This document shows, in pieces, positions 1 through 64,000 of a stretch of 64,000 bases of DNA. How positions within the stretch are numbered: the first letter of the stretch is position 1; every line of letters starts with the position of its first letter. Source of the DNA: Spirometra erinaceieuropaei (Eukaryota; Platyhelminthes; Cestoda; Diphyllobothriidea; Diphyllobothriidae). Under the pieces are notes generated by a model. It had not been told where the DNA came from. It did not search any database and worked only from the letters and a program-made list of their open reading frames with translations. The stretch spans positions 1-64,000 of the forward strand of contig CACRXP010000434.1 of assembly GCA_902702965.1 (NCBI GenBank), in the 5' to 3' direction. Both the position numbers and the translations under genes were made by a program.

Positions 1-2253
1 GGTCATCTCCTGAATCGCCGGCGCATGAACTTCCAATCGCGTGTATCCACAGCCACCGTGCACGAACTCCTCTTCGCCGACGACTGTGCCCTGAACACCA
101 CCTCAGAAGTGGAGATGCAACGGAGCATGGACCTATTCTCCGCCGCCTGCGTGAACTTGGGGCTGGTTATCAACACGCAGAAGACGGTGGTGATGCATCA
201 GCCGCCTCCCAGCTCAGCCACAGCCCCCAACGCGCCGCAAATCAACGTGAATGGGACTCAACTGCAAGTGGTAGAGAACTTCCCGTACCTGGGCAGCACG
301 CTCTCCCGCAACACCAAGATCGACGACGAAGTCGCCAACAGGATCTCGAAAGCCAGTCAAGCCTTCGGTCGCCTCCAAAGCACAGTTTGGAATCGTCATG
401 GTCTCCAACTGAGCACAAAGCTGAAGATGTACAAGGCCGTCATCCTGCCGACGCTACTGTACGGAGCGGAGACCTGAACGGTGTACACGAGGCAGGCACG
501 TCGACTAAACCACTTCCACCTCAGCTGTCTCCGCCGCATCCTGAGGCTGAACTGGCAGGACCTCATCCCCGACACGGAAGTACTGGAACGGACGGGAATT
601 CTGAGCATCTACTCCATGTTGAGACAAATGCAGCTGCGCTGGAGCGGCCATCTGGTGCGCATGGTCGACGAGCGACTACCCAAACGACTCTTCTACGGAG
701 ACGTCGCGACGGGTTCTCGTCGTCAAGGAGGCCAAATTCGCCGTTACAAAGATACTCTGAAGTCCTCCCTGAGGCGCCTGCACATCAACCCGACCAACTG
801 GGAAGAGCTCGCCCGCGATCGTCCGACATGGAGGAGAACAGTGAAGACGGGCGCTGCTATCTACGAAGCCAACCGCATCGCCGCCGCCAAAGTCAAACGC
901 GAAGTCCGCAAATCACAACTTCGCCCAACACGCAACGCCGCCGCACAACCTCTCCCTACGTGTCCTCGATGTCAACGGACATTCCGGGCACGAATCGGAC
1001 TTGTTGGGCATCTTCGAACCAACTGCATCTCTCGAACTGCTCCAGCCATCGTCCCCGCGCCCGCCTCTTCCTCGTCCTCTCTTCCGCCAACTAACTCTGA
1101 CACTCCTTCTGCACCACCACTTCCATCCTCCTCCTTCTCCTCCACTGCCCCAGCGGTGGCCGTTCAGGCTGCCGTCTCACACATCGCCAACCACGACACA
1201 GCAACCGCAACCACCCCCACCTGCCCTCACTGCGACCGCACCTTCACCTCACACAACGGCCTGGTCGGTCACTTGCGAATCCATCGCACAGAGACTGGTG
1301 AACCAGTGCCTGGAGCACCAACCTACACCCACCGCACTCGCCTCCACTGCCCACAATGCCTTTGCACCTTCCGGCATCGCATGGGCCTATTCGGCCACAT
1401 GCGCATCCACGAGAGCGGAATTGACTGCAGCCTTGACACTCCCACCCCGCCGAGCCCCACTCCCAATCCATCCCCTTGTGCACCCACTAACCACTCCCCA
1501 GCCGACATCGACGCCACCGGCCTTACCACCCCTCACTCCCCCGCTTCCTCCTCCACCTCCTCCTTCAATGCCACAACGACGGCCACTCCGGCGTCTGTAG
1601 CGCACGACTTCACCACAGCCGCACCTGACACAACAACAGACACAACCCCTGCAACCTCCATCAACAGATGTGAGGGCCCGGACTACATCTGCCCTCACTG
1701 CGATCGCACCTTCACTTCACGCATCGGCCTGGTCGGTCACTTGCGAATCCATCGCACAGAGTCTGGCGAACCAGTGCCTGGAGCACCAACCTACACTCAC
1801 CGCACTCGCCTCCACTGCCTCCACTGCCCACACTGCCCTCGCACCTTCACGCATCGCATGGGTCTATTCGGCCACATGCGCATCCACGAGAGCGGCATTG
1901 ACCGCAATTCCGATACAGCCACGACATCCAACACATCCACCACGCCCAGACCCAACCTCGCTCCACCGTCACACGCGCCGACCACCACCACCGCCACCAC
2001 CAACACCACGGCTTCCTCTACAGCTGACACCGATACCGCCGACCTCTCATGCCCACGTTGTCCACGCACCTTCACCTCACGCATCGACCTGGTCGGTCAC
2101 TTGCGAATCCATCGCACAGAGACTGGCGAACCAGTGCCTGGAGCACCAACCTACACCCACCGCACTCGCCTCCACTGCCCACACTGCCCTCGCACCTTCA
2201 CGCATCGCATGGGTCTATTCGGCCACATGCGCATCCACAACGACCTGCGGTAG
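1..2253 (+). mobile_element. Non-LTR retroelement: RT C-terminal part fused to C2H2 zinc fingers (partial, one stop)
   Basis: The frame is open from the window edge, so the 5' end is missing. It begins inside a reverse transcriptase: the catalytic FADD motif is near 73-84, followed by [12 protein letters not shown] (about 265-300) and [15 protein letters not shown] (about 427-471), typical of the RT thumb region of flatworm LINE-like elements. A basic segment (about 700-930) follows, then seven Cys/His fingers from 961 to 2250. One in-frame TGA at 475-477 splits the frame directly after the GAE motif; the reading frame is the same on both sides. Family knowledge: such RTs copy their own RNA at a nicked target. 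Inference: the fingers bind nucleic acid and could aid RNP formation or targeting. The LINE clade (RTE, CR1 or other) is not resolved. The copy is probably inactive. Confidence 0.85.
961..2250 (+). repeat. Seven-zinc-finger array built from a duplicated two-finger unit
   Basis: Finger 1 (from 961) is of CCHC type ([18 protein letters not shown]). Fingers 2-7 start at about 1222, 1348, 1690, 1825, 2050 and 2176 and are C2H2. They come as three near-identical pairs: a 'GLVGHLRIH' finger, a fixed linker HRTE(S)[15 protein letters not shown], then a '[10 protein letters not shown]' finger. Pairs are separated by Pro/Ser/Thr-rich, variable spacers of about 45-95 codons. The high identity between pairs points to recent internal duplication. 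The array is C-terminal to the reverse transcriptase and in its frame. Confidence 0.88.
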
Positions 2254-2900
2254 ACAACCGCCGGTCACACCACACATTCCCTCACCTCCTACCTCCTAAC
2301 ATCATTACCCCACTAGACGTCAACCCTCACACACCTCATGCACTCAACTGCCGCCTCCCACGCAAGTGGGAAGTGTGCATCTCGACTCGGTCCCCATGCG
2401 GCCTCGGCTGCACGAGTGACTTGAGTCCGAGACTATCCCGACACGTCAAGCGTCGTGGATAGGAAGGTTACTGATTGAGGCCCGCTCTCGGTTCACGCAG
2501 TTCGTCACGTTGTGTGTGTGTGTTGTGTAGTGGCGGACTGGTGGGCTGGGACGGGCTGAAGCAGCACCTTCCACGGTCCTCTCACGCATGTTAGAGACAC
2601 GCCGTTCAACCCCCGTTATGTGAAATCCTGGTGTTTGTGTGTATGGGGGGCCAGGTCGTGCTGTGGCGCGCGCAGGCATGGTCAGTCGACCATGTCAGCC
2701 ACCGCGCCCATTCCCCACTCCAGTCTACTGACCGGCTCGGACAGTGGCTGGGGTGTGGGAATGGGAAGGGAGAGTGAGGTCGACGACTCAGCGCACTCTC
2801 TCCTCACTATAAACAATCTGACGCGCTTGAAGCTATCACGGTGCGCTAAAAGCCGTGGCTTGGAAGGTTGCCAACTGACGGGGTACCTTGGACCTCCTCC
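2254..2900 (+). mobile_element. 3' untranslated tail of the zinc-finger retroelement
   Basis: No coding potential was seen. About 2390-2480 (..GACACGTCAAGCGTCGTGGAT..) matches, in reverse complement, the sequence downstream of the degraded zinc-finger copy near 29110-29220, so it belongs to the element's 3' tail. A short GT run lies at 2510-2527. A second, weaker copy of the same tail motif is seen near 2835-2885 (..AAAAGCCGTGGCTTGGAAGGT..), suggesting stacked insertions. Confidence 0.55.
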
Positions 2901-2929
2901 ATTACTGGAGGCGGTCTGAGAGTCAGGCT

Positions 2930-3600
2930 GCAATGGCTCCTTTTTAATGTGGCCTTTATGGCATTCCCACCACAGTGTGGGATCCGAGCCAGGCGTTGGC
3001 GGCACGCCCAGGTGCGGCTTCGGCCGTGCCAGCCTCCAAATCTATGTTGTGTTGGTTCAAATCCTGGTTATTGTTGTGTGGACCAGGGGGTGTGGTAGAA
3101 CGCCAAGGTGAGGATCCGTCCGAGCCATCCACCTGCGGCCTCCCTCGTCTCCGGTCTTCTTGACTCTGTCTAGACACCGGGCTCAGGCGGGGGAGGAGGA
3201 GAGAGTGTAGGTAGATGCTACGCAAGTCTACCGGCATTATAAACCCCTGCGTAAGTCACCGTCCCTGCTCCCACCATCTGCTGTGAGGCATACGGTGGAC
3301 ATCGTCGGATGCGACGGTCGAACTGTCGTGTGTGTGTGTGTCACGAATAAAAGGTCTGAAAGTGTGTGCTATGTCAGTATCAGCAAACCATGACCCTGGT
3401 AGCCTATTATGCGCTGACAGTTCCGTGGCACCTGGTTACCTGCTGGTAGATGCGCTTGCGCTCCCGCTGGATATACAGTGGGTGGGCATAGCTGTCCAGT
3501 CATCATTCTCGCCCTCCTGACCCCTGTTTTATATTGTTGTTCTTGTTGGTGGAAAATCCTCGTCAAGTGTATGTTGTGGATGAGATATCTGGATCCATCT
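2930..3600 (-). repeat. Copy of the ~470-bp CA-rich dispersed repeat plus flank
   Basis: Reverse-complement relative to the tandem copies at 38-39 kb. Shared landmarks are GTGGACCAGGGGG (about 3079), CTCCGGTCTTCTTGACTCTG (about 3151), TATAAACCCCTGCG (about 3238), the 'GGTGGACATCGTCG' stretch (about 3295) and a GT run (3331-3342). The adjacent 3345-3580 segment matches 47816-48080 in inverse orientation, so the full repeat is longer than the 470-bp core. No coding function is seen. Confidence 0.7.
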
Positions 3601-3946
3601 TAGGATTGAGTGCCCGGCCTTAGAACGCCTTGACATAGCTTTTATTGCATCCTGAGCTACGTGAGATCCCAGCCGACCCTACAATGATCTGGTGATTATG
3701 GAGTCGCAAGCCCTATGCATGTGTGTCACACGTAGGCGGTCTGCTTGGCATTTTCGCCCTCTGTGTCCAATCCCGGCTCCGGTTGCTTTGACATCGTATT
3801 GCCATCTGGGGTATTTTAGGTAGTGATGGCCAAACGTATCTTTAGATAAAATTGCACGTAGCGGATTCTCCCAACGGTCAGTGAACGCTGGTCCTAAATA
3901 ATAACAATTAAAAATGACAGCCGACTTGGTTGCTTCGACATTGTCA
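3601..3946. other. Intergenic stretch, no feature recognised
   Basis: No convincing ORF, RNA or repeat was recognised between the dispersed repeat and the gypsy element. The last four bases before the LTR (TCCT, 3947-3950) are the left target-site duplicate. Confidence 0.5.
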
Positions 3947-3950
3947 TCCT

Positions 3951-4212
3951 TGTGGCGAGGTACCTGACTAATTTACCTTTGACAATTTTGTCCCATTTTC
4001 TTTGACCGCATTGCTTGTTTGAATGTGACGAGAAACGACACACCTACACAACCCGCATTGCTAGCGTGCTCTGCTGTGGTATTCTGTTGTCCGTTTTCTT
4101 AACCTTTAAAAATCTCTATATCATTCACTGTTCCGATTTACTTGCTGCATTTAAGGCTAGGGGCTCGTGAGATATAACTCGCTAGTTCATGAGAACATTG
4201 CAATTTACAACA
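3951..4212 (+). repeat. 5' LTR of the gypsy element
   Basis: It starts TGTGGCGAGG and ends TTTACAACA. It aligns over its whole length with 8484-8745, with about 11 substitutions and no indel. The TG...CA termini are intact here; the 3' copy starts TA instead. Confidence 0.92.
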
Positions 4213-4213
4213 T

Positions 4214-4231
4214 TGGTGACTCCCGACGTTA
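4214..4231 (+). promoter_or_regulatory. Primer-binding site, tRNA-Trp-like
   Basis: TGGTGACTCCCGACGTTA begins two bases after the 5' LTR. It resembles the complement of the 3' end of animal tRNA-Trp (TGGTGACCCCGACGTGA) apart from small differences near the middle and end. tRNA-Trp priming is recalled for the CsRn1 clade. The match is by eye. Confidence 0.7.
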
Positions 4232-4364
4232 GCTCAGACTTAAGTTCTTTCCTTCTGTAACATTTAATGACATTTAACGTCCTATATCTATTTGCTAAAT
4301 TTTAGTTCATTTACATTTCCCGCTAACCTTTTCACGATATTGTGCTACCTATATTTTGCTTATT

Positions 4365-5168
4365 ATGTCTTCCTAAACTCAACAACCTGACGTTCCTGCC
4401 GAGTTTGTTCATGCCCTCCATTTCACTTTGCCTGGTTTCTAGCAACACGCCCCTGAACTTTATTTTATCCGCATTGAGTCAGCCTTTTACTCCGCCAACA
4501 TTACGAAGGAGTTGTCGAAATACCACAAACTCCTGGAGGTTCTCCCTGCCAATATTATCTCACAAGTTTAACCCTTGTTAGTGAAACCCCCTGCAGACGC
4601 TCCTTATTCTGCTCTGAAGGCGGAAATCCTTCGTCTCAATGCTGTATCTGACCGACAACGCTACCACCAGTTGATCAAGGCGGAATCACTGGGCGACCGA
4701 AAGCCCTCAGAACTTCTCCGACTAATGCGTGCTCTCTTAGGAGACATGCAGGCCGACGAGAAACTCGTTAAAGAGATGTTTCTAGAGCGGCTGCCTGCAG
4801 ATGTCCAAACGATTTTGGCATCCGGCTCGCAAGACCTTACACTTTCACATCTTTCTGAAATGGCACACCGAATGATAGAGTTTCAACGGTTCCAGCCACC
4901 TTCCGTTGCTCAGATTTCCACATCCTCTTCAACGGTTAACGAGCAGTTACTGCAACAGATGTCGGCTATGGCGAATGAGATAGCCTCCCTAAAACTACAG
5001 CTTGCTCGCATTACCTATAGTCGCTCACCCAGCCGTCATCGTTCACTTTCGCGACCTCGCACAGCCAATTTGTGTTGGTATCACGCAAACTTTGCCGCCA
5101 AGGCTCGCAAATATTTTTCCCCTTGTTCATTTAAACCGAAACAGGGAAACCAGCCAGCCAGAGAATAG
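4365..5168 (+). pseudogene. gag: gag of the gypsy element (three in-frame stops)
   Basis: Gag would form the capsid and package element RNA. The frame can be followed from an ATG at 4365, which lies in a plausible start position about 150 bp after the LTR. Stops fall at 4374 (TAA), 4440 (TAG) and 4569 (TAA); the remainder (4575-5168) is open. Visible parts are a helical capsid-like region (..SELLRLMRALLGDM..FLERLPADVQTIL..) and an Arg/Ser-rich stretch before a C-terminal zinc box. The box reads C-x2-H-x9-Y-x3-C ([18 protein letters not shown]): the third ligand expected in the CHCC type is Tyr here, a second sign of decay. It ends just before the protease segment. Confidence 0.8.
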
Positions 5169-8100
5169 ACGCGACCGTTTTCTCTGGCTCTCCCAGCTCT
5201 GGTCGCACCTTTTATGTCTGCGACAAAGTGACTCGCAGGCGCTTCCTGATGGACACCGGAGCCCAGATCAGCGTGGTTCCCCCACTCCAGTTGACCGCCA
5301 CTGTCCCAGCCCTGATCTACATCTCCAAGCTGCAACCTGTTCCCCCATTTCCACTTTTGGTTGTTGTTCCCTAACGCTAAACATTGGTTTACGTCGATCA
5401 TTCTCCTGGATATTTGTGATTGCCGATGTGCCTCATGCGATCCTTGGTTCCGACTTCCTAGCCGAGTTTGATCTCCTTGTTGACTGTCGGCGTTCCTGTC
5501 TCCTCGACCGCACAACTGGTCTTTCTGTCCGCGGTCTTACACCCTTTAATGACTCCTGCAATTTATCTGTTCTGGACACAGGTATTGCTTGCCCATACCG
5601 AGACCTGCTCCTCCAACACCCCAACATAATCAAACCCCAGTTTCGCAGTGGTGAGATCCAGCATGGCGTTGTCCACCACATTCGAACCTCTGGCCCCCCA
5701 GTATTCGCACGGCCTAGACGACTGGCTCCGTCCCGTCTGCAAGCGGCGAAGGCCGAATTTGAGCACATGCTGCAACTGGGCATAATTCGCCCGTCCGAGA
5801 ATCCATGGGCGTCCCCTCTGCATATGGTGCCCAAGGCGACATCAGACGACTGGCGGCCCTGTGGTGACTATTGCGCCCTCAACAATGCGACCATCCCGGA
5901 TCGTTATCCCGTCCCTCATGTTTAAGATTTTTCTGGAGCTCTTTTCGGCAAATCGGTTTTCTCGAAGAATGACCTTGTTCGGGCCTTCCACCAGATTCCT
6001 GTCGCTCCTGAGGATGTTCCCAAAACTGCCGTCACCACACCATTCGGCCTGTTCGAATTTATTCGCATGCCATTTGGTCTTCGCAATGTTACCCACACAT
6101 TTCAGAGGTCCATTGACCGAGTCCTACGTGGTCTCCCGTTTGTGTACGCCTACATCGATGACCTCTTGGTGGCCAGTCGAAATGCCGAGGAACACAAAGA
6201 GCATCTTGCTTTAGTGTTTGACCGCCTCGATCAGTTTGGCGTGGTCATTAACCCTTCGAAATGTGTTCTGGGTGTGCCGTCCCTTGATTATCTTGGTCAC
6301 CATGTCGATGCACAAGGTTTGCGTCCCCTCTCTTCCAAGGTTGAGGCCATTCGTGACTTTCCTCCACCAACCTCTAAGCGTCAGTTTCAACGTTTACTTG
6401 GCATGGTAAACTTTTATCGCCGGTTCCTACCGAACTGTGCCGACCTTATGCTGCCACTCACCAACTTGCTCTCTGGTCCCAAGGGTCCCCTTGAGCTACG
6501 TGGCCACGCGCTGACTGCTTTTGAGAGAATAAAGACCTCCCTTGCTGATGCTACCTTGCTCACTCATCCTGCTCCAGAAGCCCCATTGTCCCTGATGGTT
6601 GATGCCTCGACCGTTGCCGTAGGAGCAGTCCTCCAACAGCATATCAACAACTCGACACGACCGTTGGCATTCTTCTTTAAGAAGCTTTCACCTGCCGAGA
6701 CGAGATATAGCACGTTTGGCCGTGAACTTCTTGCCATTTACCTAGCCGTAAAACATTTCCGACACTTCCTTGAGGGTCGTGACTTCACCATTTTCACAGA
6801 CCACAAACCACTTACATTCACCATCCGATCCCATTCTGACAAATATAACCCGAGAGAGATTTCTCATTTGGATTACATCTCGCAATTCACCACCGACATC
6901 CGCCACATTGATGGGCCGAAGAATGCGGTGGCCGACATGCTGTCCAGACCTTCCCTCTCGGCGTTTCACCTCTCACACGGGATTGATCTTGGTGCTATGG
7001 CGGCTGAACAACGACGTGTTGGATGCCCTGGCGACGAGTCTGTTGACAGTCTTCAATTAGTTGACGTCCCATTGACCACCGGCACTGGCACAAGCCTTTG
7101 TGACGTATCGACTCCTTGTCATTGCCCTTATGTGCCTGCCTCGATGCGTCGAGCTGTTTTTCAAACTCTCCACGGACTCTCCCATCCTGGGATCCGAGCC
7201 TCTCAAAAGCTCCTCGCGGAAAGGTTCGTATGGTCTGGGATGAACAAGGACGTCAAAGCTTGGGCCCGGTCGTGTCTGAGCTGCCAGCGCAACAAGGTGC
7301 AGCGTCACAACAAGTCCCCACCAGGCACTTTCCCCAGTCCCGACGCACGGTTCAGCCATGTGCATCTGGATGTCGAGGGCCCCTTGCCTCCATCCAATGG
7401 TTTCACCTACCTCCTTACCTGTGTCGATCGATACACTCGCTGGGCTATAGCTATTCCTTTGCCTAATGTTCAGGCTGAAACCATCGTGAAAGCATTCGTC
7501 AGTCGTTGGGTCGCCATGTTTGGTGCCCCATCCACGGTTACGACTGATCGTGATGCCCAGTTTGAGTCGGCACTCCTCCAAACGCTACCCAATTTCCTTG
7601 GCTGCACACGCATTCGGACGACAGCCTACCACCCCGCTGCCAACGGTATGGTGGAGCGTTTCCATCGCCAGCTAAAGACCGCCCTGCGTACCGTCGAAGA
7701 CCCAGGAAACTGGTCGGACAACCTTCCTCTTGCACTCCTCGGCATCCGCGCAGTTCTGAAGTCGGATCTCGGCTGTAGCGCAGCTGAATTGGTTTTCGGC
7801 ACTACCCTCCGACTGCCAGGCGAGATGATCACCCCAACCTCTCGTGGAGCCGACGAGACTCCTGACAATCTTGTGCACCGTTTGCGGCAATTTATGCGTT
7901 CGCTTTCCCCGGTTCCACCTCGAGCTCCAATGACTGAGTCTTATGTCGAAAGAGATTTGGACAACTGTACTCATGTGTTTGTCCGGTGTGACCGTGTGCG
8001 CCAGCCGCTGGAATCACCATACGAAGGACCGTTCCGCGTGCTCGTGCGCAGCACCAAGACCTTCCGGATCCTTCGCAGTGACAAGGAGGACGTGGTCAGT

Positions 8101-8424
8101 GTCGATCGGGTCAAGGCTGCGGTTGCAGAGGAGCAGCCCGGCCGGTCAAAAGGACAAAAATGTGCTGACCCCACAACCCCTGTACCTTCATCTTCCCTAT
8201 CCCCTGCTCATTCACCCTGCCCACTACCTTGCCCTTCCCCTCCCTTGCCCTCCACCCCTCCGTCCCGCATACTTCCTCTCCCTACATGTCAACAGCATCC
8301 AATTGCAACACCATCGTCCACCACAGCACGCAGTCAACCTTCTTCGGCTGTACCTCCTGCATACATAACTCGCAGTGGCCGTCACGTTCAATTTCCCGAT
8401 CGTTTAGTTACCCATTTTTTCTAG
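5169..8424 (+). pseudogene. pol: pol of the gypsy element: protease, RT, RNase H, integrase (frameshift and one stop)
   Basis: Domains in order: aspartic protease with MDTGAQ (about 5249-5266), lying in a different frame from the downstream part; its ILGSDF segment (about 5440-5457) is already in the main pol frame, so a frameshift lies between. Reverse transcriptase (about 5700-6400) has the catalytic YIDD at 6151-6162. RNase H has VDAS near 6600 and FTDHKPL near 6795. Integrase has an HHCC finger (HPGI..CLSCQR, about 7180-7290), the D-D-E residues in HLDVEG, TTDRDAQ and NGMVERFHR (7360-7660), and a GPY/F-type module (SPYEGPFRV, about 8015-8040). An in-frame TAA at 5923-5925 interrupts the RT. 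From 6067 to 8424 the frame is open for 785 codons. Confidence 0.9.
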
Positions 8425-8470
8425 ACTTGTGCATATCCTCCGGCGCCGCATCCCGTCGCCCTCTGGTCTA

Positions 8471-8480
8471 GAAGGGGGGG
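8471..8480 (+). promoter_or_regulatory. Polypurine tract
   Basis: GAAGGGGGGG lies three bases before the 3' LTR. This is the expected site for plus-strand priming in LTR elements. Confidence 0.75.
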
Positions 8481-8483
8481 TAC

Positions 8484-8745
8484 TATGGTGAGGTAACTGA
8501 CTAATTTACCTTTGACAATTTAGTCCCATTTTCTTTGACCGCATTGCTTGTTTGAATGTGACGAGAAACGACACACCTACACAACCCGCCTTGCTAGCGT
8601 GCTCTGCTGTGGTATTCTGTTGTCCGTTTTCTTAACCTTCAAAAATCTCTATATCATTCACTGTTCCGATTTACTTGCTGCATTTAAGGCTAGGGGCTCG
8701 TGAGATATAACTCGTTAGCTCGTGAGAACATTACAAATTACAACA
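8484..8745 (+). repeat. 3' LTR of the gypsy element
   Basis: Full-length partner of 3951-4212. It starts TATGGTGAGG, with the first G of the usual TG mutated to A, and ends AATTACAACA. The TCCT target-site duplicate follows at 8746-8749. Confidence 0.92.
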
Positions 8746-8939
8746 TCCTAACCTGCCTTCCCAAGATAACTCCAGTTGAAAACTAATCACTCCCTTGTCT
8801 TCAAGGGTATGCACTGTAGCATATGCAGGCGAATGGACAAGACACAAACATCTGACAATATCTTAGTTAGTCAAAAAACAACGGTGGGTTAAGCAGCCAA
8901 AATGAGTAAACGACAAATTAGAATACGCGCAATTTTGGT

Positions 8940-9185
8940 AGAAGAAAATAGCGGATTAGGTGGGTTGACCAGCCCCAATCCCAACCCCCTTCCCCACCAC
9001 GATGGTGGCAAGAGCGATGATGATCGTGGCAGCAGCGACGACAAACAACATCCGTGGTGGTGATGGCAACCGCAGCCACCCCACCAATCGCCACCACAGG
9101 CTGGAGACACTGCACCCTCGTCCTCCTTCGCACACTATTCCGCTTGCGCCACCTTATACAGATCCTCCTCTGGTTCCACCTTCAT
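8940..9185 (-). pseudogene. HCW peptide relic 1 (stop plus frameshift)
   Basis: Reverse-strand translation shows the family's acidic segment (VEPEEDLYK..), then a stop (TAG) just before CAKEDEGAVSPACGG and DWWGGCGCHHHHGCC. A one-base insertion after the GCC shifts the frame; the expected RRCC..HH..CHH..W.WGW pattern continues in the next frame to the end near 8970. No clear signal peptide is visible upstream (9186-9330). This is a dead copy of the peptide family. Confidence 0.82.
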
Positions 9186-9189
9186 CGCG

Positions 9190-10139
9190 GTGACCAGCCT
9201 CCTCTACCTCTCTCTTCCGTCTGCCAACTTCTTTCAACCGGTCGCTTCTCTAAGTGTTTCCGTACAGAATGCAGCATCCTCTCAGTGAAGGACCTGATGG
9301 TCGTAGTCAGTTAGGTCCTCACAGACTTATAGCTGCTGCGGCACGATTGCCAGTCTCCGCCGCGGAAATACTGACTCCTATGTAACCTGCACATTCCCTG
9401 ATCACTTGCAAAGATAGCATGTACATTTGGCAGGGGGCATATGGCGTTGTGGACAGCCGAACGTGCGAAAAGACCGTGTGCCCTGCAGCAGCAGCAGCAT
9501 GTAGAATTCAGAATTTGTATAAGTAGACGAGTAAACAAGTCATGCCTACTTACTTCCACTATGTTTACTCACATTAACCAGTAATACAAAGGAAAGTGAA
9601 GTACGTAGGTAAAGTGCGTTGACTCCTTCTATGCAGACTGCCAGTCTGTTCTGAGAATTAGAGACATTCTGGAGGGAAGATGGATCCGATGACAGCCATG
9701 TCGTCGTGGTCGTGATCGTGGTCGTCGTAGTGAGCAGCATTGTTGCATAGTACTCACCATCCTCCACCTCCCCTCTGGTCACTTTCAGGCTAACTAGCAT
9801 AATAGTCTACTCGGTGGATACCGCTGGGATGGGCCAAGAGCACTAGGTGACAAATCGTTTTCATACCGCTGCCAGTGATCCTTGTATCGAGGAGGACTGA
9901 CTCATTCATCACAATGGCTCAACAGTCCTTGCTACTTCTCGACAAACGATGCAATAGTCAACGACGCTACCTCATCCAACAAGACAGACATTTGTACCGC
10001 AAAGTCTTGCAATGGAGGCGTTCTTCAGTGCAAGCCAGCATCGTTAGAACCCCCAGAAAGGGATTAAATCCTCACTCGCAATGATAGACACTGACTAGAT
10101 ATTGAAGAAGAGAACACGTAGTTAATGGGTCAGTTAAGG
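9190..10139. other. Intergenic stretch, no gene recognised
   Basis: Contains only short simple-sequence runs, such as GCA repeats near 9485-9500 and CGT/GTC repeats near 9700-9735. No supported gene or recognisable element. Confidence 0.45.
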
Positions 10140-10177
10140 ATTTATTGTCGTAATTCACAGACATTGGTCATGCATAT

Positions 10178-10444
10178 TTACCAACCCCAACCCCAACCAT
10201 GATGATGGTGGCAACAGTGGTGGTGATGGTGGCAGCAGCGACGCCAACAACAACCGTGGTGATGGTGATGACAGCCACAGCCACCCCACCAACCGCCGCC
10301 GCCGCAGGCTGGAGACACTGCACCCTCGTCCTCCACCTTCGCACTCACCTCCCCCTCTGGTTCCTCCTCGTCCTTCCTAACCGTTTTCGTCAGGGTCATC
10401 TCCGTCAGGGCTGCCAACACCAGCAATGTGAGAAGCAGTTTCAT
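10178..10444 (-). CDS. HCW secreted His/Cys/Trp-rich peptide, copy 2 (subfamily A), 88 aa
   Basis: Single open frame. A signal peptide (residues 1-19, MKLLLTLLVLAALTEMTLT) is followed by an acidic, Lys-containing segment (about 20-44), then the core ACGGGGWWGGCGC-H5-GCCWRRCC-H5-CC-H4-GWGWGW. The start is fixed by the conserved MK.LLTLLVL opening and a TATA box 69 bp upstream. An AATAAA-type signal lies downstream (reverse complement of TTTATTG near 10140). Nine cysteines and 14 histidines in the core suggest metal binding or disulfide cross-linking after secretion; that is inference, and I recognise no described family. The 5' flank (to about 11035) is shared in inverse orientation with the copies at 17149 and 63621. 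Confidence 0.88.
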   Translation of the reverse strand: MKLLLTLLVLAALTEMTLTKTVRKDEEEPEGEVSAKVEDEGAVSPACGGGGWWGGCGCHHHHHGCCWRRCCHHHHHCCHHHHGWGWGW

Positions 10445-10505
10445 TGTCTTAGGTTGAGATGCTGTAGAAGAGCTGACGACTCAACCACACGCACCACTAG
10501 CCTTC

Positions 10506-10605
10506 CTTTTATAGCTGGGTGCGGAGGAAGAATTTATGGGTTTGTTTGGCACTGCGCTACAGGAATGCCTTTTGTTACTTGGTAGTAAGCGAACCTGTGA
10601 GTAAA
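10506..10605 (-). promoter_or_regulatory. Promoter of HCW copy 2 (TATA and TTGTTTAC/AGTAAC motif)
   Basis: Read on the minus strand: CTTGTTTACTCACAGG then CTTACTACCAAGTAACAAAA (about 10605-10570), followed by GCTATAAAAGGAAGG (about 10514-10500). The same pair of motifs, in the same order, precedes the other intact copies. The TATA-to-ATG distance is 69 bp. Confidence 0.7.
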
Positions 10606-11039
10606 CAAGGCGAGTGTTGCTGTTGTTGCTGTTGGCTTAGCTGATTTTGGCGTACGGTAGATGATTGGGGTGCTGAGAATACTCGATGGCTGACAATGTG
10701 GACGGATGGTTGGTTTTCGTTGTGGTGCTAACAACTGGTCATTGCACTATTTTTGCTTTTCACATTCCGGCCATTTTTCTCGCGATCAAGAGAGACGGGC
10801 GTGTACATTTTATAGGTTAGTGATCGCTGTTAATCAACTTTAACCAATTTCAGGTTTCGGAAGACCTGTGACTTAAACCCATGGTCTTTTTATTTCTACA
10901 TACTTACCACTAATCAGTGGACTCCTTATTATATCGCCTTCCATCGGGCATGCAGCTGTAGCAGATGAATTCTGAATCTAATCCGAAATCAGATGGGGAC
11001 ATATATGTCCCGTAACGCAATCAGTGAGCGCACATCTAC

Positions 11040-11240
11040 AGAGCAGTCAGCCCCTAACTTGGTTGTAAGGGCATTAGACTAATGATCATAAGAGTGCGGG
11101 TTGGAATCTCAGTAGGTCCCGGTCCTGGGATTGACTGAGACTGGCAGACGACAAAGACGGCTAGAACACGGGTTAGGCCTTGCAATAGAACTTGGGAAGC
11201 TTCATTCATCTGCAGCAGTCTGTGTACATATCCTTGCTAT
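11040..11240 (+). mobile_element. tRNA-like SINE candidate
   Basis: GGGCATTAGACTAATGATCA and GCGGGTTGGAATCTC (about 11069-11113) resemble a tRNA-derived head with a B-box-like GGTTGGAATC. The unit recurs at 12250-12420 with the same downstream text (CAGTAGGT..CCTGGGATTGACTG). Two copies with a shared body suggest a SINE; ends are not resolved. Confidence 0.45.
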
Positions 11241-11244
11241 GCAA

Positions 11245-11855
11245 AGATCCCCGCCAAAAAACTCACTGTGAAGGCGATGAAGAAGAATTGTGATGAGTGT
11301 GTCAGATCCTCATAATTCCAACGATATGTTTCAATATTTAACATAGACTGAATAGGCTACAAACAAAACGAATATTCAATCCGTGCAGTAGGAAACAGCG
11401 AGTGCAGAGAGCTCACACCGGGCTCCATACCGCCAGAGCTACTGGAGGTAAGTGCTCGAGAACCTGACTCTTCCTCACACGTCGCCGAGCCACACAAAGG
11501 CATTCAGTGACGAATAGTGATAGCTTCACTTAGAGACGGCCCCTTGATAGATTTCCACATGGCAGATTCTCAAAATTCAGTGAACTGCGGCTCTGCGCAT
11601 CAAAATCTCAGGTGGGTGGTCGACTGTTACGCTATGATGTTCTCATCTTAGTCTTCACCTCCATAAAAACATCAGGTTGATAAGTATTCATTTCTTTGGC
11701 TCCACGGATTTGCCCTGTAGCAGATAATGTGACAGGGCACAAATAAGTGCTAACATCTTTAATCAGAAGAATGCAACGGTGGTTTAAACAACAAAACATA
11801 ACGTAGATTGGAAAGCCATTATTTATTGGTAGAAAGAAGTGGTGGATAGTACGTT
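11245..11855. other. Intergenic stretch, no gene recognised
   Basis: No ORF, promoter or known repeat could be supported here. Confidence 0.4.
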
Positions 11856-11859
11856 ATTA

Positions 11860-12095
11860 CCAGACTCAACCCCAACTCTAGTCCCCGCTATGATGGTGGC
11901 AACAGTGATGATGATAGCGCCAGCAACATCGGTAATAATGATGCTGGTGGTGGTCTTGGTGTTGGTGTTGGTGGTGGTGGCGGTGGTGGTGGTGGTGGTG
12001 GTGGTGGTGATGTTGATGGCAACCCCAGCCACCTCACTAAACGCCGTATTTTGTAGACTCTACAACCTCGTTTTGTTTTGCACCTACGCTGTCTT
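11860..12095 (-). pseudogene. HCW peptide relic 3 (His-expanded, several stops)
   Basis: On the minus strand the frame reads ..AKQNEVVEST.., two adjacent stops, GGWGCHQHHHHHH.., a long His/Gln-rich expansion, then CCWRYHHHCCHHHSGD, stop, SWG, stop. The CCWR..CCHHH block and the position of the terminal W residues identify it as a family member. CAC/CAT codons have expanded well beyond the 4-6 seen in intact copies. No signal peptide is recognisable upstream. Confidence 0.75.
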
Positions 12096-12249
12096 TTGAG
12101 AATCTGCCGTATCTTCAGGCCAACTAAACCTTCATGGATGCGAAATAATTGGCATGCAAGTGGTATGCACGTAAGTAGCCTGGTTGTACTTTTTGAAAAT
12201 TTGACCCAAAACAGGGCGAACTGCACTGATCCCATGCATAAACTTCTAA

Positions 12250-12420
12250 GCAACGGCGTCAGTTGTAGGGGCATTAGACTACTAACTATACGAGCGCGGG
12301 TTGGAATCTCAGTAGGTTTCTGTCCTGGGATTGACTGCGGCTGGTTGACGGTCAAAAATGGTCCTCGCACTCTCCCTTGAAGGCTGTCGAAACAGTTCCT
12401 GTCGGTATATGCGACACAAG
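12250..12420 (+). mobile_element. tRNA-like SINE candidate, second copy
   Basis: Same head and body as 11040-11240: GGGGCATTAGACTACTAACTA, GCGGGTTGGAATCTCAGTAG, CCTGGGATTGACTG. Its tail (GGCTGTCGAAACAGTTCCTG, about 12391) also matches, in inverse orientation, a piece near 14695-14720, suggesting a third fragment there. Confidence 0.45.
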
Positions 12421-12656
12421 TCGGCCTCACGACAAACGCACCGTTCACCGGTGATGGGTCCTCTCCGAAAAGCACACAGAGAACATCGTCGGCAGCGCCG
12501 AGAGCGCTGTCATCCCAAATCTGTTTTGTAAAAAGTCTTTCAGGCGACCTACGCCTTCCGTTTCCAAAGACGGCTTAATCGAAGCTCATGGGTAGTGTTC
12601 AGGGAAAGCCCTTAAGTTGCTACCCGTGACTAGTTTGCCTTATAGCTATTAGCTTA

Positions 12657-13653
12657 CAGTGAGTTACCTAACTCATGAAATGCAGGCTGAAATTCTGAAA
12701 TGCGTTTTCGATTAGGAAGGATAACTTGGTCGCGGTTGTAATACTGACTATCTGGCGGCAAACTCTTATAACATTTCGGACTTGGCAGGATGTCGGCTTT
12801 TAAATGCACTTCCTTTCAATTGCCTGTAGAAAGCGTACTTCGTAAAAAAACGAATACTTAAGCAGCATGCAGTTTTCCCATTGATTTTCGATGGTCTTGC
12901 AAATTCAAAGATATTTTATAGGAACCATTAATAAAAATATGCTTTATTTTAATCAATCAATAATGAATCACGTCTTCTTCATATGACATACTTAAGAAAT
13001 GAGTATAATTAAGTTTTAAACAAGTTTCTAATTACGAGACTTTTTAAGACCGCGATATGTCCATTCACATAGCATCGCACCTGGCCGTTTGTCACTGCTC
13101 CTCATGAAATGTACAACATGGTCCGTATCCATTGCAAAATTTTATGGACCCTGTATGATATCTCTTTAATGCCATAGAAAAATATGTGATTTCCTTTACG
13201 CGGAAAGCATGCACCTTGCAGACTGAAATTACTAAGCGCTAACGCAACGAATGATCAGCCTCCAAATTATTTGGCAATTAGAAAACTTTTTTAAAACCTA
13301 ATTATACTCCTTTCTTAAGTATAAAATATTAAGAAGACGTGATTCTTTATTGATTGATTAAAAGAAAGCATATTTTTATTTATGGTTTCTATAAAATATC
13401 TTTGAATTGGCAAGATCATCGAAAATCAATGGGAAAAATGCATGCTACTTAAGTTGTCATTTTTTACGAAGTACGCTTTCTAAGGGCAATTGAAAAAGAA
13501 GAACATTTAAAAGCCGACATCCTTCCAAGTCTGACATGTTATAATAGTATGCCGCAAGATAGTCAGTATCACATCCGCGACCAAGTAATCCTTCCTAATC
13601 GAAAACGCATTTCAGAATTTCAGCTAACATTTCATGAGATAGGTCACTCACTG
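12657..13653. mobile_element. ~1-kb TA-flanked fold-back / MITE-like element, family 1
   Basis: Begins CAGTGAGTTACCTAACTCAT and ends with the inverted counterpart ATGAGATAGGTCACTCACTG, flanked by TA on both sides (12655-56, 13654-55). The inverted arms are about 380 bp or more, including TTCGATTAGGAAGGAT with its mirror and GATTTTCGATGG with its mirror. No transposase is encoded. A TA target site and long inverted repeats suggest mobilisation by a Tc1/mariner-type transposase in trans (inference). A near-identical 995-bp copy is at 51728-52722. Confidence 0.82.
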
Positions 13654-13659
13654 TATAGT

Positions 13660-14960
13660 CTGAAATACAACTGCAGGCATTCAATTTCAAGTCAACGAGG
13701 GACAAATAGACGCCCCTGCAAGCATTGCCGTGTCGACTTGCTCCCGCGCTTTCTGCCATGGGAGCGATCAATCACAAATCACGTTTAGCGGACATGTGTT
13801 ACTATAGCACGTATGATGAAGATAGACGGTGCTTTTCCATATACTAATTATGACCGTTTGCCCTGTGCTTTAAAAGAATCCACTCCTGTATTGCACATTA
13901 AAAGTCATTCCATGTAAATTGCTTTCTCAGTGTGTATTTCTCCTCATGCATTTAAATGATGTGGCATTCATCTTTGTAATCTGGACTTAAAAATGCGATT
14001 CAAGCAAACGTATTAAATTCTCCGTCCCATAGGCTGCTTATGGCTTTCCAACTGCACTCATGGGATAATGTTGCATGCTAGTTGGAATAAGAGCTCGGCT
14101 TAAGCATACATCAGAAAGTTCATATACATTCAGGTGCTTAAGGGAATGTTTCGGATAATCGACGCCTGACTCGCAAGCTCACGGCGCCTCATACAATCAG
14201 CAGCGCCAACAAACCCCTTATTGGTGATGACGCTGATGCTGATTCTGCTGCTAATGATGATTATGATGATGAGGGTGGTGGTGGTGATGACGATGATGAT
14301 GATGATGATGATGAGAGCCGCCATGTCTGCTGCAAAGTCTGGATCGACCAAATCTGATACAGCAAGCTGACTGATCAAGCAGCATATCCTGAGTAATGCA
14401 TTTAGAATCCACCAGATGACTATTAGGTTCCCGTTGTGGCAGATTTCAAATGATTCATTTTGTCCAAAAGTGTCCAAATGATTTTATACAGCATTGTTGT
14501 CTATATTTTTCCTATAGTTGTGGTACGGAATCCACTTTTGCCAATTTACGATGTGTTGGCGTTTTTCTCTGCAAGGTGCAGTGTGATCTTGTTTGAAAGT
14601 GTTTTATTCTGTTACACGGAAAACTACAATGCGTAAATGAATATATGACTGCCTGCAATATGCTCTTAAATTCCTCTTTTACTCTGGTATGAAGACTGCT
14701 GAAACAGTTCCTGTCGGCCGTCAACTCGGGTGCTTATGAAAATTAGCAGCCAAAGGGCTGTCGCTTGTGCCGTTAACCAGGATTCCCAGTCTTGTTCAGG
14801 TCATATTATGGCAATTTTTTTCGTCATACACTATGAATATATTAGGTCTCAAATAGTTGGCCAGTGATCTATTTGATTTCTGAATCGTTTGCTTATTTCA
14901 TGGTTACTCAGTAAAGAAACATGTTTGGATGCTGTTGCTGTTAGTGAAAAATCCTGGTCA
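13660..14960. other. Intergenic stretch, no gene recognised
   Basis: Apart from the GAT run at 14221-14320 and a SINE-tail-like piece near 14695-14720, nothing is supported. Confidence 0.4.
14221..14320 (-). repeat. Degenerate (CAT)n / His-coding simple repeat
   Basis: GATGATGATG-type run. On the minus strand it would read mostly His, followed by stops. It may be a very decayed HCW core, but no Cys/Trp block survives, so only the simple repeat is claimed. Confidence 0.4.
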
Positions 14961-14961
14961 A

Positions 14962-15083
14962 TAGAAACGAAGAGACGAGTCCCAGGAAGTAGTCTTGAAG
15001 TAGTCTTTTGTCTCTGATGATGGCTTCGAGTAGGAATCCGAAACGTCAGGCTAATAAAGCTCTTGTCCCGGCGATCTTGTCTC
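14962..15083 (+). mobile_element. Penelope-type terminal segment with hammerhead-like motif (15010-15051)
   Basis: Contains GTCT-CTGATGA (15010-15020), a short hairpin-capable stretch, GAAAC-GTC-AGGC (15040-15051), then CTAATAAAGCTCTTGTCCC. The same block, in the same order, ends the Penelope-like copies in this window. It is preceded (14962-15000) by an inverted copy of the GACTCGTCTCTTCG end block. GTCT can pair with AGGC as a stem I; GTC would be the cleavage triplet. No cleavage is shown. Confidence 0.55.
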
Positions 15084-15099
15084 CTTTTTCAAAATCCTG

Positions 15100-15345
15100 G
15101 TCAAGTGTTTCTTGTGGACCAGGGGCGGTGGCGACATGTGGAACCGGCCGTGCCAGCCACCTGCGCCCTCACCCACCTCCGGTCTTCCTGACTCTGTCTT
15201 GGCAGCGGTGTGGAGTGGGGAAGGGCAAGTGCGTAAGATGCTTCGCAAGTCTACTATGACTATAAACTAGTGCACACGCAAGTCACCGTGCCTGCTGCAC
15301 CTAGATGTGCAAAACACGGTGTGAATAGTCGGAGTGGACGGTCAA
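15100..15345 (-). repeat. Copy of the ~470-bp dispersed repeat, between two Penelope ends
   Basis: Shares CTTGTGGACCAGGGGC, CTCCGGTCTTCCTGACTCTG, the TATAAACTAGTGC..AAGTCACCGTGCC stretch and a GTG-rich end with the 3-kb and 38-kb copies. It is framed by inverted Penelope terminal sequence (GATCTTGTCTCC at 15074 and GGAGACACGATC at 15363). Confidence 0.62.
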
Positions 15346-15347
15346 AC

Positions 15348-16440
15348 TGTCGTGTTGGAGAAGGAGACACGATCGCTGGGATAAGAGCTTTATTAGCCTG
15401 ACGTTTTGGATTCCTACTCGAACCCACCATCAGAGACAAAAGCATATACGGATGGTTCAAGCACAAGGGACTGCAGTATTTACAGGATGCAGTCGCCATG
15501 CTACCGCATACCTATGAACATTCGCGGCTCTCTCCTTTAGCAGGAATTGTTGCACTTGGTATGACGAATGTTTGATGGCCGGCATTCGCGTCGTGAATTG
15601 ATGCAATTTCCTCGCGTGTTTTGGATGTTGGTGTGATGATTGCTCGACCATCTGACGCATCGACCCTGGTGTTGGGAAAAGTGTTTACCTGTGCGCTCTC
15701 CGCATGGCTAATTACCCCGCCTAAGCGGAGATTCAGCCCTAGCAAGTTCATTGCACTTGCTAGTGGACTAGGATCCCGTAAACCATGAATCAAGCAGCTC
15801 CCGGCTCACGCGACTGTCACCTATGGCAACTCCAGACGTTTCTAGCCGTGGCAGTGGTTCTTTCGGTTTCATTAACTGACGCCTGATGGTTGCCTCCGGT
15901 CTGTGTGCAACTACAACCCCAAGTGGTGCGAGAAGGCGGCCGACAGCTTCTGAACCGTTCTTCACATACGGAAGCGCTCGCCAAAATTTGTTGTCCATAC
16001 GGTTATGCCTTTCGTTGGTTTTCCGCATGCACCGTCGACAAAGTTGCGCAGGTAGTCATTGGATTTGAAGACCCGTCGGAGATATTATAGTTCGGCAATC
16101 TTATCTTGCGGCTCACCGCATTGCGTTTCGACAGGCCGATAGAGCGTCCTTACACAACAGCGTTTGTGGCTGATTGGGTGGTTGCTGTTGAAGTTCAGTA
16201 CTTGCATCGGATGTGTTTCTTTCCTGAACACTTTGGTCTTTAGTCTACCACAATCTTTGCTGCATACGAAGACATTCAGGAAAGCCAACTGGTTGTTCTC
16301 TTCCTCCTCCATCATAAATTCGGGAAGACCGCATTCAGATGTTCCTTTAATGTCAGCAGTTGATCGTCGTGCTTCACGTGCAAACTGTCAATTTAGCACT
16401 TTCATCCACTGCGCCCGAGCCCGGCCCCCGTTGCCCTGAC
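15348..16440 (-). mobile_element. Penelope-like element, 3' half, GIY-YIG segment deleted
   Basis: Minus-strand pieces in order: EEEENNQLAFLNVFVCSKDC.., VFRKETHPMQVLNFNSNHPI, HKRCCVRTLYRPVETQ (16315-16085), then WRALPYVKNGSEAVGRLLAP, RPEATIRRQLMKPKEPLP, RLETSGV joined directly to SRVSRELLDSWF (16028-15768). In the 28-kb and 51-kb copies about 60-65 residues carrying the GIY-YIG nuclease lie between ETSGV and the SREL-like segment, so that domain is deleted here. A degenerate terminal motif follows at 15396-15437. The RT domain is missing upstream. The element is dead. Confidence 0.8.
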
Positions 16441-16547
16441 ATTCTCCTGTCATCTGAGTGGTTCGAATGAGGAATAGAGACAGAATACGGTGGATGTTGC
16501 ATGCTAGCATGACTTTCCCTTAATGCTGTAGAGGTACGCTCGCTGAG

Positions 16548-17148
16548 TGGAACTTACGGGACATATGCGTCCCCTTCTGATTTGAGACTCCATTCAAAAT
16601 ACATCTCACATAGCCGATCGAAGGCGACAGCACAAGGAGTCAGTCCATTGATCAGTGGTAAGCGCGTAGGAATAAAAAAAATCAAAAGACCGTGCATTGG
16701 AGTCACAGGTCTTCCCAAACCTGAAATCTGACTGATGACAGGAAGTAAGCCAGAAATGGCCACGCCGCCCGTCTCCTTTCAGCGTAATAAGTAGTAGCCG
16801 GAGTGTCAGTAACCGAAATGATGCAACGGCAAGACTTGGACACCACAATCAAAACCAACCCTCCGTCCACAATACCAGCAGTAAACATCAATATGCTTAA
16901 TCCTCAAAAAGAAGCCATCGATCATTCTCCCTACTCCAATCATCTATCATACGCCAAAATCAGCTCAGACAGCAACACTCGCCTTGTTTACTCACTTGTT
17001 CGCTTACTACCAAGTAACAAAAGGCATTCCTGTAGCGCAGTGCCAAACAAACCCATAAATTCTTCCTCCCTGATCCAGCTATAAAAGGAAGGGTAGTGAT
17101 GCGTGTGGTTGATTTGTCAGCTAGTCTACAGCATCTCAACCTAAGACA
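16548..17148 (+). promoter_or_regulatory. 5' flank and promoter of HCW copy 17149 (subfamily A block)
   Basis: This 600-bp block is closely repeated at 63003-63620 and, inverted, at 10445-11035. Near the gene it holds TTGTTTACTCACTTGTTCGC and CCAAGTAACAAAAGG (16985-17023) and a TATAAAAGG box (17080-17088), 69 bp before the ATG. The shared length suggests the peptide genes were copied as units with their control region. Confidence 0.7.
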
Positions 17149-17406
17149 ATGAAACTGCTTTTCACATTGCTGGTGTTGGCAGTCCTGGCGCAGATGACCC
17201 TGTCGAAAACGGTTAGGAAGGACGAGGAGGAACCAGAGGGGGAGGTGAATGTGAAGGATGATGAGGGTGCAGTGTCTCCAGCCTGTGGCGGCGGTTGGTG
17301 GGGTGGTTGTGGATGTCATCACCACCACGGATGTTGTTGGCGTCGCTGTTGTCACCATCACCACCACTGTTGTCACCACCATCATGGTTGGGGTTGGGGT
17401 TGGTAA
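17149..17406 (+). CDS. HCW secreted His/Cys/Trp-rich peptide, subfamily A, 85 aa
   Basis: Signal peptide (residues 1-20, MKLLFTLLVLAVLAQMTLSK), acidic segment (TVRKDEEEPEGEVNVKDDEG), then the core CGGGWWGGCGC-H4-GCCWRRCC-H5-CC-H4-GWGWGW. The core has 9 Cys, 13 His and 6 Trp and no Tyr. It is the shortest intact copy. The stop is followed by ACACGCATAA and an AATAAA signal near 17434. Role unknown: the layout (secretion signal, acidic pro-like part, metal-ligand-rich cationic end) would fit a secreted metal-binding, structural or antimicrobial peptide, but this is inference only. Confidence 0.9.
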   Translation: MKLLFTLLVLAVLAQMTLSKTVRKDEEEPEGEVNVKDDEGAVSPACGGGWWGGCGCHHHHGCCWRRCCHHHHHCCHHHHGWGWGW

Positions 17407-17460
17407 ACACGCATAATCCGCCATTTCCTTCTCCTAATAAAGGAGTTGCTGTCTAAGTCT

Positions 17461-18220
17461 ATTCTTGTCTTCTTGCTCACTTATGCGATAGGCCAGTTTA
17501 ACGCTTCCATAAGCATCAAAATATGCATAAGTCTCACAGCGTTCATCTAACGAACGTAAAATTTCTTACTGGGTCTTTTTGCCTTGAGACTACTTCTTGT
17601 TTATTTTGCAAAAGTCTCCTTAGCCTAGGCCGAAGAACCTACTGAATTCATTGTCCTTTTTTGCAGTCATGAGAGTAGTGTCATATATACCCTGCGTGGT
17701 ACCATTGGGCATATTTAACAGAAAAAATTTGGATGCCAAATCCGGAAGCACAACGCGTCCATCAATCAGAAAGTAAAACAATGGACTTATATCCTGCTCC
17801 AAAAATACACTGAATGTGTTCTTCACTCGAAATCTTGGAGTTAAAAATGCACCTATAAAACTGCCAGTAAACCCCGGTGCGAAATTAGGAATCGTCGCTC
17901 TGCAACGTGCTTTTGTTCAAGTGAAACAAATACTCACGTTATTAACATCCCCGATTTTAGAAAGCTGGCGGCTTAATCCACAATCAACCTAACTTGCCAG
18001 TTCTACTCTGTGCAACAGCGTTTTTCCGGGCTTATCCAGCCTCCATTCGATTAATCTTGACCATGGTCACTAACTGGATCTGGAGGCTTGAACATTCACA
18101 CGCACACTAGAGCAGACGGTGGCCAGATAGCGCCTATGAGATGAGCCATAAGCACTTCATCGAAGTTATATTAATCAGTACCCCCATCAGCTGACGCGCT
18201 CTGTTGCCGCGGACCGTTTG
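17461..18220. other. Intergenic stretch, no gene recognised
   Basis: No supported coding frame or recognised repeat. It lies between the 3' end of the 17-kb peptide unit and a degraded dispersed repeat. Confidence 0.4.
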
Positions 18221-18229
18221 CATTTACTC

Positions 18230-18545
18230 ATAACAGTTTAACCATTGATTTTGACGATGTCAAGTGGGCGCACCAAAGCGGGGTGAGCGCAGGGACAGTG
18301 AATTGTACTTGAGTTAATTTAAAGTGACAGGAGACTTTCCTAGTATTTATCACACTCTCTCTTTCTCCCCCACCTGCGTCCGGTTTCAAGTCATAGGCGG
18401 GAAGACTAGAGGTGACTGAGGATGCAGTTGGTTTACGCGCCTCGAGCCTGCGCATAGGCGCGCCCCCGCATGCAACTCGAAACACTCGGAGTGATAGTAT
18501 CATAGAGACCACAGTACGTAGGTGTCATTGAAGCCTCGCACTTAG
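18230..18545 (+). repeat. Degraded copy of the ~470-bp dispersed repeat
   Basis: Landmarks GACGATGTCAAGTGGG, GCAGGGACAGTGAATTG, ATTTATCACACTCTCTC and TCCGGTTTCAAGTCATAGG follow the same order as in the 38-kb array but are heavily diverged. Confidence 0.5.
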
Positions 18546-18862
18546 TCTACCACTTGGCCTCTCCACACAAAAGTACAGTATGATGATTGTGAGGTAAACG
18601 TTATCTTGTTAGTCGGCAGTGGCTGGCAGAGCTAGAGAACTCATCCGCACAATACATGCACGACCAGCTCCTCCAAATGCGCACGATAGATTTACACACA
18701 AAGGGGTTAGTACACTGGGAGCTCACATGCAGCAGGGAAGCCACACGGGGTGGGGGAAGCTAAAAGCACACTTCTCAATTACCTGAGAGGCGCTGGTGAT
18801 GTGGGATTTTAGATGAGTTCATGCGTGAGGGGTGTGCGGTGATGTGGTCGTGTTGCAATGAT

Positions 18863-19900
18863 TTATCGCAGGTTTCCATGAGTGCGCATGCGACCTACGA
18901 GGCCCATGCGGTGAGTGGGTGTGCATGTGCAGTGTAGGCAGTTGAGACGGATGCGGCGGGTGTATGTAGGTGCTTCAGGCACTGACTCGGCAGTTGCGGG
19001 CGCGGTCGTGGAGGTAGCAATTGCAGTTGTCGGGTGGTTGGCGCATTGGGCCCGGAGATGGCCGACAAGGCTAATCCGGGCGCGGAATGTTCGCTGGCAT
19101 CGCGGACATGTTGGAAGTGGATTTGGTGTCGGTGATCCGGTTTGCGTTGTAGACTGCTGCGCCCGTCTTCCTTGCCTTTCTTCTAGCCGCCTGCCCTGTG
19201 CGAGGGCAGCCCGGAGCTCTGGCCGATCGGCAGTCGCTTCAGAGAGCTCATCAAAGTGTTTTTCAGGTGGTTTTTGTCCCATGTGTCGGCGATTAACCGT
19301 AGCGATATCTCCGTAGAAGAGTTAACTTGGTAGGCGGGCCCCATCATCTCTGACCAAGTGGCCGCTCAGATGCAGATGCCTCAGCAGGGCGTGGATGCTG
19401 GGGATTCCGGTCCGCTCCAGGACTTCCGTATCCTGGATCCTGTCCTGTCATCTCAGCATTCGTATTCTGCGGAAACAGCAACAAATGGAGTGGCAGAGCT
19501 TTCTGACATATCTGGACTAGACGGTCCAGTTCCCCCGCTATACAGAAGTATCGTCAGGACGACGGTCTGTTACATCTTCAGCTTTATGCACAGGTGGAGG
19601 CCATGGCGGTTGCATACGGAGGTGTGCAGTCGGCTGAAGGCCTGACAGGCTTTCAAGATCCGTTAAACCAATTCGCCGTCCATTTCATACAGCGTAAGAA
19701 TGTTCTGCCTAAGTAATCGAACTTTCCCGAGGTCTCCAGTTCGATGCTGTTGACGTGGGTGCGAGGAAAACAGGACGTCTGTTTGACCCGCAAGTTTGAG
19801 GGATTCCAGGAGTAAGGCGACGGGAGCGCACTCAAGAACCTCATCGTAATACTCAAGGCGGCCTATTGCCTGCCAATAAAAGGAATCACTACGCCTCTCA
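18863..19900 (-). mobile_element. Degraded RT/zinc-finger retroelement, second copy
   Basis: The minus-strand frame 19282-18863 reads through LSEATADRPELRAALAQGRR to [20 protein letters not shown], a CCHC finger as in the 961 copy, then a decayed finger LNCLHCTCTPTHRMGLVGRM. Upstream, 19300-19860, RT-thumb remnants such as VNSIELETSGKFDYLGRTFL are broken by frameshifts. Only two fingers remain, so either the array was contracted or the first copy was expanded. Confidence 0.75.
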
Positions 19901-20039
19901 CATCCCATGTACAGTGCGTTACCTAATTCGTTCAATGTATCGAATGATGTAACGAATGATTGCCAGTCACTCGCAAACCGACACCATTTCCTGAGTCCAA
20001 TGGCTATGTTAGTTAATAACAAGTTACAGAGAATTAAAA

Positions 20040-22255
20040 ACATAAAGGAAATATCAAAGGCAGGATTGCGTTGTTTAGGGATGCCGATTTATTTTGAAAA
20101 GCGCAATAACCCCCAAAACGCCAGAAACGGCTCTAATTTAATAAACTTCGCTTTAAGATGTATAAAAAGTAGTCCCATACCAAAACGGAGTAAATGTGTA
20201 ATAATATAATGTCTAATAATAGTGTTTCAGTGACGTTTACTTCTGCATATTGTTTACCAATTAGTGTGATTTCATATATGACGGTTTGTCAATGCCTACA
20301 TTCTGAGTGTAAATTATAAAACAGTTTTCCAGTAATTCGTGTTATCCTTGACTCGTTTAAGTTAAATGATTGAGGTTCAACAAGAGAAACTGGATTTCGC
20401 TTGACTTCACAGATGGGAACGTCGTAGAAACAAAAGTTTTCATAAAAGGACATGCTATGAGACCGGTCGGTGCCTTGTAAATTTAAATAGAACTGATAGG
20501 TGTGATCGTAAAAAAACCATTTTGTGTTTATAAAGAAAACCTTTCTTTCGTTAAATTCATTTACACTTTTCGTTTGTTTTGGATTGCGTTGAGTTTCAGA
20601 TCGGCCTCGAAATATTGCTGAATACTTCATGATTTTCAGTGTTTTCAGCCGATCGTTCATAAAGACAGTTTCTGAATTACCTGTATGTTAAGAATGTTCA
20701 AATAGGATTAATTTTAAAGGCATTCACGGAAGTAGTAAGTGTTCGGGTGCTCCCTCGTACGAAGATGGTCGTTTGGGTCAGATGTGAAGACTCATTATAA
20801 CATCAAACTTTATTATCGAGAAAAATAGCTGTCCATAACGAAAGTCAGCAACGAATATGTCCTCAATCAGTAAGAAAACTTTCCTTTATAGGCTACCTCT
20901 TTAAGAAGTGCCTTATTACTGCACCCCGTTTACGGATCTCTGTGTACTTTGCATTTCTGCACGGTGAGGCCAAGTAAAAATTTGACACTTTTGGCCGTTT
21001 CGTTCACGTTCCTAAAAAATACTAATAATTTTTCAACCGTAAATTTGAGAACATGCCTTCCTCTATATATTGAGGCCATTTTTACTGTCTTGCTCGCTTT
21101 TAGTCTCCGTTCTTCGATTATGAAAGTACGGCAGAGCACCCATATAAATACTGACATTTTGCTGAAACTATTAATGTTTTGTTCGGTATATTTCTGAATA
21201 ATGTGTGCACAGAAACTAAACTACACGACAAGTAGTGTTTTTCATATATTCAAAACTGGAAAGAAGCATTCTGTGGTGGTGAGTTATGTGAGATCAGGGG
21301 GAATTTTCCAAACGCCAAAACTATTTCAGCCCATTTAAACGATGGAACCCCTTTCTGCGTTATTACAGCACTTTAGGGCATCGAATCGCACATATCTGCT
21401 AATTTGACATTTAGGAATTGATAAAACCTCTGGTTTATCTAAAAAAAACTTTGCATTAGCAGGTTTATTACCACGGTTACCTTCGGACATAAAAAAATTT
21501 TCAAGTTCGGTTAAATTTGTTTATTAAACCGCTCGCAGTTAAATCGCTATCCTTTCAATACAAAAGTCGCTCAGATGCGTAACCGGAGTCTGGGACGTGT
21601 ATTAGCAAAGGAAATTGCACGAATATATTCCAACGTTCATTTTCGCCAAAAAAATTTACTGATATTTTACTTGATATAATAACGTAAACACTATTTCTGC
21701 ACAAGAAAAGGACATTTCACTGAAGGATGTGGATGGGCGAACAACATGCGTAACGTTCAAGGCGTCCAGAAGTTCTCGCATCAGTTTCCGTTATCAGATT
21801 TCACGAGGTAGGCAACGTACTGTAATAAAACTTCCAATGGATAAATTTCAGATTCTGAAGCGCTGAATCGAGCGACATTAGCCGCCCCTCCTCAATATTT
21901 TGAAGAAAATTCAATGGTTCTCAAGAATTATCGAGCGATATCTCACGATTCCCACGTTAGAAGATCATTATGTATAGCTAGTTGATGAACAAAATTGAGG
22001 CAAGATATGGTTATGCAGTCGCACCTGGTGGAAACAATAATTGTTGTTTGTTAGCCTCGTGAGAAATTAACTGCGGTCTTGAAGTAGATCAGTGTATTCT
22101 AGGTCTATAGGCTCAGACCGAGGATTTTATGTATGAACATTTGAGCCGAAATCCATCAGCCGCAGTGGGTAGCCGCGTAATATATATTACATGTCGACAG
22201 GCCGCTAGTAGCATAATTTAAGGTAAAGGGATAACATACTAACAGCGGAGGTATT
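20040..22255. other. Long AT-rich stretch, no gene recognised
   Basis: Only short random ORFs (under about 125 codons) without family resemblance were seen. No promoter or RNA gene could be supported. Confidence 0.4.
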
Positions 22256-22262
22256 AGCCAAA

Positions 22263-22577
22263 AGCCCATATGCGCGTTTCTTCGATATTCTGCCGCTGCA
22301 TGCTACAGCTGCATCTCATCGGTTGGTCTCCCAGCATTGACCCTCTACCTTCTGATAGATACTCCGATTTAGAATTTTTTGAGCCTATAGACCTAGAATA
22401 TGCTGATCTATCCCAAGTTCGCAGTTCGTTTCTGAGGAAATTAAAAAGCAACAAGTTCTAAATTGGAGTATCTACCAGAAAGCAGACGGGGAATGCGGGA
22501 AGACCCACTGATGAACCGAACCATTCGCAGCTGTGTCATGCATCGGCAGAATATCGACAAAACAAGCGCGTATGGGT
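22263..22577. repeat. Inverted repeat (fold-back), family 2
   Basis: The arms (about 22263-22377 and 22459-22577) are mutual reverse complements with moderate divergence: CGATATTCTGCCG..GCATG, GGTCTCCCAGCATTGACC and GATAGATACTCC pair with their mirrors. A related, more decayed copy is at 32329-32574. Both are near TTTCTGAGGAAATTAAAAAG (22430-22449 here, 32760-32779 there). Confidence 0.65.
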
Positions 22578-22984
22578 CTTTGACTAGTGTCTGCTCTGTT
22601 AGTATGGTATCCCTTTGCCCTAAAGAACACAATACTGTTGGGGTTAGGACAAACATTTCTCAACCACACAAAGTACAACCGCAAAGTAGCTTTCCTTTGC
22701 ATACGATTATTTGACCTCGTCGTCTGTGCGCCCCCGTCCCCACCTCAAAAACTCCCATTATCACCGATCTCGTATTGCAGGTGACTGGGAATTGTTTACT
22801 TCAGGTGCGGCTACAAAACCATATATATTAAAAATTGACATTCGAAGCGTCAAGTGACCTGGCAGTAGAGCACGCTAACGACGCATATGCTGTACTGCGG
22901 TGTTGTTTCTGTCATTTTAAAACAGGCAGTACAGTGAAAGAAAACGTGCCGAGATCGTCAAACGTGAACTGGTCCGGTACCTCG

Positions 22985-23609
22985 GTTTTAAAAAAGTTTT
23001 CCAATTCCCGAATAATTTTGAACCCGCTCTACCGTTACACATGGAATCAGGGTTTCCAAACTACAAGCCGTAATTTCCCGCGTACGAAAACCCACATATT
23101 CCTCTGCGATGATAAAGGGAAACCATATAGGGCTCATAAAATTAAGCAGTAGATTTGATCAACATTGTTACCTTTACAAGCCACATTAGTAAATGAAGAG
23201 ATATGACGATTTATGAACGGCCATTTCACGGTATTTAAAAGTCCCAAAGTTAGAAATATTTTTAAAGCCAAATTATGTCCCTTCTTCGAGTATGAAATTA
23301 GAAGAAGACGTAATTGTCTACCGAATTGGCTAAAGAATGAATATTTTTATGCATGTTTTTATGAAACATAATTGGACATTTAGGTGCATCGAAAATCATT
23401 GGAAAAAACAAGCTAATTAAGTAGTCATTTTTGCACAGTGTAGTTCCTTCATGCAGCCAGAAGGAAGTTCATTCGAAAGCCGGCATCCTGAGGTAACTGA
23501 AATATTATAGATTTATATTGCAGGCTCGCTAGCTCTACAACCCTACTTTTCGAAACGAAAACGCATTTTAGATTTTTGGTTGACATTTTATCCGTAAGCC
23601 CACCTACTG
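22985..23609. mobile_element. TA-flanked fold-back element, family 1b, left arm truncated
   Basis: Matches the inner and right parts of the 49257-50235 element: AACCCGCTCTACCGTTACAC, AATTAAGCAGTAGATTTGAT, CGTAATTGTCTACCGAAT, then the right end CCGTAAGCCCACCTACTG followed by TA. The left inverted arm is missing. Confidence 0.65.
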
Positions 23610-23629
23610 TAGTGGAAAGGATAGAGATT

Positions 23630-24580
23630 CAAGGCTGTCAGGCGCTGCTAGTACGTAAAAATTTTGAGTGAATTAATGACCTTTGCAGCACGTCGCTGTA
23701 CGCCTTCTAGAATGGCTATATCCTTCCGAAGCCACTGCCGTCAAGCCTGTATCGCATAGTCTAGATACGGCTGCACGAATGTCCCATATAGCTTGTCAAA
23801 GACGTCTACATTCAAGTTATTTAACATTCCTCGTATAGCGCTCGTGAATAAAACTGCCCTCTTTGCGAATTTCGAACATTGCGCGAGACCCCTAAGTCGT
23901 TTTAAACGAATACGTCAACTTCTTTTTGCAAATTTTCGACATAATATGGTTGGTTGTCTAGAAGAGGCTGTCGTGAAAGTGCATTTATTTTTTCCCTTCC
24001 TGATACTATATGCAATGTCACACATTTCAGATGTTCAGTTTCATGCTCTATTTCTCCACGTCCTCTTGTAGCCTCTCGTTATCTTTTTCGTCTTTTATCA
24101 TCCTCCACAGTTTGAGATCCCCTGCAAATAGCTCTTTGTCGGATTTCACTTCCCTAACTAGATCATCTGCATAGATGATGAGTGGGAGTGGTCCAAACAC
24201 TGACCCTTGTGAGACTTCACTTGTAGCAGGCACTCATTCTGAGCAGTAGCCACCCGAAGTACCATTTTGCCAAGACCGTTTAAGAAATCTTGAATCCAGT
24301 CCAGGAGATATCCCCCTATCCCTACTTTTGACAACTTTGAATTATGTGCTTATGTGAAACGCAATCAAACGGCTTGATGAAGTCAAAGTAAATGACATCT
24401 ACTAGATGTGCTTCATCCACGGCCTCTGACCAAAGTTCGAGTGCCGTAATCAGGTTTGTGAGGCAGGACCTCCTTTCACAGAAGCCATGTTGAACTGAGA
24501 GCATGTGATAGGGCAATGTGTCGAGCGATGTAATCAATTTTTTAATCATGCTCTCCATCGGCTTGCAGCAAATACATGTC
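23630..24580 (-). mobile_element. CR1/jockey-like LINE fragment: RT palm and thumb, degraded
   Basis: Minus-strand pieces from high to low coordinate: KPMESMIKKLITSLDTLPYH, CLTNLITALELWSEAVDEAH, VDVIYFDFIKPFDCVSHKHI (24570-24322), the catalytic region VSQGSVFGPLPLIIYADDLV (about 24215-24155), FAGDLKLWRMIKDE, then the post-RT segment LEGVQRRAAKVINSLKIF near 23720-23665. Frameshifts separate the pieces. The LINE points away from the adjacent peptide block and has a mirror-image partner at 56700-57178. Confidence 0.75.
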
Positions 24581-24596
24581 AGATATTCCGGTAAGT

Positions 24597-25245
24597 TGTT
24601 GGGGAGATATAACCCTTATCCCCCTCTATGAGTGGTTACGACGTTGCAGGCGGAAACTGGAAAGACCTAGCAAGTGGCAATTGGCTGGATCAACAATGCA
24701 AGTGCCCTCCCCCGAGCAATCAGTCTATGAATCCCACCTGGCGGCCGTTAAGCCAAGCGATGTTCCACCCCGACTGTACCCCCTAAGTTGCATTAAACAC
24801 GGTCGATTATACTTTCCACTCTGCGAGAAATTACAATATTCCATCCACAGGTAAGGACACGCTTCTAGTATGGTGAATAGTCGTCAAAATCGTAAACAGA
24901 CCAATTTGAAGTAGACTACATTTTTGTTGAAGTGTATCCCTCCACTTTGACGAGCTTGTTTAGATCAGCTGAGTTGTCCTCAGTGGTGTAACTTGTGATT
25001 GACTCGTTAGCAATTTGTGTTTGAGTCCAAATAAGTTGTCAGATGTTGGGTGCGGTCAGCCCCGAGTTTGTTTACTTGATTGCTTGTCTAACCAGAGGTA
25101 AGAAAACGAGTCCTGTTTGCGGACTCCCTACAGGCGCCAACAGTAGCGCATTTTTTTCAAGCATTATGCGTTGGTTAAGCTTACTGTTCCCTCGTGCCAG
25201 GTACTTACGCCTTTTCATAAAATATAAGGAAGTGAGTAATTGAGC
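24597..25245 (+). repeat. Orphan HCW 5'-flank block (subfamily B) without its gene
   Basis: Matches in reverse complement the upstream region of the 56057(-) peptide gene over its length (56170-56690). Shared landmarks are ACCCTTATCCCCCTCTATG, CACGGTCGATTATACTTTCC and AACAGACCAATTTGAAGTAG. It includes the TTGTTTACTTGATTGCTTG..AGGTAAGAAAACG motif at 25069-25107. No peptide core follows; a TATA-like CATAAAATATAAGG lies near 25217. This looks like a control region left behind when duplication or deletion removed the gene. Confidence 0.65.
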
Positions 25246-25589
25246 TTAAACTGTGCGAGAGTCTGCTTTTTATTTGGTTGTTTTACCTAGAGTTTTATTC
25301 CGACGGGTAGCAGCATTCCAGCGTTCAGCCGGAAGTCCCGAAGCGGAATGTCCGTATTTGTTCCTGCAGCAACCGACAGCAATGATTAGACGAGCACAAA
25401 CCCTGTAATCAAGTGCAGAAGTCAGAAATAAAACCAAACACTGAACCTTAGTCATAATATCAATTACTGGATGTAGTACGTAGCCCTAAATCTTAAACTA
25501 CAAATGACTCTGACTCAAACTCCATTCCAACAAAAGCACGTGCTGATTTTAGGGGTCTGAAATTACGGCGAATGCTTCTGTGCCAGTGA

Positions 25590-26197
25590 TCGCGTCTCTT
25601 GCCCCCAACTACCGCAGTCAGTACCATTGAGGGCTACACAGCAACCACGCCCTATGCGTTGACCCGGCTGGCATGCATATGTACGTTCCTTGCTCATGCC
25701 CTTCAGCCGGGTGGTGTTTCCATCCGATGGTTCAGTCTAAGTTACATTAAACGCAGTAAATTATACTTTGAAGCCTGCGAGAAATTGTTATACTCGATCC
25801 AGAGATGACGAAGAGCTGCTTGTATAGCGAATAGTCAGTAAAATCGTACGGAACCCAATTGGAAATAAAAAGCTTTTTTTGTTGAAGTTCGTCGCTTCGC
25901 ATCGGCAATCTTTTTAGTTCAGCGGCCCTATCTTCAGTCGTGTGACATGCGTTCGAATTGTTTGCAACTTCGTGCTTGATGCCAACTAAAGTTGTCAAAT
26001 GCTGGTGCGGTCAGCCCGTATTTGTTTACTTGATTGTTTGTGTAGGCAGAAGTAACAAAAGAATTCCCTTTTCCAGGGAACGATATCTGCGCGCGTTAAT
26101 CAATGTTACCGAAATGCAATCAGTGAGTGGGTATAAAAGGGAAAGCAGATTAGATGGCTGCATCGTCAAACCAAACAGGACATCACAAGCGATCACA
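25590..26197 (+). promoter_or_regulatory. 5' flank and promoter of HCW copy 26198 (subfamily B)
   Basis: Homologous to the orphan block at 24.6-25.2 kb and to 56058-56560 inverted. Near the gene: TTGTTTACTTGATTGTTTG and AGAAGTAACAAAAG (26022-26061), then TATAAAAG at 26132-26139, 66 bp before the ATG. The 5' leader (ATCGTCAAACCAAACAGG..) is also conserved with the 56-kb copy. Confidence 0.7.
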
Positions 26198-26461
26198 ATG
26201 AAAACATTCCTAACAATTTTGCTTCTCGCCGTGCTGGTGCAGATGACCCTGGCGAAGACTGCGAGGAAGGCGGAACCAGAGGAGGATCTGTCGCAGGGGG
26301 AGGTCAGTGCGAAAGAGGACGAGGGTGCAGTGTCTCCAGCCTGCGGCGGCGGTTGGTGGGGTGGCTGTGGCTGCCATCACCACCACGGATGCTGTTGGCG
26401 TCGCTGCTGCCACCATCACCACCACTGTTGCCACCATCATGGTTGGGGTTGGGGTTGGTAA
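26198..26461 (+). CDS. HCW secreted His/Cys/Trp-rich peptide, subfamily B, 87 aa
   Basis: The open frame extends further upstream, but the start is placed at 26198 because MK-hydrophobic is the conserved family start, the TATA spacing fits, and upstream translation lies in conserved leader. Signal peptide MKTFLTILLLAVLVQMTLA; acidic segment (KTARKAEPEEDLSQGEVSAK..); core CGGGWWGGCGC-H4-GCCWRRCC-H5-CC-H3-GWGWGW. The core is almost identical to subfamily A while the signal and acidic parts differ. An AATAAA signal lies near 26491. Function unknown; secretion is well supported. Confidence 0.9.
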   Translation: MKTFLTILLLAVLVQMTLAKTARKAEPEEDLSQGEVSAKEDEGAVSPACGGGWWGGCGCHHHHGCCWRRCCHHHHHCCHHHGWGWGW

Positions 26462-26907
26462 ACACGCATAATATGCCATTTCCTGCTGACCAATAAACAT
26501 ATTGCCGCTTATTTTTGTCTTGTCTTTTCAATTGCTTAAACCGAGGACCAACCCCTGAAACCAGCGAACTGATTACTTTTGAACGGCAACTCATGGGGTC
26601 GAAAACCCTGACTTCCCATTAGCAGTACTCTGAATTTAATGAGCGAAAAGAATCTGACGTATTTAAGATTTGTTTGTGGGCTTAAACATTTATTAAACCG
26701 AGGTGATGGCGTAGGAAAGCCGAGGTATGGGAATCACGCGAGCACAGCTGTGGAACATTTTACTGTTTTGCCGACTGTTTGTCTACTTGAACTCACCATA
26801 GAATGTCAACCAGAGTTTCCGAGGCGCACATTTCAATTGCGTATAAAAAGTGCAACCTTTTTGGTAGTCCCAGTTTCAGCCTCTGCGCGATATCACAAGG
26901 CCTCACA

Positions 26908-27160
26908 ATATAATTTATCCTGGCAGTTTTGTTTCTGAGAGTCCTGGCGCAGATCACCTTGCTGGATGAGTTTCCCAAGGAGGAGTCAGATGAGTAGGAG
27001 GAGGAGGAGGGGGAGGAGTTCTAGGCGATGGAGAAGTATCGCTGAAAGGCAGCTCATGGATGGGTCAGTGCGAAGGAGGATGTTGGGGTTTCCCCAGACC
27101 GTGATTGTGACTGCTACCATCACAGGCCTTGCTGGCACTGCCGTGACTGCTTGACCCTCG
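26908..27160 (+). pseudogene. HCW peptide relic, subfamily D (start lost, stops)
   Basis: A TATA box (TATAAAAAG, 26842) lies 66 bp before the expected start, but the start triplet is ATA (26908-26910) instead of ATG. A signal-peptide-like stretch (ILAVLFLRVLAQITLL) is followed by an acidic segment with stops. Then VSAKEDVGVSPDRDCDCYHH and RPCWHCRDC keep the Cys/His/Trp order in open frame to about 27150. The 5' flank (26640-26907) matches that of the dead copy at 57330(-). Confidence 0.75.
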
Positions 27161-27204
27161 TGCTGTGTTGGTCTGCAGGTCAGATCGTAAGAATAACTTT
27201 CCAA

Positions 27205-27425
27205 TATAAGCGAAGAGACGAGTCCCAGAAACCAGTCTTGAAGAAGTAGACACGATCGCTGGGACAAGAGCTTTATATACCTGACGTTTCGCATTCCTGC
27301 TCGAACCCATCCTAAGAGACAAGGCGGATACGGATCTGCCTTGTCTCTGATGATGGGCTCGAGCAGGAATACGAAACTTCAGGCTAATAAAGCTCTTGTC
27401 CCAGCCATCGTCTTTCCTTCTTCAA
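27205..27425. mobile_element. Head-to-head pair of Penelope terminal segments
   Basis: The minus-orientation copy (27205-27325) has a broken core (CTTAGGA). The plus copy at 27343-27384 has GTCT-CTGATGA and GAAAC followed by TTC-AGGC. The two are separated by under 20 bp and continue with CTAATAAAGCTCTTGTCCC. No coding part is present. This could be a tip-to-tip junction of two Penelope copies or a non-autonomous fold-back derivative. Confidence 0.6.
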
Positions 27426-27429
27426 TAGG

Positions 27430-28035
27430 AATGACTATTTTTAACAACCGAAGGCCGTAGGATTGTACCGCTCTATAAGGGACCCTATATACGCACGCAA
27501 TGGGTAATTCAAAACCTCTTATCTCTGGAGAATTGAATGTGGTGAAGCATTAGCTGCCCCTGACGGTTAAAAATAACCGATGGTTTTACGCTCTCACTAC
27601 AACCTGGTCAACGGCCTTTCAAATGTAGACATATGTTATGCCTTTGGGGGTCACGGCGGCACAGATGACTGTTTCAGTTACAAGAGACAGGTCAGAGGAA
27701 GAGACTGACTAGCGAACAGAGGTCATTTTACGCGACTGCAGAACCAGCCATACGCTTTAGGTCATACTTATCCTCGTCCAATTCCACGCGTTCCGACGTC
27801 AGGTTTCATGCCGGTGACGCTCAGGTGGCGTCACACTCCGACTGACCCAGGTCCTGGTCATCTCGGTCGATACCGAGGAAGGCGTAGTAGACTAGTCTTG
27901 TAACAAGACTGGCGGCTTCATTTCACAACATTGTTGGCGTAGCAACAGGAATTTGAGGCTTTTCAGGACAACTTAACCTTTCACACACAAGTTATCAAAT
28001 TTTTTATTGGTACTACTAGGGCTTCGCCACATACT
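27430..28035. other. Intergenic stretch, no gene recognised
   Basis: No supported ORF, RNA or known repeat. Confidence 0.35.
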
Positions 28036-28039
28036 TGAG

Positions 28040-28784
28040 ACCAAAACATTCAGAAGACGATTACTGGAACAAGAAATTTATTGGCCTGACGCTTCGGATT
28101 CTCACTCAAGCTCAGCACCAGACAAGGGCAATAGTGGCACAAAGAGTGCGTTATTTATAGCACGTGACTGCCGTGGGACCACATGCGTCCTGTGATTAAC
28201 AGCTCTTGCAATCACCGCTGGGGCCGTAATTGATATTATGGTGGCTTGTCTGTCCGCGTCCGAGTCGTTAATCGATGCGATTTCGTCATCCGTATTGGAT
28301 TGCTCGGCAAATTGGCTCTGTCTCTGGGATTATTGCTCGCCCGCGGCCTCCACACGTGACTAATTCCCCTGCCCAGGGAAAATCTCAGTATAGAATACGG
28401 TAACGGGAAGTTATTGCGCTTGTTGATGGATTGCGGGTCTGAGAACCATGACTCGAGCAGCTTGCAGCTCACGCGGTTTTCACCCCTTGTGAGGATTTCG
28501 GCCTCTTGTAACTTTGAAATATGGCTGGGTCCCGTCGAATGAGCCGTCACCTGAGAGCTAGCGTCTCCCTGCCTCACTGCTGCTGCGTTTTCGGCAACTA
28601 GCGTCCGCAGTAATCTCCCGGTTTTTCCGACGTAGCCGCTTTGTCCGCAACTGCACCGAATCCGGTTGATGACTCCTGACGTTTCCTGTCGTGGCAGTGG
28701 GACTTTTGGTCTCATGACTTGGCGTCCTCGATCAGCAATCAAAGTAGGTGTCCATCGACTTCGCCAGCGGACATTTTCAGTCAT
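28040..28784 (-). mobile_element. Penelope-like element C-terminal region with GIY-YIG nuclease
   Basis: Open minus-strand frame 28784-28236. It contains RPKVPLPRQETSGVINRI, CSCGQSGYVGKTGRLLRT (the GIY-YIG core, with GVI and GYVG for the two signature triplets), SSQVTAHSTGPSHISKLQEA, and NRVSCKLLESWFSDPQSINK. GIY-YIG nucleases nick target DNA for Penelope insertion. The RT part is absent, so it is 5' truncated. A decayed terminal motif (..GAATCCGAAGCGTCAGGCC, minus strand, about 28115-28080) follows. Confidence 0.82.
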
Positions 28785-28899
28785 TCAGAAGCCATCAACT
28801 GGGCAATCGGCTATTAACTTAGGTGAGATAACTACCATATTCTAGGCAATATTCGGAACACCTTCAGGGTCTCTGGTGGCATTTATTGATTTTACCAAT

Positions 28900-30610
28900 G
28901 ATGTGGGTTTTTGTTGCGCGCGCGCGCCACATGCACAACCTGACGCCCTAAAAAACAAGCACTAGGATTTCACACAACGGGGCTTAAACGGAGTACCTCT
29001 CACGTGCGTGAGAGTGCCGTCGAAGAAGCTGTTTCAGCCCGGCTCGCTGCCCACCAGTTCGCCACTGCACACAAACCCACACACAATTGGACGCACTGAG
29101 TGGATTGAGTTGGTGCGTCAGTCAGCAGCCTTCTAAGCCACGACGCCTGACGTGCCGTGATAGTCTCAGACTCGAATCCCACATGCAGTTGGGGATCCGC
29201 ATGGAGACGAAGTCAAGACGCACACTTTCAATTTGCGCAGGAGTTGGCATTTGGGTGCTTGTGGTGGGGTATGTTGATGCGCGATGAGATGTTGGTGAGG
29301 GAGGATTTGATTGAGCCGGCGGTTGTCCATCGCAGGTTTTCGTGGACGCGCATGTTGCCGAAATGGCCTATGCGGTGCATGAATGTCAAGTGCAATTTGG
29401 ACATTGGAGGTGGATGCCGCGAGTGTAGGTCTTTGCTGCAGGCGCTGGTTCGTCAGTCTGTGTGTGATTCGATTCGCTTGTGACCGGCCAGGCCGATGTG
29501 TGAATTGAGTGTGCGGGGACAATGTGGACATGAAAATTCGGCGGTGTCGGTATCAGCTACGGTGGTGGTGGTNNNNNNNNNNNNNNNNNNNNNNNNNNNN
29601 NNNNNNNNNNNNNNNNNNNNNNNNNNNNNNNNNNNNNNNNNNNNNNNNNNNNNNNNNNNNNNGGTGGTGGTGGACTGGCTGGACGATGGGATGTGAGTAG
29701 GGCTGAGCGTGGTGGGTGTGATAGAGTTGGTGGCGGTGGGCGCGCAGGGCGGCGGAGTGAGGGCGGGCATGGTAGGTGTGTTCGATGTGTTAGGTGTGTC
29801 GAGATTGCGGCCAATTCCGATTTCCTATATGTGCATGTGGTTGAATAGGTCCATGCGGTGCATGAATGTGCGAAGGCAGTGTAGGCAGTGGAGGTAAGTG
29901 CGGCGAATGCAGGTTGGTGCTCCAGGCACCGGCTCGCCAGTCTCTGTGCGATGGATTGGCAAGGGGCTGACCAGGTTGACGTGTGAGGTGAGGGGGCAGT
30001 CACCATGAGGACAGGCATAGACCAGGTCCTCAGCAATGGTGTCAACGGTGGTGATGTTTGTGTTTGTTGGGGTGTCAGGATTGTGTGTAATGTTGATGTG
30101 CATGGCAGACGCCACAACGGCAGACTTTGAGGTAGTGGGGAAGGAAAAGGGGGAGGAGAAGGAGGAGGGTGATGGATGGCAGTGGCGGTTCTGGAGGGCA
30201 GTCAGAATTAGTTGATGGCATAGGAGGCGAGGGAGACGTGGGCGGAGAGACGATGGTTGGTGCATTCCGAGTGCTGCACTTAGTCTAAAGGTGTCGAACA
30301 AGTCCAGTTGGCGCCCGAAATGTTCGCTGACACTGTGGAAACGTTAGAGACGGTTGGGTGTTGATGTTGCGAGGTGGACGCAGTTGAGATTTTCGTAATT
30401 CTTGTTTTGCTTTCGCGGCGCCGATGCGCTTAGCCTCCGCCTGTCTTCATCATGTCGGTCGGTCGCTTCAGACAGGTCTTCAGACTGATTCAGCCTCCTT
30501 GGTGGCCTCGGCTTGCAATTCAGCCTATTGTTTACGGACAGGTAGTAAAGGTCATTCTCTCGAATGCGTTGCTTTGGTCTGGGAAACTTGCCATTGCCGC
30601 ACATCAAAGT
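28900..30610 (-). mobile_element. Degraded RT/zinc-finger retroelement, third copy
   Basis: Minus-strand pieces: RLNQSEDLSEATDRHDEDRR (30607-30344), a decayed finger pair with the fixed linker [20 protein letters not shown] and LHCLHCLRTFMHRMDLFNH (about 30040-29825), and FSCPHCPRTLNSHIGLAGHK after the N gap. The 3' tail near 29110-29220 matches 2390-2480. Frames are broken many times. A gap of unknown sequence lies inside the array. Confidence 0.75.
29573..29662. other. Assembly gap (90 N)
   Basis: Ninety Ns flanked on both sides by GGTGGTGGT, so an unresolved (GGT)n / (ACC)n run within the zinc-finger spacer is likely. The true length is unknown. Confidence 0.95.
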
Positions 30611-30614
30611 CTGG

Positions 30615-32260
30615 ACATGCTGTGTCGGACCAAGGGGGAGGTCAAAATATGTCTAGCCCATCGCATCATAAACACACATATGTTATTTTGGGGGCTGGAG
30701 CCATCGCGGTTAACGCGCACCTCAAGCACCCTCCCAAATAAGGCAACACAGAGACCAAGAGCCCGCTTGCCACAAGGAGCCGTGTAATGTTCCTCTCGAT
30801 GTTTCCCTGCAATAGGGGATGACAATTGTCCTTCACCTGTTTGACTCCCAACCGTCGTCCCCTGTACATTAACCGTCACCTCACGTCCCATGAATAGGTA
30901 CTTTTCGCGGTCCCCTGCTCCATCGACGCCGCTAGTTCATCTGCCCACTACGGTCCAACAAAATCAAGAGGGTGTTTAGTGGAAAACCCACCTCCACCTA
31001 GGTCGTCTGCCCCACAATTCTTGTCATTTCTCAGCAAAATTTAGCCCCTATTCAGACACGAGAATTTTATCCATCGACGAGTATGTGGTTCTTCCACACA
31101 CACTCCAGGTTTGAAGTCTTACGTCTTCATAACTGTGGGCATTGGTGGGCTGGACAACTGCTCGCGTTATGTTTCATCCTCTTAAAGAAGGGTAGCTGAG
31201 TCTCTTTTGGTTGTTTTCTGGTGGCTCCTCTGCACCCTCCCCACTGCGGTTGTTTAAGTGAAATCTGGCCGGAACAATGATGCCAGGCTGGTCATAAGAC
31301 CTGGTCGCAACAGCCCTTTCAAAAGGTCCAAATCAGTTAAAATGTCTGAGAGACAGTCATGAAACTATGAAGATAGTCTGGAACGTCAGGTTCAATTAAG
31401 CACTATGCGATATTAACAATCTCCTGCAATTCTTCTTCACGGCTTTGACTCAACCGTGGTAATGTCAGGCAGTAACTGACTCAATTTTTGTCGATCGCCT
31501 CGGGAGGATTTCTCTCTCCAGAGAAACCGCGCAACGTTTGGATTCTCGTGACTGCCACTTTAATATCGTCGGACATCGCAACTTCACCTTGTGCTGCCTG
31601 TTGTTTGAAATAGAAACTTGAAAAGCAGAAGCAGTTGGCACACGCCTTGGGGACGTCCATTAATCTCCTTTCCTCATGCGATCAATTCTCTCCTGTCCGT
31701 TATTCAACATTTTCAAAAATTTTGAGTAGGCTCAGTCAGCAGACTTTCTACCGCTGCCGAAGTTTTCTACGACTCCGCAAGAAAGTGCTTTCGAATTTGA
31801 TCTGACTCTCCTCCAGCACTGCAATGTTCTTTGCTGGTGGAAATTCTATTTGAACTAGCCCTAATCTCGCTGACTAATTCTGGGCGACATGAAGCCCACA
31901 ATTCCGGGATTGGCTGCAACGCGGATGACTTCGGGAAATCATGGCCTCATTGTATTCAGCACATAGATATGTGAACATTTCTGAACACAAGGGGAATTTT
32001 CGACCGTCGTACTGACGTATCAGTCAAAAGCCAGGGCAGTTTCACGACTTCATAGATCTATCCTGCAAATTCAGTGAACGAGAAGACAGATTATGGCTGA
32101 AGTAGAAACTCTCTTGATTGGAAAATGCAAATGAGCGATTATACACATTCACTGGTTCCATCCCTAACCTCAACCGTGGTCGTGATCATGACGGCTGTCT
32201 GAGGTGGACATAGTGTAAAGCACAGGCTGAACAAAAAAGTGGTGAAAGTGATCTGTCCAC
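30615..32260. other. Intergenic stretch, no gene recognised
   Basis: Short ORFs at 30604-30891 show no family resemblance. Nothing else is supported. Confidence 0.4.
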
Positions 32261-32328
32261 CTTCATGAAATTGCCTCATCTCATTCGAGGTTCACTTATA
32301 TTGTGTGATATACCATACTTAAGAACAC

Positions 32329-32574
32329 AAGTACAGACACGTGTTTTGCTGACATGCTGTCGTTGCTTGTCACGGCTGCGAGGGATTTGGCTGATCAGTG
32401 GGTCCCCCAGCGTCGCCCGTGTGCCTTATGGTAGAAACAGCAATTTGAAATTAAGGCCCCGGAGTATCCAGGAGAATGCACATGGGGACTATTGGGGGGC
32501 CCTTTGATGAACCGTAGCCGTGTCATGCAGCGGCAACATGGCGGCGAAACATGTGTCTGTACTTTTAGCTAGTA
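32329..32574. repeat. Inverted repeat (fold-back), family 2, second copy
   Basis: The left arm AGTACAGACACGTGTTTTGC and its mirror GAAACATGTGTCTGTACTTT end the structure. Inner parts (TGTCACGGCTGCGAGG against its mirror) pair imperfectly. Shares GCATGACAC..GGTTCATCA (minus strand) with the 22.3-kb copy. Confidence 0.6.
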
Positions 32575-33167
32575 CTTCTGCTCCCAAGTATGGTAAATAG
32601 TTACGTACTTGTATACTTGCGGCTTCCTGTTGACAATTTGTAAATATTGCGCGGTTATTCCGCTGCAGCTGATAAACGTCAGACCAAATATTCATATCAA
32701 GTTTCAGTCAAAGCCTACAAGCCTCAAACAACCCGAGTTACTCCAAATTGGCGATTTATTTCTGAGGAAATTAAAAAGGAAATTCTGTGGGAAGTAAAAA
32801 GTCCGCAATTCCCGATCACTGACAAGTTGTTCTACCAAATGAAGACGGCAAAAGAAGAAATCCGGTTTTAGAAATCTCGTCATTTTTTCATAGCTAAGAG
32901 ACTGCGCAAAAGATGTCGATGACGTTTTCTGAATTTCTACTACAGTGGACTGTCAGAAAATGCGCAGGTTTATGCAGCCATCACTTAATTTTATCAAGTT
33001 TTCAGTATCAAAAACTTTGGACATTTAAGACAGGATTTTCCTTGACCCTTAAAGCCAGGGGTCTGCTTAACTAGGACTCTGTTTGTCGGACTCCGGATGT
33101 CAGGCAGGAGGGGTTGAGTGAATAGTTTAGACAGGAAGCAACTCTAATAATCTAGCAATTTAAAGCA

Positions 33168-33487
33168 AGCATGGACAGCAGAATTTATTGGAACCAGTAA
33201 ATTTCGCGACGGCCTATCAGCTGCAGCCTGTCGTTGCATAACACAAATAACAAGGAAGAAAGGTACAGAAGTTTGAACTTCGACAGAGAAAAAATCAATG
33301 TTGCGTTTTGAAGTTACCATTTTATAGATTAGTGTACGTGCAGTTTTACATTTATTTTTTGTCTGCCGAAGTTCAAACTCCTGTATCTTTCTCACTTGTT
33401 ATTTGCGTTATGCAACGACGGGCTGCAGTTGATAAGCCCTCACGAAATTCCCTGTTTCCAATAAATTATGCTGTCCAAGCTTGCTTA
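33168..33487. repeat. Inverted repeat (fold-back), family 3
   Basis: The arms AGCAAGCATGGACAGCAGAA (33168) and CTGTCCAAGCTTGCTT (33472) are mirrored over about 120 bp, including CCTGTCGTTGCATAACAC with its mirror and AAGTTTGAACTTCG with its mirror, around a central spacer near 33290-33355. No coding function. The outer flanks lack an obvious target-site duplicate. Confidence 0.65.
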
Positions 33488-33499
33488 AAATTCATTTCG

Positions 33500-34300
33500 G
33501 GGAAATGTTGCTTCAACCTGACAGTTGTGATAAGGAGAATAGGAGACATTTTGCCATTTATGGATTAAAAAGGATCACGACAGCTAGCAGCACCGCCGCC
33601 GCCATCATCATTACTATTAAAAACACACTATTACAACTATTAAACTATTTAAAACACAAAACGCCAAATCCAATATCGCCACCACTCCCAATAAGCAACG
33701 TCGTCACGTTCATCACCATCACACACACGCCTATCTCTAATGCCATCACCATTTCCGACAGCGAAATTCCTCGCCCCCATAAAGGGAGGTTTCCGTAAGG
33801 ATGTGAGTTAAACGATGCTGGAATCCGTGACAAAGCGTGTCTTCTAAATCCGAAAGTAAAAAAATGGGAGAGGAGAGATGACTGCGCAAGGGAAGGTTTT
33901 GTCGTTATTAAACTTTGCTAACTGTCGTACAGTCTGATCAATGTTGTATCCACTAGACAGCATAAAACCCAGACGCACAATTGGCGGTCGTGACTTGCAA
34001 TTATCAACCACTTTGGGGACCAACAGTGCAATAGTTTTCATTTGTTTGCTCTCTAGCAGAAACGTGAAGTTGAGGTCGAGCATATTTGGGGAGATAGCAT
34101 GGAGGATTCTTCTCTAGACAAATGTGCATATATTACTCCTAAGGCGTACGCATTCTGGGGTTGAAATTTTTTTGGGAGGGGAGGCTCACTCTTCAGCTTT
34201 CATTTCTTCTGCCCAAGAAAAGTGGACAGAGAATGTGGTTTTAAAAGGGTTAGTTGCCCGCAAACATATCATGGCATGAATGGAACAGAATATGCGCATC
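33500..34300. other. Intergenic stretch, no gene recognised
   Basis: Low-complexity ACC/ATC-rich text near 33580-33760. No supported gene. Confidence 0.35.
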
Positions 34301-34309
34301 CCAGGTTCT

Positions 34310-34715
34310 TGTTTAAAAGAAGGCGAAGGCACGATCACTGGGACAGTAGGTTTATTTGCCTGGGCTTTCGAACTCGAACTAGAGTTCATCATCAGAGACT
34401 ACTCGAGTGCATCTAATTGTGAACATCGATTTGCCTGCTTGTTATCACGCGCTCCGCCCGCGCAGCCGGTTGGCGCAGCTCACACCGTCGCGAAGTACAA
34501 ACGGCGTCACCACGCCGGGGGAACATCGTGGACCAGGCGGCACAAACCCTAACTAGCCACGGACGTACTCCTCCTCCCCCCGTAAGGATGAATGATATAA
34601 ATGTTCACAATTTGCTGCACTCGAGTAGTCTCTGATGATGAATTCTAGATCGAGTTCGAAAGCTCAGGCAAATAAACCTACTGTCCCAGTGATCGTGCCT
34701 TCGCCTTATATCAAG
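34310..34715. mobile_element. Divergent pair of Penelope terminal segments around a 210-bp core
   Basis: Minus copy 34358-34399 and plus copy 34628-34669 each keep CTGATGA and GAAAG..AGGC, with outer tails AAATAAACCTACTGTCCCAG. The presumptive hairpin between CTGATGA and GAAA is GAA/TTC closed in the plus copy, a compensated difference from GG/CC at 15014. The central 210 bp has no ORF of note. The outer ends (GGCGAAGGCACGATCACTGG and its mirror) make a perfect-looking inverted repeat, like a small non-autonomous element. Confidence 0.6.
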
Positions 34716-34719
34716 GCAT

Positions 34720-36795
34720 GTTCACAAATAAGATGCATTCTCCTTCAACTTTAAAGTACGGAGAAGGAGATGCGACGTAAGACCTTAACTGAACTAAATA
34801 AGTCCCAAATTTATTCTCAGAAAAATTTAACTACTTACTCGGTCATCTGCCCCTAATGGTCACCAAGCGACCAGTGTGCCCCTGTGTTTACTAACCGAAT
34901 TCACTGTTTTACAGTGAGATGCCAATTGAAGGCTTCAACTGACGTTTCATGTGCCTCCGCTTGCAATCCAAAGTACACCCATGTGAGCTTGCGAACACCT
35001 GTTCAGCAATTTTTATTTTACAAAGTTAGTTTCCGCACTTCGATTTATGTATGGTCCAGTGAGGAAAAACATACCTAGCAAACGGGCGGGGGCATGAAAT
35101 GTTATCTTGTTATTTAAATATTCCGCCATAAACGTCTCCAACAGGTATTCCTTACAATGCACAAAAATAGTGTTATTAATTGCAAATTCGACAGAAAGCA
35201 GTAAGATTGAAGTCATTTTGAGAAAGCAGCTTTTTCTCGATATAATTTTTCTTGCTAGCGATTTCCTCAGGAAAAAAGTAAGCGTTTGCAAGAATGAAGG
35301 CGGACAGGTGTGAAAAGGACAGCATTTGTCCCCAAGGAAAAGCGACTGAATATCTTGTGACGCCCTCAAGCGCAACGCCTTTCTGCTAACGGCTAGAATT
35401 ACTGTTGAATTAGACACACCGCCCAGTCTTGCAATTCATAAGTTTGAACGAAATTCTGCAGTTCCTCAATATTGTAGACTCTAATACTAAAACTGGTTTT
35501 TGGCATTTCTGGGTGGACAGTGAAAGCCAGGAACTAAATTCAAACATTCTTCTGGGATTGTGTTTGACGCACGGCGACCCCCAAAATAGTCTCTCTCTCT
35601 CTCTCGACGCATAAGATTGCGGCGAGCCGCCATAGTCTGGATTCTTGACAGTGTTTCACCAGCCCAACTGTGATGAATCTGCAGGCGCGACCACACTACT
35701 CACTTATAAATGTGAGAGGGTTTGACCGTCAAAAGCGACAGCGTTAACAGTGCGCCCCACGGAGTAGGTGTAGCACCGGTGACTTGTGCTAGAATTACCT
35801 TAAAGCGATGGGAGACCTGCGTAGCACCAGCCACACTCCCTCTTCCCCGACCACCAAGTCCCACTGTCAAGACACTCGGAGGTTAGCTCAGGCGCGGTGG
35901 TTACTATGGCTAAACAGCCTGTCTATGTCTGCCACATACGACCTTGTTTCTACGCACAGAGCACCAAGATATCATAGAACTGGGAGCGGCTCAGATCTCA
36001 CATTCGTGAGGGATCCATAGAAGGAGCCACTGAGCTTATCGTAGATAGGCTAGGCCGCGAGTGAGACCCTGGCTACCACAACGCTCGGGCCCGGTCCCGA
36101 ATGAAAAGAGAAAGCGGACCTCCCTGGAGGAGTTAGAGAGTTGGCAGCCGGTGTCCGGTTCCGGGTGAGTAGCATCCCCGGTGTCTGTCAGGGAATGCCT
36201 CACCTTGAAGAAGAAGCCACGATCGCCAGTCTTCTTCTTCTTCATGACTGCTTCCTGGGACTCGTCTTTTCGCTTCTATTGGCAATGCCTCACCTGGTCT
36301 TACGCCAGAACACGTCCGACTCGACCTTGAATCTGATTGGCCAGTTGGAGATCCGAGTGGCCAATGCCAGACAGCCCTGGTACGCATGTGCAGACACTCG
36401 CGCGAGGCCCAGCGTTGAGACAGGCGCCTGAAGGAGGGACACCACAAGCTCCCCTCCCAGTCATCGAGTCAGTCACATCGCATAAACTCACAGTACTGAC
36501 TACGATGGCCGACATACCCATCCAAATAGATCGTAGTGCGTCAAATTTACTATGGGGAGGAATGCGCTGGTGTGCGGTGGAAACGTGTTCCCTGGTGTCG
36601 GTGGTATTCCCTCTGTCTCTTTCAGTCCTCTTCCAAGCAACAGTCGTTCATCCAAGCCATCTGGCGCTAGTACTGATGCGGTGGAGGACAAAGTTGCAGC
36701 AATATGTCTATTAGTGCCGCACATACGACCACGTTGCGCAGAAGAGCATGTCTCCCACTATCTTGGGTGGTACATGGTTGGTCCCTGTGTCGGAT
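34720..36795. other. Intergenic stretch; short Penelope end block at 36205-36285 only
   Basis: CACGATCGCCAGTCTTCTTC through GACTCGTCTTTTCGCTTCTA is the outer end block seen next to other Penelope tails. A CT run lies at 35590-35604. No supported gene; the ORFs here have no recognised family. Confidence 0.45.
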
Positions 36796-36799
36796 GTTG

Positions 36800-37280
36800 T
36801 GAGGCGGGTTCGTATATGGCGTGTAGACTGGTGAATGACGGTCTGATGGTGGGGGGTAAGGTCTACAGTGTTTTGCCGCAGGTTTTATGAAGGCAAATGC
36901 AAGTGAATAGGCCCATGAGATGGTGCAATGTCCCCGAACAGCTGTGGCATACATAATGGGTGCATATTGGCAGTCCTGACCTTGGTACGCCATCAACAGT
37001 GCGATGCATACTTAAGCACCCAAACAGGTCGATGTGTGGCTGTAAGAACAGGATGGGACCGTTGGTATTGAACCAAATGCTCTTGGCGTTGGTCATGTGG
37101 ATGTAGTTGATTGGGCTGGTGGCAGTTTTCGTGAGTTGACACTGGGGTGAATTCCGCTGTCACTGGTACCTAGACCAACACGGTGTCTGAATGTTTTGGG
37201 GCATTGTAAGCAGCCGAGGCGGGTACCGGTTCCCTGGTTCTGCACGAAGGATTCGCATGGTGATAAAGGAGCATTGTTAT
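36800..37280 (-). mobile_element. Highly decayed zinc-finger retroelement relic
   Basis: Minus-strand frame 37096-36863 shows HIDLFGCLSMHRTVDGVPRS, then HYVCHSCSGTLHHLMGLFTC, corresponding to the linker and second finger of the retroelement's finger pairs. Beyond it, frames are broken. The relationship is by pattern only. Confidence 0.5.
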
Positions 37281-37289
37281 TACTTCCTT

Positions 37290-37950
37290 AAGTATGCCTA
37301 ACAAGCCTTCGAGGCATGGTCGTCATTTGCTTCTGTGTAATTGAAACGTTTCTGTTTTATGGTGCGATGTTTTGAATACTATGCGCATATTGTGCGCTGT
37401 ACTTTAAGATCAAATAATTGCTTACTTTCTTAATTCTTGACCAGGAGGAGACGCGCGTTTGTCTGCAAAGTGGTCTATCCATATACCAGACGGCATATTA
37501 AAGAAACATGAAGATGCAGAGAAATTCCACGAATAACAGCCCAGAATTTTAAATGTCACCAACTGGCAATAGCATTGTAAGGACGCAGTCGGGTAGACTG
37601 AAATCGCGTTCAGCAGACTTCTGTCTCAATAGTCAAATTCCGGGACATAATTATCGCATTTCTCTATCGAGTTCAGATTCCAAGGCGATCAAAATGGACC
37701 ACCTAAAGAGAAGATTTATTCCTCACAGTAAGGATGATGAGCAGAAGGAAAAGGCTGGGGAGGGTGTGGGAGGGCCCCGTGTGCCACTAAGAGCCCGGCA
37801 GTGTGTATTTGAATGTGGGCCTCTATGGCGTGTCCCTCATCAGGCCAGGCTGGAAGTGGGGTGGAACAAAGGGGGGGCAGTTTGTGGTAGGACACTCGGG
37901 CCACGCAGAGTCAGCGCATCCCTCAACAAATGTCACACACGCACGCGCAC
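37290..37950. other. Intergenic stretch, no gene recognised
   Basis: An ORF from 37553 runs into the repeat array and is low-complexity. No supported gene. Confidence 0.35.
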
Positions 37951-37959
37951 ACACACGCA

Positions 37960-39150
37960 TACAATAGTTCGAACGTCGCACCCAACGATGTCCACCGTAT
38001 GCCACAAAGCAGGTGGTAGGAGCAAGGACGGTGACTTGCGCAGGGGTTTATAATGCCAGTAGATTTGTGCTGCATCTACCTACACTCTCTCCTCCTCCCC
38101 CGTCTGGGTCCGGTGTCAAGACAGAGTCAAGAAGACCGGAGACGAGGGAGGCCGCAGGTGGATGGTTTGCACTGATCCGCACCTTGGCGTTCCACTCCGC
38201 ATCCCCTAGTCCACATAACATATTAGCAGGATTTTGACCGACAAAACAACGAGGACGGGGAGCGGCAGCGGTCCCAGTTTGTGAGACGACTGCCGACAAC
38301 AGGGTCTGCCAGCCCACACCCTAGATGGTGGCATTTGCTATTGCGCAAGATAACGCCTGCCAGAATCCGATGTGGTCCCGTGTTGGTCCAGCGTCGCTAC
38401 CACGTGACCCGTTTGAGGGCCACACACACACACGCACACACACACACACGACAGTTCTTCCGTCGATTTCGACGATGTCCACCGTATGCCCCACAGACTA
38501 CATTGTGGCAGCAGGGACGGTGACTTACGCAGGGGTTTATAGTGCCAGTAGACTTGCGTAGCATCTACCTACACTCTCTCCTCCTCCCCCGCCTGGACCC
38601 GGTGTCAAGACAGAGTCAAGAATACCGGAGACGGGGGAGGCCGCAGGTGGATGGCTCGGACGGATCCTCGCCTTGGCGCTCTACTCCGCACCCCCTGGTC
38701 CACACACAAATGACCAGGATTTTGACCACAAGACAATGGAGTGGCGGCAGTGGTCCAGTTTAGCGACGAATGCCGACAATAGGGTCCGCCAGCGCACCCC
38801 GCAAATGTTGGCATTTGTTATTGCGCACAGATAACGCCTGCCAGAGTCCGATGTGTTGGTCCAGCGCATCTAACACGTGGCCCGTTTGGAGGGCACACAC
38901 ACACACACTGACAGTTCGACCATCGGTTTCGATGATGTCCACCGTGTGCCCCACAGTTGCAGCAGCAATGGGAGCAGGGACGGTGACTTACGCAGGGGTT
39001 TATAGTGCCAGTAGACTTGCGCTGCATCTACCTACACTCTCTCCTCCTCCCCCGTCTGGGTCCGGTGTCAAGACAAAGTCAAGAAGACCGGAGACGAGGA
39101 AGGCCGCAGGTGGATGTTTAAGACGGATCCTCCCCTTAGCGTCCCACACA
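37960..39150 (+). repeat. Tandem array of the ~470-bp CA-rich repeat (about 2.5 units)
   Basis: The landmark TCCACCGT(A/G)TGCC occurs at about 37989, 38476 and 38938, giving unit lengths near 485 and 462 bp. Each unit runs from a CA run with a GTTC(G/T)... segment through ACGGTGACTT(A/G)CGCAGGGGTT, TATAATGCCAGTAGA or TATAGTGCCAGTAGA, CTACACTCTCTCCTCCTCCC, AAGACCGGAGACGAGG, CCGCAGGTGGATGG, to CCCCCTGGTCCACAC. A longer CA run is at 38421-38449. The family is also at 3, 15.1, 18.3, 47.7 and 61.7-62.6 kb. No protein is suggested. Confidence 0.8.
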
Positions 39151-39699
39151 CACGCACGCAGACGCACAGCGAAGTGCAGCACGCCTAGAAGCAGGCTCCC
39201 GTCCGCCACTGCGTTCACTAACGACGTCAAGTGGCTGACTATCTTGGACAGTGGACTCTTGTATGGGAAAGGGAAGTGAGTCAGGGTGAGATCAATAATT
39301 GACAATACGTCCTCACATTACTTCAGCGCATTCCACACAATAAGAAGTCTGATACGCCTTTAAAAATATCGCGACATGCTAAATATCTTGGTTTCAAAGT
39401 TAGTCAGCCGACTTGCTAACTTGTTTGTTGCAGGAGGAACAGTTAGACTGCAATGGTTTTTTCAGAAATATGACCTTTATGTCTCTGCTACTTGCGTGAC
39501 ATCTGAGCCAATCCGTTTTTAAGAAAACCCGGCGCTTTTTACGCGAAACAGGCGTGTATTTCATGCCTCCGGTCGTCCAGACTCCGTCTTGCCACAGGGC
39601 TTGGATGGTTTGAGGATGAAAGAGTGCGGAATGCGCTACTGTTTCACCAAGAAGCTGCTTAATGAGCAAGTCACTGCTGCGTCACGTGGTAGATGTCCC

Positions 39700-40330
39700 A
39701 GCGGGAGACGGTCAGACTATCGAGAGGGAAGAAGAAGAGATCTCTGCAACAAGAAGTTTATTGGACTGACCTAGCGGCTCATTCGACAGGACCCGGCCAT
39801 ATTTTCAAGTTTCAACAGGCCAAAATCCTCGCAAGACGTGACAACTGCGTGATAAGCGAACTCCCCGAGTCATGGTACTCAGACCAACAATGCATCAACA
39901 AACACAATGACCTTCTGTTGCAATATTCAGTGATGAAACCTTCCTAGGTAGGAGAATCAGTCAGGTGGCGAAAGGCGAATGAGAAACAATGTAACGACAG
40001 CGGGCCAAATCGAAAATTAGTCGTCCCACCAGCATCCAACACAAATAACGAAACTGCGACAACTGACTACTCGAACGTGAACTCACGCGATATTATCGCA
40101 TTAATTACGACAACAAGCGGTGACCGCGAGAGCCATTAATTATAGTACACATGTGGTCCCTCTGCAGTTATGTGTTATAAATACTGGCATCTTTGTGCCT
40201 TCTCTATCTTTTTTCTACAACTGTCTCTAATGACAGGTTCAAGTGAAATTCAAAATGTCACTCCTAGTGATCGCATCTTCTTCTTATTCTGAACTGCTTC
40301 CTGGAACTCGCCCGTTCGCCTCTGTCGCCT
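39700..40330 (+). mobile_element. Penelope-like element, C-terminal fragment and end
   Basis: The plus-strand frame ending about 39947 has LAAHSTGPGHIFKFQQAKIL, ARRDNCVISELPESWYSDQQ and CINKHNDLLLQYSVMK, the region after the GIY-YIG core. It is followed by the sub-terminal text and a decayed hammerhead-like motif (GTCT-CTAATGA at 40223-40233), then CCTAGTGATCGCATCTTCTT and the GAACTCGCCCGTTCGCCTCT end block near 40310. A terminal-like piece (AACAAGAAGTTTATTGGACT) precedes the coding fragment at about 39749. Confidence 0.7.
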
Positions 40331-40334
40331 GTCG

Positions 40335-41955
40335 AGGGTGAGTCCGTCCGGGCATGGGTTCATGCCGCGTTGACCACGAGTGTGTATCAGTGATTGGCCA
40401 GCGAGATAGGTACGCCCCTCAGAGTTGGTCAGATGCCGGCCTCGAGTAAAGTGGCCAGAGCAAATCTATCCGCCCAATGGCGTGTGAGGTTTGCGCTTGA
40501 ACGTATATCCGCAGTAACCACTTAAAGCCATTTTCAAAATAGTATTTAGTTCTTCATCTTATTCTTTCTAGCACAAGACCAACTACTGCATATCCTTATA
40601 ACAGCGACCAAGAAAATACAGTGGACGTGTTATCACATGCAATTTTGAAATGTGATTTCAGTTCGGAAAGATAACTTAAAAAGGGTAATAATGATAATAA
40701 TAATAACCGCGCAGCGGAATCCCAAGATTCTGCAGTCATATCGATGTACCGGCTGTCAGATGAGCTTCTTTTTAGCCGTCTGAAAAAATACCCTCATCCG
40801 AAAATAACCACTCAGTATGAATTTTTGCCATCGATTTTCGGTGCATTGATAGATAGAGTGTAGAACCCCCGATTAACTTAAGTTAGCATATGGACTGTGT
40901 CATACGTTGAATGATGGTAGAGGGGGTTTTAAGGGTGGGACAAGACACACGACGGAGAGCAAGTGGACAAAGAAAATAGATAAATTTCTACCGAAAATCT
41001 TATCGTACGCTGTCATTTAGCAATGAAAATGATCGCGATGATTAAAGAATAGACAAATACAAAGCACATGAATTAATGAAATTTTGAACATATTGACAAT
41101 TGGTTTGCAGCCTAGCTGCTAATAACTGCACGAGAGTCTATATTTGTATAAAGCACGCCCTCCACCACAATCGCGGGACAGCCAACTGATACCGTCATTG
41201 GAGCTGAGGTGTTTGTCGAGTTAAATTTTCCGGCTAGTGCCTCAGAGGTTGATCACCCACGTGTACAAACTGTCAGCAGTCTAAACTATTTGTTTTTCGC
41301 TCTTATCGACGTACATAAGATGTCAAGCGCCGCATTAGTTTGTTCTGGAGAGCAAATATAATTCCTTTACTCCGGCTCAGGTAAGTGGTATAAAACCTAC
41401 TGTAAGTGATATAACGCATGGAATGTGATGGCGATTTCGGGGCACCGTGAGCGTTGTGCACTTTAGCCCCCCTCGGGAAACGTCCTTTTTCATGCATAGT
41501 CCGCTCCAACGGGATTATATTAAGAAACAGTCTACGAATTTAGAAAGATATCAAAGGTACCTTATATTCAGCCAGTTTGCCATCGTATTGGCTGTCCCAA
41601 ACTTGCGCATTTTACTCTGAACTTCAATACTGTAGGTGGGAAAATCTTATTCAAACAACATTCCCCTACTTAAAAATGGATTTCGCGTTCCATGGTTTCA
41701 TAATCAACCATGAAAAGACCCGTCATTTGATTGGAAGATTAATCATCATTAATTTAGAAACCTAACAGACAGAACTCAAGCAGTTTGAGCTACATGTTAG
41801 TGTTCATCTGGCTGATCTGTGGCACACAAATAATCTTTGGAGATTTCTAGTGTAGATATCACCGAGCATGGGGAGGTCTAGCACCAATCAGACTCCTCTG
41901 CCTTCACCATTCCTCGCAGAGGCACGCAAGAAAATCCTTTATCGGTTCTGCTTGG
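40335..41955. other. Intergenic AT-rich stretch, no gene recognised
   Basis: A short AAT-rich run near 40688-40708. No supported gene or repeat. Confidence 0.4.
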
Positions 41956-41959
41956 CTTA

Positions 41960-42671
41960 GTGTAGGTGGGCTAAGTCATGAAGTGTCAACCAAAATTCCG
42001 AAATGCGTTCTCGTTTCGAAAAGATTAGTAAAGTAGGGGTGCAAAACTAGTCAGTCTGCAACAAAATTCTATAAAATTTCACTTACCTCAGGGTGCCGGC
42101 TTTCAAATGAACTTCCTTACGACTGCATGCAAAGAATTACACCCTGTAAAAAATAATTACTTATGTTGCAGGAATTTTTCTCATCGATTTTCGATGCCCC
42201 TAAAAGTCCAATTCTATTTCGTGGACAACATGCATAAAAATATTCATTCTTTTGCTTATTTGGTAACTAATTACGTCTTCTTTTAACTTTATGCGCAAAG
42301 GAGGGACATAATTTGGTTTTCAAAAATTTATCCGATTCCCGACTAATTTTGAACCCGCTCTATCGTCACACTTGGATTCAGGGTTGTAAAACAACAAGCT
42401 GTCTATTTTCCGCCTACGGAAAACCACGTATTTCTTTACGGTGATAAAGGAAAACCATATAGGACTCAAACAATTAAGCAGTGGATTTGATCCACAGTGT
42501 TAAATTTGCAGGCCACATTGGTAAATGCAGAGATATGACGATTTTTGGGCGGTCATTTCACGGTATTTAAGAGTCCCCCAATTATAACTTTTTTAAAAAC
42601 TGAATTATGTTCATCCTTTGAGTATAAAATTGGAAAAAGACGTAATTGTCTACCGAATGAGCAAAAAATGA
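41960..42671. mobile_element. TA-flanked fold-back element, family 1b, right arm truncated
   Basis: The left end TGTAGGTGGGCTAAGTCATG and body (CAACCAAAATTCCGAAATGC, TTTTCTCATCGATTTTCG) match 49257 onward; the match stops near the right inner arm at CGTAATTGTCTACCGAATGA. The outer right arm is absent. Confidence 0.65.
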
Positions 42672-43140
42672 GGTAGCTCTCCTACTGTACATGCTTTTCC
42701 CCATTTGAGCTCGTGTGTGGTATTCACTGGTTGGTGAAGTTTCTCCAGACAGGACATCACTATTAACTACCCTGCTCAGTCGGGTGCCGTGACAATCGCA
42801 CTGGGGAGGTCTCAGTCGACCGTCTGGAGGACGCTTATTCGCATCGTCACATTCTGGAAGCGTGTTTCCAAATCTCAAATGTTTGAGTGGACACATCAGG
42901 TGTCACGTATGCTACTTTTGCACATCCTGTAATGAAAACCTCCCCTTACGGCCAGCATACACTGGGGGCTAGGGCTGGAGTCTTCGGACATCTCCGTGTA
43001 CAGCATAACATCGGCCACAAGCAGACTGCACCTAACCATTCAAGCAACACTTGCAGGCTCTTGAATATATCCGCTGCAGAGTTATAGAGGCAGGCAGATC
43101 ACTAGAGGCTTTACGTATTTACATTCTGAGTGTTCTATTC
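42672..43140. other. Intergenic stretch, no gene recognised
   Basis: No supported feature; leads into the 5' flank of the Arg-rich peptide gene. Confidence 0.35.
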
Positions 43141-43185
43141 AGTCCACGCCATCTTGATGGGCTTTTGGGCCCGGTTGTGTGTTGG

Positions 43186-43283
43186 TGCTCTGTTTACTTT
43201 ACTGTTTGCTTAGTTAGAAGTAACGAACTTAAGCCCCCGTTCCCCTCTCACTTACGATCGAAGACCTGGCAGTACTTTAAGGC
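43186..43283 (+). promoter_or_regulatory. Promoter region of HCW copy 43366
   Basis: Keeps the family motif as CTGTTTACTTTACTGTTTGC and AGAAGTAACGAAC (43189-43229). The TATA position is weak (TACTTTAAGG near 43274, 92 bp before the ATG), unlike the 66-69 bp spacing of the other copies. Confidence 0.5.
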
Positions 43284-43365
43284 TGGCCCTGAGGACTGAC
43301 AATAAAGTAGAGGTGAGGTTAGCAATTGTGCCGTCAGTCATTGCCCGGCACCTCAACATTCCACA

Positions 43366-43582
43366 ATGAAAGTCCTCTTTACAATTTTGTTGCTCGGAGT
43401 CCTTGTGCATGTCGCCCTAGGGAAGAGAGTTCCCGAGGCGGAACCGGAGGAGGAGGGGGAGGAGGAGGAGGAGAATCTACCGAGAAAAGCACAAGGGGAG
43501 ATGAGTGCGAAGGAGGACGAGGGTGCACTGTCTCCGGCCTGCGGCGGCAAACGCGGTGGTTGTGGCTGCCATCGCAGCCGCA

Positions 43583-43613
<31 letters not shown>

Positions 43614-43677
43614 CTGTTGTCACCGTCATCGTCGCCGTTGCCGTGGTCACAGCCAATGTCGGCGCCGAGGCTGTTAA
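43366..43677 (+). CDS. HCW-related secreted Arg/Cys-rich peptide, subfamily C, 103 aa
   Basis: Signal peptide MKVLFTILLLGVLVHVALGK, a long acidic segment (VPEAEPEEEGEEEEENL..), the family signature GEMSAKEDEGALSPACGG, then KRGGCGC and an Arg-rich end instead of His runs: CHRSRSCGRRRRRHRRCCHR followed by HRRRCRGHSQCRRRGC. Nine cysteines are kept, as in the His-rich members; the WW and GWGWGW parts are lost. CGC/CGT codons occupy places where others have CAC/CAT, a single-base change. The longer acidic part may balance the higher positive charge (inference). An ATTAAA signal lies near 43708. A cationic peptide, possibly membrane- or nucleic-acid-active; function unproven. Confidence 0.85.
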
Positions 43678-43719
43678 ACGCTCATGACCCATTATTTACT
43701 CCTGTCATTAAACGTGTTG

Positions 43720-44095
43720 ATTTTCATCTTCTGACTTGTCTTCTCAACCTCTTTGACCGCATGCAATCGAAGAACTGGAGGCCATGATTGTATGTCGCAC
43801 CTGCCCGGTGTACGCTGACGGTCAACGCCCGAGAGATCCCGCTTGTCCGTGCGTACAGTCATGCATAGCATGAGCTTCCTTGTTTTCATTTCAAGTTTAC
43901 CAGACAGGCATGGCTAAAGCGTCGCCCACCACTCATAGCACCCACCGTGCGATACAATTTTCCAAAGTTGGTAACGATGGACGACGAACTACTGCTTCAG
44001 ATTACTGTACATGGTAGCCGTTAGACAGAATGTTCACTGCGCGTCAGTCACCGGGTTCATACTCACCTACAGTTGACCTGACCTGATCTTGTATA
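43720..44095. other. Intergenic stretch, no gene recognised
   Basis: No supported feature. Confidence 0.35.
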
Positions 44096-44099
44096 GTCA

Positions 44100-44935
44100 T
44101 AACAATTTGAACAAATGCGACTTGGAAATCAGACCCCTAGTACGCGGGAATGCCGTTTGAACGGAATGTCACTCCGAGAAGCAGAAACGCAGAAAGATCT
44201 CGGAGTCTGGGTTGCAGACGGCCTAAAGCCTTCTTCACAATGCTGTAAGGCGACCAACTCCGCAACTTCAATGCTATATGCCATCAAGCGGACATTCGCA
44301 GTTTTCGATGAAGACTGTTTCTCCGAAGTCTTCGGCACGTTTGTAAGGCCACATCTCGAATTCTCATTTCAGACCTGGAGGCCGTGGACGCATCAGGATT
44401 ACAATCTGCTCGAAAGAGTGCAGAGGCGAGCAAAAAAATTAATAAGAGGTCAAGTGCACTGCCATACGAGATCCGCTTAACTAACATTAATCTGTATCCT
44501 CTGAGTTATAGGTAGTTTCGTGGCTTGAAGTGTGCCCTTCGGTGCGATGACTTTTTCCAACTCACCACTACAACTAACCTCCGGGGACATCCATTCAAGC
44601 TACGTGTGCCCCATGGTAGATTGAATAGGGGAAAATATTTCTTCTCCAATCGTGTCGTGGAACCGTGGAATAACCTGCCCGAGACGATTGTCATGTCTAC
44701 ATGTGTGGAGGCATTTAAATGTCCACTTGACAGATATATGCTGCAGCAACAAGCGGACTATGTGACTTTTTAGGCATGAAACTAGTGACACATGCGAATC
44801 AATGTCTGCATTCACTTAATGCTGCATTTTCTTCACATTTTTGTTTGTTTATTGATTTTTTATGTACAAATAGGGAGTTCAAAGGCGTTACTGTATGTGC
44901 TTCAAATAAATTGAATGACTGACTGACTGATAAAA
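44100..44935 (+). mobile_element. CR1/jockey-like LINE 3' end with GACT tail
   Basis: Frame 44115-44480: QKDLGVWVADGLKPSSQCCK, MLYAIKRTFAVFDEDCFSEV, GTFVRPHLEFSFQTWRPW, LLERVQRRAKKLI. The frame then shifts to 44525-44773: LRGHPFKLRVPHGRLNRGKY, FFSNRVVEPWNNLPETIVMS and a C-terminal end. These are the usual post-RT motifs of flatworm CR1/jockey-like LINEs. The 3' tail ends AAATAAATTGAATGACTGAC with short GACT repeats to 44932, the kind of microsatellite tail these LINEs carry. 5' truncated and frameshifted. Confidence 0.85.
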
Positions 44936-45049
44936 TTCCTGATTCAGCCCCCTTAGCTCCCTAACAATAGGCAACCAAGGAAACTTCTCAGCTATGCAGA
45001 CTCACTAGGCGTCGTAGATTTAAATATTGCCGCATGACCGAGAGGCAGA

Positions 45050-46410
45050 ACTTATGTAAGTCCACTGGTCTGCTTTTTGAGGCTGAACTAGTTGTGAATC
45101 TCCTCCGCTACCAGAAAAGCGAGGGGGGAAGGTCCTGCGTAAGTCCGTTACGTCGCTAACACAGTAGCATGTACGTCACATCTGAGCCGCTTGCGAAGTC
45201 AGTCATCAGTCCTGCCAGGTACGATGAATGAATTTCTTATGGGGGATTGTAATACTGATTAACATGTGACGTAATCCTGTAGTATTTCGAAGTCGCCAGG
45301 ATGTCGGCCTTTGAATACCCTTATTTTCGTCCTCCTATAGAAACAATACTCGGCAAAAAACGATTACTTAGTTAGCATGCATTTTTCACATCGATTTTCG
45401 TTGGCCTAATCAATTTAAATGTATTTTAGAGAAAACATGCAACAAAAACGTGCTTTCTTTTGCTCGATTGGTAGAGAATCACGTTGTTTTCATATTTTGT
45501 ACTCGAAGAAAGGGTATATTTACATTTTAAAAAACGTTTCCCGATTCCCAAATAATTTTGAGTCGGATCAGCTGTAACACTGGCGTCTAGCGATTTCGGT
45601 CTGCAAGGTGCATCCTATCCACGTGAGGAAAATCATCTAGTCTGCTATGTCTTTAAAAAGATACCCTATAGGGTTCATGAGTTTTGTAATGAATGTGAAC
45701 TATGTTACGCATTTCAGGGGGACCATTGGCAAACGACGGGCACCACGCTGTATGAATGGACGTTGCACGGTCTTAAAAAGCCTCATAATTAGAAACTTAC
45801 TTAAAACCGAAAAATAACATTTCTTAGAATATAAAATCTGATAACGGCGTGATTCTCTATCAAACGAGTGCAAGAAACCATATGTTGGTTCGTGTTTTTT
45901 AAAAAGCATATTCGTATTAATAAGACCATCGAAATCAATGTTAAAAATGCATACGACTTAAGTGATAATTTTGCTACCGAGTGTGGTTTCTATAGGAGGA
46001 CGTAAAGAAGTGCATTTAAAGGCCGACATCGCGGCAAGTCCGAAAGACTGTAGGATTCTCTCGCACGTTCATCAATATTACGACCACACCCAAGTAATTG
46101 TTCCTAATCGAAAACCCATTTCAGAATTTCGGCTTACCTTTCATGAGATTGGTCACTCACTGTAGTTTGCTCACAATAGACAACCGTGGACTCTTTTCAG
46201 CTGCCGGTTGTTGCGATCTTAATGGCCTTGTATGTAAGGCCAAGGGTCTGCTTTTGGAGGTTAGATTAGTTTGAACCTCCCTTGCTGTCAGAAAAGCGGA
46301 CGAGATAGATGCTGCTTGAGTCTATTTCGTCATGAACAAAGTAGTATGTGAGCCACATCTGAGCCTCTTGCGAATATAGAGCTCAGTGCTGCCAGTTAGT
46401 GTTGATGGAC
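45050..46410. mobile_element. TA-type fold-back element (about 45245-46162) between direct repeats
   Basis: The right end (ATTGGTCACTCACTG then TA at 46163) and the inner inverted arms match the family 1 element at 12657; the left tip is lost. Flanking text at about 45050-45230 recurs directly at 46230-46410 (CTGCTTTTTGAGG / CTGCTTTTGGAGG, GTCACATCTGAGCCGCTTGC / GCCACATCTGAGCCTCTTGC), so the element lies between two copies of a roughly 180-bp duplicate. Confidence 0.6.
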
Positions 46411-46419
46411 TCAATACGC

Positions 46420-47590
46420 TTCGTGAGACACTGCGCTTTGTGTCAGCGCCAACAGACAAGGCAAGAGGGCCACAATAAATACAAGTTCGTGTTTGCCGAC
46501 TGGTAATTCCAAACCAACCAAAGACTATCCACGAACCTGTTGTCTGCTGGGGAAAGCCGATTTTTGCCATAAGCGGGCTGTGAATTTGAGAAATGGTAAC
46601 TTTTTTGGAGGAGCACATACAGTTAAATATAATAACGCTGCTTACATGTATAAAACTCCTTAGCGAAATGCGGACAAAAAGAGGCTCCTACTGCATCCCA
46701 GTTTCCACGCAGAGCATACTTCATTGAAGCTCCGCTATTCGATGATTGATCTCTTGGTATCGCGATTAGCTGGTTGCCGTTTCGGAGAGGCGCCATTCGG
46801 GTCACATTCCCAATCTGTCGTCGTCATTTTTTGATTTGCAATTAGATCAAGAGTGCTCCCGCCTTCGCACACTTCATGTTCATGGACGATAAGTACGATT
46901 GCGTGAGGACTCTTGGTGTTATTCCTCATTTTACGCTGTGTGAGTTTCATTATCGATCGCCTCTGACATCTCCCAGCCTGATTTCGTAGTAGAAAAGACA
47001 GTACTGCTAAGCTCCGCCTTGTTCTTCTTCTCGACCGTCTGCGGCAAATTGTATTGCCTGTCAAGCAGAGACTGTTAGAGGTGAGGTCAGTAATCTCGTT
47101 CTAGTGGATTCAAGGATGTTATCTTCCGCGACATCACCCTCATATTATGTAAATGTTTATACCTATCAACAGTGCGTTCGGAGTGTGGAGTAGTGAACAG
47201 ACTACGGGCTGTAGTCAGGTGTCATATTATGTGGTCGAAACAAGGATGGTTTAATGTTGCCAAGTGGATCTAGTATAGTTAGAGGGTGGAGGTCGACTAG
47301 CGTTTAATTCTCAAGAGGGGTGAGGATCACTTGAGTCATGGTTTTTCAGTCCCCAGCATGTCAGTAAGTGCAATGATTTCTCACCTCCCTACTCAGTGCT
47401 AGTATTTTCCTGGGTGGAGTAATCACCCACACGGGTGCCTTGCGAGCATGCATTGCTTCCAGTGCAGTAGTTACGATACTAATAAACCGCACTAGTGGTG
47501 AAATTGAGGCAATTTTCGATTTGGTTGCAGGAAAAGTTGAGGGTATAAAAGCAAATGCAAACATTTGTGTTTAACGGAGGGCGTTTTAAA
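46420..47590. other. Intergenic stretch, no gene recognised
   Basis: Short ORFs only; no recognisable family. Confidence 0.4.
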
Positions 47591-47599
47591 CTTGGTGGG

Positions 47600-48090
47600 T
47601 GACAGTTCAAAGGTCGATTCCCACGATCTCCACCGTGAGCTACACAGTTAGGTGCAGCGGGCGCGGGAATTAATTTGTAGCGACCGTGGACTTTCGTAGC
47701 ATCTACCGCACTCTCTCCTCCACCTGGTCCCGGTGACAAGACAGAGTCAAGAAGGCCGAAAGCGAGGGAGGGCACCTAGACCTGCCACCACACACCGGGG
47801 TCCACAACATACAGTTGCCCAGGATTTTTCGCCAACAGCAGCAACAACAACATCCAGCAGGGGTCAGAAGGACGAGAATGCTGACTGGGCAGCCATGCCC
47901 ACCACATGTATACCCAATGAGACCGCAAGCGCATCTACCGGCAGGGAACCAGATGTCAGGGAACTGCCAGCGCATTCCAGGCCGTGAGGGTCGCGGTTTG
48001 TTGATACTGGCATAGGACACGCTTTCAGACCTTTCGACACAGTGGGTACGTGGTTGATGGATAGCAGCGTCGTATAACGGCCAAATTCGC
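47600..48090 (+). repeat. Copy of the ~470-bp dispersed repeat with extended flank
   Basis: Landmarks CGATCTCCACCGTGAGCTAC, CATCTACCGCACTCTCTCCT, GACAAGACAGAGTCAAGAAG and CCGGGGTCCACAAC follow the family order. The segment 47816-48080 (CAACAGCAGCAACAACAACA..) mirrors 3345-3580. Confidence 0.68.
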
Positions 48091-48199
48091 AAGACGTCCG
48101 CTTCTTTTTCTGTTGAAGTCTTTGACAAGGGACCCCAGAGTGAATTTGAGGCATCATACGAATAAAATCCCTGTCCCAGCGAGGAGGTCTCATTGCTGC

Positions 48200-49250
48200 A
48201 CTGGTCAGCAGGACCGGCCACTAGATTCCAGCAGTCACCAAATTTAGAGCTTGTTCACTAGTCACGCGTCAGTCGACTGGTCTGGCATTGCAATCAAACG
48301 ACTGCATTGTCTTGAGAGGAGGCTATTGGCGACTCACAGTGCCCGTAGGATGCCTCCGTCGCAACGAGGGCATCTCGAGACATGCGGTCCCTGCAACCGG
48401 CTTAAATCCCATTCACGTAATTAATATGACCTACTTTAATCAATTCAGTAGACTGAGCGTGCGCGTGCCTGTAGAACTCCACTCACAGCCCATTAGTTAG
48501 TTAGAACGGACGGACAACGACTGAGAAGGCAAAGTTGGCCATCGCATTATACATTGTACTTGTTGGTAATCTTTTTCTGTCTGTATAACTAGTTCCTGCG
48601 CATCTGCCTGGAGGTTGTGCACCGCAGTCTCTTAACGCGGTAACTTTACAAGTATGTTCACCCTTTTCTCGCACGCGAAGTCCATGGACGATTTGTGTCC
48701 GGCTAAAGATGTCTCTCCAACGCACAGCACATGTTGGTCGGAGAGAATCATTTTACTGACGATTGGAATAGTCAACACGACGTTGGTGCACACAGAGACA
48801 GCTGTTATAACTCTATTTTCGGCTCACCCGTGCGACCTGCCCTGTTATACCATGATGGCTCTATCCGACGGTGGTCACAAGGCATTTTTCCATCACAAAT
48901 GTGTCATTAACATCGCTGATTTGAGTAGTTATTCCAAACAGACGTTGAAACAGTTACGCATGCAAAAAGAAGGGAAAACGCCAACTGCTGGCTAGTCACT
49001 TCTTGGACACGATGACAATGCTCGAGTCTGCGCAGCAATCAACATAGTCAAGGTTCGGAAGTACGACCTTGAGCAGTTACAGCCGACAAGGTCAGTGGGG
49101 CTGCCAATGTTCCTGCCAGTGTTGGCTCTTGTGTTTTTTTTTCCATTGCTATCGTGACTATCTCTGAGGGCCGAAGCTCCTAGGCAATAAAGTATCAATG
49201 GACGGTATTCTCGTGTGAACTTGATTGTCGTGGCGCTGAGTCCAGTTGTG
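48200..49250. other. Intergenic stretch, no gene recognised
   Basis: The ORF at 48654-48995 (113 codons) has no recognised domain. Nothing else is supported. Confidence 0.4.
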
Positions 49251-49256
49251 TATTTA

Positions 49257-50235
49257 CAGTACGTGGGCTAACTCATGAAATGTCAACCAAAATTCCGAAA
49301 CGCGTTTTCGTTTCGAAAAGATTAATTAAGAGGGATTGTAGAAATAGTCAGCCTGCAATGTAATTCTATAACATTTCAGTTACCTCAGAATGCCGACTTT
49401 CGAATGAACTTCCTTGCAACCGCATGAAAAAACTACACTCTGTAAAAAATGATAACTTATGTTGCAGGAATTTTTCTCATCGATTTTCGATGCCCCTAAA
49501 AGTCCAATTATATTTCATGGACAACTTGCATAGAAATATGCATTCTTTTGTTTATTCGGTAGCTAAGTACGTCGTCTTTTAACTTTCTACGCAAAGGAGG
49601 GACATAATTCGGTTTTCAAAAATTTCTCCGATTCCCGACTAATTTTGAAGCCGCTCTATCGTCACACTTGGATTTAGGGTTTCCAACCGACAGGCCGTAT
49701 ATTTTCCGCGTACGGAAGCTCCATATTTATCAAGGGTAATAAAGGGGGACCACATAGTGCTCATACAATTAAGCAGTGGATTTGATCCATATTGTTAACT
49801 TTACAAGATACATTGGTAAATGCAGAGCTATGGCGACTTATGAATAGCCATTTCACGGTACTTAAAAGTCCCACAATTATGGACCTTTTTAAAACGGAAT
49901 TACGTCCATCCTTTGAGCATAAAATTATAAGAAAACATAATTATCTACCGAATGAGCAAAATAATGAATATTTTTATGCATGCTTTCCATGAACTATAAT
50001 TGGACTTTTAGAGGCATCGAAAATCAATGAGAAAAATGAATGCTACTTAAGTAGTCGCTTTTTACAAAGTGTAGTTTCTGCATGCAGCCGGAAGGAAGTT
50101 TTTTCGAAAGCTGGCATCCTGAGGTAACTTGGTTTTCATAGCATTATGCTGCATGATGATTAGTTTTGCAACCTTACTTAATTAATCTTTTCGAAACGAA
50201 AGCGCATTTCGGAATTTCGGTTGACATTTCATGAG
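49257..50235. mobile_element. TA-flanked fold-back element, family 1b, near complete
   Basis: Starts CAGTACGTGGGCTAACTCAT after TA (49255-56). The right arm ends GGTTGACATTTCATGAG at 50235 followed by TA, with the last about 15 bp of the tip missing. The inverted arms share AATTCCGAAACGCGTTTTCG with its mirror and CATCGATTTTCGATGCCCC with its mirror. It has the same tip as family 1 but a different body. No transposase. Confidence 0.75.
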
Positions 50236-50589
50236 TATAGCTTTTGCCAGTCCGCTCCCGCCGTTGTGTCACGCAGCTTGTCTGCACACCTCGTGCCCCC
50301 CCCCTCCCTGTCGATTGGCTGAGGGGACAGCGCAAGGCTTCTACCTAGGCTCATGTGAGCTCGAAGTCATTCAATGCTTCTCCTTAGCTAACTGGCTATA
50401 GGCGAACGAATGTGAGACAGACCAACGGCGCACACACGCGCTGAGGAGGGCTAAGAAATTCAGCGGTACACACCGACGGCCGCAATAGGCCTGCAACAAC
50501 TGCTTGTTAAAGCTCCTGTAGGCTCTTTCAAATCAGCAGAGATTATCCAGCACAAGCTCTCTCCGCTGATTTGTGACATGGGAATCGTG

Positions 50590-53500
50590 GTACTCAGAAG
50601 AAGAGGATGCGATCATTGGAACATGAAGTTTATTGGCTCGACTTTTCGGATCCCCACTTGACCCAATCATTAGAGACGGCAGCAAATTAAGGTAATGGAG
50701 ACACAAAGACGGCAGTATTTATAGCACGTGGGACCATATGCGTGCTATAATTAACGGCTCTCGCGATCAGCGCATGGTGTCGTAATCAATGCGATAATAA
50801 CTCCTCCTTCCGCGTTCGAGTAGTCAGTTGCCGCAATGTTGTCATCTGTGGGACCACAGACGTACTACAACTAACAGTTCTCGTGATCACCGCTGGGTGT
50901 TGTAATTAAGGCGACGATGGCTCGTCAGTCCGCGTCCGATTGCATCATCCGAGTTGGATGTTGACGTGATGATTACTGGGCCATTTGGCCCGCTGTCATC
51001 AGGTGAGCACAGCGCCTGCGTCATCCCCACGTGACTGATTCCCCTACCCAGAGAATGCCTCAGTACTGAATATGGTACCGGGGGGTCATTGTGCTTGTTG
51101 ATGGACTGCGGGCTTGAGAATAATGACCCAAGCAGCTCGCGGTTCACGCGGTTGTCAGCTCTTGCGAGAATTTCAGCCTCTTGAAACGTGAAAATACGGC
51201 CAAGTTCCGTGGAATGAGCCGCTACCTGAGAGCTGGCGTCTTTCCTCCTCACCGCTGCTGTGTGCTGGAACATGCAGGTGCGGAGTAATCTCCCAATTTC
51301 TCTGATGTAGTTGTTCTATCCGAAATTGCACCAGATCCCGTGAACGACTCCAGAGGTTTCCTGCTGCCGCAGTGGGTCCTTCGGCGTCATGTCTTGGCAC
51401 CTGTTGGGTGCTTCCGGCCTGCGTGCAACCCCAACTCCATGTGGAATAAGAAGATAACTGACGGCATCTGAGATATTTCTCGTGTACGGAAGAGCCAGCC
51501 CAAATTTGGGGCCGGTATAATTTGGTCATTGGTTCCATTCTCGTACACACTTTGACAAAGTTGAGCGCTTGCCATTGGCTCTCAGTACCCGTCGAAGGTA
51601 TTGTAATTCACTAACCGTTTCTTCCATTTAACCGCAGTGTGTCTCAACGCGCTTATATAGCGCCTTTACGCAATAGCGTTTGTGACCGATCGGGTGGTAA
51701 CTGTTGAAATTCAGTACTTGCGTCGTACAGTGCGTGACCTATCTCATGAAATGTAGGCTGAAATTCTGAAATGCGTTTTCGATTAGGAAGGATTGCTTGG
51801 TCGCGGTTGTGATACTGATTATCATAAAGCATACACTTATAACATTTTAGACTTGGCAGGATGTCGGCTTTAAAATGCACTTCTTTTCAATCTCCTGTAG
51901 AAAGCGTGCTCGGTAGAAAATGACTACTTAATTAGCATGCATTTTTCCCATTGATTTTCGGTGGACTTGGAAATTCAAATATATTTTATAGAAACCACAA
52001 ACAAAAATGTGCATTCTTTTACTCAATCAATAGAGAATAACGTCTTCTTTACATTTGATACTTAAGGAAAGAGTATAATTAGGTTTTAAAAAAGTTTTCT
52101 AATTGCCGAAAAATTTGGAGCCTGATCATTTGTTGCATTTGCGCTTAGTGATTACACTCCACAAGGTGCATGCGTTCCGAGTAAAGAAAATCCCATATTT
52201 TTCTAAGTCAGTAAAGAGATATCATACAGGGTCCATAAAATTTTGCAATGGATGCGGACCATGTTGTACATTGCATGAGAAGCAGTGGTAAACGGCCATG
52301 TACGATGCTATGTGAATGGACATATCGCGGTCTTAAAAAGTCTCATAATTGGAAACTTTTTAAAAACCTAATTATACTCCTTTCTTAAGTATACAATGTA
52401 AAGAAGACGTGATTCTATATTGAGTGATTAAAAGAAAGCACATTTTTGTTTGTGGTTTCTATAAAATATATTTGAATTTCCAAGACCATCGAAAATCAAT
52501 GGGAAAAACGCATGCTACATACGTAGTCATTTTTTACCAAACAGGCTTTCTACAGGAGATTTAAAAAATGTGCATTTTAAAGCCGACATCCTGCCAAGTC
52601 AAAAATGTTATAAGAGCATGCCTTATGATAATCAGTATTACAACCGCGACCAAGTAATCCTTCCTAATCGAAAACGCATTTCAGAATTTCAGCCTACATT
52701 TCATGAGATAGGTCACGCACTGTATTTGTCACCTTTCTGAACACTTTGCTTTTTAGGGCCCCGCAATCTTTGCAGAAAACTGGGGCATCCAGAAAGGCCA
52801 GCTAGTTGTTCTCTTACTCCTCCATCGTAAATTGAATGTCCAAGAAGACGGCGTGAGACGTTCTTTGAATGTAAGCATCTGCTCTCGTTCGATGACGTCG
52901 AAGTTATCATCTACATACCGAGCCCAAAATTTCAGTCTATGGTGGCGGGAAATCAGCGTCTCCAACCGTTGTTGAACCGCCTCGGCTATGAGTCCCGAAA
53001 TCGGTGAACCCATTGGCGTGCCCTTCACCTGCTCATGGATTGTTCCGTCGAACTTAAAGAACGTTTTGATGCAGAACTTCAGGAGGTAGATGATTTGGAT
53101 GTGTCCGAGGTGATTCTCCGTTACATCGTATTTGTCTCGTAGGAGTATTTCGATGGTCTCGACTGCCAGGTCCTGCGGAATAGAAGTAAAAAGGGACGTG
53201 ACATCAAATAATACCATGACATCGCTTGGCAAGAGACTTACTCCTTTAAGTTTCTCTTACAATTGTGTTGACGAGCTGATTGTGGTGTTCGAATCGAAGG
53301 TCGGAATCTTGAGACGTCGAAACAGCCACTTTGCCAGTGCGTAGGTTGGAGTGCCTTTTAGTGGAACGATAAGCCAGAGAGGAGCGCCCTCTTTGTGTGC
53401 TTCTCGATGACCAGGGTCGCTTCTTGCGCTCTCGCCACGCGTCGGTGGATTGGTGATTTTGCGCCTTAGTTCTCCATTGCCAGCAACGTCGTATTGATCT

Positions 53501-53592
53501 CGCTTTGACAGCGGGTCAAATTGCCGTGTAATCTTCACGTCAACATCCAACACGGATGATGAAATTGCGGACACAGACTGACCAGCCATCAT
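50590..53592 (-). mobile_element. Penelope-like element (RT plus GIY-YIG), interrupted by a nested element
   Basis: Minus strand from 53592: GAPLWLIVPLKGTPTYALAK, then (frame 53232-52753) SDVMVLFDVTSLFTSIPQDL, KFCIKTFFKFDGTIHEQVKG, TPMGSPISGLIAEAVQQRLE, and the catalytic WARYVDDNFDVIE. After the nested insert (51728-52722) it continues with frameshifted linker and QETSGV..GIWCNFG-stop-NNYI..IGRLLRT (decayed GIY-YIG), SSQVAAHSTELGRIF, FQEAEILARADN and NRELLGSLFSSPQSINK (to 50887), and a terminal motif at 50635-50677. A Penelope RT copies RNA at a nick made by the GIY-YIG nuclease. Several frameshifts and a stop make it inactive. It is the most complete Penelope copy in the window. Confidence 0.85.
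51728..52722. mobile_element. TA-flanked fold-back element nested in the Penelope-like element
   Basis: 995 bp, from CAGTGCGTGACCTATCTCAT to ATGAGATAGGTCACGCACTG, a perfect-looking tip inverted repeat, with TA at 51726-27 and 52723-24. The Penelope sequence runs up to CAGTACTTGCGTCG and resumes TTGTCACCTTTCTGAACACT. The uninterrupted copy near 16195-16235 has CAGTACTTGCATCG..TTTCTTTCCTGAACACT, an effective empty site. Confidence 0.87.
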
Positions 53593-53717
53593 CTCCTACA
53601 TTATGGCCCCCAGGGATGATCACGAGAGCTGTTAATTATAGTTCACATGCAATGCCACGGCTACTGCGTACTATAAATACTGCACTCTTTGCGCCCCCAC
53701 TACCCTTATCTGCGACT

Positions 53718-53815
53718 GTCTCTGATGATGGGGTTTGAGTTAGGATTCGAAATGTCAGGCCAATAAAATTCTTGTTCCAGTGATCACATCTTCTTCTTTG
53801 AACTGGTTTCTGGAA
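53718..53815 (+). mobile_element. Penelope terminal segment with hammerhead-like motif (53718-53760)
   Basis: GTCT-CTGATGA at 53718-53728, GAAAT-GTC-AGGC at 53749-53760, then CAATAAAATTCTTGTTCCAG and the GAACTTGCCTGTTCGTTTCT end block. Plus orientation, opposite to the adjacent Penelope copy. Confidence 0.6.
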
Positions 53816-54366
53816 CTTGCCTGTTCGTTTCTATCGGTAGTCTTTTTATTGCCGACCATTCGGGACTCTCGTGTCAACTCACCATCATGGCAGTTGTTAG
53901 TGAGTGTCTGCCCCCTATCAACTTTTCTTGGAATGACAACCTCATTCAGGGAATTCTTCGGTGAACAGCCGGAAACCCGGTTATGAAGCATGAACGTGGA
54001 GATATTCTGTGAATTGTAAACCTTCAAAACCACAAAGATTTATGCGCCAGCTGTCATGAGTCTCAGTAGCAAATGAAGAATGACCGTTGGATGGACCCCA
54101 CAATTTGCTATCTTCCCTCGTTTACTAATGACCAGATCATGCCAGTTCAACTGGGATTAAGGTCGAACGCATATACTATACATTCAATTCGCAGTCCCTT
54201 AGGTCCCTCGCGGTTTTCCTATGCGAGATCGTCAGTATTTTCCGGCCATTACCTCATTTTAGCAAATGTTTAAGCCCACAAACAAATCGGAATTCCGCCA
54301 AAATATCTTGGCCATTAAATTCAGATTACTGCTTAATGAGAACCCTGGTTTCCGAGGGCAGCAATC

Positions 54367-54666
54367 ATGACAACAGGCATGCTCTCTTCTGCTGCTGGCG
54401 TGTCTTATATTTTTTTAGTTAACACAATCTTACAACGACACTTCAATGCGGTCAAGCAATTTGCTGGTCGAATTCTAGATGACGTTGCCCATCCCCTACA
54501 TTCCGATCTTATGTCTGCCAAGTCTTCCCGCCCGATGCGCCGCAACTTCCGTCTTATATCCTGTCGCACATCGGCTTATCGTGCTTCTGCATTGCCATTC
54601 CTAGCGCGCTATCTTACGCGCGAAGAGACAGAAATACAGAAGCTAATACTTGAACTATCCCCATAA
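54367..54666 (+). CDS. Short ORF of unknown origin, 99 aa
   Basis: An open frame with a basic C-terminal half (..LISCRTSAYRASALPFLARY.. then EETEIQKLILEL). The layout loosely recalls the extreme C-terminus of flatworm LINE proteins, but I cannot support a family. No signal peptide, no domain. It could be a chance ORF or a retroelement scrap. Confidence 0.25.
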   Translation: MTTGMLSSAAGVSYIFLVNTILQRHFNAVKQFAGRILDDVAHPLHSDLMSAKSSRPMRRNFRLISCRTSAYRASALPFLARYLTREETEIQKLILELSP

Positions 54667-54994
54667 TAATCGCTTCTTTGTGTTAAACTTTGACTCTTGA
54701 ATAATCTATTAACTTATTTACTGCCCATAGTGAATGGAGCCAACTTTTCGCTGAAAATTTTGAACATATGATTTCAAAATAAAGCGCATTCCTCTCTCCT
54801 CTCTCTCCCTCTCTTAAAAAGAGGGCGGCACCAACGATTTGAACATGAATCCGTTGATGCTTTATTTTACACAATTCTATGCATATTTTTCGGCCGAGGA
54901 AGAAATGGCGATGTTTGGTTCTGCAGTCCTACTTGATAGATGCCATATGGTTAGCTTTCTAAAACAACTTTGGTTAGCATACCTAATTTAGCTA

Positions 54995-55400
54995 CTAATT
55001 GGATTAGGAAGGGAAAGAGGGCGCAAGCAGAGCTCGAAGCATGCGTAGGGAAGCGAGTAAGGGTGGAGTGTACACCCCCCCGACATAGCTACTCGCTGGA
55101 TTAATATGATATGTGAAGTGCAATCACAACTGAAAGGCCACTTAGTGTACCACGTGGTAATTCGCAGTGCATGGCCGCGGTAGTGGAACAGACGGGGTTC
55201 CACATCGTCAGAGCAGTTCCACTAGCAAGTCTACTTGGCCACTCGCTGGATTGGGATAGTGAAGGGAGCACAAATAAGGCTCAAACCACATGGAGAGAAG
55301 AACGTGTTAGCTGATAACCGATGTAAACGAGGATGGCCTATAGGCACTCCTCTCCCCCTTCGTGGCGGAATCACTCGCTGGATTAAAATGGTTAGGACGA
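54995..55400. repeat. Tandem duplication, ~246-bp offset
   Basis: GGATTAGGAAGGGAAAGAGG.. (55002) and GGATTGGGATAGTGAAGGGA.. (55248) start similar stretches; the motif ACTCGCTGGATT recurs at about 55091, 55241 and 55373. Function unknown. Confidence 0.45.
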
Positions 55401-55787
55401 TGCCAACATTTGATGTTTGTAGAGTCGGCGTATTCATATTCAGCAAAACTTTTTAGAAAGCTTACCATATGATATCATTTAAGTGGGGCTGTAAGACCAA
55501 ACCTCGTCGAAGATATTTTTATCCTTAATGAGAGTTGAGGGAATTATGCGAGTCTACCAGTCCCAACACCAGCCGTTAACGTTGCTATGGGAATAGAAAA
55601 AATACGGTCGAGTGGGTCGTAACATTTTCCTTATCCGAGTGCTCATGACCACATGAGTTGCCGTTCAAAATTAATCAGTTCACTGTCTTCAAAGGCTTCG
55701 TCCCCGGCTTAGGTACTCGAGAAGACTAGTCAAAATATAAGCGGCAATTTGTTTATTGGTCATTAGGAAATGGCATATTATGCGGGT

Positions 55788-56057
55788 TTACCAACCCCAA
55801 CCCCAGCCATGGTGGTGGCAACAGTGGTGGTGATGGTGGCAGCAGCGACGCCAACAGCATCCGTGGTGGTGATGACAGCCACAGCCACCCCACCAACCGC
55901 CGCCGCAGGCTGGAGACACAGCACCCTCGTCCTCCTTCGCACTCAAATCCCCCCTCGCATACTTTGACAGATCCTCATCCTCCTCCTTCTTCGATTTCGC
56001 CAGGGAGACCTGCACCAGCAGCAGGCCGAGGAGCAGAATTGCTAGGAGTGGTTTCAT
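55788..56057 (-). CDS. HCW secreted His/Cys/Trp-rich peptide, subfamily B, 89 aa
   Basis: The frame is open 16 codons further upstream, but the conserved MK start and TATA spacing (66 bp; TATAAAAA at 56123-56116) place the start at 56057. Signal peptide MKPLLAILLLGLLLVQVSLA, acidic segment KSKKEEDEDLSKYARGDLSA, core CGGGWWGGCGC-H4-GCCWRRCC-H5-CC-H3-GWGWGW, identical in core to the 26198 copy. The AATAAA signal is in reverse complement near 55760. The 5' and 3' flanks match the 26-kb unit, so the two are inverted duplicates about 30 kb apart. Confidence 0.9.
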   Translation of the reverse strand: MKPLLAILLLGLLLVQVSLAKSKKEEDEDLSKYARGDLSAKEDEGAVSPACGGGWWGGCGCHHHHGCCWRRCCHHHHHCCHHHGWGWGW

Positions 56058-56115
56058 TGTGATCACTTCTGATGTCCTGTTTGGTTTGACGATGCAGCCA
56101 CCCAATCTGTTCTCC

Positions 56116-56690
56116 TTTTTATACCCAGTCGATCAGTGCGATTCGTGAACACTCATTTACATGCGCACATAAGTTACTTTACCAAACAGGACTCGTTTTG
56201 TTACCTCTGCCTAGACGAGCAATCAAGTAAACAAACCCGGGGCTGACCTCGCCCAACATCTGACAACTTATTTGGACTCAAAGACAAATTGCTAACGAGT
56301 CAATCACAAGTTACACCACTGGGGACAACTCAGCTGATCTTAACAAGGTCTTCAACGTGGAGGGATACACTTCAACAAAAATGTAGTCTACTTCAAATTG
56401 GTCTGTTTGCGATTTTGCCGACTATTCGATATACTAGCAGCGCGTCGTTAACTGTGGATGGAGTATTGTAATTTCTGGCAGAGTGGAAAATATAATCGAC
56501 CGTGTTTAATGTATCTTAGGGGATACAGTCGGGGAGGAACTTCGTTCGGCTTAACGGCCGTCAACTGGGATTCATAGATTGATTGCTCGAGGGAGGACCC
56601 TTGCACTGTCGATTCACCAAATTAATGCTTGCTAGGTCTTCCCAGCTTTCGCCTGCAACGTCGTAACCACCCATAGAGGGGGATAAGGGT
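56116..56690 (-). promoter_or_regulatory. 5' flank and promoter of HCW copy 56057 (subfamily B block)
   Basis: On the minus strand: GTTTGTTTACTTGATTGCTC and AGGTAACAAAACGAG (56238-56190), then GGTATAAAAAGGAGA (56125-56111). The remaining block mirrors 24597-25130. Confidence 0.68.
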
Positions 56691-56699
56691 TATATCTCA

Positions 56700-57178
56700 C
56701 CAACAACATACCGGAATATCTGACATGTATTTTCTGCAAGCCGATGGAGAGCATGATTAAAAAATTGATTACATCGCTCGAGACATTGCCCTGTCACATG
56801 AGCTCAGTTCAACATGCTTCTGTGAAAAGAGGTCCTGCCTCACAAACCTGCTTACGTCACTCGAATTTTTGATCAAAGACTGTGGATGAAGAACACCTAA
56901 TAGATGTCATTTACTTTGACTTCAGCAGGGCTTTTGATTGCGTTCCACATAAGCGCATCATCCAAGGGTTGTGAGATTTTGGGATAGGAGGAAATCTACT
57001 GGACTCGATTTAAGATTTCTTAAACATTCGTGGACAAAAAGGCGCTTCGGGTGGCAACTGCTCAGTATGAGAGCCTGTTGCAAGTGAAGTCTCACAAGGG
57101 TCATTTCTTGGGCCGCGCCTATTCCTCGTTTAGTACGGGAGGTTGAAAAGGACATAGCGCTCTTTGCAGATGACCTTA
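56700..57178 (+). mobile_element. CR1/jockey-like LINE RT fragment, mirror of the 24-kb copy
   Basis: Plus-strand pieces: KPMESMIKKLITSLETLPCH, VDEEHLIDVIYFDFSRAFDC, VPHKRIIQGL, VASEVSQGSFLGPRLFLV, and a decayed LQMTL/ADDL site at the end (about 57160-57178). Frames are broken. The fragment ends where the dead HCW copy begins. Confidence 0.72.
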
Positions 57179-57179
57179 A

Positions 57180-57330
57180 ACGTCCTCCTTCGCACTGACC
57201 TGCCTATACGTTCTATTTGAACTATCTGTCTACTTTGCTTCTCTTGACCCCTCCTTGGTACTCTCCTTCGACAGGGCGATCTGCAAGCCGACTCTCAAGA
57301 GCAAAACTATCGATATAAATCTTACTTCAA
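57180..57330 (-). pseudogene. HCW peptide relic, subfamily D, cut by a LINE
   Basis: On the minus strand the expected start reads TTG (57330-57328), followed by a signal-like VRFISIVLLLRVGLQIALS, an acidic/Lys segment with a stop, and QVSAKED, where homology ends abruptly at the LINE fragment. The whole Cys/His core is missing. The 5' flank (57335-57560) matches that of the 26908 relic (GAGGCGCACA..GCGTATA). Confidence 0.72.
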
Positions 57331-57564
57331 TGTCTTGTAATGCCGTAAATGGGCTGAAAAATACGACTACCTGAAATGTCAAACTTTGTATACGCAAATA
57401 AACTGTGCGCCTCGAAAGTTTTGGTTGGCTTTATATAATAAGTTAAACTAGACAAACAATCGACAAAGCAGTGAAATATCCCACAGCTCTGTGCTCTTGA
57501 TTTTCCTATCCTTTTTGTCCGAACAGGCCATTTAAGCGCCAAAAATTCAGTCCTGCAAAATGTG

Positions 57565-58130
57565 TTAGGCTTTTCTATGCAAGATACTTTGATTTTATCA
57601 CGCCAAGACTGTATTTTATTAATTTTTTAAGTCCACAAACAAATCCAAACTATGTCAGAGTTTCTAAGCTCATTAAATTTAAATTATCGCTGAATGAGAA
57701 CCTCGTATTCTGACTACAGAAAGCAAGCAAACCGGATTGAAGTAATAACCTAGAGAATGCATGACAGCAGGGGTTTGTCACAAAATCTGCTATTCCTTAA
57801 TTTTGCACGATTTTATGGAGATATTGCTGATTATGAAAGAGTAACACCACGGCAATCAGTAGGAATCGCGGTACCATCATCATTATCATCACTTATCGTG
57901 CATTGGTGACATACAACTAATGGCTGTTTGCAGGCAGCAGACAAATGACTACAGATATCGAAAGAATGATTCGATTGGTGAGCACATATTTGCCTACGGT
58001 CATACACTTCTGTGGGCTCCAGTCGCAAAAACCAGTCGCTTCGACTACACTACACATTTCTGGCGCACGCAAGTCACAGGGAGAGAAAGATGTTTTTGAT
58101 TCCTAGAGCGAACTCGGTGAATTATTCGCG
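57565..58130. other. Intergenic stretch, no gene recognised
   Basis: A short ATC run near 57875-57895. No supported feature. Confidence 0.35.
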
Positions 58131-58327
58131 GCTACCAGCCTCAAATACAACCGAAGCCGTTACTGTTGCTATGGGAACGAAAAAATGACGGTCGACTGAG
58201 CCGCTGCGTCGCTCTTATCCTGATCCACAAAACCACATGAGTTGCTGTTGAAAATTAATCAGTTCACTGGCTTGACAGGCTTTGTCCTTGTCTTAAGTAG
58301 ACGAGTCACGAATAAGCTCTGAACTCT

Positions 58328-58540
58328 TTATTGGTTGGAAGGACATGGCGGATTATACGTGTTTACCAGCCCCAATCCCAGCCACGGCCCCCACCTATGA
58401 CGGTGACAAGAGTGGTGATGATGGTGATGACAGCCACAGCCACCACATCGACCGCCGCAGACTGGAGACACTGCAGCCTCGTCCTCCTTCGCGCTCACCT
58501 CCCCTTGTTCCCCCATCGACTGATCCTACTTCTCCTTCCG
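58328..58540 (-). pseudogene. HCW peptide relic or truncated copy
   Basis: The minus frame from an internal Met reads GEQGEVSAKEDEAAVSPVCG, GRCGGCGCHHHHHHSCHRHR, then WGPWLGLGLVNTYN, where a frameshift turns the usual GWDWGW-type end into LGLGL. A stop (TAG) lies just before the Met, and no signal peptide can be read upstream. The 3' flank to about 58140 matches that of the 55.8-kb gene. It is probably dead; a leaderless peptide is possible but unlikely. Confidence 0.7.
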
Positions 58541-58652
58541 TCACGGTTCAAAACCAGCCATCTCAGATGCAGTCAGCTTTTCGACCTGCAGTTCAAGTAG
58601 ACAAGGCACAAGCAAGACGCAATCTCCTTAGTGGCTAGCAGGAAATTGCGGA

Positions 58653-58964
58653 TTATGCGTGTTTACCAGCCACAGACATGATGATGGCAGTAGTGAGCCA
58701 ACAACACCGGTGGTGGTGGTGGTGGTGGTGGTGGTGGCGGTGGTGGTGGTGGTAGTGGTGGTGGTGGTGGTGGTGGTGGTGGTGGTGGTGGTGATGGCAG
58801 CCACCGCCACCCCACCAACCGCCGCAGGCTGGAGTCACTGCACCCTCGTTCTCCTTCTCACGCACATCCCCTTGCGCCTTCGACTGATCCTCCTTCTTCT
58901 TCCGTTCCACCAGCGTGATCTGCAGCAGTACGCCAATCAGCAGAACTGTCAAGAGAAGTGTCAT
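58653..58964 (-). CDS. HCW-related secreted poly-His peptide, 103 aa
   Basis: Signal peptide MTLLLTVLLIGVLLQITLVE, a Lys/Glu segment (RKKKEDQSKAQGDVREKE), ACGGWWGGGGC, then a His tract of 14, Tyr, 4, Arg, 9, then RCCW. After CCW the frame differs from other members, giving LTTAIIMSVAGKHA and reading through the usual stop position by three codons. The TATA-like TATGAAAG lies 67 bp upstream. The (CAC)n expansion is a slippage product. Open frame and intact promoter spacing suggest it may still be made, with strong metal-binding capacity; the lost C-terminus argues it is on the way to decay. Confidence 0.75.
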   Translation of the reverse strand: MTLLLTVLLIGVLLQITLVERKKKEDQSKAQGDVREKENEGAVTPACGGWWGGGGCHHHHHHHHHHHHHHYHHHHRHHHHHHHHHRCCWLTTAIIMSVAGKHA

Positions 58965-59274
58965 TGTGTTTGGTTGTGTTTCAGTGGCAAAGCTGACGAC
59001 TTGTCTTGTGTTAATAACCTCCCTTTCATAGCTGTCTGTGGAGATTTACAGCCCTGTTTGACAGTACGGCACATGTAACTTTGGCGCAAGTGTTGTTTTC
59101 GTTCCAACACAGTAATCAAACAGGCGAGCTTACACAGACAGATGAGGGAGAATGCTGCTTGAAGCTGAACTGATTTTGGCGTGAGGTGAGTGTTGTTATG
59201 GGCAATGACAGGATGTAGTATAACGCATAAATCCTGGACTGCTACTGCAGCTAAATTCGGACAAAGTTCAGGTT

Positions 59275-59463
59275 ATAGGGGAAAAAAATTAAGCATTGGT
59301 AGAAAAAGATTTGTATTTTCGACAGAAGGGGGCTGCGCATAGGTTGGAGCGGACAGCAGTGGGAATATACGCCCAGTTTGCCTGGATAACTGAAAGATCG
59401 CGGCATAGAGTAGTAATAATAGTAGTGGTGATAGTAGCAGCAGCAGTAGTAGTGGTGATGTTG

Positions 59464-59532
<69 letters not shown>

Positions 59533-59750
59533 ACAGCAGTAATAGTAAAAGCTGTAGTGGTGGTAGTATTAGTAGTGGTTGAAGTAGCAGTAGTAGTACT
59601 GGTGTTGTTGGTGGTCCTAGTTATAGGAGAAAGAAATTAAGCATTGGTAGAAGAAGATTTGTATTTTGGACTGAAGGCGGTTGCGCATAGGTTGGAGCAG
59701 ACAGCAGTGGGAATACACGCGCAGTCTGTCTGGAAAACTGAAAGAAGGCA
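59275..59750 (+). repeat. (TAG)n microsatellite between direct repeats of ~120 bp
   Basis: The left repeat, about 59275-59400 (AAGCATTGGTAGAAAAAGAT, GCATAGGTTGGAGCGGACAG), and right repeat, about 59622-59750 (AAGCATTGGTAGAAGAAGAT, GCATAGGTTGGAGCAGACAG), flank an AGT/TAG-rich core with a pure run at about 59465-59532. Long ORFs here are artefacts of the repeat. Confidence 0.75.
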
Positions 59751-59929
59751 GCACAGATGGAGCAAGAGATGCAGTCATCGAGGACTGCCTGGTCTGAAAA
59801 GGGGGTCCATCATGGTTGCCATAACCGCAACTGTAGATGCTGTTTATGCCTCTGATGCAGTGGAGGAACAGGTAAACACTCTTAAACCCCATTTTCACTC
59901 ACGCAATGAAACTTTAGTTGCCTAACGTT

Positions 59930-60880
59930 GGATATGTTTGCCAATGGGTTCGGAAATATGATTCCCCCTCGCGATAAATTCTCGAAAGGTTCTTCTTCCC
60001 GTGTCCAAACTTTAGTATCTAAACAACACTTGCCCTAGTCCTAACCTTCAAATACCGTTCCCTTACCGTCCTAGTTATACTCAAAAATTGACCTCTACTA
60101 AGCAGATTACCGGCACTAGCTCTAATCTAGATTTTAGTCTTCCCTTAAATTTTGGGGCAAGTCTGCCCGTAATACGTGAAGTCTGTATTCTTCTGCCCAA
60201 CCCTGCTTCATGGTCAACTAGAGCACACCGGTAGATCTGCCAACTAGCAGAAGTCGCCGGTGCTAGGCTGGCATTGTGTAAAGTGGAGATGCTAACACCG
60301 AGGCGCGGTATATGATGACGTTCTCGTTTTTTAAAAAAAATTACGCCGTCCTGTTTTAAAGTGTCCTCATGCGGTAAACCTAACGCTACCTGCTATCTTT
60401 CTTCCAAAAAAATATACTCTTCGCAGCATAATGTTTTCATCGTTTGAATGTACTTCCTTCCTCTAAACTTCGTGTATACACGCTTACTACTTACGCGCGT
60501 TGAGTGGACGTTTGCGTTTGGTTACCGACTTTGGAAGAGATAATTCAAATAGTGCGTCTAAAATGAACATATGCTTGCGCTACAGCAGACCAACCGACGG
60601 CTGGCTACCTACCAATAAAATGTGCCCACCATATTTATTTTCCTGGTGACAGCGTACACTATAAAGCTGCAGAAAAGGAAAGATGGGGGTTAAGGAAGTG
60701 AATACCAGTAATGCCGACGACTGAAACCGTGGATGCCGTCTTCATATAAGTCATGTTACAGTCTTGGAAGTTTTTAACGTGCCCTTGCTAGCCGTCGTCA
60801 GCCAGTCATACCCAACCGAACGAGTGAGTTTTGTAAGAACGATCGGTGAACGGCCCCTACCATTGCATATTCCCGATCGA
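59930..60880. other. Intergenic stretch, no gene recognised
   Basis: No supported gene. A SINE-tail-like piece (CGAGTGAGTTTTGTAAGAAC) lies near 60820. Confidence 0.4.
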
Positions 60881-60884
60881 AAAC

Positions 60885-61165
60885 CGACAGGGAAACGGCT
60901 CGTAGTCCAGTGGTTAGAGGCGTGGACTTCTCACTAACAGGTTGCGAATTCGAGCCTCAGGTGTTCCACACTCCGCGGTTGGATATGACTGGCTGACTGC
61001 GGCTAATAATTCAGAAATGGACATTCCATTCCCCTTGTCTTTGTCGGTAATGTCATTCTGCCTATATCATGCGTCGCTGTGTAGCTGCTGGTTGGGCTCG
61101 AGAAAGAGCCCGCAATGCACAACGGGACGAGTGAGTTCCGTAGGAACGATCGGTGAATGCCCCCT
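60885..61165 (+). mobile_element. tRNA-derived SINE candidate
   Basis: An A-box-like TAGTCCAGTGGTTAGAGG (60904-60921) and B-box-like GCGAATTCGAGCC (about 60944-60956) have the spacing of a tRNA-type RNA polymerase III promoter. The anticodon-arm region pairs poorly, so a working tRNA is not claimed. The tail ACGAGTGAGTTCCGTAGGAA at about 61125 repeats the piece at 60820, suggesting two copies. Confidence 0.55.
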
Positions 61166-61639
61166 ACCAGAGATATAGGTATGTGCAATGGAAATAATTC
61201 ATGGAAAATAAAGAGGATTTCGGAATCAAAAAAATTTCCACCCTGAATGTTAAGCACTTAAAGGCAGTCTTTCCATGTTGATATAAACTTCTGTATCTAT
61301 AAGTGAAAAATAGTTGCAATAGCTTGTAATAGCGGCAAACCGCAAACCATCGCCTGAACAAACTGCAGGAGGTAATCTCGAAATGCTCAGTCTTTGTAAC
61401 CTCGTTGATCGCGGACAGACTTTCGCTTGACGTCTACCAAATCCGGGTTGGGAAGCACGATAATGAGTCTGTATAGACATTTCTGAAGCGTCTGGTTCTC
61501 AAGGCGGTTGTCTACATGGGCAATAGCACAGGCCGGTGAACCACGCAGGCCAAGCCTAGTTGGTATACGGGAGAAAACGTGATCGAACAACGCCTACTTA
61601 AGTAAACGCAGTAAGCAGTGTTGTGTTCTATTTGACCTA

Positions 61640-62580
61640 ACCCGGGAAAAAACCATACTCTTACCCAGAGCACTCCGCTGTGGAGCACTGTGGAGACACA
61701 CACACACACACACACACACACAACAGTTCGGCCCTCGTTGCCGACGTTGTCCACCGTGTGCTTCACAACAAGATGGAGCAGGGACAATGACTTGTGCTTG
61801 AATTCGTTTATAGTGAATGTAGACTTGCACGGCATCTACCGCACTCTCTGCTCACCCAACTGGGTCCAGTGTTAAGGCAGAGTCAAGAAGATCGGGGGCG
61901 AAAGGGGACGCTGGTGGATAGCACGGTCGAGCCCGCACCTTGGCTTTCCACTCCACTCCCCCTGATTCACACAGCAAATGACCAGGATATTAACCGGCAG
62001 CAACAATGGGGAGGGACGCATGGTCCCACTGTACGCTGCGTCCGCTGGCAGACGGGTCTGCCACCGCACCCCCGAAATGTTGACATTTGTTATGGTGCGC
62101 ATTCCGATAACACCGATCCGATGTGGTCCCCTTGTTGGTCCAGCGCATCTACCACGTTGACCGTTTTGGGGACGCGAATACACACGAGAGTTTGACCGTC
62201 GATTCCAACGATGTCCACCGTGGGCTACATAGCAAGGGACAGCAGGCACGGTGACATGTGCGTAAATTAGTCCATAGTAATAGTGGACTTGTGCGGCATC
62301 AAGCGCACTCGTCCTTCCTAGCTCCCCATATGGACCCGGTATCAAGACGTAGTCAAGAAGACCGGATTAGGGAGAGGGCGAAGGTTGGTGGCACTGTCGA
62401 GCACGCACCTTGGCGTTCCAATCCAAACCCCCTGGTCCACACAGCAAATGGCCAGGTTTTTCTCCAACAAAAAAGCGAGGAGGAGGCAGGGGTCCCACCG
62501 TGCGCGGCGACTGCTGGCAATCGGGTCTGCCATCGCACCCACGAAATGTTATGATGCGCAATCTGATAATAACTGAGAGA
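61640..62580 (+). repeat. Two tandem units of the ~470-bp CA-rich repeat
   Basis: TCCACCGTGTGCT (about 61749) and TCCACCGTGGGCT (about 62214) mark units about 466 bp apart. Each unit shows the order seen at 38 kb, including GCACTCTCTGCTCACC / GCACTCGTCCTTCC and CCCCTGATTCACACAGC / CCCCTGGTCCACACAGC. A pure CA run is at 61695-61722. Confidence 0.75.
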
Positions 62581-63002
62581 ATCCGATATTTACCCCGTGA
62601 TGGTGCAGCGGATCTACCACGTGGCCAGTTTGTGCGGGGCACACACACTTGTCTGACATTTTCACTCGATTTAGCCGCATTTGGTGGATGGTTACAGGGG
62701 TAGTGGTGCCGTGCCGGGCACCACGTCATGGTGCCAAAGGTGAGATCTGCGTGCCGAGATGGGACGACGCGAAACTACCCACGAGGCACATCGAGGTTTT
62801 TGGATGTAACTGTCAATGTACTGCCTATAGGTGCTCGTTGCCACCTAGGTCGTACCTGCATAATCGGGCCCAGATGGACTCGTCTATGTCACATCCATGT
62901 GCGTGTTGATTGCGCAGAGTGCCCTCGTCAGTGTAAAGTCGAGGGATCTGATGTGACCATTAAACTATCCTCAGCCATGGACTCAGTGTCGTATCGATAG
63001 CT

Positions 63003-63620
63003 GAGTGGGACTTATGGGACATATGTATGCCTCCGCTTCTGATTTGAGACTCCATTCAAAATTCATCTGACATAGCCGATCGAAGGTGACAGCACGAGTA
63101 GTCAGTCCACTGATTAGTGGTAAGCGCGTAGGAATAATAAAAATCGAAAGAACGTGCATTGGAGTCACAGGTCTTTCTAAACCTTAAAGCTGACTGATGA
63201 CGGGAAGTAAGCCAGAAATGACCACGCCGTCCGTCTTCCTTCAGCGTAATAAAAAATAGCCGGAGTGTCAGTAGCCGAAATGATGCAACGGTAAGACTTG
63301 GACACCACAATGAAAACAAACCCTCCGTCCACAATACCAGCAGTAAACATCAACATGCTTAATCCTAAAAACAAGCCATCCAGCATTCTCCCTACTCCAA
63401 TCATCTACCATACGCCAAAATCAGCTCAGCCAACAGCAACAACAGCAACACTCGCCTTGTTTACTCGCATGTTCGCTTACTACCAAGTAACAAAAGGCAT
63501 TCCTGTAGCGCAGTGTCAAACAAACCCATACATTCTTCCTCCCTGATCCAGCTATAAAAGGAAGGGTAGTGGTGCGTGTGGTTGAGTCGTAGCTATTCTA
63601 CAGCATCTCAACCTAAGACA
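63003..63620 (+). promoter_or_regulatory. 5' flank and promoter of HCW copy 63621 (subfamily A block)
   Basis: Close repeat of 16548-17148. Contains TTGTTTACTCGCATGTTCGC and CCAAGTAACAAAAGG (63457-63495) and GCTATAAAAGGAAGG (63551-63565), with the TATA box 68 bp before the ATG. Confidence 0.7.
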
Positions 63621-63887
63621 ATGAAACTGCTTCTCACATTGCTGGTGTTGGCAGTCCTGGCGCAGATGACCTTGGCGAAAACGGTTAAGAAGGATGAGGA
63701 GGAACCAGAGAGGGAGGTGAGTGCGAAGGTGGAGGACGAGGGTGCAGTGTCTCCAGCCTGTGGCGGCGGTTGGTGGGGTGGCTGTGGCTGTCATCACCAC
63801 CACCACGGATGTTGTTGGCGTCGCTGCTGCCATCATCACCACCACCACTGTTGCCACCACCATCATGGTTGGGGTTGGGGTTGGTAA
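63621..63887 (+). CDS. HCW secreted His/Cys/Trp-rich peptide, subfamily A, 88 aa
   Basis: An in-frame Met exists 15 codons upstream, but MKLLLTLLVL is the conserved start. Signal peptide MKLLLTLLVLAVLAQMTLAK, acidic segment TVKKDEEEPEREVSAKVEDE, core CGGGWWGGCGC-H5-GCCWRRCC-H6-CC-H4-GWGWGW. It differs from the 17-kb copy by one extra His in two of the three tracts. A polyadenylation signal AATAAA lies near 63919. It lies on a duplicated block of about 950 bp shared with 16548-17460. Confidence 0.9.
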   Translation: MKLLLTLLVLAVLAQMTLAKTVKKDEEEPEREVSAKVEDEGAVSPACGGGWWGGCGCHHHHHGCCWRRCCHHHHHHCCHHHHGWGWGW

Positions 63888-64000
63888 ACACCCAAATTCC
63901 GCTATTTCCTGCTAACAAATAAAGTAATACTATTCTACTTTTCGTCTTTTTTTCCCTTAATCCGGCAAAGCATTTCATCTGTGTAGTGATTATTTCTTAA

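Follow-up and report, generated by a model that had tools for sequence, protein, structure and literature searches.

A multicopy family of predicted secreted mini-proteins with a Cys/Gly/His/Trp/Arg core under selection in Spirometra erinaceieuropaei

The window analysed here, a whole stretch of 64,000 nucleotides (64 kb) of Spirometra erinaceieuropaei DNA, contains a family of short genes whose cores are held by selection. Seven open copies, five clear relics and two weak pieces were found (Table 1), the open copies comprising five canonical ones, one Arg-rich variant (c43) and one decayed copy (c58). Each canonical copy is a single open frame of 85-89 aa with a signal-peptide-like start, an acidic segment and a core of 39-42 residues. 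When the canonical five were compared, the 16 minimal changes counted in the core (42 codons compared) were all synonymous, while the N-terminal half showed 20 synonymous and 45 non-synonymous changes (core versus N-terminal half, Fisher P 2e-7); under neutrality, the chance of an all-synonymous core is 2e-11. With His codons removed, 10 synonymous and 0 non-synonymous changes were counted in 30 codons (chance 5e-7). Thus, the canonical copies are selected proteins. The relatedness read by an earlier note on this DNA is borne out as that of a real gene family, under selection in its canonical copies, and the dN/dS near one that the note had named as evidence against its proposal is not seen in the core. 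Extreme low-complexity sequence can therefore face strict selection at each residue.

Table 1. Copies and relics of the family in the 64-kb window, with upstream motifs (start positions) and poly(A) signals.
Feature	Position	Strand	Upstream motifs	Poly(A) signal	Search
Canonical copy c10, 88 aa, one open frame	10178..10444	-	TATAAAAGG 10513 (-), AAGTAACAAAA 10580 (-), TGTTTACT 10607 (-)	AATAAA 31 nt past stop	nhmmer
Canonical copy c17, 85 aa	17149..17406	+	TATAAAAGG 17080, AAGTAACAAAA 17012, TGTTTACT 16985	AATAAA 29 nt past stop	nhmmer
Canonical copy c26, 87 aa	26198..26461	+	TATAAAAGG 26132, AAGTAACAAAA 26050, TGTTTACT 26023	AATAAA 30 nt past stop	nhmmer
Canonical copy c55, 89 aa	55788..56057	-	TATAAAAAG 56123 (-), TGTTTACT 56233 (-); AGGTAACAAAA replaces AAGTAACAAAA	AATAAA 30 nt past stop	nhmmer
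Canonical copy c63, 88 aa	63621..63887	+	TATAAAAGG 63553, AAGTAACAAAA 63485, TGTTTACT 63458	AATAAA 30 nt past stop	nhmmer
Arg-rich variant c43, 103 aa, 9 Cys, core without Trp, longer acidic segment	43366..43677	+	AAGTAACGAA 43218, TGTTTACT 43191	ATTAAA 29 nt past stop	
Decayed open copy c58, 103 aa, expanded His run, 4 core Cys	58653..58964	-			
Relic with in-frame stop and frameshift	8933..9184	-			nhmmer E 3e-56
Relic, match without N-terminal part, upstream stops	58321..58540	-			nhmmer E 1e-40
Relic, more divergent: acidic EEEEGEE run, several stops, degenerate core	26797..27141	+			nhmmer E 1e-23
Relic, more divergent: promoter and N-terminal part	57181..57442	-			nhmmer E 2.2e-15
Relic of core part: stops, triplet expansion	11811..12083	-			nhmmer, two rows, E 2.8e-13 and 1.5e-9
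Weak relic, 3' part	32104..32195	-			nhmmer E 4e-5
Weak relic, 3' part	55538..55577	-			nhmmer E 2.5e-4

Membership was established with an nhmmer profile built from six open copies (c58 left out) and run on the 64-kb window, rows being taken up to E 10. The 29 rows obtained include the seven open copies, the five relics (six rows, E ≤1.5e-9) and the two weak pieces; a further 14 rows, with E no better than 0.096, were dropped. The earlier count of at least 12 genes and relics is thus correct. All seven copies described as open are so, although they are not equivalent: one is decayed and another carries a different core. A signal-like start, an acidic segment, SPACGG and a nine-Cys tail are shared by 6/7 open copies, c58 reading TPACGG. 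A tblastn hit at 1117-1245 (-), E 0.003, is interrupted by a stop and was put down to composition. Triplet runs at about 14.2-14.3 kb and 59.4-59.6 kb, made of His-, Tyr- and Cys-type codons, have no other family feature and were not counted as members. Transposon pieces lie near family copies in the window.

The canonical core is written in Cys, Gly, His, Trp and Arg only, with two Arg and neither Tyr nor Lys. It holds 9 Cys and 6 Trp as previously claimed, although its length falls below the 45 or so residues given before and its His number 12-15 rather than 13-15. The full WW/CGC/CCWRRCC/GWGWGW layout is present in 5/7 open copies; it does not extend to c43 or to the decayed c58. Likewise, the SAK motif of the acidic segment is found in 4/5 canonical copies, c17 reading NVK. 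In c43, most core His are replaced by Arg, and its core differs from the others with pN 0.27-0.28 and pS 0.61-0.83; given this substitution and the loss of Trp, not every member can have metal binding as its role. All five canonical cores have nine Cys, as do c43 and P0001, a relative described below, but only 6 Cys columns are invariant in the seven-sequence alignment, and the constant count may therefore be due to chance.

Among the copies, the His runs are 3 to 6 residues long and a Gly is added in one copy, with no substitution. Core residues held by selection together with His runs of variable length would be easier to reconcile with a requirement for ligand density than with a rigid fold. 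The AlphaFold2 model has a mean pLDDT of 52.7, its sole structure being a helix at residues 2-22. Such a low pLDDT fits a peptide organised by ligands or cross-links, but a seven-sequence alignment also tends to give this result. The helix, together with small residues that all six intact copies show by eye at positions -3 and -1, agrees with the secretion signal predicted previously. When pairs were split, synonymous divergence of the core was the same inside subfamilies as across them, which makes it likely that copies have exchanged core tracts. Such exchange would leave the absence of non-synonymous change unexplained.

The spacing of promoter and poly(A) signals is conserved, and a TATA box is present in all five canonical copies. 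No TATAA lies within 300 bases upstream of c43, a copy that may be inactive. In c58, TATGAAAGG stands at the site occupied by TATA in other copies, no AATAAA occurs in the 300 bases past the stop, and the tail consists of WW..GC, an expanded His run and a C-terminus unrelated to the family. We call c58 a pseudogene, open yet without core, TATA box or poly(A) signal. TCACGT, a chorion-type element, was rejected as a common feature: it occurs within 1500 bases upstream in 2/6 copies, at differing distances.

On composition, we tentatively favour, at a little short of an even chance, a secreted mini-protein that binds metal and links through disulfides, possibly as part of an extracellular material. 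Transcription would proceed from the compact promoter, which in each of the canonical five includes a TATA box. The signal peptide would be cut off after about residue 19, and the acidic segment may be a pro-piece or may balance and solubilise the core. Disulfides would form among the nine Cys under the oxidising conditions of the secretory route and, as the number of Cys is odd, at least one would be left for an intermolecular link. His runs between Cys pairs could act as ligands for Zn, Cu or another divalent metal, the Gly-Trp ends might stack or stick to surfaces, and the peptide would join or harden extracellular material, possibly eggshell, gland secretion or a tegument coat. A more specific version is possible but rather doubtful: in lineage-specific secreted peptides, a five-letter core with no predicted structure would be selected at every position in the manner of an enzyme site. 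Such peptides would serve as a cement or eggshell component that is set by metal, linked by disulfides and itself free of DOPA, while an Arg-rich paralogue would retain nine Cys and trade metal chemistry for positive charge.

Secreted hard materials offer partial parallels. In the nereid jaw proteins Nvjp-1 and Nai11527, which also have a signal peptide and contain much Gly and His, binding of Zn by His is reported in the available text (PMC13120676). Partial Nai11527 is, however, about 53 kDa and the available text has no occurrence of 'cysteine' (PMC13120676), whereas the canonical Spirometra proteins have 85-89 aa, nine Cys and six Trp. Among the matches listed neither appeared as a homologue, the nereid proteins falling outside the length window searched. 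Trematode vitelline/eggshell (TES) proteins are likewise secreted structural flatworm proteins; in the accessible part of the source, His and Lys are named as quinone partners and Calicophoron is proposed to cross-link without DOPA (PMC11727788). TES proteins, at about 29 kDa and with Tyr according to that same portion, differ from the far smaller Spirometra family, whose canonical core lacks Tyr, and no TES/eggshell domain appeared when five proteins were scanned against Pfam up to E 1. If metal binding and cross-linking hold true, the family would add a flatworm route to secreted material by a protein without DOPA.

The same composition, with an invariant His/Cys/Trp core behind a signal-peptide-like start, would also suit a soluble scavenger of metal or haem released by the worm for nutrition or detoxification; this we consider unlikely, as the odd Cys number and Gly-Trp ends would suit cross-linking. 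Frog skin peptide and defensin precursors also consist of signal, acidic pro-piece and C-terminal block, and an antimicrobial or host-defence precursor, whose Cys-rich mature part is cationic or acquires positive charge when the pH is low, would explain this layout. Consistent with it, c55 gave a sub-threshold match to PF03032, the frog skin peptide signal/propeptide family (18.8 bits, E 0.0017, cut-off 27), and the acidic segment is most strongly charged in the Arg-rich c43 (net charge -9 versus -3 to -5 in the canonical five), a relation resting on one variant. Among the window copies scanned c55 was the only match and none reached the cut-off; P0001 scored 12.2 bits. However, the frozen end block with varying signal and acidic parts is the reverse of typical antimicrobial or toxin families, where the C-terminal block varies, and no dibasic site was seen by eye immediately N-terminal of the core, making this account distinctly improbable.

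Membership of a known secreted Spirometra family is a further alternative. In Sparganum proliferum, secreted-protein families of unknown function are expanded, one of them including the Cys-rich P-ISF, as given in the available text (PMC8166898). P-ISF is, however, termed a glycoprotein there, and the six intact copies have no N-x-S/T site by eye; 'histidine' does not occur in the main text of PMC8166898. We regard membership of the P-ISF family or of another expanded orthogroup as very unlikely. Finally, triplet expansion in c58 and in the 11.8-12.1 kb relic, with transposon pieces close by, could suggest a non-coding or decaying repeat open by chance, its His runs arising from slippage. For the canonical copies the selection result (no non-synonymous change among 16 in the core, nor among 10 without His codons) speaks strongly against this, as does the retention of promoter and poly(A) signals that c58 has lost, and this explanation appears scarcely credible.

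Searches with 5-residue word seeds and a length window, one of which scored 7987 candidates, yielded no protein relative outside Spirometra among the matches listed. One relative in nr is hypothetical protein AAHC03_022933 of Spirometra sp. Aus1 (P0001), annotated only as hypothetical, which has a signal-like start, an acidic segment, SPACGG and a nine-Cys core of the same residues; against c26, its core lacks CG and has an added HGC, with zero substitutions from SPAC onward. Judged from these sequences, the family is apparently intronless, multicopy and so far found only in Spirometra among the matches listed. No Pfam or NCBIfam family was matched at or above cut-off, the glycine-rich protein family PF07172 giving at best 19.8 bits (cut-off 30). 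Eight PDB sequence matches of c63 (E 0.017 to 0.21; nanobodies, antibody chains, OprN, CueR) were set aside as probably due to His-tags or composition. In the accessible portions of the literature searched, no such family is named and 'Spirometra' never occurs together with 'histidine-rich'. The earlier remark that no described family with this layout was recognised therefore stands for nr (among the matches listed), Pfam, NCBIfam, PDB and those texts, where nothing matched a characterised family exactly; such a match was another outcome that the note had named as evidence against its proposal.

The family provides defined markers for Spirometra biology, and it illustrates how easily genome annotation loses short genes with low-complexity cores: in all three S. 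erinaceieuropaei nr models found, the family exon stops at or near SPACGG. We take this exon end to be a gene-prediction artefact, although real splicing there is also possible. One S. erinaceieuropaei nr model reads a family copy in antisense, the antisense of c63 (63909-63688) corresponding to residues 37-110 of the nr protein P0004 with 74/74 identical.

Six-frame scanning and a profile search of the window revealed a single gene family, whose members lie on both strands between 8.9 and 63.9 kb. Together with the selection counts below, they confirm that the family of dispersed mini-protein genes proposed in the earlier note is real. Each of the five canonical copies (c10, c17, c26, c55 and c63) is one open frame of 85-89 residues. 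Its first 19 or so residues form a hydrophobic stretch, with small residues at -3 and -1 (by eye); an acidic segment (net charge -3 to -5) and the SPACGG motif follow, and then a core of 39-42 residues containing nothing but Cys (9), Gly (10-11), His (12-15), Trp (6) and Arg (2). In the sixth intact copy, c43, the charge of the acidic segment reaches -9 and the tail is rich in Arg (18 Arg, 5 His, no Trp, nine Cys). In the seventh open frame, c58, the His run is expanded, four Cys are present and the C-terminal end is unrelated. Five relics were detected with nhmmer E-values of 3e-13 or better, plus two weak pieces; 14 of the 29 nhmmer rows, at E 0.096 or worse, were left out.

Features of the window
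Feature	Positions	Strand	Remarks
c10	10178-10444	-	canonical
c17	17149-17406	+	canonical
c26	26198-26461	+	canonical
c55	55788-56057	-	canonical
c63	63621-63887	+	canonical
c43	43366-43677	+	Arg-rich variant, 103 aa
c58	58653-58964	-	open but decayed, 103 aa
Relic	8933-9184	-	
Relic	58321-58540	-	
Relic	26797-27141	+	
Relic	57181-57442	-	
Relic	11811-12083	-	
Weak piece	32104-32195	-	
Weak piece	55538-55577	-	
Gypsy-type retrotransposon pol	5926-8424	+	Pfam domains above cut-off: reverse transcriptase, RNase H, integrase zinc-binding and core
Reverse-transcriptase-like fragment	52753-53368	-	RVT_1 26.1 bits, below cut-off 29.6
Open frame, C2H2 zinc fingers	478-2253	+	Ser/Thr/Pro-rich stretches between fingers
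Piece resembling zinc-finger frame	18863-19321	-	by eye
Piece resembling zinc-finger frame	29825-30343	-	by eye
Tandem array	37934-39141		489-base unit, 2.5 copies

In the five canonical copies, the core is a selected, invariant, five-letter sequence. Counted from SPAC with gapped columns dropped, its 42 codons show 16 minimal changes, all 16 synonymous, whereas in the N-terminal 42 codons 45 changes are non-synonymous and 20 synonymous (Fisher P 2e-7; a core with synonymous changes only would arise by chance with a probability of 2e-11, assuming independent changes). Because His runs can yield synonymous differences made by the alignment, the count was repeated without His codons: all 10 changes in 30 codons were again synonymous (chance 5e-7, same assumption). 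Pooled dN/dS rises from 0 in the core to 0.43 in the acidic part and 0.61 in the signal part; outside the core, single-pair values scatter widely (0.09-1.52 and 0.21-1.60 where defined), which so few sites would lead one to expect. His runs are 3 to 6 residues long; the core thus tolerates changes in number and spacing but not in residue identity. c43 was excluded from these counts; compared with the other copies, its core has a pN of 0.27-0.28 and a pS of 0.61-0.83, so that the constraint described here applies to the five canonical copies.

We then compared group A (c10, c17, c63) with group B (c26, c55). Without His codons, core synonymous divergence is 0.222 both within A and between A and B, whereas N-terminal divergence (same-residue codons only) is 0.059 within A and 0.254 for A versus B; within B, the values are 0.095 (core) and 0.145 (N-terminal). 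Over the 300 bases upstream, divergence is 5-13% among the members of A, 26% for the two copies of B and 52-53% from one group to the other. Because synonymous divergence in the core is the same whether copies come from one subfamily or from two, and the flanks differ strongly, these small numbers suggest that core tracts have been exchanged between copies by short-tract gene conversion. Exchange cannot erase amino-acid changes selectively and leave synonymous ones in place. Identity is 89.9% between c17 and c63 over 927 aligned bases, 77-79% between c10 and these two over about 900 bases, and 78.4% between c26 and c55 across 883 bases, promoter included. Since promoter sequence was carried along, the family probably spread through copying of DNA segments rather than of processed transcripts. 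In the 110 bases past the stop, pairs differ by 39-56%, except c26 and c55 (18%).

All five canonical copies have TATAAAA 66-69 bases upstream of the ATG, and in all six intact copies AATAAA (ATTAAA in c43) begins 29-31 bases past the stop. The four occurrences of TATAAAAGG in the 64 kb all lie in front of family copies, c55 carrying TATAAAAAG where other canonical copies have TATAAAAGG. All five occurrences of AAGTAAC[AG]AA are likewise upstream of family copies, c43 among them and c55 not; no TATAA is present in the 300 bases upstream of c43. TGTTTACT, which we take to resemble a forkhead site, lies upstream of all six intact copies, yet occurs 13 times across the window. In c58, TATGAAAGG occupies the TATA box position, the upstream elements are altered and AATAAA is missing within 300 bases of the stop; we therefore read c58 as a putative pseudogene whose frame is still open.

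Protein searches identified four relatives, P0001 (hypothetical protein, Spirometra sp. Aus1) and P0002-P0004 (unnamed, S. erinaceieuropaei). One search returned 2 matches (E up to 0.01) from 3 candidates, another at least 4 (E up to 1) out of 7987 that were scored, and a further one 3 (E up to 1) out of 4. None of the matches listed lies outside Spirometra, in a word-seeded search of predicted proteins that would miss unannotated copies. P0001 aligns full length to c26, with two indels and zero substitutions from SPAC on, and shares the nine-Cys count of the canonical copies and c43; despite this constant count, only six Cys columns of the alignment are invariant. P0002, P0003 and P0004 depart from the family at or near SPACGG. 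Real splicing there could account for this, but we take it that gene prediction went astray at a core that was masked or odd. Residues 37-110 of P0004 match the antisense of 63909-63688 at 74 of 74 positions; the window is therefore S. erinaceieuropaei or nearly identical to it. P0004 is a chimeric model joining another copy's N-terminus to the antisense of c63; that copy is absent from the window at such identity (best 86%, at 26243-26353). P0003, also a chimeric model, opens with two family N-termini, and its tail is a relative of the reverse-transcriptase-like fragment. Gene prediction for Aus1 is reported to have used a softmasked assembly and RNA-seq from the sparganum (PMC12249497).

No family scored above cut-off in Pfam (five proteins scanned) or NCBIfam (three), and the eight matches of c63, the sole query, to PDB sequences all have E 0.017 or worse. 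AlphaFold2 with seven sequences gave a mean pLDDT of 52.7 and one helix (residues 2-22). No such family is named in the abstract, sections 2.4 and 4.6 or the discussion of the Aus1 genome paper (PMC12249497). A paper on Sparganum proliferum describes P-ISF as well as expanded families of secreted proteins whose function is unknown (PMC8166898); that the present family belongs to either of these is conceivable but improbable; within the databases and literature searched, the family is undescribed.

As for function, the mini-protein would be secreted, its cysteines would form disulfides, including one intermolecular link, its His would bind metal and the peptide would serve in a secreted material. 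The family has both flexible His runs and gene-like promoters. The invariance of the end block speaks against a peptide engaged in an arms race, and the missing Tyr against DOPA in the core itself, although quinones from elsewhere could still react with its His and Cys. At least one member, c43, may have a role other than His-metal chemistry.

Besides the gypsy-type element, other transposon pieces are present in the window, and sequence similar to the tandem array recurs at 61.7-62.6 kb and 3.0-3.3 kb.
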